The position numbers were made by a program, and so were the translations under genes. Positions 1-64,000 of a stretch of DNA of 64,000 nucleotides are shown here, in pieces (positions within the stretch are counted from its first letter, which is position 1; each line of letters begins with the position of its first letter). The notes below the pieces were generated by a model, which made no database searches, was not told where the DNA came from, and saw only the letters and a list, made by a program, of their open reading frames with translations. The stretch is from Panorpa germanica (taxonomy: Eukaryota; Arthropoda; Insecta; Mecoptera; Panorpidae): positions 16,802,001-16,866,000 of the forward strand of contig OY783205.1 of NCBI GenBank assembly GCA_963678705.1, written 5' to 3'.

Positions 1-3000
1 AACTTTTGGATAATAAAAAAAAAAACGTCAATATATATATTAAAAAAAAGATCATTTCCCCTTAAAAAGTAAAAATGGTTACTATTGCAAAAGAAATTAA
101 TAATTTATCTATACTTTTTGGGGCACCCTCTCCTAAGTTGCCTGTGCTTAAAAGGGGCCCTAATAGTCGAATAAGAAGTGTAGCAACAACTGCAGCTTTT
201 TTAATAATGTAAGGCACGAAATGAACATAAATTCTATAGAATTTGTAATTACTGCACTAAAGTGGTATGGCCGTGACAATCGGAGACAGAAGTATAGTCC
301 GACAGTCAATTCCAAAACTTTAAAATACTTTATGGTAGACTAATTTCTTTTTATTGGAGACGACTGTACTGGTGACATAGAGACTTTCATATGCAGGCAA
401 ACCATACAATCACACACATACTATTACAATCACACTACACGGCTATTATCTTTTTTTATATTTATACTTTAAATAATAATATCTTTTCAACAAATCAATA
501 AAGGAAAAGTATTTTTACATCTGAATTTTCCAATTTCTTTGTTTTATTAAATATTAGCTTTTTAGAGCATTCCTAAAAATCGTTTTTCAGATATACAAGA
601 TATAAAGACAAAGAGGCACAGGCCTTTATGTCTTTTCCTTTTATACTTTATCGACCCGTTGCAGGTTAATTATGTGCATTTTACGAGATATGCAAAAATT
701 ATAAATAAATAAATGTAGTTTTAAAATTTTATATTAAAAGATTTATAATAGTTAATAAACACAAAAATGACAAATATTAATAATGATAAACTAAAGTACA
801 TGAATGTCTTAAAAGACATACGCATACAATGGCGCCAGGCGCGAGATTCAAATACATATATAGTAATGGCTTTTTCTACTTGGATTATTGTGCGAGAATG
901 CGAAGTCCCTACGAGAATGAGACCCCGGCGGTTGCTACGCTTGCCACCCTCTAACCACCACTGGCTGTATTAACAGTGGTTTAACCCGGTAAATAAACGT
1001 TAAGACTTGTAGTAATGAATACACCAAATAAAAATCAAGCAATAGATTAATAATCATTTAAATAACGCAATATTTTTAGTACATTAAACTTAAATTATAT
1101 AAAAGTAAATTGCTGCTTTCAATTTCCTAAGTATTGTTACTATCACTTCAGAAAGAGAGTATGGCATTTTGTGTATTGGTGCCTTAGATTGTGTAATTTT
1201 TTCTATTAACTATCTTTGGTTGAAATATGTACAGGTTCCAGTATGGTGATCGCGTCCACAGCCATGTTTAACTTTGAGGCCATTTTAATGTGTACTAACT
1301 GTGTACAAATGTGTAGAAAACTATAATTTGTTTGTTAATTCTAAAGCCTTACTTGATTATTACTATTAAACTTTATTAGATTTTATTGTTCCTCGGTAGT
1401 TTTTTTTCACTTCGAAATCTATTTATTCACTGATATCATTTACATTGGGTTCTGTTTTTAGCATTATTTCTTAGAAAACGTTAATTGGGCTCATCATAAT
1501 AGGTTCTTTGGGTTCATTTGTGATTAATTTCGCATTCAATTTTCAATAATCGCGCTCAAATATAGGTAACCGTGTATCAGCTTTCATTTGCCATGTCAAT
1601 GCTAGATGGTAAGATAAGGCATTGGATACAACTAAGCATTTCTGAATGATGGTTTGAGATCTTCAGAAACATAAACTCTATCCAGTCTTGATGCTATGTT
1701 CATTCCCCTAAAGTAAGTGAAGCCCTGTTGAGTTTTATTCTTGAGGATCCAAATATCTGATAGACCTCTTTCAGTTATTAACCTATTTAATCCAGAACAG
1801 AAGTTTAGATTCCCAAGTTGGGCTCTCTGATTCAGCACACAGTTAAAATGCCAGCAATTATTAGAGGTAGTCTAAAGTTAATATGTTTGACAATAGTTTC
1901 ATTGGCAAGCTTTATGCGTTGTTGTCTAAATTTGGATTCAGAAAAATTAAATATATTAACTAATCTATGAACTTCAATAGTTACCGATAGGATACGTCCA
2001 TCTTCTACACATTTGGTATCTGTAGCTTCTATCCCCGGCCTTAACAAAAGAGAAGTTCCTCTATTATTTATGCCAATGTTTGAAATGTAGGAATATGGTT
2101 TGAAGAAACTTAATAATAACTTCTTAAATAATATTAACTTCTTGTAATAAAATTATGTCCAAATCGTGGTCTATAATAAATTGTTTCAGCATAATTTTAG
2201 ATGATGAAGAAGATATTCCATTGATGTTAAATGTTACAAATGTTCTTACTACCATTTAATAATATATTGAAGAGATAATTAACTAAAATATTACATCTTT
2301 TCTATCAACTCCTTTTCCTACCATTTTGCTGTTTTTTTTAAAATATTTTTTTCTAATACTATTTCCATTTTGGATGTGGTGGAATTATCTAAGCAATCTT
2401 CTTCCATCTCAGAATTAGCTAAAGTACCTTTATTTGATGATGATTCTACAATTTTTCTCTTATATTCCTTGTGTGCTATAGGAATTTTGGACAACATCTC
2501 ATAATTTTTAATAATCTCAATAGAATCATCATTAATATCTGTTGACATGATTTTAGTCGCACTGTTTGCTGTTGTTCCATTTTGCGTACTCTTTGCCATT
2601 CAAGGTGGAATAGTATTATTGACAAAACTTAATTCTTCATTCTTTGTTTCATTTGAAATAACACAATCAGTTACCGTTTTTACAAGCATTGTATTTCCCG
2701 CAAAGGCTGCATAGCTAAGCGTGATGCTATTACCATTAATTCTTTTGCTTATTTTCGCTAGGCAATCTTGTCCTTAATGATCTTCCTTATCACGGAATCT
2801 ACAAGTTTTCTTTTAGCTAGCATAGCTAACACAAACCTTTCTGCCAAATGGTACATACGAAGAGATTTCTTTCTTCAACATCATTTGTTTAACCTTGTAC
2901 CATTATTGACTGGGAAGGGCATAACTTTACCACATGTTTCTTTCTTAAGCATATAACCGTACCATATCCTTTTAATGCATTTTAATTGTAATATCCTGAA

Positions 3001-4611
3001 TTTCATATTTAAATTGTGCATTTGAACTATTGAAAATTTATCTGCTCTTTCTATATAAACATTAAACATATTGTCATCCGTGCCTTTATAATTAATTCTC
3101 CCATTGGTCATCTCAATAAATTCAATAAATCAATAAATGGTAACCAATTTTTACCAGCATCTTGTTTCCAATAATCTGTACTGCCATAACATCCTCAACC
3201 GATAATTTTAAATAATTTTTCAATAACATTTGTAATTCAGTAAATGTCATTTTATAAGTCACTTCGACGAATCTATTATCATGTTCCATTTTTTCTTTCA
3301 AAATCAATTTCTAACACTTTTTTAATAATTCATAATAACTTATTCAAATAGTGTGCACTATTTAAACTTTTTTTAAATGCATTTAATTTTTCATGCATGC
3401 AAAAGAAGTTGATTCCAAGAAAAACAAATGACTTATCCGGTAGTAGAAACCGTTTTACTTGTTTCGTTGTTCATAAATACAGTAAATTTCAATACAGCGG
3501 ACGGAATAGCAACATGTCCCGAGACGTTCGTATTGATAAGGGTGCAATTCTACCCACCCACACTTCATAAATTTATTTTAATAAAACAATAATTCGATTT
3601 ATGCATTCCATTCATTATAAACAATATTAAATTGAAACAAGCATTTAAAGCATGATCTTTGTAATGTAATGAAAATTATCGATTTCATTTTTCATTTCAT
3701 CAATTTATTTTTCAACCCCTGTTTTGAAGACCTCTCGCGGATATCGGGGCATTGCCCCTGTTGCCACCAGCCTAATTACGCCTTTGGTGTTAACAAAATA
3801 ATAGCACAGTTTGCGAATGATTTTAAATCATTGATCTATAGAACAATACATAAATAATTTATGCGCAGTAATTTTTTAATTTTATTTTATCTTTAATTAA
3901 GTCATAACTCTAAACCAATAAGGTCATAAAGTTTGCCATTTTGACGCCTATTAAGAACCCAGTAAATATTTGGTGAAGTGTCCCTTTTTGTGACACTTCA
4001 CTTCACTTCAATTATAGTTCGCATCAACTTTATCTTCATTTTTATTATATTTATTATCAAAAAAAAATTATACGCATCTCCAATATGATGATAAAGTGAC
4101 TCCAAAATGCTCCTGGATGCCAAATGTTTACTGGGAAGTCTTTTAACTAACTACAATATTTGAATTCCCATTTTTTCAGTTAAATTCTATTTTCTGTTCA
4201 AGAGAAATGGTTCATGTTTACATATTTCTTACAAAGAAAAACCTAAATCAACAACTCTAATAGATTAATAGATAGACTCTGTACATTACCGTTAGAAGTC
4301 ATGTTAAGCAACAGCTATTCTATTTAGAAGCACAACTTGACCTAAGGTAAGATTAAAACCCTTTGTTTATTGCTGAAACTACGACGACTGGATTGGAGAA
4401 TCTGCAGAACCTCAGCTTGTCTCTTGCCATGAACCATAAAGATTGTACGCTAAGAAAATTACAGCTTCCAATAAATAACTTGCATCAAATATTGCTGATA
4501 ATCAGAATGCCTTGGAAAATCTTACTTTAGGACATAAAGCAGAAATACAGGTCAACCAGTGTTGTCTCAATTTCTATTACAGGCCTATACAAACCACTAC
4601 AAACTATAATA
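1..4611. repeat. Long direct repeat, copy A (continues left of the window)
   Basis: This stretch is collinear with 51058-56169, with small indels and roughly nine in ten bases shared by eye. It starts at window base 1 inside the homology, so the true left edge is outside. The right edge is where both copies read 'caaactata' and then diverge (about 4611 and 56169). The repeat contains the LINE fragment at 1430-3300 plus non-coding sequence on both sides. The shared flanks make a segmental duplication or a larger composite element more likely than two independent LINE insertions. Positions 1-1420 and 3310-4611 show no convincing gene. Confidence 0.85.
1430..3300 (-). mobile_element. 5' fragment of an APE-type LINE (ORF1 plus endonuclease), decayed
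   Basis: Read on the minus strand, 3300-2290 holds pieces of a nucleic-acid-binding ORF1 in several frames, with a degenerate zinc-knuckle stretch near 2770 (in the other copy, near 54330, it reads as Cys, Asp-His, Cys followed by Pro). From about 2252 an apurinic-type endonuclease begins: TFNINGISSS, then an LLQEV motif, a RGTSLLLR segment (about 2060), GRILSVTIEV, LIIAG followed by the expected F-N-C, and finally GLSDIW, GFTYFRG and SRLDRVYVSE near 1640-1740. This order is that of jockey/R1/I-type LINE endonucleases. Stops and frameshifts separate the pieces. No reverse transcriptase follows, so the element is truncated after the endonuclease, at the same place as the copy at 52960-54850. 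Confidence 0.8.
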
Positions 4612-4966
4612 TTTAGAACACTAAATGAGCGTAAAATAACAGATGCCGCTTAAGTGATAAATGCTCCAAATGTCATCTTGCAACACACACACACACTTTT
4701 GTAGCAAATCAAATGGCAAATTGAAACTATTAGTAAACCTGATCAGCGCAATAGACATCTTACTCTATGGCTGACCTCTGAGAAGACAAATTCATGAGAC
4801 TAAACGACTGAAGTTTTCTAAATATATCACCTGAATTTAAAAAATTAATTACATTCTAAATACTAAATATTTGTTAAATAAAATGTAACAATACTTAAAA
4901 AGCCAAAAAAAAGTAAGGTTCTGTCCTTAAATAATATTTAGCAAATAAAAATACAAAAAGTAAAAT

Positions 4967-4995
4967 GATTTTTAAATAAATTTTATTTAAAAATC
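4967..4995. repeat. Perfect short palindrome next to the 3' end of the microexon gene
   Basis: Two 14-nt arms (GATTTTTAAATAAA and its complement) flank one T. The palindrome carries an AATAAA hexamer on each strand, the minus-strand one at 4982-4987. It lies about 115 nt downstream of the terminal-exon stop codon at 5109, a fitting place for 3'-end formation of the minus-strand gene. The link to polyadenylation is inference. Confidence 0.6.
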
Positions 4996-5108
4996 AACTG
5001 TTACATTATCAATTTAGAATTTAAGAATTTACAAAAACATATTCGAAAATTGAATCTTAAATAATTACGACAATGTATAAATATGAACAATTGCAATCTT
5101 CCTGTGTA

Positions 5109-5143
5109 TTACGTATAATTTGGAGGATGACATCTGGCAGAAA
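5109..5143 (-). CDS. Terminal exon of the microexon gene
   Basis: A good acceptor (tttttgtttcag, minus strand) precedes 5143. In the shared phase the exon completes one codon, reads [10 protein letters not shown] and stops at 5109-5111. A minus-strand AATAAA follows at 4982-4987. The other two frames are also open for a while, so the phase is chosen from the upstream exons rather than from this one alone. Confidence 0.5.
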
Positions 5144-8100
5144 CTGAAACAAAAATAATATTATTAGAACAAGCACACAAAAACAAACATTTAAATCATT
5201 TTCTTTTTAAGCAGTTACGAGTATATTCCCATTTACATTCGCATAATAACAGTTTCAGTCTATTCAATCACATTATAATGTCTTTGCCACTCTTCTAGCT
5301 TCATGGGCGCTATATATGAATTGAATTGGATTGAAATGAAATTACAAACTGTTAGTTTCACCGCAATGTCCATTTCTTCAGCTCTCATGAGATATAAATG
5401 CGTTCTATATAAATTATTGCAGTCATTTTCGCATCTGAGGACTTTTCGTGAGAATTTATTACAAAATTGTGAATCGTTCAATATTAACCAACTTTTATTT
5501 TGTATAATATATATATATTTTATTGTAGCAATGTTTAGCATTGCTAATTTCTTAGAATAAATGCTTTTATTCGCTTAAGAATTATATTTCCAGAACACGT
5601 TCATCCATTTTGGAACGAAACGTTTTGCTACATAACCTACAAATCTTAAACTAACCCGTTGTTCTTAAACAGACTAACTTAAAACTAAAGGGATAGTTAG
5701 ATTTACCTTAGTAGAAATATCGAGCTCCTAACGGCGCCAATAGGACGATGAGGTTGTTAACGCAGACAAGAGAAACCTCTGTAAAAGAAATTGTGTTTTC
5801 GTTATTAAAAAAACAAAGAATGTCTGCAATTGAGTTGTACACCATATATGAATTCTTATATATTGCTGTAGACATATACAATTCCGTGTACGTCATTCTA
5901 CATTATGAAAATCTACACGTAATGCATTTTTCATGTTTTGTTACATGGAGCAACTGTCAAAAGTACGTCTGTTTACTTTGAAAACAAAAAACGTCATTCT
6001 AGTCCTTTTAATCATTACGTCATATAACAATACTAGATTTTTGACGCCATTACTCTACCTGCCTCCTTTTGTCCAGATATGGCATATTTATACTATGAGT
6101 TTGTCAAGTCAACTGTTTTTATAGCTGTCAAGCAGTCGGCTACCTTATTAGCCAAAAGAAACGAATATTGGAAGTACATAGATGTTTTTCTTAGCTGACA
6201 TACGATATCAACTGTATCTAGTGACAATTTCTTTACACGCCGGACGAGTTTATTTCAGTTTAAAATACGTATACAACAATAAATAACCTTGATTACTTAT
6301 GACGCACTGTGTGCCGAGAGTAGCGACGTATGACGCCAAAAATCCGAATCAAATTTCAATCCAAACGAAAAATATTCATATATGTTACAGTAAAAATTCA
6401 AAATATTCAAAGATAAAAAGGCTCAATACTTACTGCTGCTTCCAGTAGTTTCTTCTTCTTCCTTAGGCACGGGATAATCTGAATTTAGTTTAACCAAAGA
6501 CAAAACAAATCGTTATTAGATTTTAAATAAATATTAACTATAAATAATACGGTGGACGGTGTCTACGCTTCAATGATGTTGACAGGAGAACGACTTACTT
6601 TCTGAGAGTGAGACGAAATGTTTATCAAAATGTGACATTTTTATACAATTGTTTATTTGACTTAAAGCGGTACTAACCACCTGTTTCACAGTAATAGTAT
6701 TGGTTGGGAACAAACAATTTGTAAAATAATGTGGCTTAAGTAGGATAATATTGTAATTAAACGAAAGAAAGAACCATCCACATGAACACAGAAAAAGGAA
6801 CTTACAACCTGGAGCTATGTATAAAATATAATAAGTGTCAAGTCATTTTAAGTGTAATCGGATACACAATCCTGGAAACGATATCCTGAGATTGAAAATA
6901 AAATACCAAAGAATATATTTTGAATCATTGAACAAGAACTTACCATCATCTTCCCTTTCTATGTGAAACGAAATTTTATGATTAAAATAAGATTTGTTTG
7001 TTTTAAGCAGGTTAGATGACCGTGCACCTTTGGTAAATGAGAGGCAATTTTTAAAGTAAAACTATTTAAGTGCTATAAAGATTCATCGCTATTGATGTTG
7101 TATGACGAAATACTGAGAATAAAATGAATAATTTTCAATAGAACGGGATTAAAATAGATTAATATTGTTACTATTTTTAACGGTGTGCATGCAAACAGAA
7201 ACACTAAGTATTGAGTACTTATAATCAATCAATAGTAGAAAACAATGTATTTATTACGTCCAATGTGAAAACCGCGAACAATTTTGAACCAATTTTTGTC
7301 TTTCAAGATGAATTCTTCTAATATACATACTGATGATTTTAGAGTTATTTATTATTAAATAATTTAATCGTTGAAACGTACGACTGTTGCTAAAGAATAG
7401 ACTTCTACAAAATAAGAAAACACTAACGGATCATATCTCCAAGTATTCAACTTCAATTAGTGGTCGCTGTAGTTGTTATAGATACTTTTCTTTTGTATTG
7501 GATTTTTAATTACTATTTCCTATACAGAATTTAACACTTACTACCTGTAATGTTGAAACCAATTAGAAGAATATTACTTTCTTAGATAGCGGACAACACT
7601 ACTGCTTAATTGTACTAAACAACCAACCCTTGAAACTACAGGGTTAGTTCTCAATTGAACTCGAGGTCCGACATTCTGTATATGTAATTTCAAGATTTTG
7701 AAGAAATTACTTTCTTTTGGCAAATGAAGAGCTAACTTAATAAAGGATTTGCATGAAACCACAACTTTTAAGGAGACTTCGCCATACTTTTAAATTACAA
7801 TGCCACTTCGCGTTGGTGTGAAACTTCTTTCGACGGCACTGCACACAGGCACATGAACCGAACCATGTGTCCAATAATCCTAAAATAGAATGGATTGCAT
7901 TTGTTTTCTCTCGTTCCATGTATTTCTACCCTTCCGCTGCTTTCCAATCGCAGGAACAAATTTTGTTAACATCTCCCTTTTTACAACAAAATTTGTTTTC
8001 GATGTCAAGGCAAGTTCTAGTGTCAGTGGCATTGGTATTGCTACAGCGAGTCTCTGTTTACAGCAGCGTCGTTTTTAGTTAATCTTTTATGACATTTTCA

Positions 8101-11100
8101 CATTACAAATTGTATTCAAGTTAAACATTGATATAAACTTACGTGCTACTATTGGTGGTGCTGGCGCTACATAAGCAAATAAACAAAGTTGTTAACACGA
8201 GTACATGAAAAAATTAATTCAGATGCACATGTGTATAATGAGAATTCAAAAAGGTGCAGTGGCATACAACTGAATAGAATACTATAGGAGAATTTTTTTA
8301 TATTTTGAGAAGAAAATCATAATTAAAAAATTTTCCTATGATTGGAAAATTATTATCGATTTAGAGAACGTTACATCAGAGAATTAATCTTCCAATTTTA
8401 TGGCAATAACATCTAATTGATCAGTTTACCGTACCGTTTTGTACTTTGTACTGTTAAAAATAATTTATTTTAAATTTAAAATATTATTTTGTTAAAGTCG
8501 GTAAGTAAAATTATCCGGAGTCGTAAATTTTTTTACCGACTCCCTGGTTATTTTTGATAATTTACACAAAACATTTATAATTGTTGCGTGACTTGAAAGA
8601 GACGTCGGTGCTAATTTTTGCATAAGAGTTTATAGGAGTCAGCTAAGTGTAAAAAATTGAATAAAACAAAAAATATAAATGACACTCGTTTACTTAGTTG
8701 CTGTAAAGATGAATCCCAAGACAACGAGAATCCAAAGTGGTGAGATAATAATTAAATTAGTGACAACCTTACATTTTGTATTTTATTTATTCGTAAGATA
8801 TATTTAAAATCTCTTCAGAATACCTAATGTGGGAAGAGGTAAAGAAAAACAACTTGAGAAGATTTGAGAGCGATAAGGTGGGAGGAAAAAATGAAGAACG
8901 CAGCCCGCGGACTGGAGGAAGTGATAAGTGAACATATTAAAATTGGAAAAAATTATTACGAAGATAGAATGATATTGGCGGTGGAGGAAGGAAAAGAGGT
9001 ACGGAATCTGATAAAGAAAATAGGTGGTGTAGAGGTCCAACAACATTAAAGGAGGAAGAGGATAAATGAAGCAAAGCACTAAAAGAATGTAGCAATACCT
9101 GAAAAAAACAGGGAGGTAATGAAAAGAAAATAATCGCGAGGTTTAGACTAGGGAATAAATAAAGGGGTACTGCACTGTATGTAGGGTGATGCTGTATAAT
9201 TATGATGTGTGCCAAGGTATGACGTGTAGGGAGAAGTTGGGTAGAAGGAGAAAACGAAATGGATGATTGAAGTTAAGAGTAAGTAAAGGGTAATTTATTC
9301 ACAGGAAGATGAAGCACGATATTAAACTGATAAACGAAGAATATTTTCTATGTTTTTTCTAATTAGAAAGTAGATCAATGGAGTTTTGTAGGGTTTAGCT
9401 TGGAACGGCTAAGAAACTAACGCACTGCGCTAAAACTTTTACCGTAAAACAGTAATGAACTTCCTATGGATTTAATTGTTTTGTAGAAAGAGTAATTGAA
9501 GTAATCACTGCACAGTGCATCCGAAGTGCGTTTACTGCACTGACTACTAATGCATTTACGTCACATAAAGGTCTACTTACGGTCTATGGTACAAATCGAT
9601 ATATTACGTATTTGATATTTTTTACTCAAATAACAAATTAAGCAACTATAATTATTAACAGAATATAAATTTTCTCAATTTCAAGTAAATTTCTCTTATT
9701 TTTACTTATTTTCAATCATTATTGTGTTTAGTATTTATGTTTTCTGTCTTCCCCTATTTGTTATTCTTCAACACGTTAACTGTGCATTTGATATCTTCGT
9801 AAAGAGGAGTCTACTTGGGGAATGGTTCGTTTGTTGAACCAAGGAGGCAATTCATATACAAAGTAAACTTAAAAGTCTAATCTTAAAAAATGATGGTAGT
9901 TGAAGGAGAGGTAGTTAAGAAGAGTAGTAAGAGAATGGTAGTAGTAAGAGGAAAGTAACTCATGCATCGTAGTTTTGTAAAACTTACAATCTTTTTTAAA
10001 CATATTTGTATTAAATTATAGTACTCTAATAATTTTGTGTCGTTTGTAGTATATTTTAATATTTAATTAACCCAAGATTCGTGCAGATTGGTTTAAAACT
10101 TACTGCCTGTATTTAGAAAAAAACAATTCAATTGTTTAGTGTGACAATGTCAAGGTCCGTTTGTCATGTGAATATAACGTTACCATGTGTGATAATCCTA
10201 TCCTGCTTGGGATAATTCTATCCTATGATATCCTACTTAAAAAATGGCGAGAAATTTATGTGAAAAACTTTGCAAACATAGTTCCCATGTAGGTATTAAT
10301 TTCAAAATAAATAGAAAAAATTTCTTGTCTAGCACGTGTTATTCCAAAAACAGTTGCTAATGATAGAAAGGAGAATAAATTAATAAAAGGGAAGTTTAAA
10401 TCCTTTAAATATCAGCAACTCATAACTTCAATTACGGGTAGTTCTTCAGGAAATGGCATTACGTCTCACAGTACATGTTAATTACCAGTTTCATCCCTTA
10501 GTAAATAACTTTTTATTCTTCTTATTATATGTCTTAACAGTAATTTTGTCTTTATCAGTTGACGAAACTAAGATGACGTAAGTAAATACACACCGTCTGT
10601 TGTAGTAATGGAAAGTAATGCAATTCCAAAGCGTAATTTGTAAAAAAGAAACTGGTTTAGATAGAACATGGTTTTATAATATATTGCAGAGTCTCTCAGA
10701 GGAAATATGAGAATCTGATATTTTTGAGGTCCTAAAATCTTACTAAATAAGATCCGGAGCAACAGCTCCTTTTACATCTTCTTCTGCTCTTTCCTTTGAA
10801 AGGCTCAACAATTATTAAAATCAATAACAGTTAGTTGATTTATTTACTAGCAATAATTTAAGCGATTAAACTTGCCTTGGCCTACACATAAAACGTTAAT
10901 ATAATGATAGGTTGTAAAAATACAAACAAACAAACAAACTGCGATGAAGTTGGCATACTCACAAACTACGCACAAACGATGGAAAATTATTTTATTGTGT
11001 GTTTGTAAAAAAAATGGTGGAAAAAGAATACATAAAATGTGGAAATACAAAATAGAGGTCATTGAGGTAGTAGAAGAATTTAGATATCTGGGTTACACTT

Positions 11101-12070
11101 TTAAAAAGAACAATGGAGAAGATGCTCAGATAAGGGAGGCAGCAAAAAAGGCAGAGTTAGCAATGCGACGGGTGTGGGGATTAGGAGAAAAGGTATTTGG
11201 GGGAGACATACAAAAGAGACAATGGATGTTCGACAGATTAATAACCAGTATGATGGTGTATGGAACAGAGATATAAGGGTGGAAGGAGCAAGAGAAGTTG
11301 GAAATACAGAAGAGATGCAATTAAATGGATACTAGGGCTGGACAGGTGCACGCCAGGTTTACATGGACATGGAGGAGCTAAAAAGGGACAAGATAAGAAT
11401 TAAAGCAGGTGAAAGAGCAATAAAATATGAGGAGAAAATGAGCAGTGCTGAAAGCAAAATTTTAAAAGAAAATAAGGGAGGAGAGCATAAAGAAAGGGGA
11501 AGGGAGGCCCGAAAAAAAAAAGGAGTATTTTGAGAGGAATGGAATGGAGATCGAGGAGACATAGAGAAGGAGAGAAGGAGGCACAAGAGTGGAAGAGTAG
11601 CTAAGGAGAAGGGATAAGGAGATACAGTAACAGGAAAAAATCGAGAAGAGCTATTGTAATTACAATACAAAATATAAAAGGATTTGGGAAAGAAATATAC
11701 CTCAGTACTTAATAGAAAAAGACATATAAAACATAAGGGCAGCAAGGTTTAGATTGGGAAATGAGGAAAAAGGAAACAGATACTGGGAAAGTAGAGAAGA
11801 AAGAATGTGTAGTGTGTGGAACGGATTACGAAACACTGGAGCACATTAAGTTTGATTGTAAGGAAAAAGTAGTGAGCGAAATGAATATTGGGCAGCTCTT
11901 AAAAGAGGGAAGGAAGTGAACAGATGTATGGCAGAAATAACTAGAAGAAGGAAGGCTGAAGCTATTTAAATTTTTTGAAAATGTGCAAAACCATGTACTT
12001 TCTTGTAGATATTAGGAAAATTGAGGTTTTTGTTTTTGGTTCTGGTAGAAGGAAATTATATTATTCCTAT

Positions 12071-12135
<65 letters not shown>

Positions 12136-15100
12136 TATATAAAAAAAAAAAAATAAGATTAAAATGTATTGTATTAAGGCAGAAGAATGTAATGCCGAAA
12201 GGTAAAACATTAAATAAATAAATAATAATAATAGTAAATAAAAATATTTACCACCTGTTTTAGTAACCGTTTTTGGAAAATAAATGAAAGTTACAAATGG
12301 AAATAGGTGAAAGATTCTCCGAATGACAAAAAGTAAAGAAATAAAATAAACAGAAGCATTGAATTGCAACATGTTGCATTAAACGACGATGCTACTTACA
12401 TTCTAGAAGAAAATGACAATAAAAACATGGTAAGTAGAATAGCCTCTGATAATTATAATATGTTCGATGGTGGACACATCAATACATCGCATATAAGTAT
12501 CAATTAATCTAAATAATAATAATAATCGTTATCAAAATCTATGTTCAATTAAAAAAGGTTCATTAATAAAAGATAAATATAGAAAGATAAAGATTAGAAA
12601 AGGTAATTTTACTAATGACAATAACAATTTTTGGTTTACTTACGATTGTCTGCTTTGCGCGTAATTTTTTGATAGTAATAAACATTTGCGTCAGATGGAA
12701 TTAAAATGCTAACTAGTGCGGTGTTTATATTATTCAGTGTTAGGGTTTGGGGTAGTAATGTAAGTTTGGTAAAAAGGTGAAGAACAATATATACTAATTT
12801 TTTTTTTTGTTAATTTAAAAAGATACAGAAATAAAATCATTAATATTAAATACAATAATTTATATTAATTAAAGATATTAATTATTGCAAAATGGTGCAT
12901 ATTAGTAACGCATGAGTTCATAAGTTCAAAATTACATTTAAGGTAAAAACCTTTAATTAAAACTAAGAACAGTGAGTGGGAATAGGGCTTCGCTCAAAAC
13001 ATTTTAAACATTTGTGATTTATTTTTGAATCTTATTCTTTAGCAGTCTTGACTATTCTTATGAATCTTTTAGTTGAAACGGTCGTTACTCGCGTAATTTG
13101 TTGATAGAATCGAGAAACAAACATTTAAATTAATGCCACGTACTGATAACCCATAGATAGCTATGTAGTCAACGACAAGAACATTGCATAACATATTTAA
13201 CCATCAATTAATAAGAAAGGAATTTGTCAACACAATTTCTAACATTTGTGATTTATTTCTGAATCTTATTCTTTAACAGATGTGATTATAGCATACGCTT
13301 TTATTAGAAGACGACGAATCCGAGGTAGGATGTATTGGCTTCATTCATATATCGAAAAGAACATTAACCGCAGATTGTTTGCTGCTGCAAAAGAGTTATC
13401 AGAGAATGATTCAATACTTCAGTTAACACACCGAATGGCTATTGTTCAATAATATGAACAGAAGTGACCGCCGAGTCCGTCGTTTTTAAAAGAATATTAC
13501 GTCTATGCGTCGTGCAGTACGCCTAGAGCTATAACATGCTGCAACCCAGGCTGCATGACGAGTGCTTGCCACTAAGCAAATGTGACGTTGCAGCTCCTTT
13601 GCTTAAATGAAAGCTACAAGAGCAGAGGCGGCCTTAGGGGGTGGCAAGCAGGGCAACCTCCCAGTGCCTCGCATTCTCGCGCAACAACCAAAGTAGAACA
13701 ATTTATTACTATATATGTATTTGAATCTCGCGTCTCGCTCTCTTTAGAAATCCCACTAGAATCACTGCATATATCTTTTTAGGCATTCATGTACCTTAGT
13801 TTATTTGATCAAAGATCTGCCTCCCCGGAGCCTCGCAAAAATCTGCTGCCCGGGGCCTCGCAATAATTAAGGCCGCCCCTGTACAAGAGCTTCTAGCGTA
13901 GAAAGATTTTTGCATATTGCCTACGTCACAATTTACTTTAGGTTATGTAAGAACATAACATTAAATAATGGATTGTGTAAAAATTTAAACAATTATTACT
14001 TCCCTTAAAATACAACTTATAAGAAAGTCGTGACAATTTTCGCCTGCTTTTGACTAGTACCACTACCCAGTAAACAAATAAATAGAAGACCGGACGTCTT
14101 CTGTATAATAACTCAAAACTTTTCACAATAATATTTGTCACATTACAAGTTCAAAGTTTCAGACCTTGCTTGTTTCTGTTTCCAGCTTTGTGGATAAAGC
14201 GTTCAGTGTTTGGAGGATCATTAAGGCGATTCTGATCCCACTTTTATTCGTCTCCTTCTCTTTCACCTACTCAAAAGGGGTAACCTCTTCTCCTGTGAAG
14301 TATAGAAGCGGTAGAAAAGCAGAGGATATCCCCTTCATGTTGCGGATGGTTTAAGTTTATTTGGATCAAAGATTTTGGTCGTATCACAGTCACAGTGAGT
14401 ACCATCAGTGAGGTTCGTAGAATTATTTATATGATGAGTTTACAAAGCGGCATAGCTCAGCGGGTAAGAGACCAGAAACATGAGATTTTTTAGTTTACTT
14501 ACTCTTCTTCTACTCCCGTAATTTGTTGATAGAAACGGGAAACAAAAATTAGAATTAATGACACGTACTGATAGCCCATAGATAACTATGTAGTCAACGA
14601 TAGTAACATTGCATAACATATTTAACCATCAATTAATAAGAAAGGAAATTATCAGCACAATTTCTAAATTTGTGTTTTATTTTTGAATCTTATTTTAAAG
14701 CAATCTTGACTACTCTATCTTACGACTCTTTTAGTTTACTTACGTTCTATAATCGCGTAATTTGTTGATAGAAACAGGAAACAAAAATTTGAATTAATGA
14801 CACGTACTGATAGCCCATAGATAACTATGTAGTCAACGACAGAAACATTGCATAACATATTTAATTATCAATTAATAAGAAAGGAAATTATCAGTACAAT
14901 TTCTAACATTTGTGATTTATTTTTGAATCTTGTTCTTAAGCAATCTTGACTACTCTATCTTGCTAGTCTTTTAGTTTACTTACGTTCTATAATCGCGTAA
15001 TTTGTAGATAGAAACGAAAAACAAAGCGTAGTGTTAATGTCAGTTTATGATATTCAATGGATAACTATTCCGCGAGCACAAGATTTAAATAAGTTTTAAA

Positions 15101-18100
15101 TAATGGACCAGCGATTTTCAATCTTTCTCAGCATCAATTTTTCACATTGGCAGATTAGTAACTAGAACTTGTACTACTTCCTAAACACTTCCGCTTCTTT
15201 GTTAGTAACGTCTTTATACACATAATGCATTGTCACTTTCATGTTAGTCCAATCAATTGTATCTTTAAAAGTACAATATTTATTACATAAATTCTTAATT
15301 TACGACGGTGGATTAAATATACATTCGTGTTTTAAAAACTCCTTTTAGGGCAAAGTCTCTCTTTCTTACCGAATCAGTGAATAATAATTCACTATAGTAC
15401 TGCCCCGTGATTAAGACAGCTATTTCTTGTAAAATGTTGATTTCCGACACGCCCATGGCTTCTTTTGTGTCGCGCATAGAACTTTATTATACGATATCTT
15501 CAGTAATCACGTCTCTTAAATTCGTTGAACCAATGATTGTCAGAGAAGGTGAAGGATCCCCATAGACATCTTGAAATTTATTTCTTTGCACGTTTAGTTT
15601 ATTCAATCAAAAATAAAAAAACAAATTATGGATCAAAACTAACCCATGAAGTAATCTGAATTTATAGCGTCGTTTGAAAGGTGGTGGTACACCTGAGCCA
15701 TGCATGCTACCTTCCAATTTGGGTGCTTAATATTGTTATATAAGTAAACTAGCAAACCCGGCGAACTCCGTTTCGCCATCAGATGGCTTCGTTTTATGTA
15801 ACATTTCGGTTGGTGATTAAAAGATGAAGAAAAATTTTTTTTTTGTTTTATATTTGAAAAGGAAAAATTTTATTTCATTTCACAACAGTAATGAATTCAT
15901 TTCGATTAGTGTTATTTAGTTGAACTTCTCTAAGTAAATGAAAGTGAATCCAAAGTAAATACTGAATCGAAGCGTTATACGTGTCCGCAAATTATCCGTT
16001 TCATTGAAGTGCTCTTTGGTAAACCACATTTTTTGTTTTTTGGTCTGACGTTAACACAAACAAAGCGGATGGTTTCCCAACTCGTGAACACGCAACGTAT
16101 AACTGCCCATGTGAAAAACAATGATTTTCTAAATTTATCCCGCAAACACTAAGCGATTGGCCTTGCGACTTGTTAATTGTCATTGCGAACGCAAGGCGAA
16201 CTGGAAATTGCAATCGTTTGAAGTCAAACGGAAGATCAGTCGGAATCATTGGTATTTGAGGAATACATACATTTTCACCTGCGTACTTTCCGTTAATAAT
16301 GGTTGCCTCAACCAAATTCGGCATATAGTTTCCTTTACATTAGTATATATATTATAGAAATATGTATATAATATTGTCAGACGAGGTATGCATATAAATC
16401 AATATTGTTATACGAGGTTAATATATAGTATATGTATAGGCCTACCGAAGGTAGGCCTATACATATACTATATATTAATGGATGCCGAAGGAAAAAGAAA
16501 AGAAAATTACATAAATGTAGTCATTCATATTGATGGTATGAGTGTCTACAAACATTCAAAAAGCCAAGTGTGGCCAATTTTGATGAAAATTCATCACCCA
16601 AAATATAGTTGTGAGCCAATTTTAGTAGCGATATTCTGTGGTGATGCGAAACCAAAAAATGTAAAGGATTTATTGGATGATTTTATAGAAGAAACTATAC
16701 TTTTAGAGCACGAAGGAATAGTGATAAATAAAACATCGTATGCTTTTAAATTGCTATGTTTAATTGCTGATGGCCAAGCTCGTGCCTATCTAAAATGTAT
16801 TAAAAATCCTGGCTCATTTTTTTGTTGTGAAAGATGTACAATTGAAGGTATAACTATTAGTAACAGACGTGTATATCCACAGGTTGATTGTAGTAAACGA
16901 ACGAAGCAATCTTTTATCGATCAAACTCAATTGAAACATCACCAACCAGATATAATTACACCTCTAATCAGACTGCCAAATTTTGACCCTGTTGATGATG
17001 TTTTACTAGACTCAATGCACTTAATGTATTTAGGGGCGATGAAAAATTTATTGGAAAAGTGGTTCGTGAAGGGTAGCCGTTACAGATTGGAAAAAAATAA
17101 AAGAAATATTTTTAAAAAGTTGATGGATTCTATTACTCCGTTTATTCCTAATGAATTTCAACGAAAAATATTTGATGTAGATGATATTTCTCATTGGAAA
17201 GCCACTCAATACAGATTTATTCTTCTGTATTGTGGACCTATAGTTTTGAAATTTGTATTATCTACTCTGCAATATCAACATTTTCTTTTATTCCATATTG
17301 GTGCACGAATTCTCTGTAGTAACGAAATGGCTGTACAACATGTAGATTTTGCAGAGGCACAGCTTACAAAGTTTCATATATTATTACCGACTATTTACGG
17401 CGATGAAACACAAATCATGACTTTCACAGTTTGATTCATTTGCCGGACGATGTACGCCGCATGAATGGACCTCTAAGTAATTATTCGGCGTTTTGGGGAG
17501 AAAATTTTCTTGGAAAAATTGGTAAATTTGTCCACTCAGCTGCTAAGCCTTTGCCTCAAATTGTTAATCGACTCAACGCTATGGAATCTTCAGATAATAT
17601 GAAAATTAAAGCTCATTCGTCTATTGGAAATTATGATATTGATCTTATTGAAAAAAATATTAAAATTAATGAACGTTCATTTATAAATATTACTTTTTTA
17701 GAGTATAATAGCATGTACCTTAGTAGTAACATGCCAAATAATATAGTCCAACTACATAATGATAAGATCTTTGTTATTAATAAAATCTTATTAAAGAAAG
17801 AAAATTATACATCAAATGTTAAAAAAATCGATGATTTCTTTCTTTTTGGAATTGAAGCTATTTTACATGAAAATATTTTCACAAGTCCATGTCCTTCAAA
17901 AAATGTAGGTATAACTCGAATAAACAAATTCTCTGAATCAATGAAATTGTTTGCAATGAAAGAAATTAAAGCAAAATGTTTATTGTTAAAAATTGATAAT
18001 GAAACATTTGTTGTTTCATTGCTTCACTCCGCAGAAATGTAAAACATTTATTATCTTTAGTAATTTTTTCATCAATAAATCCTTAAATGTATTACCTCAC

Positions 18101-21100
18101 AATTATTCTGATTTTGTTTATTTAATAATAAAGTGCATACACTTACTCATAAATTGATTTACATTTATATACATAAAACATAATTAAAAATTTTTAATAA
18201 CTATAAGGGTATAACTATCAGGGTATAATTGTATATTAATCTTAAATAAATAAAAAAGTTAAGATATCTCTTCTGTAAAGATAAGTCAAGAAATAATAGT
18301 CTGAAAATATTTTGATAAATTAATTTCGTTATGTAGTAAGGTTCAAGCCTGGCTGTAGCTTGGGTTAAGCTTAGTATCCAAGACTTGATTTGAACTTATA
18401 AGCCAAGATTGGGTCAAGCTTGGTAGCCAAAGCTTGGGCCAGGCTTGTTAACCAAGGTTTGATAGTTAACGACGGGGCCACGGCTTGGGCCAGGCCTGGT
18501 ATCCAAGGCTTGGTATTTAACAATGGGGCCAAGACTCGCCCAGTTATAAGCATTGGGAGTTCCTACCTGGGTTAACCAAGCATAATTCTGATAATTCTCA
18601 CTAATGTTTGGGAAAACATTTTCAATAAGAGCTAATTGAGAGTCTACAAATCGGCAAAAGTCGTTTGTAAGAGTAATTAAGCCAGATGTCGCATCCACTG
18701 GGACTTTTCCATTTCCAACAGCTAACAATTGTTTGGAAAATTGTGCAGCACTTTGATCGTTTTGAAGTTGAACTCTCATATTAGTGGTTAGCGATAATGT
18801 TTTTACGTTATTCCATAAAGGTGATGCCTTCAGGCAAGCATTCAATTCATCTGCAGGCGTTCCACGGGGAATTACTGGCAACGTCTGCCTGAAATCGACT
18901 GCCAACAATATCATCAAGCCGCCAAAGATGTTGTTATTTCGCCGAAGATCCTTCAGTGTGAAGTTAAGTGCTTCAAGTGATTTCTTATGTACATCAGCGT
19001 CGCTGCGAATGGATCTGCTTCACACATTGCAAAGAAGCTAGTCAATGTTGTCGATGGTGGTCTCTCAGCTCGTTGTGCCGCATTAGCCTCAGTGAAGTAA
19101 ACTCTTTGGCCATTTTCCAAATGCACTGCTAAATGTACAACTGTGGGATATCTTTCATGAATTTGAAATGACAATAATCGCCACAGTGCTCCATTAGTAC
19201 TGACGTATCTGCCCATTTGGAAGTTGCTGATTTCGTCATTCGCATTTTCCGACGCAATACCAAACACAGCCATGTCGCTGCCTTTTGTGACGTACTTGCA
19301 CAAATATTTGATTGATTTGGCCGAATGACAACTCTCAACGTTTGCATGTGTTTTGAAAATTCGTGATAGCAGCGGGCAATATGGTACAATGAATTCATTT
19401 CCGATCTCAATCTCATGATTTTTAACTTTAACTGTGATAGTTCGACAATTATCTTCTTTTGAACGGCGACGATAAACTGGATATCCATCGTCCACTGTGA
19501 CTGTTTCAGCAACTAACGGTCGCGGATATCGTTTTGTGCACTTTCCATCAGCCATGCAAGGCGATAATGGATTTAATGCACAGCACGGTCCATGCACCAT
19601 CTGTGTCGTCACAATGTCGTGTAGATGGGGATCAGTGACTGGATCAGGAATTTCAGCTGATATGATGTCATCCACTTCATTTGAATGTAATTTGTTCAGC
19701 AACCAAATTAGGATATAAGCATGCGGTAGTCCACGCTTCTGCCATTCCACCGAGTACATATAACAACGTGTGTCACCAAAAACTCGATACTTAGTAAGCA
19801 CATCCATCATAACCTTGAGTTTTTGCTGAAATACTCTGGCGATTATGTCATGGCGATCTTGCGGTTTTTGGCCCGGTTCCAACTCACGTTCAATTTCCGT
19901 CCACTTCGGATTGCATGTGAACGTAATAAATAAATCCGGAGTTCCATAATTTCGCACGTACGTCATAGCGTCTTGAGCGTATTCGTGCATGTGTCGTGGG
20001 CTTCCGATGTAAGATGATGGGAGAATCGTCAGACGTCCAATATTCTGAACATCACCATCTGAATGAATAGCATCACGCAAGTGTATATAGTCCTCAGATC
20101 GTAGCTTTGCCTGATTGAATCGGATGAACGCTAAACGTTCGGTCTCGACTTTGACATACATGTCGACAGCGAATTGCTGGAATAGCCGACGGCACTTCAG
20201 AATGACATTCTCCTCATGTGTACGAATCATTATACGATACGCATAGTAATTCATTGCGCTTAGATTTTTATTCGTTGATACACCTGAAAATGCAAAATTA
20301 AATGAATTGTTAATGGAAACCAATAATAGCAATAATAGCAATAATTAGTGTGTGAATATTGTACCAGTAATTGGATCGACCATCTTCAACGTGATGTCGT
20401 ATCCGTCTTGCCCTTGCCAATAAATGATTGGATATTGTAACGCATCGTACAAACGATGTGTCTCGTTTACACGATGCATGATATTGCTTCTTCGCTGAAC
20501 GACAATGTCTCGCGATTTAGTTGGATCGCCAACAATAATTGCAGCAACATCATTAACGGTGGGTGCATTGAATCTTCGCATATGTTCACCTGTTGGGGTA
20601 CAATCCGCTCTTATGACAAATTTGTGCGTATCCGATGGCATTCGTTCCAATGCTGTTTTGAACATATTAACCACAGCATTATTAGCGTGAAAAAATGCTT
20701 GCAACTGTTCAATAATTCGTCTCTTTAACTGTTGTGTTCCCTGTATATTGCACCGCACATTCAGCTGATCCACCATCGACGAAATGAAATATATTTGCAG
20801 AAATTGATGCGGTTCATCTGGTGTTGGCACCATTGAACCATGCAAATGATATATTTGTCCTTGTATCTGTAATTGCAAACAATCATTTGTTGAAGAAGAG
20901 GGTGTATTTTCTGATCGTGTGATGGTGTAGTATGTGGTGTATATGTAGTTGTTATGTGTTGCAATTCATTGTGTTGGTGTGAGTGATTGGTTATTTGTGT
21001 TGTATCTTTTACCTTGCAAGTCGGCATGAAGCCGCCTTCTCGAATGATATTAGCTCCAAAGGAAGTCATGCGAAAGCAGTTATTGTATTCAAGGATGTGT

Positions 21101-24100
21101 TGAAGAAAATGGCTGGAATCGGGATCAATTCCATCGAACAATGGTTTCAGTGGCTGTGGTGGTGTAAGTAATGGATCCAGTTTGACTTTTCCACTTGCGC
21201 AGCACAATCCAGCCGTTTCTCTTTTGAACTTTAACGCATTGCAATATCGGCATATAGTCGTCGTTCGTCCAATATCTAAATTTTCATCATCACTGTAGTT
21301 CGCAGTGGGATCATATTGGAATGCCAAGCGATTGTATGATGCCAATGATCTTCGTGTGCTCACGCGTTGTCTCAATCGGGCATTTTCTGTTATTATATTT
21401 TGTCTTTCTTCGCTTAAGTTCTGTGAATACAGTTGTTGCTGGTTCGCACGTCGTCCTCTAGGCATTTTGGACTATGGACAGAGTGGTGAATGTAACCTTA
21501 AATGCACGATCCACATAATTTACACAGTTCAACTTACCACCTTAAAGACAAATGCCTGCTGTTGAAATTGAATAAAAATTTGCACAATACACGTGATTGA
21601 TTTGATGGTTTCCAATTTAAATGTTAGGAAATGAATAACTTATTTTTTTAACTTTTCTTTCACAATTTCACAATGAACACAATACCGGTTTGTCACATGA
21701 AATTAATTAACTGAGCAGAGAATAATGAGTAGAATTAACTTTTGATTTACTGAAGTTAATAAAAAAAACAATTTAATTAACTTTAAACAATTATTTTATT
21801 GATATATTTATTACAAGACCTTCTGGCAATTCAGAGGTTGGAGTAAGACTGGTGGTCCGAGATTACATGGTTACTTATATACTAACTTAATTGTAATTCT
21901 ATCCCAGGATGTTTAGATTAGATAAGGGGATATGTTGGGTGGCCTTTAGAGCTGGCACGCGTGGTAACATCTACCACCGAAGATACAACTTTATGCTGTA
22001 AAAGTAGCAAAAGGTGTATGATTCTCTGTGTCTAATGGTTCAATTATATTTATTTCTTTATTTTTATTTTTCTTACAATATCTATATGTTATGTATATAA
22101 TTATGGTTATTATTATAGTCATAAAAAATGGGGTTATTATAGGGTGTATAATATGTATATTATGGGGTAGTTCATTAATCTTGAGATCTCTTGGTAGTAG
22201 AGCTAGAGTATGTTGTAGTTTCTCGATGTTGTGTAGATCTAAGTGTTCCATGGTAAATGATGCGTCGATGGGTTTGTTTTGTATTTCGGGTACACTAGGT
22301 AAAGGCATCAGATTCCAGGTTTCCACAGTTTCTTTAATCTTAATATGTTGAATTATTCTACCTGAAACATAAAGTTTACATTGATCTGCAAGGTTTAATA
22401 TATAGGTTCCTTGTAGGTTCATCATCTTTGTGTCTTCGCATTGTAGAGTGCTGTTAATTTTTTCATTTGAAATGATGATCCAGGTGTTAGGGTCGATGTT
22501 CTGAATTTTCAGTCCTTTTAGTTCTATTGTCAAGGGTTGACATTGTGTTGGGGGTTGTCCTCTCAGGAGTTCTGTCTCGCAGGTGTGTTCTGTATTCATT
22601 GTTTCTCTGAGTTCGCATAAATATTGATTATTATTTATTTTAGTGCATGGTGAATTTGATTCAATATGTGAGTAGTCATTAACAAGTAGGTATTTGGATT
22701 TAGGAATTAATATTTGGAATTGATTATAGTATGGTATTGGTAATGGATAGTTTTCGTAATATGTGAATATTTTAGGGTTGGTAAGGGGTATTTTTATTAC
22801 AAATACAATAGTCACATGTTGTGTATATGCTGTCACTTGACTGATTTCTTCATAAGTATGAACGTTTTCTAGCGTTATTTTGAAGGGTAGTTTAATGTGT
22901 TCAGTCGAATTGAGGTAATTCTCTATTTCTTTAAGTTCTCCTAGTAGGTGTCCGGGTTCTAGGATGGATACGCTAATTGTTCTAAGTCTAGCGAAGGTAA
23001 TATCTTTTTCAATTCTTTCCAGTAGATGCATTAGTAATTGCATGGACTGGGCGATGAGTCCGATTGATTCCGTGATGAGTATGTGTCTCATGTTTACTGC
23101 TTGTGCTTGGTTGATTGCAGTTGTTAGGGTTTTAATCCGTTCGTTTGATTTTTCTTGATTTTTGTTGAGAGTTTCTAGCGCTGGTTTAAACTCGTCTGTT
23201 ATGGTGTTGGCTAATTTTATTTGTTTATTAATAGTTTTCTTTATTTGTAGCTGGTTTCCTTCTAAGGTCTGGAGTGCGAGGTTTATTCTTTTCCCGTCTT
23301 CTTGGTCTAAATTTCCTCCTATGTATTTCCAAAAAGTACCTATAGCGTCGATACTTCGTTTATTTCGTCTTGTAGGTAATATTTGTCGAATTTTCTTGTT
23401 TATTTCCGAGTCTAGGATATCTAGGATATCGGTAGAATGGCCATGTAAATGTTTTTCTATATATTTTATTTGTTCTTGCATTGATATCTTAAGGTTATGA
23501 GCGTTTTGATGATATTTTATTAACGGTTCCATATCAATTTTCTTAATTATTGTCCAGTGTTCTCTGATGTTTTGGGCTGTACCTCTTTGTATGGGGTAGA
23601 GTCCTGGATTGTCTGTGATTTTGTGGAGTTTGCATTCGTTGGTAGTAGTAGTCGTGATAGTGGTGATCCTGTAACAAGGATTTTGTTGTTTTTATTTTAT
23701 CACTCTATTTTATGCATTATATATGTATGTTTTGATGTACCGTGGTTTGAAAATACGGTTTCAATTTCATCTTTAGTTCGTTTGAAAAGTCCTTGCCCTA
23801 TGGCTGGCATTCTGATGGTGTATACCATTGGTTCCTTTTCAAAGAGAGTTAGGAATGATTTTAGTTTCTCTAAACAATTTTCTTTATTACATACTATATT
23901 AATAGTTTTGCCGAATGTTTTTCCTTCGGTTATGGTGTAGAGACCTTTTTTCAGGTTTTTTAAACGTTTTTCTTTATTTAGTATAAATTCATAATATGGT
24001 GTGTCCAAAGCTATTAGTTTGGCGAATCCTTGGTAGGGTGAGGGTTCGTTGTCTTTTAACGTGTAACGATCATGTACTAGGTGTAGAATGAAATCGGTTT

Positions 24101-27100
24101 TTTCGTTTGAAGGAAGTTTTCCGTTTTCTATCTGAAGTACTGATTTTACTTTGAGTGGGGTTGTCATTAGGTTGTCTAAATGATTAGTTCTAGTGACGTG
24201 TGTTTTAAGGTGTTTAATCGTAGCTATATTCTTATCTGATACTTCTAAGACTTCATATGGTCCTGTGTTTTTTGGTTTACTTTTGGTTTGATTTTTAATT
24301 TTCTTATTTAAATACACTATATCAGTAGGTTTCACTTTTGGTTTAGGAATGTCTTTATTTATACGATTTATAGTTTGTTCTTTCTTCTGTTGTATTTGGT
24401 TTTTAACTTGTTCATATATTTTCGTAGTTCGGTCTCGATGGTTCTGCATGTAAAGATCCATAAGTGTCATATCTTGGTTTAATAGTAAAGGTGATTTAGT
24501 ACATAGATGTCCGTTTATTAGTTCCCGAGGTTTGTACTGGGTGGTGGAATGAGGTGTCTCATTGTATCCTATAAGGGTGTACTTCATAAGTAGTCTTGGG
24601 GGAAGATCGTGTTCTGTTTTCACGATTCTGTACATTTCAAGTAAAGTAGAATGTAGTCTTTCTACAGGGGCGTTACTTTCGTGACGATAGGGTGTAGTTA
24701 TATGCATTTCTATTTTGTGTAGATTTAGTAATTCTTTAATGATGTTATTATTAAATTCTGCACCGCCATCCATGGTTATATGTTTGGGTATGCCATGGTG
24801 GGTGAAATAGGTCAATAGTTTTTCTGTTACTTCTATTGCTGTTCTAGCTATGATGTCATATGCCTGTGCGTATTTGGAAAATAAATCTATTATAGTTAGA
24901 AATTTCTGTCCGTCTACTTCGAAAGTATCAATGTATATTTTTTCAAATGGATTTTCCGGTGTTTCCGTGATGTTGAGTGGTGCTTGTATCGGATGTCGAT
25001 TGTATTTTTGTTGTTTACAAGTGAGACAATTGTTAATATAATTCTCTACTTGCTTTTTCATACCGCTCCAGGTATATCGTTCTTGAATCATTTTTCGTGT
25101 GGTGTCAATGCCTCTATGGTGGGTCTTCCCTTCGTGTATTTGTAGTATAATATAGAGTTGGTCTTCTATTTCAGTTATAATATCAACTCGGTTTAAGCAT
25201 CTTATTATCTTATAACGAATAAATGTTTCAATTTTCAATTTATTATAAATTTCGTATATTTCATTGTCACAGAAAAGGTAGTATGTTATATCTGGGTCAA
25301 GTTTTTCTAACGTGAGGATAAATAGTTCTTGATGTATATGGTCTTGATGTATTTCAAGATGTATTTGTTGTTTGTTGTCTATTTTTCGTATTTTGCTTGT
25401 TGTTTTTCCGAGAGTTTGAGTAATAATTATTTGGTTTTTCTTGGTTTCCAAAGGATCAGTTGTTATGGGTATTCCGGTGTTAGAATCTTCTTGCGAGTGT
25501 ATGGTATCTGTATCGCTTATTTCGATTATTTCTGATTCCTTATTGATTTCTATAGGGTCATTGGGGATCGGTGTTGGTACTGGTGTATTTAGTATATCCG
25601 TTGGTTCATTTTTATTCACAGTTGTTATAGGGGTTTCTGTACGTAGAGTTGTGGGTGTAGGGGTGTTGGTATTTTCCTTAAGTACATCATTTATTTCTGC
25701 GATGAGTTCTTCCCATCTAGTATCAAAGTCAGGATTATTAATAATGCTCACATTATCGTTGTCTAATGCATTTAATTTGATACGGCTTAATGCATCTGCG
25801 TTGGTGTTTTCTAATCCTTTCTTATACTCTATTTTGTAGTCATAATCAGACAATTTGATTTTCCATCTGATTAATTTCATGTTTGGTTCTTTGAGCGAAT
25901 CAAGCCACACCAATGGTTTATGGTCTGTGATCAGGGTAAATTTTCTTCCATATAGATATGGTCTGAAATATTTAGTGGCCCATACTAAAGCTAATAGTTC
26001 TTTTTCTATAGCTGAGTAATTCTGTTCTGATTCGTTTAGAGTTCTGGATGCGTACGCTATTGGTTTATCAGAGCCGGTATTACCTTGTGATAATATACCG
26101 CCTATTGCATAGTTGGATGCATCAGTTGTAAGTTTGAATTCTTTGCTGAAATCAGGGTATTGTAACAGGGGTGCATTGCTCAAGATGTTTTTCATTAGTT
26201 CAAAAGATTTGACAAATTCTTCCGTGTGTGTGATTGTTGTACCTTTCTTCAAATATTTTGTCATAGGTTTGGTTAATTTCGCGAAGTCTTGTATAAATTT
26301 GCGATAGTAACCAACGAGTCCTAAAAATGATTTTATTTCTGTCACTGTTTTTGGTATAGGAAATGTTTTGATTGCATGTACTTTGTTAGGGTTTGGTTTA
26401 ACGCCTTCTGGTGTAACAACGTGTCCCAGAAATTCCGTTTCTTTCTTGAGGAATTCGGATTTATCTATTTGAATCTTAAGATTCGCTTTTCTGAGCCTAT
26501 CAAGTACATTTCTTAGTTTCTCCATGTGTTCTTGTAAGGAGGTGGAATATATAAGTATATCGTCGAGATATACAAGACATGTGTTTGGTACTAGATCTCT
26601 TAGTACATCGTCCATGACCCTTTGAAAAGTGGCTGGGGCGTTTTTGAGTCCAAACGGCATTCTAGTAAACTCGTAGTGACCGTTCTCGACGTTGAATGCT
26701 GTTTTCTTTATGTCTTGTTCATCTACTTCGATCTGGTGGAATCCTGAGTCTAAGTCAAGGGTAGTGAAGTATTGACTTCTACCTAACTTGTCTAAGATTT
26801 CAGAGATGTTCGGGATAGGGTATCTATCATCCACTGTTTTATTATTCAGGTTTCTATAATCGATCACCATTCTAAATTTTTTCTTTTCACTGGCATCGTC
26901 TTTCTTAGGTACGATCCAGACGGGTGAAGACCAGGGTGAATTAGATGGTTTAATTATTTCGTCATTTAATAGTTTTTCAATTTGACTATTAATTTCGTTC
27001 TTATGGACGTAAGGATATCTATAGTTCTTACTATAAATAGGGTCTTCGTTGGTGGTGGTAATCTTGTGTTTGATATGATTCGTGAAGCTGAGTTTTTCAT

Positions 27101-30100
27101 GGTTTTCTCTAAAGAGGTCAGGGTAGTTTTTTAAGAGTTCACATAATTGATGTTTCTCTTCACGATTCATATGTTCATTTCTTATTTGTATCTCATGTGT
27201 TTGTGTGTCGCAAGCATCTTGGAAATAAATAGGTATAATAGCTTTTTCTGTAATCAATTGTTTGTTTTCAAAATCGATTTTTGCTTTTTCTGTATTTAAT
27301 AGATCAGAGCCTATAAGGCCGTCATATTTTTTGATAAATCTAAATAAATACATTTTACATTTATTTTCCGAATTAAATACTGGAAATGTTTGTACATGAG
27401 CTACTTGGTTGTGTTTCGTAGTTCCATGTGCAGTTTTGATGGTGAAAATTTCATTTTCTATCATTTCTGGTATGGTGGTGTATGCTAGTTTTGGATTTAT
27501 AATTGTTCTGTTGCTGCCTGTATCTAATAAGAGTTTTATATTTAGTACTGGATCTATTATGTAAGGCAGAGAGTCATGTTGAATGTTATTTAGTACTATA
27601 TGTTCTCTGTGGGTCCCAGGTGTTCGAGAAAATCCTGAGTATTTTCCTCTTGGTTTTCATATGCATAATATTCTTCATTTTCTTCAACTCTTTCATATTC
27701 TTGCTCTTCTTCGAACTCTCCTTCTATGTTATTTAGTTCTTCGGCTACATAGTTTAAGCCTGGTGTACTAAAAGTTGGCTTCCAGTTGTTGGTTGGTCTG
27801 ACCGTGGAAGTTGTATCCATAGGAGTCCAATGTTTTCGAATGGGCATTTGGGGTTTTTTGTTCCAAACATTCGTTTGCTTTGTTTGTTGAGATTGAGGCT
27901 TTTTAAAAGGTTGATGGTTCAGCTCTTTGGTTAGAGTAGGGTGGTCTATTTTGTTAAAATGGGTTATAATTATTTTGGTTGGGATACCATGATTTACTTT
28001 GAGATGTTTGTTGTGGTGGATTATAATTATTTTGAGGGTGGTATGATGGTCTATATTGTGGTCTTTGGGGTGGAGGTCTCTGAGGGTAAAACTGTTTAGG
28101 TATATCACCCATCAGTTTCAGTTGTTGAATTCTATTTGTTTTTAGAGTGTCTTCTCTCATGATTATTTTTAGAATCTCCTCCATTTTTGTAATATTCTGA
28201 ACTCTGAGTTGTGATCCTAATGGTTCATTAAGACCAGTCAAAAAGGCTTCTAGTGTTAAGTTATCATACAATTTTAATTTATGAGTCTTCACTAGGGGGT
28301 CTAATCCTCCAATTTGTGCTACATTATATAAATCATTTCTGATTTTGTTGCATTTGTCGTAAAAGATCATTGCAGTATCTCCTCTTTGCCGGAGTAACAT
28401 CAGTTCTCTTGTTAATGTCGTTTCCGATTTGTTTTCATTGTAGTTCGATATTAGTATAGCTCTTAAGTCATCCCAAGTATGGGTGTTTCTATACTCTATT
28501 AATGCGTTTGCTTTTCCAACAATTTTACTTTTTATTGCAAGTAATAGTAACGCGTTGTCTGCAGCGTTTGCAGGAATATCCGGTAAAGCAAATTTCTTAA
28601 TCACGTTATCACAACTTTGTAAGAACGTTGATAGTGAATTGTCACCGTTGAATTCTTTAATGTACGATATAAATGTGTTATACGCCATTATAATGTATAT
28701 TTTTTCTCAATATTCTTATATTTATGTATTATTTAATTATCAGAGGGAATAATAAAAGAAGGGATACTTGAAAATGGTACTCACATTGAGATCATTACAG
28801 CCAGTTCTAGAAGCATGATGATTCCAGGTCGTCTAGTTGTATGTCTTGTGCTCCCGTGTTCCTTTTTTATTATTTCACTCACTCACTTATTTATTTATTT
28901 TCACTTTAACTATTTATTAAGTTTAACTGTATTATTGTGTAGGTTTTTTCGAATTATTAAGTTAATCCATTAAAATGGAAAAATTTACAGCGATTTGTAA
29001 TTTCTTAATATCCGTACGACTGCGCCAATTAACTTTTGATTTACTGAAGTTAATAAAAAAAACAATTTAATTAACTTTAAACAATTATTTTATTGATATA
29101 TTTATTACAAGACCTTCTGGCAATTCAGAGGTTGGAGTAAGACTGGTGGTCCGAGATTACATGGTTACTTATATACTAACTTAATTGTAATTCTATCCCA
29201 GGATGTTTAGATTAGATAAGGGGATATGTTGGGTGGCCTTTAGAGCTGGCACGCGTGGTAACAGTAGCTGTCAAACAATGTATCACGCACCGGCGCCTAC
29301 TACTTAAAACACCGGTCTACTTAAAATATTGGTTTGTATATATGCTATGTATCAGAGTAGGCGCTGTATGTGAAAAAAGATTTTCCCGCTTTTCTGTTGA
29401 AAATTTTCCTGAATTCCTGAATTTTCTTAGCTATAAACCTCACGGAGCCTGAGACCTTTCCAACGAATGCAAAACCGTGGAAATCGGTTCGTGCGTTCTG
29501 GAGTTATAACGTCAGGAAGGAAAACCCGACTTATTTTTATATAGTAGATATAAATATAAAAATTATTATTGCGCGGAAGACCGGCGCTGTCGAAAATCAA
29601 ATTGGTACGCATGCCCAGTAACGAATTCTTAAAATGGCAGATAGATTTGCTTAGTCTGGCATCGAATAGGTCTCGTTCTATTTTTTGACGCTGGTTTTTA
29701 TCACCGTTAATAGTTTTTAAATATTTATTTTAGACAATTTGTGGATAAAAATAATAATTATTAATTATGTTATATGTGGACATAAATGTATTTAATTATA
29801 TAAATAATAATTTGCTGGTAATTTTTTAATTCTCTTCTTAAAAACATGCTTCAAATAATATTACACAAATGCAAGAGTAAAGGACCGAATAATTTGGGTA
29901 CAACTTTTCTTCGAACGATTTACGATCGGCGCCGGTGATGAAAATTTATTATTTTTTCTTTATTGTTTTAATAGAAAATGAAGAACAAATGATCTTTGTT
30001 ATTAAAATATCCGCTAATGAAAAATACGATAATATTTTGTTATAACATAATTAGCGGAAATATGGAATAACCAAATTCAGGCTCAAAGTTTGGCTTAAAT

Positions 30101-32325
30101 ATTATTTATTTACAGATTTTTTACTGTTGACTTACTGGTGGTACAAGGTTCGTCTGTGTCCATTCAAATATATTAATAGTAACACAAAGTAAACAAACGA
30201 ATTAATGTTATTGATCATATTAAACGTTTAACAGAGAAAAAAAAACAGGTAAGAAATTTCTCTTTAAAATGAGTGTATACTTAGATCAAATTTATCTCGT
30301 GAATCGAATTACTCTTACTTACATATTGCGACTGTTTAAGAATTTAATGAGAAATAGTATATTAAAATTTGTTTTAATTATTTAAATTGTGGCACCACTT
30401 ATCAGAGCCGCATCTTACCCACTGAAAAACAATTTAAGAAATTGCAAATAAGTTTCTGAGATAACAATGTTATTATTCAGTTAAAAGTCCAAAGACAATT
30501 ACTGGGTTTAAAAAAGAATTACTTCTTGGAAAAGTAAAAACAAAGAAGATTTGTCACTCTTTGTCTGAGGATGGTACGTACTTCAGGAAGATACGTGTAG
30601 CTGTTGAGCGAAAGTATCAAGTATTACATACAGAATAACGGAAAGATGCAGAAATTCTCTATACAAGGATTTGTAAAGAAGTGTTTAAATTACATCCAGA
30701 ATGTGTTCTTGCTCCAAATTTTTCATAAGTGAAGACCTGTTTTTCAGATACGACAGATTTCAGATACGATATCCTTGTGTTGAAATAAAGCATTTTCTTT
30801 AAAAAGCGTAAAAAGTTATTTAGATATTAAGGATATTAAAAGACTTTTATTGCAATCAAGAATCAAGTACACCAATTTAGCAATTTATTTGATTAATTTT
30901 CCGTTTTAATGCCATATTATCCACATATAAATTCTCCTCCTGGCTTTGTTACTAATCTATGGATTTTTGTATTTTGATATTGTATAGAATTCTGTTCGTT
31001 ACCATAGAATGTATTTCAATTACTTTTTTAAAACATTTAAAAAAATACAAAATGAAGCATTCTTACTTTCTACAAAAATAACGTTTCATTAAAGTTTTAA
31101 TCTTTAAGACAACTGTCACGCGGGCCAACGACCTTGAACTTTGAACTTACCGGCTATGCAATAAATTATTTATATTTTATGTTACATCGTTATATTTATT
31201 AAGTTTTATATCGCAATAACAATGATACTGCCCAGAAAAGTTGGATATACATACTATCAGAGATGTGCGTTTTTCAAATACATATACTCAAAATGCAAAT
31301 ACAAAATAGTAAATACCTATTTTCTATTTTGTATTTAAATATCTTTTAAGAGTATAGAATTTTATATTTTATTTGAAAACTTTTACAAACCTATTTCTTA
31401 TTTGGAAAATACAAAATACTTTTTTCATTTTTGTTACTTCAGAGTATTAATCAGTAAATATTATTTTTTAATTTAAAGTTAAAACCCCTCCAATATTAGC
31501 ACCATCTATGATCTAAAAGTATCTACACAATTGTCTTAATACCCCCCATACTACCCCTACATGCGACATCCAACCTATATATATTTTCATTCATAAGTTG
31601 AACATTATTTAGACATGAGTATTTTTTAAACATATTATGCGACATAAACATGCTACACTAATAAAACCCCTACTTTTGCTATTTTTTTAAATTCTAGGTA
31701 GTATTTTTATGAAACAAAACTGTTTCAAAACAAAGTCGATCTTTATCAACGAGAATTCTCATAATTATTAGAAAAAAATAACATTTATATTAATAACATA
31801 AAGAGTATTCTATTTTCTCAAAAGTATTTTTAAAATACGTATTTTGTATTTAAATACTAACATGAAATTTATTTTGTATTTGAAATAGAAAAATAACGAG
31901 GTATTTGCATTTTGTATTTAAATGCTTTTGAAAAGCATTTGTGCACATCTCTGCATACTATATTCAAGATACACATTACATGGTATATTGCATATGCTAT
32001 GTATATGCTGTTGTGATGTAGTTTGCACTGAATTCAATAATAACACAGTTCCATTCCTTACTTAAGCGTCCCCTTTCCATAATTTAGTGACGGAGCTGCC
32101 CTTCTATTTTTACTTCCCATTATGCTGATTATTATCGTACGCTGACTCTGATTTACACAATTTCGAAACTACGACGTTAAAACGGCATTGCAGTGAAACG
32201 GCAATTAGCGTTACACACTCCGGACCATTGCTAACAATCAAACTATTTATACATGTCAAACACTGGGCACTTCAGGCACAGTACAGTACGTAAATAACTA
32301 ATTGCCTATGAAAATGTCTTACCAT
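5109..32325 (-). CDS. Candidate microexon-chain gene (5' end not found)
   Basis: On the minus strand a series of very short segments sits between YAG acceptors and GTAAGT/A-like donors. Three-nt exons: 32323 ATG, 31151 CCG, 31067 AAA, 30419 TGG, 14984 and 14744 AAC, 12400 AAT, 12252 GTG, 10963 TTT (GTGAGT donor), 10104 GCA, 9581 ACC, 7542 GTA, 6806 GTT, 6678 GTG (weak GTTAGT donor), 6599 AAA. Longer exons of 9, 18, 6, 24, 15 and 45 nt are listed separately. All internal lengths are multiples of three. Only one phase (two bases, whole codons, one base) keeps every longer exon open, and splicing in that phase gives about 65 codons ending in TAA at 5109. The product is rich in Pro, Glu, Asp and Cys and I do not recognise it. 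Leaving out the 6678 exon while keeping both neighbours would create a stop. The upstream exon and promoter were not found. Transposons fill the introns. No transcript evidence is available to me. Confidence 0.55.
6434..6478 (-). CDS. 45-nt exon of the microexon gene (acidic segment)
   Basis: It is bounded by cag at 6479-6481 and a perfect GTAAGT donor at 6433-6428. In the two-base phase it reads [14 protein letters not shown]. The one-base phase hits a stop and the zero phase is excluded by the 24-nt exon upstream. This is the longest internal exon and the best anchor for the reading frame. Confidence 0.6.
6599..6808 (-). CDS. Cluster of three 3-nt exons (GTT, GTG, AAA)
   Basis: 6806-6808 GTT lies between ccag and GTAAGT; 6678-6680 GTG between aaacag and GTTAGT (a poor donor); 6599-6601 AAA between tctcag and GTAAGT. 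Joined in order they carry the frame from the 15-nt exon into the 45-nt exon as Gly-Cys-Glu-Asn. GTT joined directly to AAA would make a TAA stop, so either the weak GTG exon is used or GTT and AAA are mutually exclusive. Confidence 0.5.
6944..6958 (-). CDS. 15-nt exon of the microexon gene
   Basis: A pyrimidine-rich acceptor (tttcgtttcacatag) lies upstream and a GTAAGT donor at 6943-6938. In the shared phase it reads R-E-D-D between split codons. The one-base phase gives a stop. Confidence 0.6.
7542..7544 (-). CDS. 3-nt exon GTA
   Basis: It lies between cattacag and GTAAGTG on the minus strand. Because the exon itself begins with GT, this could also be a recursive splice point. Length and position fit the chain. 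Confidence 0.45.
8143..8166 (-). CDS. 24-nt exon of the microexon gene (Pro/Ala-rich)
   Basis: Acceptor tatgtag at 8167-8169 and donor GTAAGT at 8142-8137. In the shared phase it reads P-A-P-P-I-V-A. The zero phase meets a stop, which helps fix the phase of the gene. An internal cag would allow a shorter 18-nt version that also keeps the frame. Confidence 0.6.
8810..9160 (+). mobile_element. LINE C-terminal relic 1
   Basis: Broken plus-strand frames read [16 protein letters not shown] near 8830 and [11 protein letters not shown] near 9128. The second phrase recurs as [15 protein letters not shown] in the better-preserved relic ending near 11990. It lies in an intron of the microexon gene, in the opposite orientation. 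Many frameshifts; no intact ORF. Confidence 0.5.
9581..10965 (-). CDS. 3-nt exons ACC, GCA and TTT (plus weaker candidates)
   Basis: 9581-9583 ACC lies between accatag and GTAAGT; 10104-10106 GCA between atacag and GTAAGT; 10963-10965 TTT between gcgtag and GTGAGT. Weaker sites in the same interval are 10594-10596 ACG (GTGTGT donor), 9988-9990 ATT (AAG acceptor without a pyrimidine tract) and an 18-nt candidate at 10776-10793 (AAG acceptor, GTAAAA donor). I would not rely on the weaker ones. Confidence 0.45.
11035..11990 (+). mobile_element. LINE C-terminal relic 2 (RT tail and zinc-knuckle end)
   Basis: The plus-strand frame at 11060-11275 reads [13 protein letters not shown], then [34 protein letters not shown]. 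This is the segment after the RT core in a LINE family widespread in insects (YLGY...VWG.GE..F..D..RR..FD.L...YG.EI). After frameshifts it continues as [17 protein letters not shown] near 11362 and as [20 protein letters not shown] at about 11745-11800, followed by a Cys/His-containing tail (CSVC, then an H and a C). The 3' end runs toward the (TA)n tract at 12073. Non-functional. Confidence 0.7.
12073..12132. repeat. (TA)n microsatellite
   Basis: About 60 nt of alternating T and A, just 3' of the LINE relic. It may have grown from the A/T-rich tail of that element. Confidence 0.9.
12252..12649 (-). CDS. Exons ACAATC (6 nt), AAT and GTG (3 nt)
   Basis: 12644-12649 ACAATC has acceptor aaagcag and donor GTAAGT. 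12400-12402 AAT has a strong pyrimidine-rich acceptor (cattttcttctag) and donor GTAAGT. 12252-12254 GTG has acceptor aaaacag and donor GTAAAT. In the shared phase they contribute His-Asn-Gln-Cys across the junctions. The 6-nt exon sits in a diverged copy of the repeat cassette seen at 14486-15045. Confidence 0.5.
12990..13285. repeat. Diverged copy of the 240-bp exon-bearing cassette
   Basis: Similar along its length to the tandem units at 14486-15045 (shared phrases such as gcgtaatttgttgatag, cattgcataacatattta and caattaataagaaagg). The splice segment has decayed here (gtcgttac with no acceptor at the right spacing), so this copy probably contributes no exon. Confidence 0.75.
13623..13881. 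mobile_element. hAT-type MITE with 8-bp target duplication
   Basis: The termini are CAGAGGCGGCCTTA (left) and the complement of CAGGGGCGGCCTTA (right). The flanks are TACAAGAG at 13615-13622 and 13882-13889, an exact 8-bp duplication as made by hAT transposases. It is 259 bp long with no transposase. A one-ended fragment of the same family lies at about 52095-52150. Confidence 0.9.
14486..15045. repeat. Tandem 240-bp repeat carrying 3-nt exons
   Basis: Three head-to-tail units (the third truncated) with a period of 240-241 bp, judged by the acttac donors at 14497, 14738 and 14978. In units two and three the minus strand reads gattatag, AAC, GTAAGT, giving 3-nt exons at 14744-14746 and 14984-14986. 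In unit one the equivalent interval is 7 nt and would break the frame. Related copies are at 12630-12700 and 12990-13285. Each extra active unit would add one in-frame codon's worth of bases. Confidence 0.75.
15360..15590 (-). pseudogene. Unrecognised decayed coding stretch
   Basis: One minus-strand frame is open for about 75 codons apart from two adjacent TAA codons near 15490. It reads [20 protein letters not shown] before them and [20 protein letters not shown] after. I do not recognise the family. It lies between the tandem cassette and the Helitron 3' end and may be a transposon relic. Confidence 0.3.
15760..15777 (-). terminator. Helitron 3' hairpin (copy 1)
   Basis: A 6-bp stem GGCGAA/TTCGCC around a 6-nt loop ends 8 nt before the CTAG terminus. 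Such a hairpin close to the CTRR end is the normal signal for ending rolling-circle transfer. The same hairpin is at 62091-62108 in copy 2. Confidence 0.85.
16001..16321 (-). pseudogene. Helitron helicase, C-terminal piece (copy 1)
   Basis: Reads [39 protein letters not shown] and [10 protein letters not shown], the last motifs of the PIF1-like SF1 helicase of Helitrons. Upstream it is cut at 16321 by the DNA-transposon insertion. By comparison with copy 2, 284 bp of helicase sequence (62653-62936 there) is missing at this junction, so the event was an insertion plus a deletion. Confidence 0.9.
16418..16478. repeat. Perfect 29-bp inverted repeat with 3-nt loop
   Basis: Arms 16418-16446 and 16450-16478 are exact reverse complements around GAA; the core is TAGGCCTACC / GGTAGGCCTA. 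It lies directly upstream of the first likely transposase Met at 16480. The perfect match stands out against the decay of the neighbouring gene. It could be a recently formed snap-back end, or an element end kept by gene conversion. Confidence 0.9.
16480..18042 (+). pseudogene. tnp2/CMC-like transposase, frameshifted
   Basis: Part one (to 17434) reads [20 protein letters not shown], then [32 protein letters not shown] with CCERCTIEG, and [15 protein letters not shown] followed by [16 protein letters not shown]. Part two (from 17431, next frame) begins IHLPDDV and continues [20 protein letters not shown]. This order matches animal transposase-domain proteins related to tnp2 with a DUF4218-like tail. 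The frame switches within the conserved H-S-L-I-H-L motif near 17425, so a small indel split the gene. Family assignment is from memory of motifs; the superfamily name is uncertain. Confidence 0.7.
18310..18571. repeat. Array of CCAAG/CTTGG words at the transposon's right side
   Basis: Short words such as GGGCCAGGCTTG, GGTATCCAAG and GCTTGGGCCAGGC recur many times in about 250 bp, in both orientations. Subterminal repeat arrays of this kind are typical transposase-binding regions of CACTA/CMC-like elements. No such array is obvious at the left end. Confidence 0.65.
18572..18950 (-). pseudogene. Helitron helicase, middle piece (copy 1)
   Basis: Reads [20 protein letters not shown] (Walker B region and following motif), then TNMRVQ and [20 protein letters not shown]. 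The Walker A part is absent. The Rep frame ends at PFAATLMY and this piece begins within [12 protein letters not shown], so an internal deletion joined Rep to the middle of the helicase out of frame. Confidence 0.85.
18953..20341 (-). pseudogene. Helitron Rep (HUH nuclease) domain, copy 1
   Basis: The motifs run in the Helitron order: [59 protein letters not shown] and [12 protein letters not shown], the last with the two catalytic tyrosines. The HUH motif normally reads H-x-H; here the second His codon is TAT (Tyr) at 19715-19717, while copy 2 still has CAT at 63868-63870. The N-terminal 15 or so codons before GVSTNK look non-coding and end in a 3'-splice-like tttgcattttcag (about 20285), so a small intron may precede this exon. 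Single-stranded DNA nicking and joining would be abolished. Confidence 0.9.
20345..21465 (-). pseudogene. Helitron N-terminal region, copy 1 (two frames)
   Basis: Starts [13 protein letters not shown] at 21465. A C-x2-C ... C-C finger ([23 protein letters not shown]) is followed by [16 protein letters not shown], the usual Helitron-like N-terminal domain. Near 20880 the frame shifts into [15 protein letters not shown] and [20 protein letters not shown], ending at 20345. A low-complexity His/Thr-rich stretch at about 20900-20990 lies just before the shift and may have caused it. Non-coding Helitron sequence continues to 21728 and, beyond the retroelement, at 29264-29548. Confidence 0.85.
21733..21969 (-). 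repeat. 3' LTR
   Basis: 237 bp, apparently identical to the 5' LTR. Reads TGTTACCACG at its start and AAGTTAATT at its end in element orientation. Contains a TATATAAG box and two AATAAA signals. Confidence 0.95.
21991..23694 (-). CDS. env: Envelope glycoprotein (insect errantivirus type)
   Basis: The first Met gives 513 residues (from 23532), but the frame stays open upstream to about 23694 and a candidate 3' splice site (ttgttacag) ends at 23669, so the protein is probably made from a spliced mRNA. The upstream part includes a GLYPIQRG phrase typical of the N-terminus of this family. R-N-K-R at residues 56-59 is a furin-type cleavage site, followed by a hydrophobic/glycine-containing segment expected for a fusion peptide. 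Several N-x-S/T sites are present. A membrane anchor spans roughly residues 464-484, followed by a short basic, then acidic, tail. Related to baculovirus F proteins. No frameshift or stop is visible. Confidence 0.9.
23700..27600 (-). CDS. pol: Pol polyprotein: protease, RT, RNase H, integrase
   Basis: Pol overlaps the end of gag in the -1 frame (gag stop at 27596), as expected for frameshift expression. Protease reads LLLDTGSN about 20 residues before the Met at 27464. RT shows [26 protein letters not shown] and the catalytic [11 protein letters not shown]; RNase H has [11 protein letters not shown] and ITDHKPL; integrase has an H-H...C-x2-C finger (CLTCKQQ) and the D,D-35-E triad in [16 protein letters not shown] and APVERLHS, then a GPYEV segment. 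About 1300 residues in all, uninterrupted to the stop at 23700. The tail after GPY (about 150 residues) is longer than the integrase core needs and I do not assign it. Confidence 0.95.
27596..28688 (-). pseudogene. gag: Gag, interrupted
   Basis: The first frame runs from 28688 ([16 protein letters not shown]) through a capsid-like segment to a Pro/Gln/Tyr-rich tract and stops at 27954. Downstream coding sense resumes in another frame (about 27905 to 27596), ending in an acidic Glu/Tyr-rich tail. So there is a premature stop plus a frame change in the Pro-rich region. The site of change is near a T-run/A-run (ccttttaaaaag, about 27900). I see no CCHC knuckle. Whether this is a mutation that disables the copy, or some form of recoding, cannot be decided from one copy; mutation is the simpler view. 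Confidence 0.75.
29017..29027 (-). other. Primer-binding site, tRNA-Ser type
   Basis: The minus strand reads TGGCGCAGTCG at the inner edge of the 5' LTR, complementary to a tRNA ending CGACTGCG-CCA, which is insect tRNA-Ser. The following bases fit less well. Confidence 0.75.
29027..29263 (-). repeat. 5' LTR with promoter and polyadenylation signals
   Basis: TATATAAG lies at 29175-29168 (minus), and AATAAA at 29106-29101 and 29093-29088. The short length and layout agree with a TATA-driven gypsy-family LTR. No coding content. Confidence 0.95.
29264..29548 (-). mobile_element. Helitron 5' terminal segment
   Basis: The minus strand starts TCTACTATATAAAAATAAG and continues with GGGTTTTCCTTCCTGACG, a well-known arthropod Helitron 5' end. 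It is separated from the Rep coding part by the retroelement. Confidence 0.9.
30136..30153 (-). CDS. 18-nt exon of the microexon gene
   Basis: Acceptor gacacag at 30154-30156 and donor GTAAGT at 30135-30130. In the shared phase it reads E-P-C-T-T. All three frames are open, so it is consistent with the common phase but does not prove it. Confidence 0.5.
30323..30331 (-). CDS. 9-nt exon of the microexon gene
   Basis: TCGCAATAT between cttaaacag and GTAAGTAAG. It contributes Val-Ala-Ile-Tyr across its junctions in the shared phase. Confidence 0.5.
30419..32325 (-). CDS. 3-nt exons TGG, AAA, CCG and ATG
   Basis: 30419-30421 TGG lies between a strong acceptor (aattgtttttcag) and GTAAGA. 31067-31069 AAA lies between ttatttttgtag and GTAAGA. 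31151-31153 CCG lies between attgcatag and GTAAGT. 32323-32325 ATG lies between atgcacag and GTAAGA. These are the most 5' exons I can find; in the shared phase they give Ala-Glu-Met plus split codons. The hAT MITE at 31258-31953 sits in the intron between CCG and ATG. Confidence 0.5.
31258..31953. mobile_element. hAT-type MITE with 8-bp target duplication
   Basis: Termini are CAGAGATGTGC and its exact complement, flanked by CATACTAT at 31250-31257 and 31954-31961. The interior is full of AAATAC/TATTTTGTATTT repeats close to both ends and lacks a transposase. Part of the interior (about 31490-31570) is similar, inverted, to 37090-37180. Confidence 0.9.
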
Positions 32326-32329
32326 CTGT

Positions 32330-33180
32330 GCATTGAAGACGTAGTGAAGTAGTGGAAATGGTAATCACGAGAAGGGATGAAAAAACAAATTGACTTTAAT
32401 ACATGATTTTTCTAGTTCCAGATAGAAAATTATCTTGCAGTACAAGTTTCACTCTTGATAGCTTGCTACAAATTAGATTCAAGGATCAATTTCTGCTTCT
32501 CTTTCATAAATTATTTAACGGAGCAAATTTTACACTTACTAGTTTACTACAAGCCAACTGTGATACATTTTCTACCTGGGTTTTGTATTTTTTATAAATT
32601 TTCAGATTAGTTATAAAATTTTAAATTATTTTATTTGTTTTATATTGAAGCAGTGAAACAAAGTCTGTGGCGCAGTTTTAGAATATATAGAGTTGTACAA
32701 GTCTATGAATGAAATCGAAAACACCGCCCATACCAAAATGGATTCGAGCGTCCACAGTGAAGATATTGTCCGAATCGAGTTAAATGGTGGGATTTTACTA
32801 TTGGGAAACACTAAAAGTAAAATGAAGTGCAACAAACAAATATTATTTCAAATGCAAAGGGTTCACTCATTTTACTTTAAACCTACCAATTACATCAATT
32901 AATTTCTGTATTAAAAAATGCACAAAGTTAAGCTTTTAATTTCTTAAAATTTTTAAAAATTGACAGTTATTTGGTATATATATTTTTATTAGAAAATGTA
33001 CCTTTTCTTATTAGCTAATGATTAAAAACCAATAATGTTATTATTTATAAATTTTATTATATTATAAGTAGCGATGGTAAACAGCTGTTATTGCACATTA
33101 ATAACATTTACACTTTTACAATGAACAAACGCAAACTTCTCCAAATTATTGTACATAATATTTGCGTGTTATGTTTAAAG
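32330..33180. other. Intergenic, no gene seen
   Basis: AT-rich sequence between the first microexon found and the end of the LRR gene. A minus-strand AATAAA at 33058-33053 probably serves the LRR gene. A splice-like 18-nt interval near 32540 has a stop in the microexon gene's phase. Confidence 0.5.
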
Positions 33181-33182
33181 AA

Positions 33183-35367
33183 TTAAAAAATTTTATCATG
33201 ATGATATGTTTCATTTAAATAAATTTCGTTGTCTATGAAATCTCTTAGCTGCAGTAAACGAGGTAACCTTGGCATTCGAAGAATCTGAAAAACAAATTTT
33301 ATTAGAATATTATAAAGTTGAAATGACAAAAATGTGTAAATACATGTAGTTGCAGAATGCAGTTGTAATATCTCTGGTGAGTGTTCCCAACTAAAGAAAT
33401 ATAATTTCTTTACATAATCTTACATAAAATTCTTTATTAATTTATGTCGAAAAATATTTTTTATTATGTATCCTTACATATTATTAAGCAAAAAATATTA
33501 TGTAATAGGTAAACTTTTTTATGATAAATGAACCGCAAAAATATGTTACTGTAACTAGTAACTATATTACAAGATTAACATATTCTATCACGCCATCTCT
33601 GCACCGATTTAAACTGGGTTACATAAAACCAAATCGTTTAAAATATCTGCTTAATTTGTACATACCCCTTTCAGTTGTTGAAAATAAAATGGAAAAGTCA
33701 CTGTTAAAATCTGCTTCCGGTCAGTCTGTTGATTGATTTTATCCACTATTCTTTCAACCATCTGAGTAAAATCGTCATTGGCGTATTCAAATTCATCGTC
33801 CACGAATTCAATAAACTGTGAACAAACAAAACACATGAAAAGAATAATAAATACGCTTAAGTAACACTTAAAATATTTAAACAAGCTGTTGTTGGCTTAT
33901 AGCGTAAAAACAGTTTTAAATTGAAACATTCAATAAAGCTTTAATATATCCAATTTGAAAAATAGGAATCTACCCAATTAAATTTTAAATTGTTGACGAA
34001 AGAAATTAGTCAGTGTTGATACTTACTCTTAGTGTGTCATTCACCAGCAGCGGTAATGAAAAGCTTTGTTCAATAACTGCACAATGTCCAATTCTAACCA
34101 TTTCCAAAGTTTTGCATCCACTTAAAATGGTCAGACAGTCTGCGTTAAATAATTTACCCGCATAAAATATACTAAATTTCTTTAATTTTGGTAATTTAAC
34201 AAGATGATCTACTCCTTCTTTTGAAAGATTTGTCGGTTCGAATAAATCAATATCTTTTAAATTTAGACAATTTTCGGAAATCACTTTTAATACGTTGTCA
34301 ATTTCTATAGCCGGTACATGCAATCCAAGAGTTGTTAGTTTTGTTAATTCTCTTAGTGACTGAAATGACATCGATTGAAACACAGGAAGCGTAAGTGTCC
34401 TTAAGTTAGGTAATAGTTCCACTAAGCTTCTAACCAAGTTGTATTCAAGTTCGTGAGTAAATGTTACATCCTCACATATCTGCAAGGAATCCAGGTTTAA
34501 GATTTTCAAACGCTCAAATAAGATATTATCACTAAATAGAAAGTTTCCTTTGAGACTAAGTTTTTTCAATTTTAGAGGCAAATATCTCAAGAAGTGACTA
34601 CTTGGTTCCACAACCAACAATTTAACATGTAACTCGACAAGTTGAGGATTATTTTGTAATAATATTTGTAACATTGAGTCATCTGTCAACTCAATATGCA
34701 GTGATTTGAAACTGGTGTGTCTACTTAATATTCGCATCTGGTCTAGATCTAATTTGGTGTCTAAATACAGTGATTCCAACTGCCAATTTTTCATGCACCT
34801 TAAAAGTATGTTAAGATTTAGTTGTCTGAATCCAATCAATGTTAGTGACTTAATTGACTTTCGTAATTTCTTAAAACACATTCCATTAATAGGTGTATAA
34901 TTAAAATCACGAATGGTCACTTCCCGAAGCCCGCGATTGCTTTGAAATAACTGTCCCAACACATTATCATCAACTTTTCCGCAGGTAATTGAAAGTGACT
35001 TCAACGTGGTCAGACTGCTTAATGCTACCACATCTTCTTTTATCAATGGTATCGCCGGTATGTTTAAAACCTCTATTCGACGGCAATGTGTGCTGATGGA
35101 AATAGGAAGTTCTTCAAACTCTTCTAAATATCGCTTTCTAGTTAACTTGAGAGTCCGTAAATTCTTAATCAATGATAAATCAATTGTAGAGATTTGGTTA
35201 TCTAGAAATTCGTCAACATCGAGCACTCGGAGCCTCTGCCAATGTGAATCCACAGGTTCGAATTGCCCACGAAACACTGTAATAAAATTAAGTACGTCGT
35301 TGTACTGTAGATATGACAGTATTGGCAACACACTATAAGTATCTAAAGTTTCCATGGACGTTTCCAT
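33183..35367 (-). CDS. F-box-like leucine-rich-repeat protein, three exons
   Basis: Exon 1 is 35367-34027 (447 codons), exon 2 33815-33666 (50 codons), exon 3 33284-33183 (33 codons plus TAA): 530 residues. Donors are AGA/GTAAGT and GGG/GTATGT, acceptors ttgttcacag and tttgtttttcag, all phase 0. The N-terminus (LPILSYLQYNDVLNFITVF, then HWQRLRVLDVDEF) resembles an F-box. Residues about 60-445 are irregular leucine-rich repeats of 24-28 residues (for example LTTLKSLSIT, LVELLPNLRTLTLPVF, LKDIDLFEPTNLSKEGVDHL). Exon 2 is acidic and exon 3 short and charged. F-box/LRR proteins usually recruit targets to SCF ubiquitin ligases; that role is inference here. The duplicate at 43743-49928 shares all exons and splice sites, which supports this model. 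Confidence 0.85.
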
Positions 35368-35369
35368 GA

Positions 35370-37400
35370 CGATTGCGTTGATGAGATATTGATTACACCT
35401 ATAAAAATGTAAATGTGAATTTAAAATTAAATTTGTCGCTAGAAAAGTCGTAACAGAACAGTTAGCTTATGTACTACATTTTAAAAATTGCCGGAGTGGA
35501 GTGGCCCTTTTATTGTTTAATTTTGATTGTCATTACAGCAATAGTTATCTGAACGTGAAATTAATTGTTTTATTAATTATAATATAATATATTAATAGTT
35601 TTAAAATTATATTATAATTTATAACCCTACTTTGTTTTTTGCCACTTTCAGTGATAGAACTGTTTATTTTCATGTGCTTAAATTGCTTTAAGAGCGCAAT
35701 ACGATAGGCCTTTCTTATTTTAATCACACAAAGATCGTAGTTATTGCGTTTATGTTTGTCAGAGGTTTCACAATACGTACCATGTGACGATAAGTCTTCC
35801 TTTAACGCAGCGCTCTTAATTTCTAACTTATTTAGTGCCGACAGGATGCAATAATTGAATAGAGAGTGAAGCGAATGGGGTTTAATATGGCAGTTTTGAG
35901 AAATGTTTAAGTGCAGTTATAAATTGAATTTAAATAGGGTATTTATTAAGGGTTGCTTCCTGATCCCTTAAGTTTAATAAAAATGGAGCCCTCCGGTCAA
36001 AGGATTGTGTTGAGGTATTTATCGTCTGGTACTTAAGGAGAGACGGTAGTCTATAGCTCGAAAGTTTAAAGTATTTTGAGGATTGTATTTCTATAATAAA
36101 ATTAACGAAAAACGATATTTTAACTTTTTAGACTTATTATTAAACAAAAGTTTTAAAATCAAAAATATAGAGACCCTAAATAAATTAGATACTGTCAAAA
36201 CATTAGACCTGGGCGGCGTTGCCGATTTTGGCTCTTGTATTTATCTAAGAAATAAATACAAAGACTATTATTAATTAGTATTAGTATAGTTATGGTCGGA
36301 ACAAGAAAAAAAAAATAATTTCAAAATTTGACAAAATGGCGAGCTTTTGAAATTGGAATTCTATAAACGGTGTTTTTTTACCAGTTGCTTAACGAAAAAA
36401 GATACCAAATTATTGAAATAAAAAAATGATTCTAGTTCCAACGATAGCTATTGATGTTGTAAATAACGTATTAAAGTTTACGACAATTCCAATTCCATTC
36501 CAAAAAAAGTAATTTTGAATTAAATAAGATGATAGTTTTAAATATGCTATGGCTATAGATATATGCTAAAGCGGCTGTGGAAACGAAGCTATCGGCAATA
36601 TTCTTTAAAAAAATTAAAATCACATTCTTAACAGACAATACTTTCGAAATATCAAAAAATAAAAAAATCGATTTTTTGAAAATTCTAGTCCCTCCTTAAA
36701 TATGTCTAATATGTACGATGCGAAGTTGCGAGATTTTGTAAGGAAAGGATCAAGATGTATGATGGCATGTGGATATTAAATTAAAGAAAGGATGTTGAAT
36801 AAAATAAGCTGGACACGTACCTGATTGTCTAGATTGTAGACTCGGATGGCAGCAAGTTAGTCTTCAGTGTAACGTTTCTTTTTCTATATAATGTCGAAGA
36901 ACCTGGTTTCACAATTATTATTTGTAGGTAGTTGAATTAGGTAAAGAAAGTATTTATGCATGTGCATTTGAGTAGGATTGAAAAGGTTTGTGTTTGTACG
37001 ATCTCATTTGAATGTAGAAAATAATGAACTAGCTTAAGCCATAAACAGGTTTAGGTAAAGGAGAATCTGAATATCTTAGGGTGGGGGTAATAGTGCGGAT
37101 AACTAACAGGTACATCTATTACTTCCACTCAGAAATATCAAAACAATTGTACTCTGCTTTTGAACCATAGATGGTGCTAACGTTGATTTTGTCAATTGTA
37201 TTGGGTTTGCAATACGCTTTTTTAAATGTGTTAGCAAAAGGCTGGTAAACTTCTTATCTTTGGTCAGATCTGTTAAAAGTTATTTATTATAAATTTTTTC
37301 AAATACCAAAATTTCAACATTTCAATTTCTGTTTTACCGCATATTTATTAGTCAAAGTTATGACGTCACTCATTTACTACTGAAGGTTGTGATCTAATAA
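35370..37400. other. Upstream region of the LRR gene, no further gene seen
   Basis: AT-rich with only short shadow frames. It includes the likely promoter of the LRR gene (just right of 35367) and, at 37090-37180, an inverted fragment related to the hAT MITE at 31258-31953. Confidence 0.4.
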
Positions 37401-37402
37401 GC

Positions 37403-39290
37403 CAGTGGTGGTGAACCTATTTATGTGCACATTCCTGAAAATTACAAATATTATTTATCGGGTTGCCCTGCCGGACAGTTTTTAATTAGAAAAAATTGAT
37501 AACAGAATAGGAGTTTCAGAATTTTAATTAGACAATTACAAAAATTATTATACAAAAACTAAACTAAACCTATATTATGCTTTTATACAAAATCCTTTTA
37601 CCTTGTAGCTTCATAGTAACAATCTGTGGATGTACAAATAAATTTAAAAAGACGTGAATACGTAATAATAGTTTCCAAGACGTACAAGAACAAGGGGACT
37701 AAGCAAAAATAGGAATATATTACCAGTATCAAAATTGACTAATTAAACATCATACTTATTCATTTGCAGAGAGATCAAAAAATTTAAAATCTAAATAAAA
37801 ATTTAATATAATTTTGGAATTTTTCATCAACGCCGATTTTCACAATCACAATTCTCTTAAATTAGAACAATACTTTTGCTAATCGAAAAAAAAGTTTAAA
37901 AAAATATTTAAGTAAAAAAATTCTAATTGTTGGTAAATTATAACAGTCAATGGGATTTTTGTTGTTGTTTATTGGTAGACAAATATTTAATGTCAGGATC
38001 ATATTTTTATACTTATAATAAAACACATGCTGCACTGGATTCTTCAGTCGTTTTATTTCTAAATTTGTTTTTTATACAATTCAATTCAGAAAAAACTGAT
38101 TCACACGCATATGTGAAAGAAAAAGTTGATAGAATAGCTATTTCCAGTTTCTTGAAAGAACTAAATATTGCAGGAATGGCATTTCTTGTTTTTGATAATT
38201 CTTCTTCCGTATTCTGATAGTCAATAATCGATTCTTTTCAATAGTTTCCAGTTCATTTCTTAAATCGACAAACTTTTGTTTCCATATGGAATTGGATTGA
38301 AATCAATCAATTGCATATCAACATCTAAATTGAGCCACTCAATAATCTTTATATTAAGTTTATCTTTCGATATCGTGTCTGGGAACATAATGAATTTTGA
38401 TGTTTCTGCACATGTTTTGAATTCTTTAAACCTTAAAGTAAATTCGTTCATTAGAGGCTGAATAATTTTAGAAATTTTTTTTGTTGATTTAGTCATTTTT
38501 TTATGGAAATCTAAATTTGCAAAGAGTTAACTTGTGTATGGAAAATATTTATATAAGTTTGATATAATGTCACGATTAAAAATTTCCAATTTAGTTTCGA
38601 AAGCTTATTAATAACAAATATTATAATAATTGTCTTAGTACCACCTTGCAGTTTCATTTTTAATTCATTTAAGTGCGAGCTCAGGTCGATAAAGAACATG
38701 AGTCTTGAAATCCATTCATTGTCCATTAATTGGTTATATTTTTCAATTAATTTCTCGTTATTCAAAAGAAGTCTAATTTCATCTAAACAATCAACGAGTC
38801 TCTGAAGAACTCTTCCACAACTTAACCATCGGACGTTGTTGTACTTCAGTAAAACATCGTGTGCAGATATTAAATTGACTAGTTGTGTAACAAGAATCAT
38901 AATACCGTCCAGTGACTTTAAACCGGCCTTTGCAGACAAAGCCTGTTGGTGTATGATACAATGGAAACCCAGAATATATTGCGGGCATTATCAGTCCTTA
39001 CAGAAACAATTCTGCAAGGATCAATTTCTTTTTCATCCTATCTATTCCTTTTGTTGTTGTTGCTTATAATGTTAGACTAACCATTTCTTCTTTGATATTA
39101 TTTCCAACTGCGTAACGAATAAAAATTGCTAAACGGGCTAATCCAGTTATGACAATGCTCTCATCAAGACAGAGAGAAAATATACCGGAAGAATTTATGC
39201 CCATTTTTTGCTGGAGACTTATATTTGTAGCCATTTCCAAGATTCTGTCTTTCACAGCGTTTCTAGCCAAACGCATATCTTTTATTCTTT
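37403..39290 (-). pseudogene. hAT transposase relic (GTF2IRD2/ZMYM6-like group)
   Basis: Broken minus-strand frames in order: RILEMATNISLQQKMGINSS then FSLCLDESIVITGLARLAIF (about 39250-39120), CAKAGLKSLDGIMIL, KYNNVRWLSCGRVLQRLVD, LMFFIDLSSHLNELKMKLQG (38940-38640), LRFKEFKTCAETSKFIMFPD (about 38430). This is the core of hAT transposases known from GTF2IRD2/ZMYM6-like proteins. A CAGTGGTGGTGAACC end, like a hAT terminus, starts at 37403; the opposite end was not found. At least four interruptions. Confidence 0.75.
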
Positions 39291-39299
39291 TGGTTTGTT

Positions 39300-40630
39300 T
39301 TCATTGTTTTTAAAATGTTCAAACAAAATTAGTATTCGCCAACAATAAATGGTTTTCCGTGTTGCCCAATTACATTCGAGGCAACAAAAGATGCACCAAA
39401 TATATTGAACGACTATTCATAAATAGGGAAGGAAACGAATATGATCTCACAAGATTATATTTTTTGATTCCTTTAACGGTGAAAGGGGCAAAATGACTAT
39501 TTGAATTGTAAACATATTTTTTAATATTGCAACTAATATTTTCACAATAATAAACACTTGAGGTCCACATAGGTAGTTCGATATTTAATATTGACTTTTT
39601 GTATACATAGTACAGTTTTATACAAATGAACACATGGTTCATAAGCTCGTTGAAGTCTTAGCGCGTCCGCACACGAGTCGACTGATTTGCAACGCGAGTA
39701 CTAAACCGGTTGAGAATGTAATTGTGTTGGTACCTTGACTGTGTGATCTGGAACCTTTTAATAGGATGTAATCGCATTAGCACTCTTTATCATAAGAGAA
39801 ATTTTATATTATTTTATTTATTAATACACAACTGAGCTGTAGAAGTAAGTCTTTCATACGTTTGTATTCAAAATATGTTTCATACGTCTGTAGATAAAAG
39901 TGTATCTATAAATTAATTTAGCTCTTTATATCCAATCATTTGCTCACATATGTAAGGTGAGACGGCACTATAAATACTGCTAACATTATAAGAAGTCGTC
40001 ATTATAAGTCCTCTTTAATTACTACCCCATCATTGTCAGGATCTCCTATCTGTATAACAAAAAAATCTTCGGTTGTGCTTTTTTATAATATCCCAGCATT
40101 GCGACATCTTGTTTTCCACAGTCTTTATGCAATTTTTCCAATATGTCGTATCTACACTATTTCATTTTTCAGTCTACTTCTGCCAATGTCAGATATAAAA
40201 TTCTTTACAGTTGGCCTGTACTAAGTCAAGAGCATTGAAATTGCAGTGATAAGGTGAAAGTTGGATGCAGTACTTTGTGATCATGCTTCATTACGATGCA
40301 GTGAATTTCATACACTTTTGATATACGGTTTTTTTTAGCAAGAAACGAAAGTTCGGTTTTTAGCATTTCTGGCGTGGTTGAGATATAATTTTTCGAAGAT
40401 GAATAAGCAAATCGTTTTTTTCCATGTCGTATTAGGAAGGGGCCCAATATGTTTTCTGGTCACTCATCTTACAGTAATACATTTTCATAATTAATTCTTG
40501 ATACATACTAAATTTCATCTTAGCAGCCACCTTAGCTTTAAATAACTGTTTTTTTTATAGATATTTTTACCCTATTCGTTTACCGTTTTTTACCCAACTT
40601 ACCATTTACTCTAATATAATGTGTGGTTTG
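39300..40630. other. Intergenic, nothing identified
   Basis: Only short unsupported frames. No repeat structure recognised by eye. Confidence 0.4.
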
Positions 40631-40639
40631 TTCATTTTT

Positions 40640-42065
40640 GCAAAACCCGGCATCTTGATGTCAAGCCAATTTGAGAAAATAGCAAAACACTCGTAGGTTT
40701 TAAACTATATATATTAGGACCTTCCGGGTTTTTTTTAATTTAATTTTTTTTTCTTATTTTGCTTAAAAGGTATGTTTATACAATTAGTTAATTGGTAATT
40801 TTATATTTCACTACCAAGTTTCGAGATGTCAGGTTTTGAAACTTAAAGTCAAAGATGTTGGGTTTTGCAACAGTTTTGCCTGATTTTGTCAGGTTTTGCA
40901 ACCGATTTTTTGTTTTTCTTTTCATATCAATTGCAAGACCTGTCATTTTTAATGTTTGCTTAAAACCCCCACCAATTATTCAAATTGTTAAAATGAAATG
41001 AAGAAAATATTATTATTATTACTGTTTTGTATTTTTAAAAGAATAAATTGACATTATAAATTTTCATCTAATTTGCAAGTACCTATACCTGACTAAAAAG
41101 AAAAATAGCTACATATCTACTTAATTGAAAAACATTTTAAAAACAAAATATACACTATTACTAAAATGAAAAATACATTTAAAAATAATTTAAAACTTTT
41201 ATCGACTAATATTAAATATTGATTTTAAACAAATGCTACAAAATTCGGTGTAAAACTTAAATGAAGTCTTCCAAGAAATTATTCATCAATTCAAATTGTC
41301 CTTCATCTTGACTATCTGTTTTGTTAAGCAACATTTCTTTTCCATTTTTTGGCCAATATTTTTTTTTTCAATTTCTGCATTTTGATCAAGTAGTTTCCTT
41401 AATAATATCAGCACCAACAACTTCACCATTCACAACAACAGGTTGTAGGTTACTTTAATTTATATCTACATGCAAAACATCTACTGCACCTTTAATTAGG
41501 TCAAATGCATCATTTTCTGCATTTTCAATTTCCATTTCTTTTAAAAATACAACATTAATTTATTTAAATAAAACAGTAAAAGAATTGCCAAAAGATTAAT
41601 TAACAAAAGCCGGTCTATGAAACATTATAAACAAACACAAACTCTGCTCACTAAAATACAGGCTGCAGGGAAGACAGATGATTTTAAACAGTGCTGCCAA
41701 CAAAACAAAACTGCCTTTATTAATAAAATTAGAGAATAAACCAGAATACTCCAAAAAATACTATTATTATTAATCTAAATTGCAGGTCTTGCTACCATAC
41801 GCGACGGCCATATTGTGATCACCATTCAAACCAACTGTACCTAGTTTTGCATCCGTCCCACTTTATGTCTGGGTTTGTAATGTACCGAAGATAAGAGATA
41901 CCTGGTTTTGCAACCGAACAGATTTTTTAATTTAACTTTTCTATTATTCAATGTTTGATTTTTCACTCGTAACCCTCAAGGATTTGTAGGAATTGTCGAG
42001 CTGATTCCACTGCATACCAATAACTCAATTTTTTATTTGTTGTCGGGTTTTGCAACTGGGCTACT
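40640..42065. repeat. Dispersed GGTTTTGCAAC motifs around a broken ORF
   Basis: Variants of GGTTTTGCAACCGA occur at about 40640, 40815, 40860, 40890, 41785, 41845, 41870, 41905 and 42050, almost all in the same orientation (40640 is inverted). Between them, minus strand 41535-41257, a decayed ORF reads MEIENAENDAFDLIKGAVDV and ends GQFELMNNFLEDFI with at least two interruptions. The layout (motif cluster, coding relic, motif cluster) suggests an unrecognised element with subterminal repeats. No termini found. Confidence 0.4.
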
Positions 42066-42303
42066 CAATTAATACTTCAATGTAAACCCACAAACTAAAT
42101 TTCATATTTATATCTACGTTTTAATGCCACCGCCACCTGAAATTTTAGAGTTTTTATGTTCTTTTAATTTTTTTTTTTGTATTTTCATTCTTTATTCTCT
42201 CCATTTAGGAGATACGTATATAATCTACCATGGGTTATTTTGGGTTTTTACATTTTGAAAGTCAAACAAACATACCATTTCAGGATTACAAACATAATAA
42301 ATA

Positions 42304-42891
42304 CGTGGCGTGTTTTTTAAGTAAGTACCGTTTTGGAATTAAAAAAAGACGTGCAAAGATATCGCAATAATTTTTTACATGAAAGCCTGTACCTTAATCT
42401 ACTTTTCTACATAATTTCCGTGAATATTGAGGCACTTGTCATAACGTGGCACCAGTTTTTGAATACCCTGAAATATCATGAAATTCTGCCGCCTGACTTG
42501 TTAACCACTGTATCACAACTGTTTTGACTTCGTTATCGTCATGCACATTTGTGCGGCCATCTTTAAATGCTCTCATCCATTTCCTTACCATTCCATCACT
42601 CATAATGTTTTGTCCGTAAACTTCACAGATCTCACGATGAATATTGATCGGTTTTACGCCTTTAGCACTAAGAAATCGTATAACAGCCCGTACTTCACAA
42701 TCGGCGGGACACACGATTGTCGGAGGCATCTTAAACACTCAGTAAACAACGTATACAATGAAGAATCAGACTGTAATGGCGTCAGTGCGTAGACAAGAGA
42801 TGTAGGTAACCAGCGCGCATGTGCGGAACGCCGACCGTAGCGCTGCAAAGGCGGAATCGCAAAACGGTACTTACTTAAAAAACATGCCTCG
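42304..42891 (-). mobile_element. Deletion-derivative mariner with intact ends
   Basis: 32-bp terminal inverted repeats (containing TTTTTTAAGTAAGTACCG; two mismatches between 42304-42335 and 42860-42891) flanked by TA on both sides. The minus strand keeps the transposase start (VIRFLSAKGVKPINIHREI, MSDGMVRKWMRAFKDGRTNV) joined directly to a mariner-like C-terminal end near 42440 (LNIHGNYVEK); the catalytic core is deleted. At 588 bp it could be mobilised only by a related active transposase. Confidence 0.85.
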
Positions 42892-42899
42892 TAGTAGGC

Positions 42900-43740
42900 A
42901 ACGATGATCACTCTAATGTGTTCTTTGGGATGTGCGGATGTGTAATGTGTTCTCTAATTTGTGATTGTGGCTGCGGTGGTATGCGAATGAGGGTAAATCC
43001 GATGACATAGCACCACTCGTGCCAGCGGTGAACAGTGTTCAGTTCAACACTATATTTCCTTCCATTATAGTTATATCCATATTAGTTTGGAATGTATCTC
43101 TCCATACTACACACCTAAGTTCCGTCTTCCGTGTACACATGCAGATGCAATTTCTGCACAATATTTCGCGAGTTTATGACCAATACAGGCTGACATCGCA
43201 AAGCTCTAGGAGTATAGGGAAATAAAACCATGATTTACTGCACACTGTTTTTAGAGTTTCTAAAGCAGTCTTTAACTTAAACTGTTTACGTTTTACAAGT
43301 ATTTAATGTTCTTTATCTAATTATTTACAACTAATAATGACATTTACAATTCTTATGTATGTACTCCTGTATTCCTTAAGAATTATGAAATTTAGTACAT
43401 TCGCTAACTTTTCTATTCCAAATATCTTAATGAATATATTTATAAAAGACAGAATGAACGAGAGCATTTAAACTTGACGCTAGACTGCTGTGTCTTTGGG
43501 TCCGAGCCCCGAACTAGAGTTATATTTTTTCTGGGTTTGTTATTTATCAAATTAAGTATACCATATCGTAATAAACATAATAAACTGTTGCAACTGGTAT
43601 TTATAAAAAATAAAGAAGACTAATTTGATTTAATCTCATATTTACATTTTTGTGGGTGCAACCAACATTTCTTCAAGACGCCGCTACTTCGTGTTCTTAT
43701 TGGCCAGCATTTCAATTCATCTGTCTGTATCCTCCAATCG
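42900..43740. other. Intergenic, nothing identified
   Basis: No supported gene. The right part (from about 43650) begins to resemble the region upstream of the LRR gene, as expected at the edge of the inverted duplication. Confidence 0.35.
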
Positions 43741-44011
43741 TCATGTCCATGGAAACTTTAAATACTTATTGTGTGTCGTCGATTATCTGTTATATGTAAA
43801 GGACAGCGACGTACTTAGTTTTGGTAGAGTTTTCGGTGGGCAATCCGAAGCTGTAAATAGACATTGGATAAGCCTCCGAGTGCTCGATATTGACAAATTT
43901 GTAGACAATCCCTGACATTGATTTATCATTGACTAAGAAATACAGACTCTGAAGTTATCTGAAAAGCTATATTTGGAAGATTTTGAAGAATTTGCTACTG
44001 CCATCAACATA

Positions 44012-45220
44012 ACGTAATCTCCATCAAGAGCAACGCAATCATTCCAGCGCCGCTCTAACATTTCAATACCACTTTTGTAGAACGATTTATCTTTTGCTTC
44101 AAAATAGGCCTCAGTTTCAGCGATAACCTGTTCATTTGTGCGACATTTCTCACCGGCAAACATTTTTTTCAGGTCTGCGAACAGGCAGTAGTCGCTGGGA
44201 GCCAAATCTGGCGAATACGGTAGATGTGGGAGCAATTCGAAGTTCAATTCATGTAGTTTTGCCATTGTTTTGATTGACTTGTGAAACGGTGCGTTGTCTT
44301 GATGAAACAAAAATTTTTTCTTTGCCATATGCGGTCGTTTCTTTGCAATTTCGGCCTTCAAACGCTCCAATAACGCTATATAATATTTATTGTTAATGGT
44401 ATTTCCTTTCTCAAGATAGTCGATGAATATTCCAAACGCACATCCCAATATACCGAGGCCATAACCTTTCCAGCCGATTGTTGTGCTTTCGGGCGCTTTG
44501 GACCAGGTTCACCAGTTGCTGTCCACTCAGATGACGATCGTTTTGATTTCGGAGTGAAGTGATGGATCCATGTTTCATCCATTGTCACATATCGACGCAA
44601 AAATTCCGGTTTGTTACGTTTAAACATGGCCAAACACTGCTCAGAATCATCAACACGTTCTCATTTTTGGTCAACAGTAAGCAAACGCAGCACCCACTTT
44701 GAACAGAGCTTTCTCATAGTCAAATGCTCATGCAATATAAAGCCAACACGTTCTTTTGATATCTTTACGATGTCAGCTAACTCACGCAACTTCACTTTTC
44801 GATCATTCAAAACGATTTTGTGGTTCGATTCGCCTCATTTGGACGTCCACTGCGTTCTGCATCATCGGTGTCTCTACGACCACGTTTGAAGTCAGTAAAT
44901 CAACGTTTTATTGTTGTTTCTGATGGAGCGGAGTCCCCATAACACTTTTCAAGCCATTGCTTCGCTTGAACGGTATTTTTTCCCATCAAGAAGCAGTGTA
45001 AATTTAAAACCCGAAATTGTTTTTGATCCATTGTTTTGAAAATACTAAAAGTAGCGTCACTCTTAGAACAATAACTCACAAACTACTGAATAGAATATCA
45101 TGAAATTTTAACAGCTGTCTTTTAAAGGTTAGTATTAACTGACATACAACTATAAAATACAACTGACTGCAATAAAACTAGCACCATCTATGTGTTAGGC
45201 CCGGGACTTTTCAGCCCATG
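44012..45220 (-). mobile_element. mariner element, 3'-truncated, with broken transposase
   Basis: Transposase starts at ATG 45031 (MDQKQFRVLNLHCFLMGKN) with several stops in the N-terminal part. The catalytic motifs are preserved in two frames: VTMDETWIHHFTP (about 44580), FHQDNAPFH (about 44300), YSPDLAPSDYCLFADLKKMF (about 44200), a DD34D mariner. The sequence stops exactly after the terminal RWNDCVALDGDYV, so the 3' untranslated end and inverted repeat are missing. The 5' terminus (GGGCTGAAAAGTCCCGGGCC) is present next to TA at 45221-45222. Confidence 0.9.
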
Positions 45221-46803
45221 TACTACATTGCAATAATATAGAAACTTTAAACATACCTGCTATAGCATTGATAAATGAAGATGTGAAAGTATTGAGCAGT
45301 CTGACTACGTTAAGGTCACTTTCAAATAACTACGAAGAAGTTGATGACGGTGTTGGGGCAGTTATTTCAAAGCAATCCCGTGCTTCAGGAAGTGACCATT
45401 CGCGATTACGATGACAGACTTTATGGAATGTGTTTTGAGAAATTACCAGTCTCAATTAAATCACTAAAATTGATTGCAATCTGGGAACTAAATCCAAATA
45501 TTCTATTAAATTATATGGAAAATTGGAAATTGGAAACACTGTATTTAGACGTAATTAGATCCACACCAGAGACGCATGTTAAGTAGACAAGTATTGGAAG
45601 GTGACTCAATGTTAGACATATTATTACAAAATAATCCACATCTTGTCGAATTGCATGTCTATTTGTTGAATGGTAAACTAGTTTGTCGCTTCTTTAAATT
45701 TTTGCCCTTAAAATTGAAGAAACTTAAACTAAAAGAAAATTTAATATTTAATAGTAATGTGTTTTTCAAACGTTTAAAAAGTTTGGATCTAGATTCTTTG
45801 AAGATTGGTGATAATTCATATTGTATTTATGAAGTCCCGCCCTCACTACCTCAATACTACTTTGTAAAAAGTTTAGTGGAACTGCTACCAAACTTACAGA
45901 CACTTGCGCTTCCTGTGTGTACATCGGCGTCATTCCAGGCACTTAAGAGAATTAACAAAACTAACAACTCTTGAATTAGATCCAGGAGATGTAGAAATTG
46001 ACAACGTATTAAAAGTGATGTCGGAAAATTGTCGAAATTTAAAAGACATAGACTTATATAAACCGAAGCGTCTTTCAAAAGAAGGAGTAGAGCATCTTGT
46101 TAGTCTACAGAAATTAGAGAGATTTAGTGCATCTTATACAGGTGAAATATTTAACGGGGACTTTCTGACCATTTTAAGTCAATGCAAAACTTTAGAAACA
46201 GTTAGAATTATAGATAGTACAGTTATTTCAGAAAGTATTTCATTACCGCTGCTGATGAATGACACACTAAGAGTAATTATCAACCCTAATTAATTGCTTT
46301 CGTTACTATATATGAGAAGCCTTTTAGGATCTAAGATCTCAACAATTTAAAATTTAATTGGGAAGATTCCTATTCTTTTAATTGAATATCTTAAAGCGTT
46401 ATTGAATGTTTCAATTTAAAACTGTTCTAACGCTATAGGCTAACAACAGCTTGTTTAAATATTACAAGTGTGGCATTTGTTGGTAACCCTCCTATTTATT
46501 ATGTTATTTATGTGTTAGATTATTTAACAGTGTCTGAATTGTCTGTTATCCTCTACAGAACTAAGATTATAACTAAGAACTATTTTTATAAATTTCAAAA
46601 AAATAAAATAGGTTTCTGCTAATAATCTATTCTGATTTATTTGTTCCCAGTTTATTGAATTCGTGGACGGTGAAACTATATACTCCAATGACAATTTTAC
46701 TAGGATGGTTGAAAGAATAGTGGATGAAATCAATCAACAGACTGACCGGAAGCAGATTTTAACAGCGACTTTGGCATTGTAATTTTAACAACTGAGCAGA
46801 GGG

Positions 46804-49800
46804 GTATGTACAAATTAGGCAGATATTTTAAACGATTTGACTTTATGTACACCCAGTTTAAATTCTATGAAACTTTCACTATTTGGAAAATCGTTGACGG
46901 GAGAAATTGAAAGTTTTTAAGGCAGAATTCAAATTTTAAATAGCTATATCTATACTTCATGTTCTATAACTAAACAAATCAATATCCATATATTTGCATG
47001 TGTTTTAGTAAATATTTAAAATATTCAGCTACAAAAGCGTGGTTCTCAACCCAATTGAACCGAAACTCTTCTTAATGGGCTTGTGTCCTATGTCTTCAAT
47101 CTATAAAAATGTACCAGATATTGATAAAGGGGGTTCTTGAATGTCCAATTATTTTGTATAACTTCTTATATGTTAATAGATATTAACAATTAAAAAAGTT
47201 ATTTTGTCTCTTTAATTATTAAAGGGATTCAACGTTGAAAAATATTCCAAGACATGTGACCTCACGTCCACTATGTTGCTATCTCTTTTGTACAACAGAG
47301 CGTAAAATAGATATATTCTTGACAGAACTCTGACAAGTTTTCCAACCTTACAGCTCATAAATCTCTGCTATATGTATTTATATATCAAATATTATTTACA
47401 GCTATTTCGAGGAACAATAAAATTTCAATATTATGTCCGCCGTAACAGGGTGAAATAAAATAAAAACTTATTCTTTTTTTGCTAACTAAAGCATACGTAT
47501 ACTAGTTACACAGGACTACCAACAGCTACAAAACATTACTATAACACAGACCTACTCAACAAATAACTGACCTATTTACCTTGTCACGTCATAAATATGG
47601 CTGACATCTGCAGCGCTAAAACTACAATTCAAATTTTTAATTACTATATCTTCGTCAACATTTAAATATTTTATAAAATAGGCACGTTAATATACATTTA
47701 TTAACATCAATTTCAATCAACAATTGAAAAATCGACCCCTAAAAAGCCCATTAAATTTAGCAAGCCGGCTGCAGCGTCAGTTAAATGTTACATTATCAAC
47801 TAGATTAATAGTTACAGTTACATATATTTAATGTTGATTTCTCATAAAAAAAACTTACTTATTACATAACATTTTTTTGTTTAATAATATGTAAAGTTAC
47901 ATTACAAAAAATATCTTTCGACATAAATTAATAAAGATTTTATGTAAGATTATTTAATGATAAATTAATTATTAATGATAGATATTTAAAATCTTTTAAC
48001 TTTGTGTGACAATACAGGGGAAGATGGGGGAATAGCGTCACTTAAGCAGTTATCGAAATATTTTCTTATTTTAAGGACTTTTACAGGACTAAGTAACTGA
48101 CTTTTTACATAGCTTATTTAATGAACTTAAGATAAATACGATACACATTATCAATCTATTAAGCGTTTGTTATTTTTCAATCGTTTTTTTAAACCCTTCG
48201 TTGACTATTCAACTAGTGGGGCATTACTGTTCATTCGAAATTAGTCAATTCTTAATACTTTATTGCAATCCATAATGTTACAAATGGTGTTAAGATATGT
48301 TTAGGTAGTAAATTAATAAAGCTTTACTTCTAAAATAAAGGAATTAATAAAAAAAAACTTTTTTTCAATCTATGTTTTTGTCAATGCAAAAAGTTTATCT
48401 CTCGTAATACGAAATGCAAAATACGAAGTACATGAGGGACGATTCCCTATTAAACTGCTTTTTGCTTGTTAAAATGATTTTTTATGCATATAATAGTTTA
48501 ATAAAATAAAAATTACCTATAATTAATATCAAATTTATATTAATTCAATTTAAATACAAATTAAATATTTTGAAAAAAAGAATAATAAATTTTGCAATGT
48601 TGCAAATTTACGTGTGTTGACGCATGCGTGATTTGGTTCTTTGACCAACAAATTGTTATATTTTATAAAATATTTATTCCGATTTTAAATTTCCCGCTCT
48701 AATTAGCATTTGCAACGTTGTCGGCTTATTACGTACATATACTGTTTCTTAAAGGTTTTATTTAAATATTTTCGTAAATATGTATCCTTTTGCTAATTTT
48801 CTTTTTGCAATAGTTACAGAAAAGATTATTTTATATACACCTAGTTTTCGTGAAAGCTGTGTCACCATTTTTTTATAGTTAAAAGTTATATTATGTGGTG
48901 AAATTGAGCTAAAAATTATGATTTGTATTTAAAATAACTATTTTTAATCATGTATAAAAAGAAAACTATGAACCCTAGGTTTCTAAAATTTTGAGACAGC
49001 ATGTATTTTAACTATTTGTATCGACCCTCCAAATTTCACAACGTTTTCATCATTTACGTTAACGTCATGTACCTCCTTAACCATACATGTTCTTTATTTT
49101 TTATATTTTAACCAAAATTAACCAAAACATTATTTTTTTTATAATATTTCAAACATATTATTATTATTTCTATATTTCGACTACGAAAATTACCTACAGA
49201 TCAAGACGCCTAAGAAAATACTCCCTTTGCTCTCACAATAATCGCATAGATTCAGAGACTGCCAAAAACCGATAATGGCTTTTTTGATTGATCACTGAAA
49301 ACGTAAAGAACTTTCATAAAATCCAACAAGCCCATAGGATACACTAATACGTGGGTAATAATTGACATTTGTAATTGGAATAAATCACTTTAAGCTTATA
49401 TTCATCGAATTATTAATTTTTTTAAAACAAAACACGTCCTTACTTTTACACAGCTGTCCAACTCACTGCACGCGATGTAAAATGACGGTGTTTGGTAAAT
49501 AAGTATACTTAGGCGTATACTTGACGTTGGTACTAGTAGCGTTAGAGAATTGTATTTGGAAATATTAAATTTCAATGTGACCAGCATACCCACTGACTGC
49601 TATTTTTCCTCTCCGCTACCCCTATTCGATAAATTCCAAAAATTCCTTCTCCATCAATAAATAACAAAACGGAACATTGGGGGAAAATCATTACCATAAA
49701 TAATGAGTTTTCGTTTTGATTTTATAGAGTATATAAGCCGTTTTGTTTTATCACTTTTACGGGTCATGAATTTATAGCTCTCTCTCATTTCAACTTTATA

Positions 49801-49826
49801 ATATTGTTATGAATTTTGTTTTTCAG
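46804..49826. other. Expanded second intron of the LRR pseudogene
   Basis: Pieces similar to the 381-bp intron of the intact gene (for example 47865-47960) are interspersed with extra AT-rich sequence. 46900-47010 and 47190-47650 resemble 50770-51060, so at least one dispersed repeat has inserted. No coding content recognised. Confidence 0.5.
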
Positions 49827-50081
49827 ATTGTTCGACTGCCAAGGTTACCTCCTTTAATGCAGCTGAGAGATTTCATAGAAGACGAGCTTTACTTAAATGA
49901 AACACTTCACCGCTTTAACTTTATTTAATCATTTAAACACAGCACATAAATATTACATGCAATAATTTGGAGAAGTTTGCTTTAGCAAACTTACTAACTC
50001 CAATTAGACGTATGATCACGATAAAAGTGTTCAAGAATAATAAAGTGCAATGCATATTTAATTAAGATATATGCGGCATAT

Positions 50082-50083
<2 letters not shown>

Positions 50084-50140
<57 letters not shown>

Positions 50141-50148
50141 TATATATA
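50084..50148. repeat. (TA)n microsatellite
   Basis: Alternating T and A, interrupted once by 'tca'. Directly abuts the MITE at 50149. Confidence 0.9.
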
Positions 50149-50313
50149 CAGTGCCGTAATTGAGGGAGGGCAGTCGGGGCTACTGCCCCAGGGCATCCAC
50201 AATAGAAATCAAAGCACTGAATTGCAAAAAATTGTTCCTTTTATTCGGAAAATACTTAAGAGCTTTCGCTCTTTCGTTGCCCCAGGGCCTCCACACCTCG
50301 TAATCCGGCACTG
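50149..50313. mobile_element. Short hAT-type MITE
   Basis: Begins CAGTGCCGTAAT and ends with the near-complement ATCCGGCACTG; 165 bp. The 8-bp flanks are TATATATA and TATATGCA, which agree only in part, so the target duplication has decayed or the target was the microsatellite. The interior holds two related GCCCCAGGGC blocks. Confidence 0.65.
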
Positions 50314-51057
50314 TATATGCATGTAACTCTTTTTTACTTAAAGTATAATATTTTTTTTATATTTATTTACTTATTTGCTTTGACTTTCTTTCGTCATAGC
50401 CACCATCAAACATTTTTTATACACCTTTTATAATTTATAATTCAATTTTACAAATTTCTAAATATTTCAATAATTCACTAAATAATTTTGAATGACACAA
50501 AAATTTAGTATTAACAGGAAAAGTTATAATCACATCTAATATATCACTATTCAATTTTGATCTTTCTAAACTAAAATTTATACATTCAAATGCAATATGA
50601 TCCAAAGTTCCTTCTTCACCACATTGACATCTATCATCAGATTTAATATTAATTTTGTACAGGTCAGCTGGAGTTTAAAGTATATTAAAAATGTACTAAT
50701 ATAATTATTAGTTTTTAATCATTAGCTAATATGAAAGGTATGTTTTCTTATATACCGTATTAAAAAAATTATTTTAACAATTAAAAGAAACATTTTGTCT
50801 CTAATTATTAAAGGGATCCAGTGTTATACAAATTTCTAATGCATTTCTAATTTCTAAACACGTGCACAGATTTATCAATTCTTTTACACAACAGAGACGC
50901 ATACGGCTATGTGTGTGATGCGTCATTTACAACTACCAGTTGGGTTTTGTATGCCATCAAGTATTATATTACGATGGTTGAGAAAAAGGAAAAATAATCC
51001 CAATTACTGCGGCAAAACCGTTTGAAATTTAAATTTAATATAGCTATAACTTCGTCA
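50314..51057. other. Intergenic, dispersed repeat only
   Basis: 50770-51057 is similar to 47190-47650 and runs into the long direct repeat. Nothing coding recognised. A possible LINE scrap near 50600 (minus strand, C-x-C pattern) is too weak to call. Confidence 0.4.
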
Positions 51058-51699
51058 ACTTTTGGATATTAAAAAAAAAACATCAATATATATATACTAA
51101 AAAAAAGATAATTTCCCCTTAAAAAGTAAAAATGTTTACTATTGCAAAAGAAATAAATAATTTATCTATAGTTTTTGGGGCACCCTCTCCTAAGTTGCCT
51201 GTGCTTAAAAGGGGCCCTAATTGTCGAATAAGAAGTGTAGCAACAACTGCAGCTTTTTTAATAATGTAAGGCACGGAATGACCATAAATTCTATGGAATT
51301 TGTAATTACTGCACTAAAGTGGTATGGCCGTGACAATCGGAGACAGAAGCATAGTTCGACAGTCAATACCAAAATTTTAAAATACTTATGGTAGACTAAT
51401 TTCTTTTTATTGGAGACGACTGTACTGGTGACATAGATACTTTCATATGCAGGCACACCATACAATCACACACATACTATCACAATCACACTACACGGCT
51501 ATTATTTTTTTTAAATTTCTACTTAAAATAATATCTTTTCAACAATTTTCCTAATTCTTTGTCTTATTAAATATTAGATATTTATTAATATTAGAGCATT
51601 CCTAAAAATGGTTTCTCAGATATACAAGATACTGTGCCTTTATGTCTTTTCCTTTTATATTTTGTCGACCCGTTGCAGGTTAATTATGTGCATTTTAAT

Positions 51700-52205
51700 T
51701 ATAAATATCTCGCTTTAAAATCGATAAAAAAAATTCATTTTTTTTTATAAATTAAATTCGCCTAGATTAACACTATATTTACATTTGATCAAACTCTTAA
51801 GAAAAGTGAGTTTACAGCCATACTAGCTTAAGAAATAGTACGGATGCTACTGTGTTCGAAATAGTTTAGGCAAAGATGTTCTCAATGCTTGCTACATAAT
51901 CTATGAGATTAGGGTTCGGATCCGCCGGGTAGTACTAAAATAGCCTTACGCTCAACACAAAACATGACGTTACCTTTACGAAATATTCCACTAGCGAAAC
52001 ATAGTAATATTTAATCTAAAGTTATATAACGGTATTATTATTTATTAAATTTGTTTTCTATTTGTTGGTTTTGGTGTTGATTGTCTGAGAGCTGTATTCA
52101 GCGGCAGCTTTAGCAATTGCGAGGCTCCGGAGCGGCAGACCTTTGCAAGGCACTTCTTCTTTGTAAAATTTATGTAAATTGTAAGTATTTTTGATGATGT
52201 TTGAC
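51700..52205. other. Insertion unique to copy B (SINE-like box and hAT fragment)
   Basis: Contains GGTTCGGATCC at about 51913, which matches an RNA polymerase III B box. At about 52097 it contains CAGCGGCAGCTTTAGCAATT followed by GCGAGGCTCCGG, similar to the right end of the MITE at 13623-13881. I could not find a matching A box at good spacing, so the SINE idea is weak. Confidence 0.35.
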
Positions 52206-52959
52206 GAAAAATGTAAAAGTTATAAATAAATAAATGTAGAGTTTTAAAATTCTATATTAGAAGATTTATAATAGTTAATAAGCACAAAAATGACAAATAT
52301 TAATAATGATAAACTAAAGTATACCTATGACTTACATAGGCGCGCATACAATGGCGCCAGGCGCGAGATTCAAATACATATATAGTAATGACTTTTTCCA
52401 CTTGGATTATTTTGCGAGAATGCGAAGTCCCTACAAGAATGAGACCCCGGCGGTTGCTACGCTTGCCACCCCCTAACCACCAATGGCTGTATTATCAGTG
52501 GTTTAAACCGGTAAAAAAACGTTTAGACTTGTAGTAATGAATACACCTAATAAAAATCAAGCAATAGATTAATAATAATTTAAACAACGCAATATTTTTA
52601 GTGCCATAAACTTAAATTATATAAAAGTAAATTTCTGCTTTCAATTTCCTAAGTATTGTTACTTTCACTTTAGAAAAAGAGTATGTGACTGATATTTTGT
52701 GTATTGGTGCCTTAGATTGTGTAATTTTATCTATTATTTATCTTTGGTTGAAATATGTACAGGTTCCAATATGGTGATTGCGTCCACAGCCATGTTTAAC
52801 TTTGAGGCAATTTTAATGTGTACTAACTGTGTACAAATGTGTAGAAAACTATAATTTGTTTGTTAATTCTAAAGCCTTAGTTGATTATTATTATTAAACT
52901 TTATTAGATTTTATTGTTCCTCAGTAGTTTTCTTTTCACTTCGATATCTATTTATTCAC

Positions 52960-54850
52960 GGATATCATTTGCATTTGGTTCTGTTTTTAGCATTATTTCT
53001 TAGAAAACGTTCATTGGGCTCATTATAATAGGTTCATTGGGTTCATTTGTGATTAATTTCGCATTCAATTTTCAATAACCGCGATCAAATAAAGGTAACC
53101 TTGTATCTGTTTTCATTTGCCATATCAATGCTAGAAGGTCAGATAAGGCATTGAATACAACTAAGAATTTCTGAATGATGGTTTGAAATCTTCAGAAATG
53201 TAAACTCTATCCAGTCTTGACGTTTGGGGTACTATGTTCGTACCCCTAAAGTAAGTGAAGCCCTGTTGAGGATTCATATTTCTGATACGAGCTCTTTCAG
53301 TTATTAACCTATTTAATCCGATTACAGAAGTTTTGATTCCCAAGTTGGGCTCTCTGGTTCAGCGCACAGTTGAAATCGCCAGCAATGATTAGAGGTAGTC
53401 TTAAGTTTATATGTTTGACAATAGTTTCATTAGCAATCTTTATGCGTTGTTGTCTAAATTTGGATTCAGAAAAATATAAATATATTAACTAACCTATGAA
53501 CTTCAATAGTTACCGATAGGATACGTCCACATCTTCTTCACATATGGTATCTGTAGTTTCTATCCCCGGCCTTAACAAAAAAGAAGTTCCTCTATTATTT
53601 ATGCCAATGTTTGAAATGTAGGAATATGGTTTGAAGAAACTTAATAATAACTTCTTAAATACTATTAACTTCTTGTAATAAAATTATGTCCAAATCGTGG
53701 TCTATAATAAATTGTTTGAGCATAATTTTAGATGTTGAAGAAGATATTCCTTTGATGTTAAATGTTACAAATGTTCTTGCTAAAATTTAATAATATATTG
53801 AAGAGATAATTAACTAAAATGTTTCATTCTTTCCATCAACTGCTTTTCCTACCATTTTGCTGTTTTTTTTTTTTAATTTTTTTTCTGATACTATTTCCAT
53901 TTTGGATGTGGTGGGCAATTATCTGAGCAATCTTCTTAAATCACAGAATTGTTTAAGATACCTTCATTTGGTGATGATTCTATAATATTTCTCTTATATT
54001 CCTTGTGTGCTATAGGAATTTTGGACAACATCTCATAATTTTTAATAATCTCAATAGAATCATCATTAATATAAATTAAAATAAATAGTTGACATGATTT
54101 TAGTCGCACTGTTTGCTGTTGTTCCATTTTGCGTACTCTTTGCCATTCAAGGTGGAATAGTATTATTGACAAAACTTAATTCTTCATTCTTTGTTTCATT
54201 TGAAATAACACAATCAGTTACTTTACAAGCATTGTATTTCCCGCAAATGCTGCATAGCTAAGCGCGATACTATTACCATTAATTCTATTGCTTATTTTCG
54301 CTGGGCAATCTTGTCCTTAATGATCTTCCTTATCACAGAATACAAGTTTTCTTTTAGCTAGCATAGCTAAACAAACCTTTCTGCCAATCATTGGTACATA
54401 CGAAGGGATTTCTTTCTTCAACATCATTTGTTTAACCTTGTTCCATTATAGATTGGGAAGGGCATATCCTTACCCCAAGTTTCTTTCTTAATGCAAATAA
54501 CCGTACCATATCCTTTCAATGCATTTTAATTGTAATATTCTGAATTTCATTTTCAATATTGTGCATTCGAACTATTGAAAATTTATCTGCTCTTTCTATA
54601 TAAACATTATACATATTGTCATCCGTGCCTTTATAATTAATTCTCCCATTAGTCATCTCAATAAATTCAATAAATCAATAAATGGTAACCAATTTTTACC
54701 AGCATCTTGTTTCCATTAATCTGTACTGCCATAACATCCTCAACCGATAATTTTAAATAATTTTTCAAAAACATATGTAATTCAGTAAATGTCATTTTAT
54801 AAGTCACTTCGACGAAATCTATTATCATGTTCCATTCTTTCTTTCAAAAT
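52960..54850 (-). mobile_element. Second copy of the LINE 5' fragment
   Basis: Same order as copy A: ORF1 remnants (KMTFTELQ near 54795; KIPIAHKEYKRNIIESS near 54000), zinc-knuckle-like stretch near 54330, then endonuclease pieces ending with NRLITERA and SRLDRVYISEDFKPSFRNS at 53161. It is truncated at the same place and lacks RT. Its frame breaks are only partly shared with copy A. Confidence 0.8.
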
Positions 54851-56865
54851 CAATTTCTAACACTTTTTTAATAATTCATAATAGCTTATTTAAATAGTAT
54901 ACACTATTTAAACTTTTTTGAAATGCATTTAATTTTTCATACATGGAAAGGAAGTTTATTCCACGAAAAACAAATGACTTTTCCGGTAGTAGAAACCGTT
55001 TTACTTGTTTCGTTGTTCATAAATACAGTAAATTTCAATACAGCGGACGGAATAGCAACATGTCCCGAGACGTTCGTATTGATAATAGTGCAATCCTCCC
55101 CTCCCACACTTTATAAATTTATTTTCAATAAAACAATGATATTCGATTTATGCATTACTGTTCATTATAAACAATATTAAATTGAAACTCTATCTTGGTG
55201 AACTCTCGCGGATATCGGGCATTGCCCCGGTTGCCACCAGCCTAATTACGCCTTTGGTGTTAACAAAATAATAACACAGTTTGCGAATGATTTTAAATCA
55301 TTGATCTATAGAAAAATACATAAATAATTTATGCGCAGTAATTTTTTAATATTATTTTATCTTTAATAACTCTACAACTCATAACTCTAAAACAATAAGG
55401 TAATAAAGTTTGCTATTATGACACCTATTAAGAACCCAGTAAACATTTGGTGAATTGTGCCTTTTTGTTACGTTTCTATCACTTTTTCACTTCAATTATA
55501 GTTCGCATCAACTTTATCTTTATTTGTATTCCGACAGGTGGAGTGGTTCCGTCATCTGTAGCCAATAATATAGACATTTCATATGAACGATTGTGAGAAA
55601 CTGAACTATAAATGAACTCTTTCATGACAAAAAAATCATACGCATTTCCAATATGATGTCAAAGTGACTCCAAAATGCTCCAAAATGTTTACTGGGAAGT
55701 CTTTTAACTGACTACAATATTTGAATTTCCATTTTTTCAGTTAAATTATTTTTTCTGTTCAAGAGAAATGGTTCAAGTTAACATATTTCTTAAAAAGAAA
55801 AACGTAAATCAACAACTCTAATAGATTAATAGATAGACTCTGCACGTTACCGTTAGAAGTCATGTTAAGCAACAGCTATTCTATTTACAACACAAGTTGA
55901 CCTAAGGTAAGATTAAAACCCTTTGTTTATTGCTGAAAGTACTACGACTGGCATTGGAGAATCTGCAGAACCTCAGCATGTCTCTTGCCATGAACCATAA
56001 AGATCGTACAAGCTAAGGAAATTATAGCTTCCAATAAATAACTTGCATCAAATATTACTGATATTCAGAATGCCTTGGAAAATCTACTTTAGGACATAAA
56101 GCAGAAATACAGGTGAACCAGTGTTGTCTCAATTTCTATTACAGGCCTACACAAACCAATACAAACTATATTACTGTTCATAAACTCATTCAATATTCAT
56201 ATTTACACCATTTACAGCCATTTTGAATATACTGAATCTTCGTAAATGTTCAGCTAACACGAAACTAATATTCTTGAAATCGTATAAATAAATCACACCC
56301 CTTTTATTATTTGTTTGTGAGGATTATAATACATATACATGGTCTATGTAGTGGTAGGAGATAATATGCCCTCCCGAACACTGTCCAACCGCCATCTGAT
56401 ATGTGATTACTAAGATACGACAAATTGTTTGTAGGGAAGGTTATGATTAGAACAAAACAAAGTCAACAAAATTTCGTCAGCTCACTCAAGTTAATGGAAA
56501 TAATATGTTGAATATCTGAGAAGAATAAAATAATTGAAATAAGAAAGTGGGGAAACAGTAGTACCATTGTCTAATGTAATACTGCAGACATTGCAAATAA
56601 GATCCAAATTTGCATCAAATTTAATTTGGAGCACATATACCCTACACCTAGACTACAAAAACTGTAATTATTAAACGAGTAGATATGAAATATAGCGCGG
56701 AAATATGTTATAATTTTTTAAAGAATAATTTTAAAGAATATTTTATTTCATAATTTTGTCTTTTACAACATTTTGTAGCCGAACGGAAACGAATGTTTTA
56801 AAGAAAAATAAATATGAATATAAATCATTTACAATGTAATTGTTTGAAGATATATTGCCGCAAAA

Positions 56866-57087
56866 ATGTCGTTGACTGTAGTTGTTAGTAGAGTCAACCT
56901 GACAAAAAGGCCGAGATTAGATGAAAGTGATGATGAATTTAGTGAAATTGAACCAGTTGATCAACTGTGTATAAAACACCTTGACACAATTAATGGTGAG
57001 AAAGAAGCGATTTACTTAGTGTGTGAAAAATTTGGAATAAAAAAAATAATTAATTCCCAAAATAATATAATGCTTATAAAATGCTAA
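56866..57087 (+). CDS. Small ORF, unrecognised
   Basis: 73 codons starting in a good context (caaaaATG): MSLTVVVSRVNLTKRPRLDE, then an acidic SDDEFSEIEP and a hydrophilic remainder. No family recognised. It could be the first exon of a gene, the start of a decayed transposase, or chance. No splice donor of good quality is seen inside it. Confidence 0.25.
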   Translation: MSLTVVVSRVNLTKRPRLDESDDEFSEIEPVDQLCIKHLDTINGEKEAIYLVCEKFGIKKIINSQNNIMLIKC

Positions 57088-57089
57088 TA

Positions 57090-59750
57090 ATATAAATATA
57101 ATTACTTTGCTTAGGACTATCTTATGAGTAAGTTCTAACAAAAACGAGTTGTGACGAGACGAGACAAGGCAAACGATTACGAGACGGAAACGAAACTACA
57201 AATGTTAAAAACTCTAAAATTAGGCAAACGAAGAACATTTAAAAAATAAAAACCATCCTGAGCTGTTGTACTAAAAAAAATAATATACAAACAATTACAA
57301 CAATAGATCACAGTGAAAATATTATAAATAGATTACGAAATAAACCGATAGCATAAAATAAACAAGTGTTAAAAACAAATCAGTCAAAGAAATTACTCAG
57401 TAATAACTCAATTGATATTCTTTATAATTCAACGTATAATTCAAAATTTTGTTGATGGCCTGTTTACAGGAAACAAACTTTAAGCCATCACAGAACCAAA
57501 AATTAAAAAATATGATACATTCCAATGAGATCGACAATGAATACGACAATTTTTATTTTAATTCACAACATATAACTATATAATCCAACTTAGAAGTGAT
57601 CGTGGTCTATTTGCAACCTATACTTATCAAATATTTTACTTATTCGGATATTGGATAGATATTGGACAGATAAAAGATCTGGTGCTAAAAAAAATTGGGG
57701 CCCTAAGTAAACTGGTTAGGTTTTATCAAGTCAAAATATAAATATATATAAATACTTTAAAGGTACAAAGCTACTAGTTTATCATTAGCTCTTTATCGTA
57801 CACTGCATGGCACAGCAAAAGTACTTACTATGTGCATGTGTTTCTTGTGTGATCTTTAGTGAAAGCCTAAGTTCTACAGGTGAAGAGTTTAGGAACGTAA
57901 ACTTGGATTAATAAAATTGCTATTAAGCAATAAAAAAAGTAAATCAAAAGGTACATGCACGTATGTAAAACATTTTATTGTACAAAAAACATTGTAGTAT
58001 CTTACACAGCGAAAGACGAAAGAAGGACATTTCAACACGCCGAAAGCGAGGGTGGCAACCACACGAACTGCAATATTTTAGTTTCTTCGCTAGCATGTAT
58101 ACAATTTTTCACCATATTTGTAACCGAAATTTAAACTGGCTGTCCATTTTCCGATATAGCTAACACTGCTTATCTCACAACAATGCTTAGCTGGTCTACC
58201 TTCGATAAATCTAAATTTAAACGGTACTTTTTACAAAATGAAATGAAAACTGTGATTTCTCATAAGCCTCAATGTTAAATGCATAAAATTTCAAAGTTCA
58301 ATATATGTTTAATGGTTCTCTGTAGTTATTTAAAAAAATTAACGAGGTCATTATCTTATCATAATCTACTAATTTGCCAAATTTAAAAAAAATTAACACG
58401 GTAACTTTCTGAACGGCAGTATTACCTTAAAGTCATGTTGCAACCTATTTCATTTACATTTCCAAAGGTGGGAGAATTTTTAGCTAGTTCAATACGAGTT
58501 ACCCTGACCAACAGGGTATAAGGGCCCCCTAAACTAGAGGGCACCGGTGCACAGCACCGCCTAGCCCACTGACTATGTTGTATTGTTAAAGACAACATAG
58601 GTAAATTAATAGAAAGATTATTGGACAATAATAATGTGAAAATCTTAAATGACGGCCAACACACACATTTTTTGTTTGTTTAAAGTATATTACCCGTAGA
58701 CTTAACTTCATGTCAACCAGAAATTGAATCGATACTAGAATAGTCAGTCCTACCAGAATGATATGAAAGTGAAAATTTTCCAATTCAACTTCAAATCGTA
58801 AACAATACAACAGATATGAACTAGTCAGCATTTAGATGGAACATCTCCAAGGCGGACTGAAATCTGTATGTTGAAGAAATAGCTCATAATAGTCTTTTAT
58901 TATTTAAAGACGATCTCATATATGTGATCAAACGTCACACAACTGTAGAACTTTTTGTCGAATTTAATAAATTAAAAGCGGTAGCACGAAAGAACATGAA
59001 GCACGCAAGGAACAATATGTATATTCCATAAATTTACGAACAACTACAAAATAAGTAAGGAACAAAATAAAATAAATAAAAGGCAGCCAGCGAAACTTGA
59101 ATATTTAGCACAGACAACATTCAAAGCGACCACATGAAATATCTACCCTCCGAAACAAAATCAACAATCCTTAAATTGTTTTGTTTTATGTTAAGTTTCC
59201 TCCACTACCCCGAAAGTAATAACTCATACACTTAAAAACTCCAGGTCAGAACTGCTCTTATGATCCATGTACTGACGGAGTCCCACGCTAAGTCAAAGAA
59301 CCACTTGACTTAGAACCCTTAGGTTAATTTAGTAAAATAGTATATATAAAGTTCTTAGAAATATATTTAGGCAGTCTGTAAAGCAACAAACTTCAAACGA
59401 GATCATTTTTCTTTAACTTACTAAAGAATATTTAAAATAGCACCTCAATAGCTTGAACATATCTTCTATAGATAAGATAAAGAAGATAATTGGCATTGCC
59501 ATTAAATAGTTTTTAAGTTATCAAACTGTCACAAAAACACAAGGTGCAAAAACATAAGGTATTAATATATTTAATAAGTAAAATTCAAACGAAACAAACC
59601 AAATTAAAAAGAATAAATTGTTTAGTGGATTAATTAAGTAAGATGTAAAGTTATAAAATTATTAAAATATTAATAAATGCATTTTATTAGATAAAAGTTT
59701 TATTTCAACGACCAAGCCAAGACTAATTAATACTATATAAATTTGTTAAT
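57090..59750. other. Intergenic, nothing identified
   Basis: AT-rich. Short GC-rich words near 58520 (GGGCCCCCTAAACTAGAGGG) look like an eroded transposon end. No supported coding region. Confidence 0.4.
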
Positions 59751-59754
59751 TACT

Positions 59755-61264
59755 TTTGGCTCCCATAAAGGATAAATAAAGTCAGTTGTAATAGAAATAA
59801 CAATTGAAAGTGTTTTTACTTACGAATTATATGCAAATAACGAAGTTTTACAAGACATCACAGCAATAAACGAAACATACTATTTTTATCTGACACACTC
59901 AGTGCCCATTGGTCATAAAAACCCTATATACCAACCACCCAATAGTTCAAACCGTCAACCGTCTAATACAGCGGTTATCAAACTTTAGCGAGCCCCCCTG
60001 CATAATCCAGCTGTAAGCGGCCCCCCCCCACTACATGTAAGCGTACTCTATATTACAAGGGAGTCGCATTTGACATTTTACAGTCAATTTTTATTTAGTT
60101 AAGTTTTGCACATTCTATGCATACTCTAATGGGGCAATAGGTTTAATCGTAATCAAACAACAAATTCTATACAAACAATTGCAATTTATTTAGGTATGTT
60201 AGCTACTATAGTACATAATTGTTATTTGTTACTAACTCAAAGCAATAATAATAAAAAGAGCGTTTTCACAAGAATAAGTGAGGAGATAAGGAGATTTACA
60301 AGATAAGAAAGGAGTGAGTTCACTCAAAATTGGGTGTTCATTTTGTGCACCAATCCAGATGGATGTGAGAGAAGATTCTTTAAACTTCATTTCAGGCCCA
60401 GTGTCACCTTGGAGGTCAATGAGATTTTCTTTTTCCTTCATGTTGAGGGAGCACTCATCGACTGATGGTTTGAACGGGTTTTGAATCCTTGCCAAACCAT
60501 CCAAGTTTACATTAAAATATTTTTCAAAACAAGATTTGTGGATTTCTAAGTTTTTAAGAAAGCATTTCTTTGCATTGGTCGGAAAAATTTTGAGATCCAT
60601 TTTTTCAATCATAATTTTAAGATTAGGAAATAGCTCCAAATTGTCACTTTTCAGACCGCCTTCGTACAAGCTTAGCTTCATTACACAGCTTTTCACCTTT
60701 TCAGTCCATTGCAGAAGGTTTGCATCTTTTTTCTTAATTTTCTGATAAACTAAAAAATAAAATGCTCGGCACTCTTACGTCGTTGACTAAAAATTATACA
60801 CTTGTTGTAATTTTAAAAATAAAAAGTTTGCTTTATTATTTTGTAAGTAAATTTAATTAATTTTTCAACCGAGCATTGACCCTTTGGGGTCGCGCCCACA
60901 CTTTGACAGCCGCTGGTCTAATACACAACCTTCACAATAAGCAAATAAAAACTCAGTTTTTAGGGATTCCCTTTCACACCGTTATTACACGAAACGAACA
61001 AGTTGATCATTATGCTAAAGAAGCAATCCATGAAAAAAGCAAAAATCTGAGCAAAAATTAAAAATGTAATAAATTGTTCATGGCAGGAAGAATGGAACGA
61101 AGAAACTGGAAACAAATTACAGACACTTACCTGTCGTAATAAAGAGAAGGCTGAAAGTAGTAATATGTAGACTCATGTTAGGTCATACAAATCGTACTAA
61201 TATCTACTTATGTGAACAATGTAACAGCCCACTAACGGTTAAGCATATTAAAAAATATTTATAG
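59755..61264 (+). mobile_element. LINE 3' end: RNase H and zinc-knuckle tail, split by a hAT
   Basis: Plus-strand pieces: ELYAN and LQDITAINETYY (59825-59880), the SDTLSAHWS segment (59897), IKTLYTNHPIVQTVN just before 59960, then after the hAT insertion NLHNKQIKTQFLGIPFHTVI and NEQVDHYAKEAI (60925-61030), the conserved GNE.VD..AKEA end of RNase H with one residue changed. It continues with SWQEEWNEETGNK and, near 61150, VVICRLMLGHTNRTN, LCEQCNSPLTVKHI, a Cys/His tail. Removing the hAT and one copy of GTCTAATA restores the frame at that point; other frameshifts remain. Confidence 0.85.
59969..60915 (-). mobile_element. Non-autonomous hAT with 8-bp target duplication
   Basis: Ends CAGCGGTTATCAAA and the complement of CAGCGGCTGTCAAA, flanked by an exact GTCTAATA at 59961-59968 and 60916-60923. 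The minus-strand ORF 60696-60232 is the C-terminal part of a SCAND3/ZBED-type hAT transposase: IQNPFKPSVDECSLN, KEKENLIDLQGDTGPEMKF, LTSIWIGAQNEHPILSEL, then a degraded LLPF.STYLCE-like motif. The N-terminal two thirds are deleted. Confidence 0.9.
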
Positions 61265-62079
61265 ATAATATCTAGATATTTACTAGATATATTAATATCT
61301 AGTAACTGTAGCTAACTAGTATAGTTCTGATTTAACAAATATCTACTAAAAACACGACTCCGTAGTAGGAGATCTTACGTAAAAAGATATGGAATATTTT
61401 ATTATTTGCGAATGTACACAATTATAATCTCAATACACACTGCAAATTTTACTTTTCTATCTTTTGTAGTTCGCCAAATATTTTCAAAAGTGTTTTTTCT
61501 TAATTTTCGTTATTCCAAAATAACATTTGCCACGGAAATTCAGGGAAAATTTCAAGAACGTAATAAGTGTTAAAAGTTTTTCCTCTACAAAAACATTAAA
61601 ATTCGAGATGCCATATGCGACCTCGGATAAATATAAACCGTTAAAGATAAAACCATAAAATAACCGCTACCAATTACGGTGTAGTTAAAACTCAACTACG
61701 AAAACGAATGCGTCTTCGCGTTTGAAATAGAGACTCACATTCTGAAAATGTATTGTGAATTAATATGTTGATGATCTCTTTTCAATTTTTGATAAAAACA
61801 GACTAAAATTTCAGACCTAAAATTTAAAAGTTTAAAGATTGCTTTTATGTTTTATACTATTTATGATTAATTATAGTATCCACTAATAAAGAAAAATAAT
61901 AAAAACCAATTTCATACTTAATATTATAAATATTGTCTATTCGGTGTTTTTCTAAAAAACACTAAAATTTTAAATATCTTAAAAATTGTGCACTTTTTTT
62001 TTATATATAGTTTCTCGGGCTTCTTAGGCACGTAGCCTTTTATCGCCCCTAATATTGTTCTGCTTCTTCTTATACGTTA
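61265..62079. other. Intergenic, nothing identified
   Basis: AT-rich, with short TAGATAT repeats near 61265-61310. No coding content. Confidence 0.4.
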
Positions 62080-64000
62080 CTAGCAAACCCGGCGAACTCC
62101 GTTTCGCCATCAGATGGCTTCGTTTTATGTAACATTTCGTTTGGTGATTAAAAGATGAAGAGAAAATTTTTTTTTGTTTTATATTTGAAAAGGAAAAATT
62201 TTATTTCATTTCACAACAGTAATGAATTCATTTCGATTAGTGTTATTTAGTTGAACTTCTCTAAGTAAATGAAAGTGAATCCAAAGTAAATACTGAATCG
62301 AAGCGTTATACGTGTCCGCCAATTATCCGTTTCATTGAAGTGCTCTTTGGTAAACCACATTTTTTGTTTTTTGGTCTGACGTTAACACAAAGAAAGCGGA
62401 TGGTTTCCCATCTCGTGAACACGCAACGTATAACTGCCCATGTGAAAAACAATGATTTTCTAAATTTATCCCGCAAACACTAAGCGATTGGCCTCGCGAC
62501 TTGTTAATTGTCATTGCGAACGCAAGGCGAACTGGAAATTGCAATCGTTTGAAGTCAAACGGAAGATCAGTCGGAATCATTGGTATTCGAGGAATACATA
62601 CATTTTCACCTGCGTACTTTCCGTTAATAATGGTTGCCTCAATCAAATTCGGAATAAGTCTTTTTATCGAAAGTCGAGTACCGTTGCAAAGTCGCGGTGG
62701 ATTCAAATTACGCAATATCATAATAACTGTACCAACTTTGAGTTGCAAGTTATGTGGTGGAAATCCTGGTAACTCCAGAGAGTTCAAAAACTCCGTTGGA
62801 TAATTTACTACATCATCGGGATTTGTTATGGAATCAACGGATTTGTATGTCACCAAATCGCCAGCAATTTTTGATTTAATGGTAAAATTCAGTGCGTGTA
62901 CATCATTATTCTTTGCGGCAAGAATTGCTCGTTGACTTAACCAAGCATAATTCTGATAATTCTCACTAATGTTTGGGAAAACATTTTCAATAAGAGCTAA
63001 TTGAGAGTCTACAAATCGGCAAAAGTCGTTGGTAAGAGTAATTAATCCAGATGTCGCATCAACTGGGACTTTTCCATTTCCAACAGTTAACAATTGTTTG
63101 GAAAATTGTGCAGCACTTTGATCATTTTGAAGTTGAACTCTCATGTTAGTGGTCGCTGCGAATGGATCTGCTTCACACATTGCAAAGAAGCTAGTCAATG
63201 TTGTCGATGGTGGTCTCTCAGCTCGTTGTGCCGCATTAGCTTCAGTGAAGTAAACTCTTCGGCCATTTTCCAAATGCACTGCTAAATGTACTACTGTGGG
63301 ATATCTTTCATGAATTTGAAATGACAATAATCGCCACAGTGCTTCATTAGTACTGACGTATCTGCCCATTTGGAAGTTGCTGACTTCGTCATTCGCATTT
63401 TCCGACGCAATACCAAACACAGCCATGTCGCTGCCTTTTGTGACGTACTTGCACAAATATTTGATTGATTTGGCCGAATGACAACTCTCAAAGTTTGCAT
63501 GTGTTTCAAAAATTCGTGATAGCAGCGGGCAATATGGTACAATGAATTCATTTCCGATCTCAATCTCTTGATTTTTAACTTTAACTTTGATAGTTTGACC
63601 ATTATCTTCTTTTGAACGCCGACGATAAACTGGATATCCATCGTTCCCTGTGACTGTTTCAGCAACTAACGGTCGCGGATATCGTATTGTGCACTTTCCA
63701 TCAGCCATGCAAGGCGATAATGGATTTAATGCACCGCACGGTCCATGCACCATCTGTGTCGTCACAATGTCGTGTAGATGGGGATCAGTGACTGGATCAG
63801 GAATTTTAGCTAATATGATGTCATCCACTTCATTTGAATATAATTTGTTCAGCAACCAAATTAGGATATGAGCATGCGGTAGTCCACGCTTCTGCCATTC
63901 CACCGAGTACATATAACAACGTGTGTCACCAAAAACTCGATACTTAGTAAGCACATCTATCATAACCTTGAGCTTTTGCTGAAATCCTCTGGCGATTATG
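62080..64000 (-). mobile_element. Helitron copy 2 (runs off the window)
   Basis: 3' end CTAG at 62083-62080 followed by T, with the same hairpin at 62091-62108. Closely related to copy 1. The 5' part lies beyond 64000. Confidence 0.9.
62332..64000 (-). CDS. Helitron Rep-helicase remnant, one open frame (partial)
   Basis: Open from beyond 63963 to a stop at 62332. The N-terminal part holds the Rep motifs with an intact H-x-H (GLPHAHILIWL; His codon 63868-63870) and [12 protein letters not shown]. The frame then jumps from PFAAT directly to [10 protein letters not shown] near 63155, an in-frame deletion that removes the helicase Walker A and B regions. The remaining helicase motifs follow ([41 protein letters not shown]). 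It could still make a protein with nuclease motifs but no ATPase core. Confidence 0.9.
   Translation of the reverse strand, partial: IIARGFQQKLKVMIDVLTKYRVFGDTRCYMYSVEWQKRGLPHAHILIWLLNKLYSNEVDDIILAKIPDPVTDPHLHDIVTTQMVHGPCGALNPLSPCMADGKCTIRYPRPLVAETVTGNDGYPVYRRRSKEDNGQTIKVKVKNQEIEIGNEFIVPYCPLLSRIFETHANFESCHSAKSIKYLCKYVTKGSDMAVFGIASENANDEVSNFQMGRYVSTNEALWRLLSFQIHERYPTVVHLAVHLENGRRVYFTEANAAQRAERPPSTTLTSFFAMCEADPFAATTNMRVQLQNDQSAAQFSKQLLTVGNGKVPVDATSGLITLTNDFCRFVDSQLALIENVFPNISENYQNYAWLSQRAILAAKNNDVHALNFTIKSKIAGDLVTYKSVDSITNPDDVVNYPTEFLNSLELPGFPPHNLQLKVGTVIMILRNLNPPRLCNGTRLSIKRLIPNLIEATIINGKYAGENVCIPRIPMIPTDLPFDFKRLQFPVRLAFAMTINKSRGQSLSVCGINLENHCFSHGQLYVACSRDGKPSAFFVLTSDQKTKNVVYQRALQ

Follow-up and report, generated by a model that had tools for sequence, protein, structure and literature searches.

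Can one gene carry a long series of exons of only three nucleotides each? The question is raised by a stretch of 64,000 nucleotides of Panorpa germanica DNA (the window; chromosome 2, hereafter C2, from position 16,802,001), for which a preliminary description drawn from the letters had proposed a chain of at least fifteen such micro-exons on the minus strand. The window was analyzed for acceptor and donor motifs, and the genome (464,208,970 bases) was searched for copies. Mitochondrial ND2 of this genome shares 94% identity with that of Panorpa communis and 88-90% with that of three other Panorpa species among those listed. The explanation that we hold with good confidence is a family of protein-coding micro-exon genes with ordinary GT-AG introns, often placed after every codon's worth of sequence, which would have grown as arrays and would encode a mucin-like product.

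On the minus strand of the whole 64 kb, the motif YAG-N3-GTAAG occurs 13 times, every one within 6.6-32.3 kb, compared with two occurrences on the plus strand. Cutting the region at 5109-32325 clips the thirteenth site and leaves 12 on the minus strand, where 100 dinucleotide shuffles gave 0.41 on average and never more than 2. When the analysis was restricted to the non-inserted 12.3 kb, a YAG-to-GTAAG spacing of 3 was found 12 times (P 2.6e-13; P 6.5e-12 with one tandem duplicate removed), the other 120 spacings between 0 and 120 averaging 0.49 hits with a maximum of 3. The preliminary description had counted 12 sites in about 13 kb of non-inserted sequence and expected less than one by chance; both figures hold, and the two-strand scan with shuffled control that it proposed came out in its favor. 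In a wider non-inserted region (30000-32990 and 5109-15100, minus strand), the nearest YAG lies exactly 3 nt 5' of the donor for 13 of 26 GTAAG donors, as compared to 0/34 for minus-strand donors outside this region and 2/49 for those of the plus strand (P 3.6e-8). No YAG-N3-GTAAG was found on the minus strand between 35 and 62 kb; the earlier statement that this part is free of sites is correct for GTAAG donors and fails for GTGAG donors, two of which form 3-nt sites there (61741 and 45082). Chance or base composition as the source of the 3-nt sites is ruled out by the strand, spacing and shuffle counts.

Features lying outside the selection of the sites, namely the AG-free zone of the acceptor, its pyrimidine content and donor position 6, gave a concordant picture. 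Each of the 11 stand-alone 3-nt acceptors lacks AG over at least 20 nt upstream, compared with 124/272 other YAGs (P 5e-5); the pyrimidine fraction before them is 0.60 versus 0.51 (P 0.02), and T is found at donor position 6 in 8/11 versus 38/98 cases (P 0.03). The GC content is 44% in the exons and 31% in the region. Most of these sites have unrelated flanks, yet share the YAG-3-GTAAG layout, the strand and the AG-free zone. Two of the 13 lie within longer candidate exons (24 nt and 9 nt); for the 9-nt candidate (6814-6806) the paralogs favor the 3-nt form, the outer acceptor of the 9-nt form being missing in L008, L010 and L011. The predicted chain is given below from 5' to 3' on the minus strand, L029 being the paralog at 16.43 Mb.

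32323..32325, minus: 3-nt exon ATG, donor GTAAGA; exon and splice sites same in L029
31151..31153, minus: 3-nt exon CCG, donor GTAAGT; same in L029
31067..31069, minus: 3-nt exon AAA, donor GTAAGA; same in L029
30419..30421, minus: 3-nt exon TGG, donor GTAAGA; acceptor is AAG in L029
30323..30331, minus: 9-nt exon TCGCAATAT; CCGCAACAC in L029
30136..30153, minus: 18-nt exon; 12 nt in L029
14984..14986, minus: 3-nt exon AAC, within a tandem unit of about 240 bp
14744..14746, minus: 3-nt exon AAC, in the second tandem unit
14488..14728, minus: third tandem unit, exon apparently broken (YAG and donor 7 nt apart); 6 nt in L029
12990..13290, minus: fourth unit, displaced, without its donor in the window; L029 has YAG/6 nt/GTAAGTAA
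12644..12649, minus: 6-nt exon ACAATC, homologous to the tandem units
12400..12402, minus: 3-nt exon AAT, from splice-site scan and paralogs
10963..10965, minus: doubtful 3-nt exon TTT, GTGAGT donor; site kept in aligned paralogs
10104..10106, minus: 3-nt exon GCA; GCG, GTG or GAA in paralogs
9581..9583, minus: 3-nt exon ACC; paralogs have TAC, distant ones TGC at the corresponding site
8143..8166, minus: 24-nt exon of hypervariable sequence; paralogs have 21 or 18 nt
7542..7544, minus: 3-nt exon GTA, from splice-site scan and paralogs
6944..6958, minus: 15-nt exon; 12 nt in some paralogs
6806..6808, minus: 3-nt exon GTT; paralogs have TTT, distant ones CTT at the corresponding site
6678..6680, minus: possible 3-nt exon GTG, unusual donor GTTAGT, within a conserved block
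6599..6601, minus: 3-nt exon AAA; CAT in distant paralogs
6434..6478, minus: 45-nt exon, readable in phase 1; 48 nt in one paralog
5707..5778, minus: 72-nt exon with a conserved in-phase TAA (5710-5708) and a predicted hydrophobic C-terminal tail
5109..5143, minus: last exon, 3'UTR or alternative C-terminus
4982..4987, minus: AATAAA, present in 8/8 aligned rows including the window

The candidate exons of 6, 9, 15, 18, 24 and 45 nt were located where the preliminary description had put them, the acceptor of the 45-nt exon scoring below the limit of one splice-site scan, and the AATAAA that it had noticed near the gene end is the one retained in every aligned row. Two other places need correction: the GTGAG site at 10965 lies inside a stretch (ORF 10911-11276, plus strand) that looks like a reverse-transcriptase fragment, for which a Pfam search returned no match, and the donor at 14502 lies 7 nt from its YAG, a distance that breaks the rule of multiples of 3. 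Position 32325 is not the start of the chain for the family, additional sites being present upstream in the 16.43-Mb paralog, which also contains an extra, duplicated unit of the 18-nt exon with a shifted acceptor and a 9-nt exon. The possible GTG exon at 6678-6680 has the donor GTGGGT in L021 and L022, and its acceptor CAG is changed in L023. Near 8715 of the window (minus strand), CAA is found with CTAAGTAA where L021 has, at 2992, the 3-nt site CGA with GTAAGTAA; this is apparently an exon lost through a donor change.

The chain is interrupted in its middle by a block of mobile elements, as follows.

15749..29568: mobile-element block inserted in the gene, missing from the 16.43-Mb paralog
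16358-17434, plus: open reading frame in the block, looks transposon-derived, without Pfam match
18.4-21.5 kb: Helitron in the block
21733-29263, minus: gypsy-like element with pol and an env-like frame

At 16.43 Mb, the homologues of positions 29,569 and 15,748 follow each other within about 60 bp. The 237-bp end repeats of the gypsy-like element (21733-21969 and 29027-29263) are 100% identical, which argues for a recent insertion into the gene; together with the missing block at 16.43 Mb, it points to the window gene as a recently invaded copy. In three other copies (16.43, 17.35 and 17.39 Mb) the matched parts extend over some 14-15 kb, as against some 28-30 kb in the window itself and in two further copies (16.60 and 17.29 Mb). 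A dispersed repeat occupies 31.2-31.9 kb of the window.

With the 3' part of the gene (window 5000-10700) as query, at least 65 matching places were found in the genome, 40 of the 366 candidates having been scored. A match over the last exon was found at no fewer than 24 places, 22 on C2 and 2 on contig C15, the window included. In the paralogs, YAG and GTAAGT are mostly kept and the exon letters altered, and the exon lengths vary between 24, 21 and 18 nt, between 15 and 12 nt, and between 45 and 48 nt. Distant paralogs were scanned without any use of the window positions. The counts of YAG-N3-GTRAG on the sense and antisense strands were 11 and 1 in L021, 8 and 0 in L022, and 12 and 0 in L023; upstream of the 16.43-Mb copy, they were 8 and 1 (L030) and 4 and 0 (L032). 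Nine family stretches, 76.6 kb in all, contained 48 YAG-N3-GTAAG on the sense strand and 3 on the antisense strand, compared with 3 in 13 non-family loci (56.3 kb, both strands), 8 of which lie around the dispersed repeat. Stretches belonging to the L021 copy were poor in GTRAG sites (L028, 1 sense; L031, 0 sense and 2 antisense), and L050, farther upstream of that copy, had 0 sense and 1 antisense. Taken together with the composition, strand and acceptor context of the window sites, these counts support a long series of predicted 3-nt exons in one gene, as first proposed, the paralogs doing so most strongly.

Two other features were observed in the distant copies. L023 contains a tandem duplication of about 5.8 kb (1-2400 and 5770-8170), which doubles its micro-exon run. 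A further repeated micro-exon unit, with candidates of 18, 9 and 6 nt, is found upstream of a distant paralog (L031 at 4903, 7247, 8482 and 8193, and L028 at 202).

The divergence among copies was highest in the exons. Against four independent copies, substitutions amounted to 55/566 in exons (9.7%) and 1557/27316 in introns (5.7%; P 1.7e-4). The 30-nt flanks had 86/2208, GTAAGT 7/276 and YAG 4/138. These counts, and the variable positions given next, leave aside near-identical or duplicate copies (L001, L002, L006 and L007; L004 and L016, which are like L003), as well as L018-L023, other loci and alignments below 250 bp. Variable positions reached 34/148 in the micro-exons together and 1137/12487 elsewhere (P 5e-7), exon alleles being related and their counts not independent. 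The excess comes from the longer micro-exons (28/112, P 8e-7); with 6/36 variable positions, the 3-nt exons alone are not significantly faster than introns (P 0.14). Exon indels comprise ten entries, five of 3 nt, four of 6 nt and one of 5 nt, two events being entered twice; the 5-nt entry comes from aligning the 18-nt exon to the second, duplicated unit of L029. In introns and flanks, 74/282 indels are multiples of 3. An Rfam search returned nothing at the gathering threshold.

Three exons of the window, at 14986, 14746 and 12649, belong to units that are homologous to one another. This unit is present in 11 tandem copies in L033 (C2:3160101-3169100), with a spacing of 178-212 bp (units of about 205 bp), each consisting of an intron and a 3-nt exon. 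The exons read AAC CTA CCC CTA CTA CCG AAC AAC AGG CCC CCG, and three have GTGAGT donors. Compared in pairs, the units have a diversity of 0.67 in the three exon columns, as against 0.107 over the 40 nt preceding the exon and 0.079 over the 30 nt following it. When 10 of the units were aligned, the exon ranked first in variability among 201 three-column windows. The motif AAATTACGNGNNTAG-NNN-GTRAGTAA has 197 matches in the genome, the backward control having 0, and the positions among the matches listed are on C2 and C15. In 39 matches the first exon letter is not C, in 29 C is followed by a letter other than C, and in 20 CC is followed by a letter other than A, which leaves 109 CCA units; the 88 non-CCA units comprise 23 different triplets. 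At least 61 CCA units with a period of mostly 178 bp form a homogeneous array at C2:3646889-3657949, and perhaps beyond. Selection had been deduced from the near identity of the units 14986 and 14746; this argument was dropped, as the identity may mark a duplication breakpoint.

It could be proposed that these repeats are satellite-like or mobile DNA with splice-like motifs, from which nothing is spliced. The homogeneous CCA array certainly has the look of a satellite, and mobile elements crowd the locus. We nevertheless consider this explanation unlikely: window sites with unrelated flanks share layout, strand and AG-free zone, the longer exons change by multiples of 3, and in the array the triplet is the most variable part of a nearly fixed motif. 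Under the micro-exon gene reading, we lean, with less confidence than for that reading itself, towards tandem intron-plus-codon units writing a protein repeat domain, in which satellite-type unequal exchange would add, delete or homogenise single residues and selection would act on three letters. Such exchange would range from a mixed array of 11 units to more than 60 CCA units, the latter reading as poly-Thr in the phase considered most likely. Leaving out the 109 CCA units, the junctions in phase 1 (57 pairs from the 88 non-CCA units) encode Thr 14, Ser 12, Pro 8, Glu 7, Ala 6, Gln 3 and few others, with no stop, and phase 2 has 4 stops over the 57 pairs; the corresponding shuffle tests were not significant (P 0.09 for 57 pairs, P 0.26 for 39 units).

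Is the chain read in one frame? The preliminary description had one phase open down to a terminal stop, and this is not what the window chain gives: its best phase contains a single stop, a TAA at the 6806|6601 junction, which is also found in near paralogs. Adding the GTG exon 6680-6678 would remove it; in the 16.43-Mb chain that includes this exon, phase 1 runs through without a stop and phases 0 and 2 do not. The frame argument from the window alone is weak, since 24% of random chains do as well as its best phase. We examined 26 exon alleles of at least 9 nt, picked by hand; stops per codons were 9/162 in phase 0, 0/136 in phase 1 and 8/136 in phase 2. Among the exons left aside in this choice were the 9-nt form at 6814, the last exon, the 72-nt exon and a number of long candidates of low confidence, of which those with GTAAGT donors entered a second, unselected set. 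This set was built by taking, in 11 family stretches, each GTAAGT donor whose nearest YAG lies at a multiple of 3 between 9 and 75 nt. Its 16 sense exons had 6, 2 and 6 stops in phases 0, 1 and 2 (119, 103 and 103 codons), as compared to 8, 5 and 12 (105, 96 and 96 codons) for 9 exons of the antisense control, in which phase 1 is the lowest as well; with GTRAG donors, 32 exons had 14, 11 and 17 stops (291, 259 and 259 codons). The exons most likely share phase 1, each starting at codon position 2 and thereby splitting codons. The shared phase and split codons of the earlier description are thus borne out by the picked alleles and less clearly by the unselected set, where two stops fall in that phase. 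Skipping exons is not neutral for the frame at codon level: when 13074 random subsets of the exons in the window chain were read, phase 1 was open in 7551, phase 0 in 6536 and phase 2 in 2445.

The coding end was placed differently from the earlier description, in which the last exon closed the gene and the 72-nt exon had been missed. In phase 1, four sequences of this exon conform to (V/A)xxxxxNNLIV...YF(Y/N) followed by a conserved stop, with 3/288 differences among near copies. In distant copies it reads VSAPRLNNLIVLSAALGLLYFN, VSGLRLNNLIVLSAALGLLYFN and APALRLNNLIVVSAALGLLYFY, each ending in a stop directly before aag|gtaaat; phase 2, too, is open in these copies. The usual end of the predicted coding sequence lies more probably at the conserved TAA (5710-5708). 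Conservation is equal in the last exon (5143 onward) and carries on into the 3'UTR; this exon may be untranslated or, should the 72-nt exon be skipped, may provide another coding end. At the other end, no convincing phase-1 candidate for a first exon or for an N-terminal signal peptide, the latter a feature of bicycle genes, was found in the window or in the paralogs (including L030-L033 and L050). A signal-peptide exon at 30218-30136 (phase 2) was rejected, because phase 2 later meets stops and because T-rich stretches before acceptors yield many such hits.

Long fly introns contain recursive splice sites, or ratchet points, in which an acceptor abuts a strong donor, so that the intron is removed stepwise and a zero-length exon is left. 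The 3-nt sites could be relatives of these, in a mainly non-coding or regulatory transcript where the three nucleotides would have no coding meaning. Acceptor and donor do nearly coincide, GTAAGT is strong, removal would necessarily be sequential and the frame evidence is modest. This proposal is nonetheless quite improbable in our judgment. Three nucleotides remain at the Panorpa sites, and the zero-length form YAG|GTAAG is not enriched, with 0 observed on the minus strand of 5109-32325 and 0.39 expected. Coding is further suggested by the multiples of 3, the conserved tail exon with its stop, and exons that evolve faster than introns.

Families of genes made of many small exons have been described in other animals, among them the schistosome micro-exon genes (MEGs), which have secreted products. 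Bicycle and megacycle genes occur in aphids, phylloxerans and scale insects (PMC9168663, PMC13041983). Bicycle genes have many small internal exons, nearly all starting from codon position 2, and form a large and fast-evolving family in which some members are without the CYC motif (PMC9168663); in megacycle, internal tandem duplication has generated more than 100 microexons (PMC9168663, PMC13041983). The Panorpa family resembles them by its small predicted exons, fast evolution, large size and internal tandem duplication, and differs by its host, a member of the Mecoptera, by 3 nt as the commonest exon size, by tandem units of an intron and one codon, and by a predicted hydrophobic C-terminal tail. 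In Schistosoma mansoni, MEGs consist of 10 to 20 short exons, most with a length divisible by 3, separated by introns of 0.1-5 kb, with exon sizes given as 6-81 bp in the text (3-81 in the abstract) and mostly 15 bp (PMC10526429). The Panorpa chain likewise consists of short predicted exons of multiples of 3 between longer introns, with 3 nt instead of 15 bp as the commonest size and with arrays of 3-nt exons, of which the sections of PMC10526429 used here describe none for MEGs. It is very improbable that the family is a bicycle member, or a trematode-type MEG, in the Mecoptera: the most likely exon phase is that of bicycle genes (PMC9168663) and the plan that of MEGs (PMC10526429), but the exon size mode and the insect order differ, the CYC motif was sought in the translated window and 16.43-Mb chains and not found, and the authors of PMC9168663 report that three outgroups yielded no putative homologs. 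Microexons of 3 nt are known as single exons of otherwise ordinary genes, in mouse Ncam and Drosophila TnT (PMC8042270); those predicted in Panorpa would likewise add one residue each, and differ by coming in series. In the open-licence literature, no report of a chain of 3-nt exons was found, nor, among the matches listed, any paper treating scorpionflies together with microexons.

The mechanism that we propose for the micro-exon gene family starts from the strong GTAAGT donors, which would leave the three exon letters free to vary. Single exons could be gained, lost or altered without a shift in frame, because their lengths are multiples of 3 and their phase is most likely 1. The size of the spliceosome makes simultaneous recognition across 3 nt implausible; acceptor and donor 3 nt apart can hardly be bound together, and we infer that introns are removed stepwise. 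The three nucleotides would first join the upstream exon, and the same spot would then act as donor for the next intron, in a process akin to recursive splicing that leaves one codon's worth behind. Chains would grow by tandem duplication of the intron-plus-codon unit (about 178-240 bp) and erode by loss of splice sites. The product is predicted to be rich in Thr, Ser and Pro, mucin-like, with a short hydrophobic tail that is possibly a GPI-anchor signal; this combination resembles GPI-anchored or mucin-like surface proteins. Selection would be diversifying along the micro-exons and purifying on the tail. The preliminary description had suggested that such a series could generate combinatorial protein diversity; the diversity seen in the sequence is instead evolutionary, gene copies varying, both internally and from one to another, in the letters and the number of their exons.

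If the reading of tandem intron-plus-codon units is true, what is repeated in such a gene is the intron, and the exon is carried along as its payload. If confirmed in RNA, the family would represent a new route by which proteins grow and diversify by single residues. Exons so short strain present models of exon recognition. The family would offer a test bed for the handling of 3-nt exons by the spliceosome, for sequential versus concerted intron removal, and for residue-by-residue protein evolution through tandem DNA turnover. Standard annotation would likely miss such genes; for P. germanica, the genome note (PMC11464959) announces an annotation that draws on existing RNA-Seq. Published work on Panorpidae deals with nuptial feeding and with the salivary glands, so that expression could be sought in saliva, among other places.

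Several neighboring features of the window were also recorded. An LRR gene lies upstream of the micro-exon gene at 32987-35466 (minus strand), with an F-box/LRR match in a PDB search; its 34-35.4 kb part gave weak Pfam LRR matches and no protein match in a large database, and it was rejected as part of the chain, of which it is a neighbor. A diverged, inverted copy of this gene is found in pieces at 43735-50820 (plus strand), with blocks 75.7-88% identical. A repeat of about 5 kb is present in the same orientation at 1-4611 and 51057-56173, with blocks 86-93% identical and decayed frames that look like a retroelement. At 43936-44508 (minus strand) lies a mariner-type transposase fragment, with up to 89% identity to database proteins over part of its length. 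Elsewhere in the genome, nuclear copies of the mitochondrial COX1 gene were observed on C16, C1, C3, C21, C5 and others.
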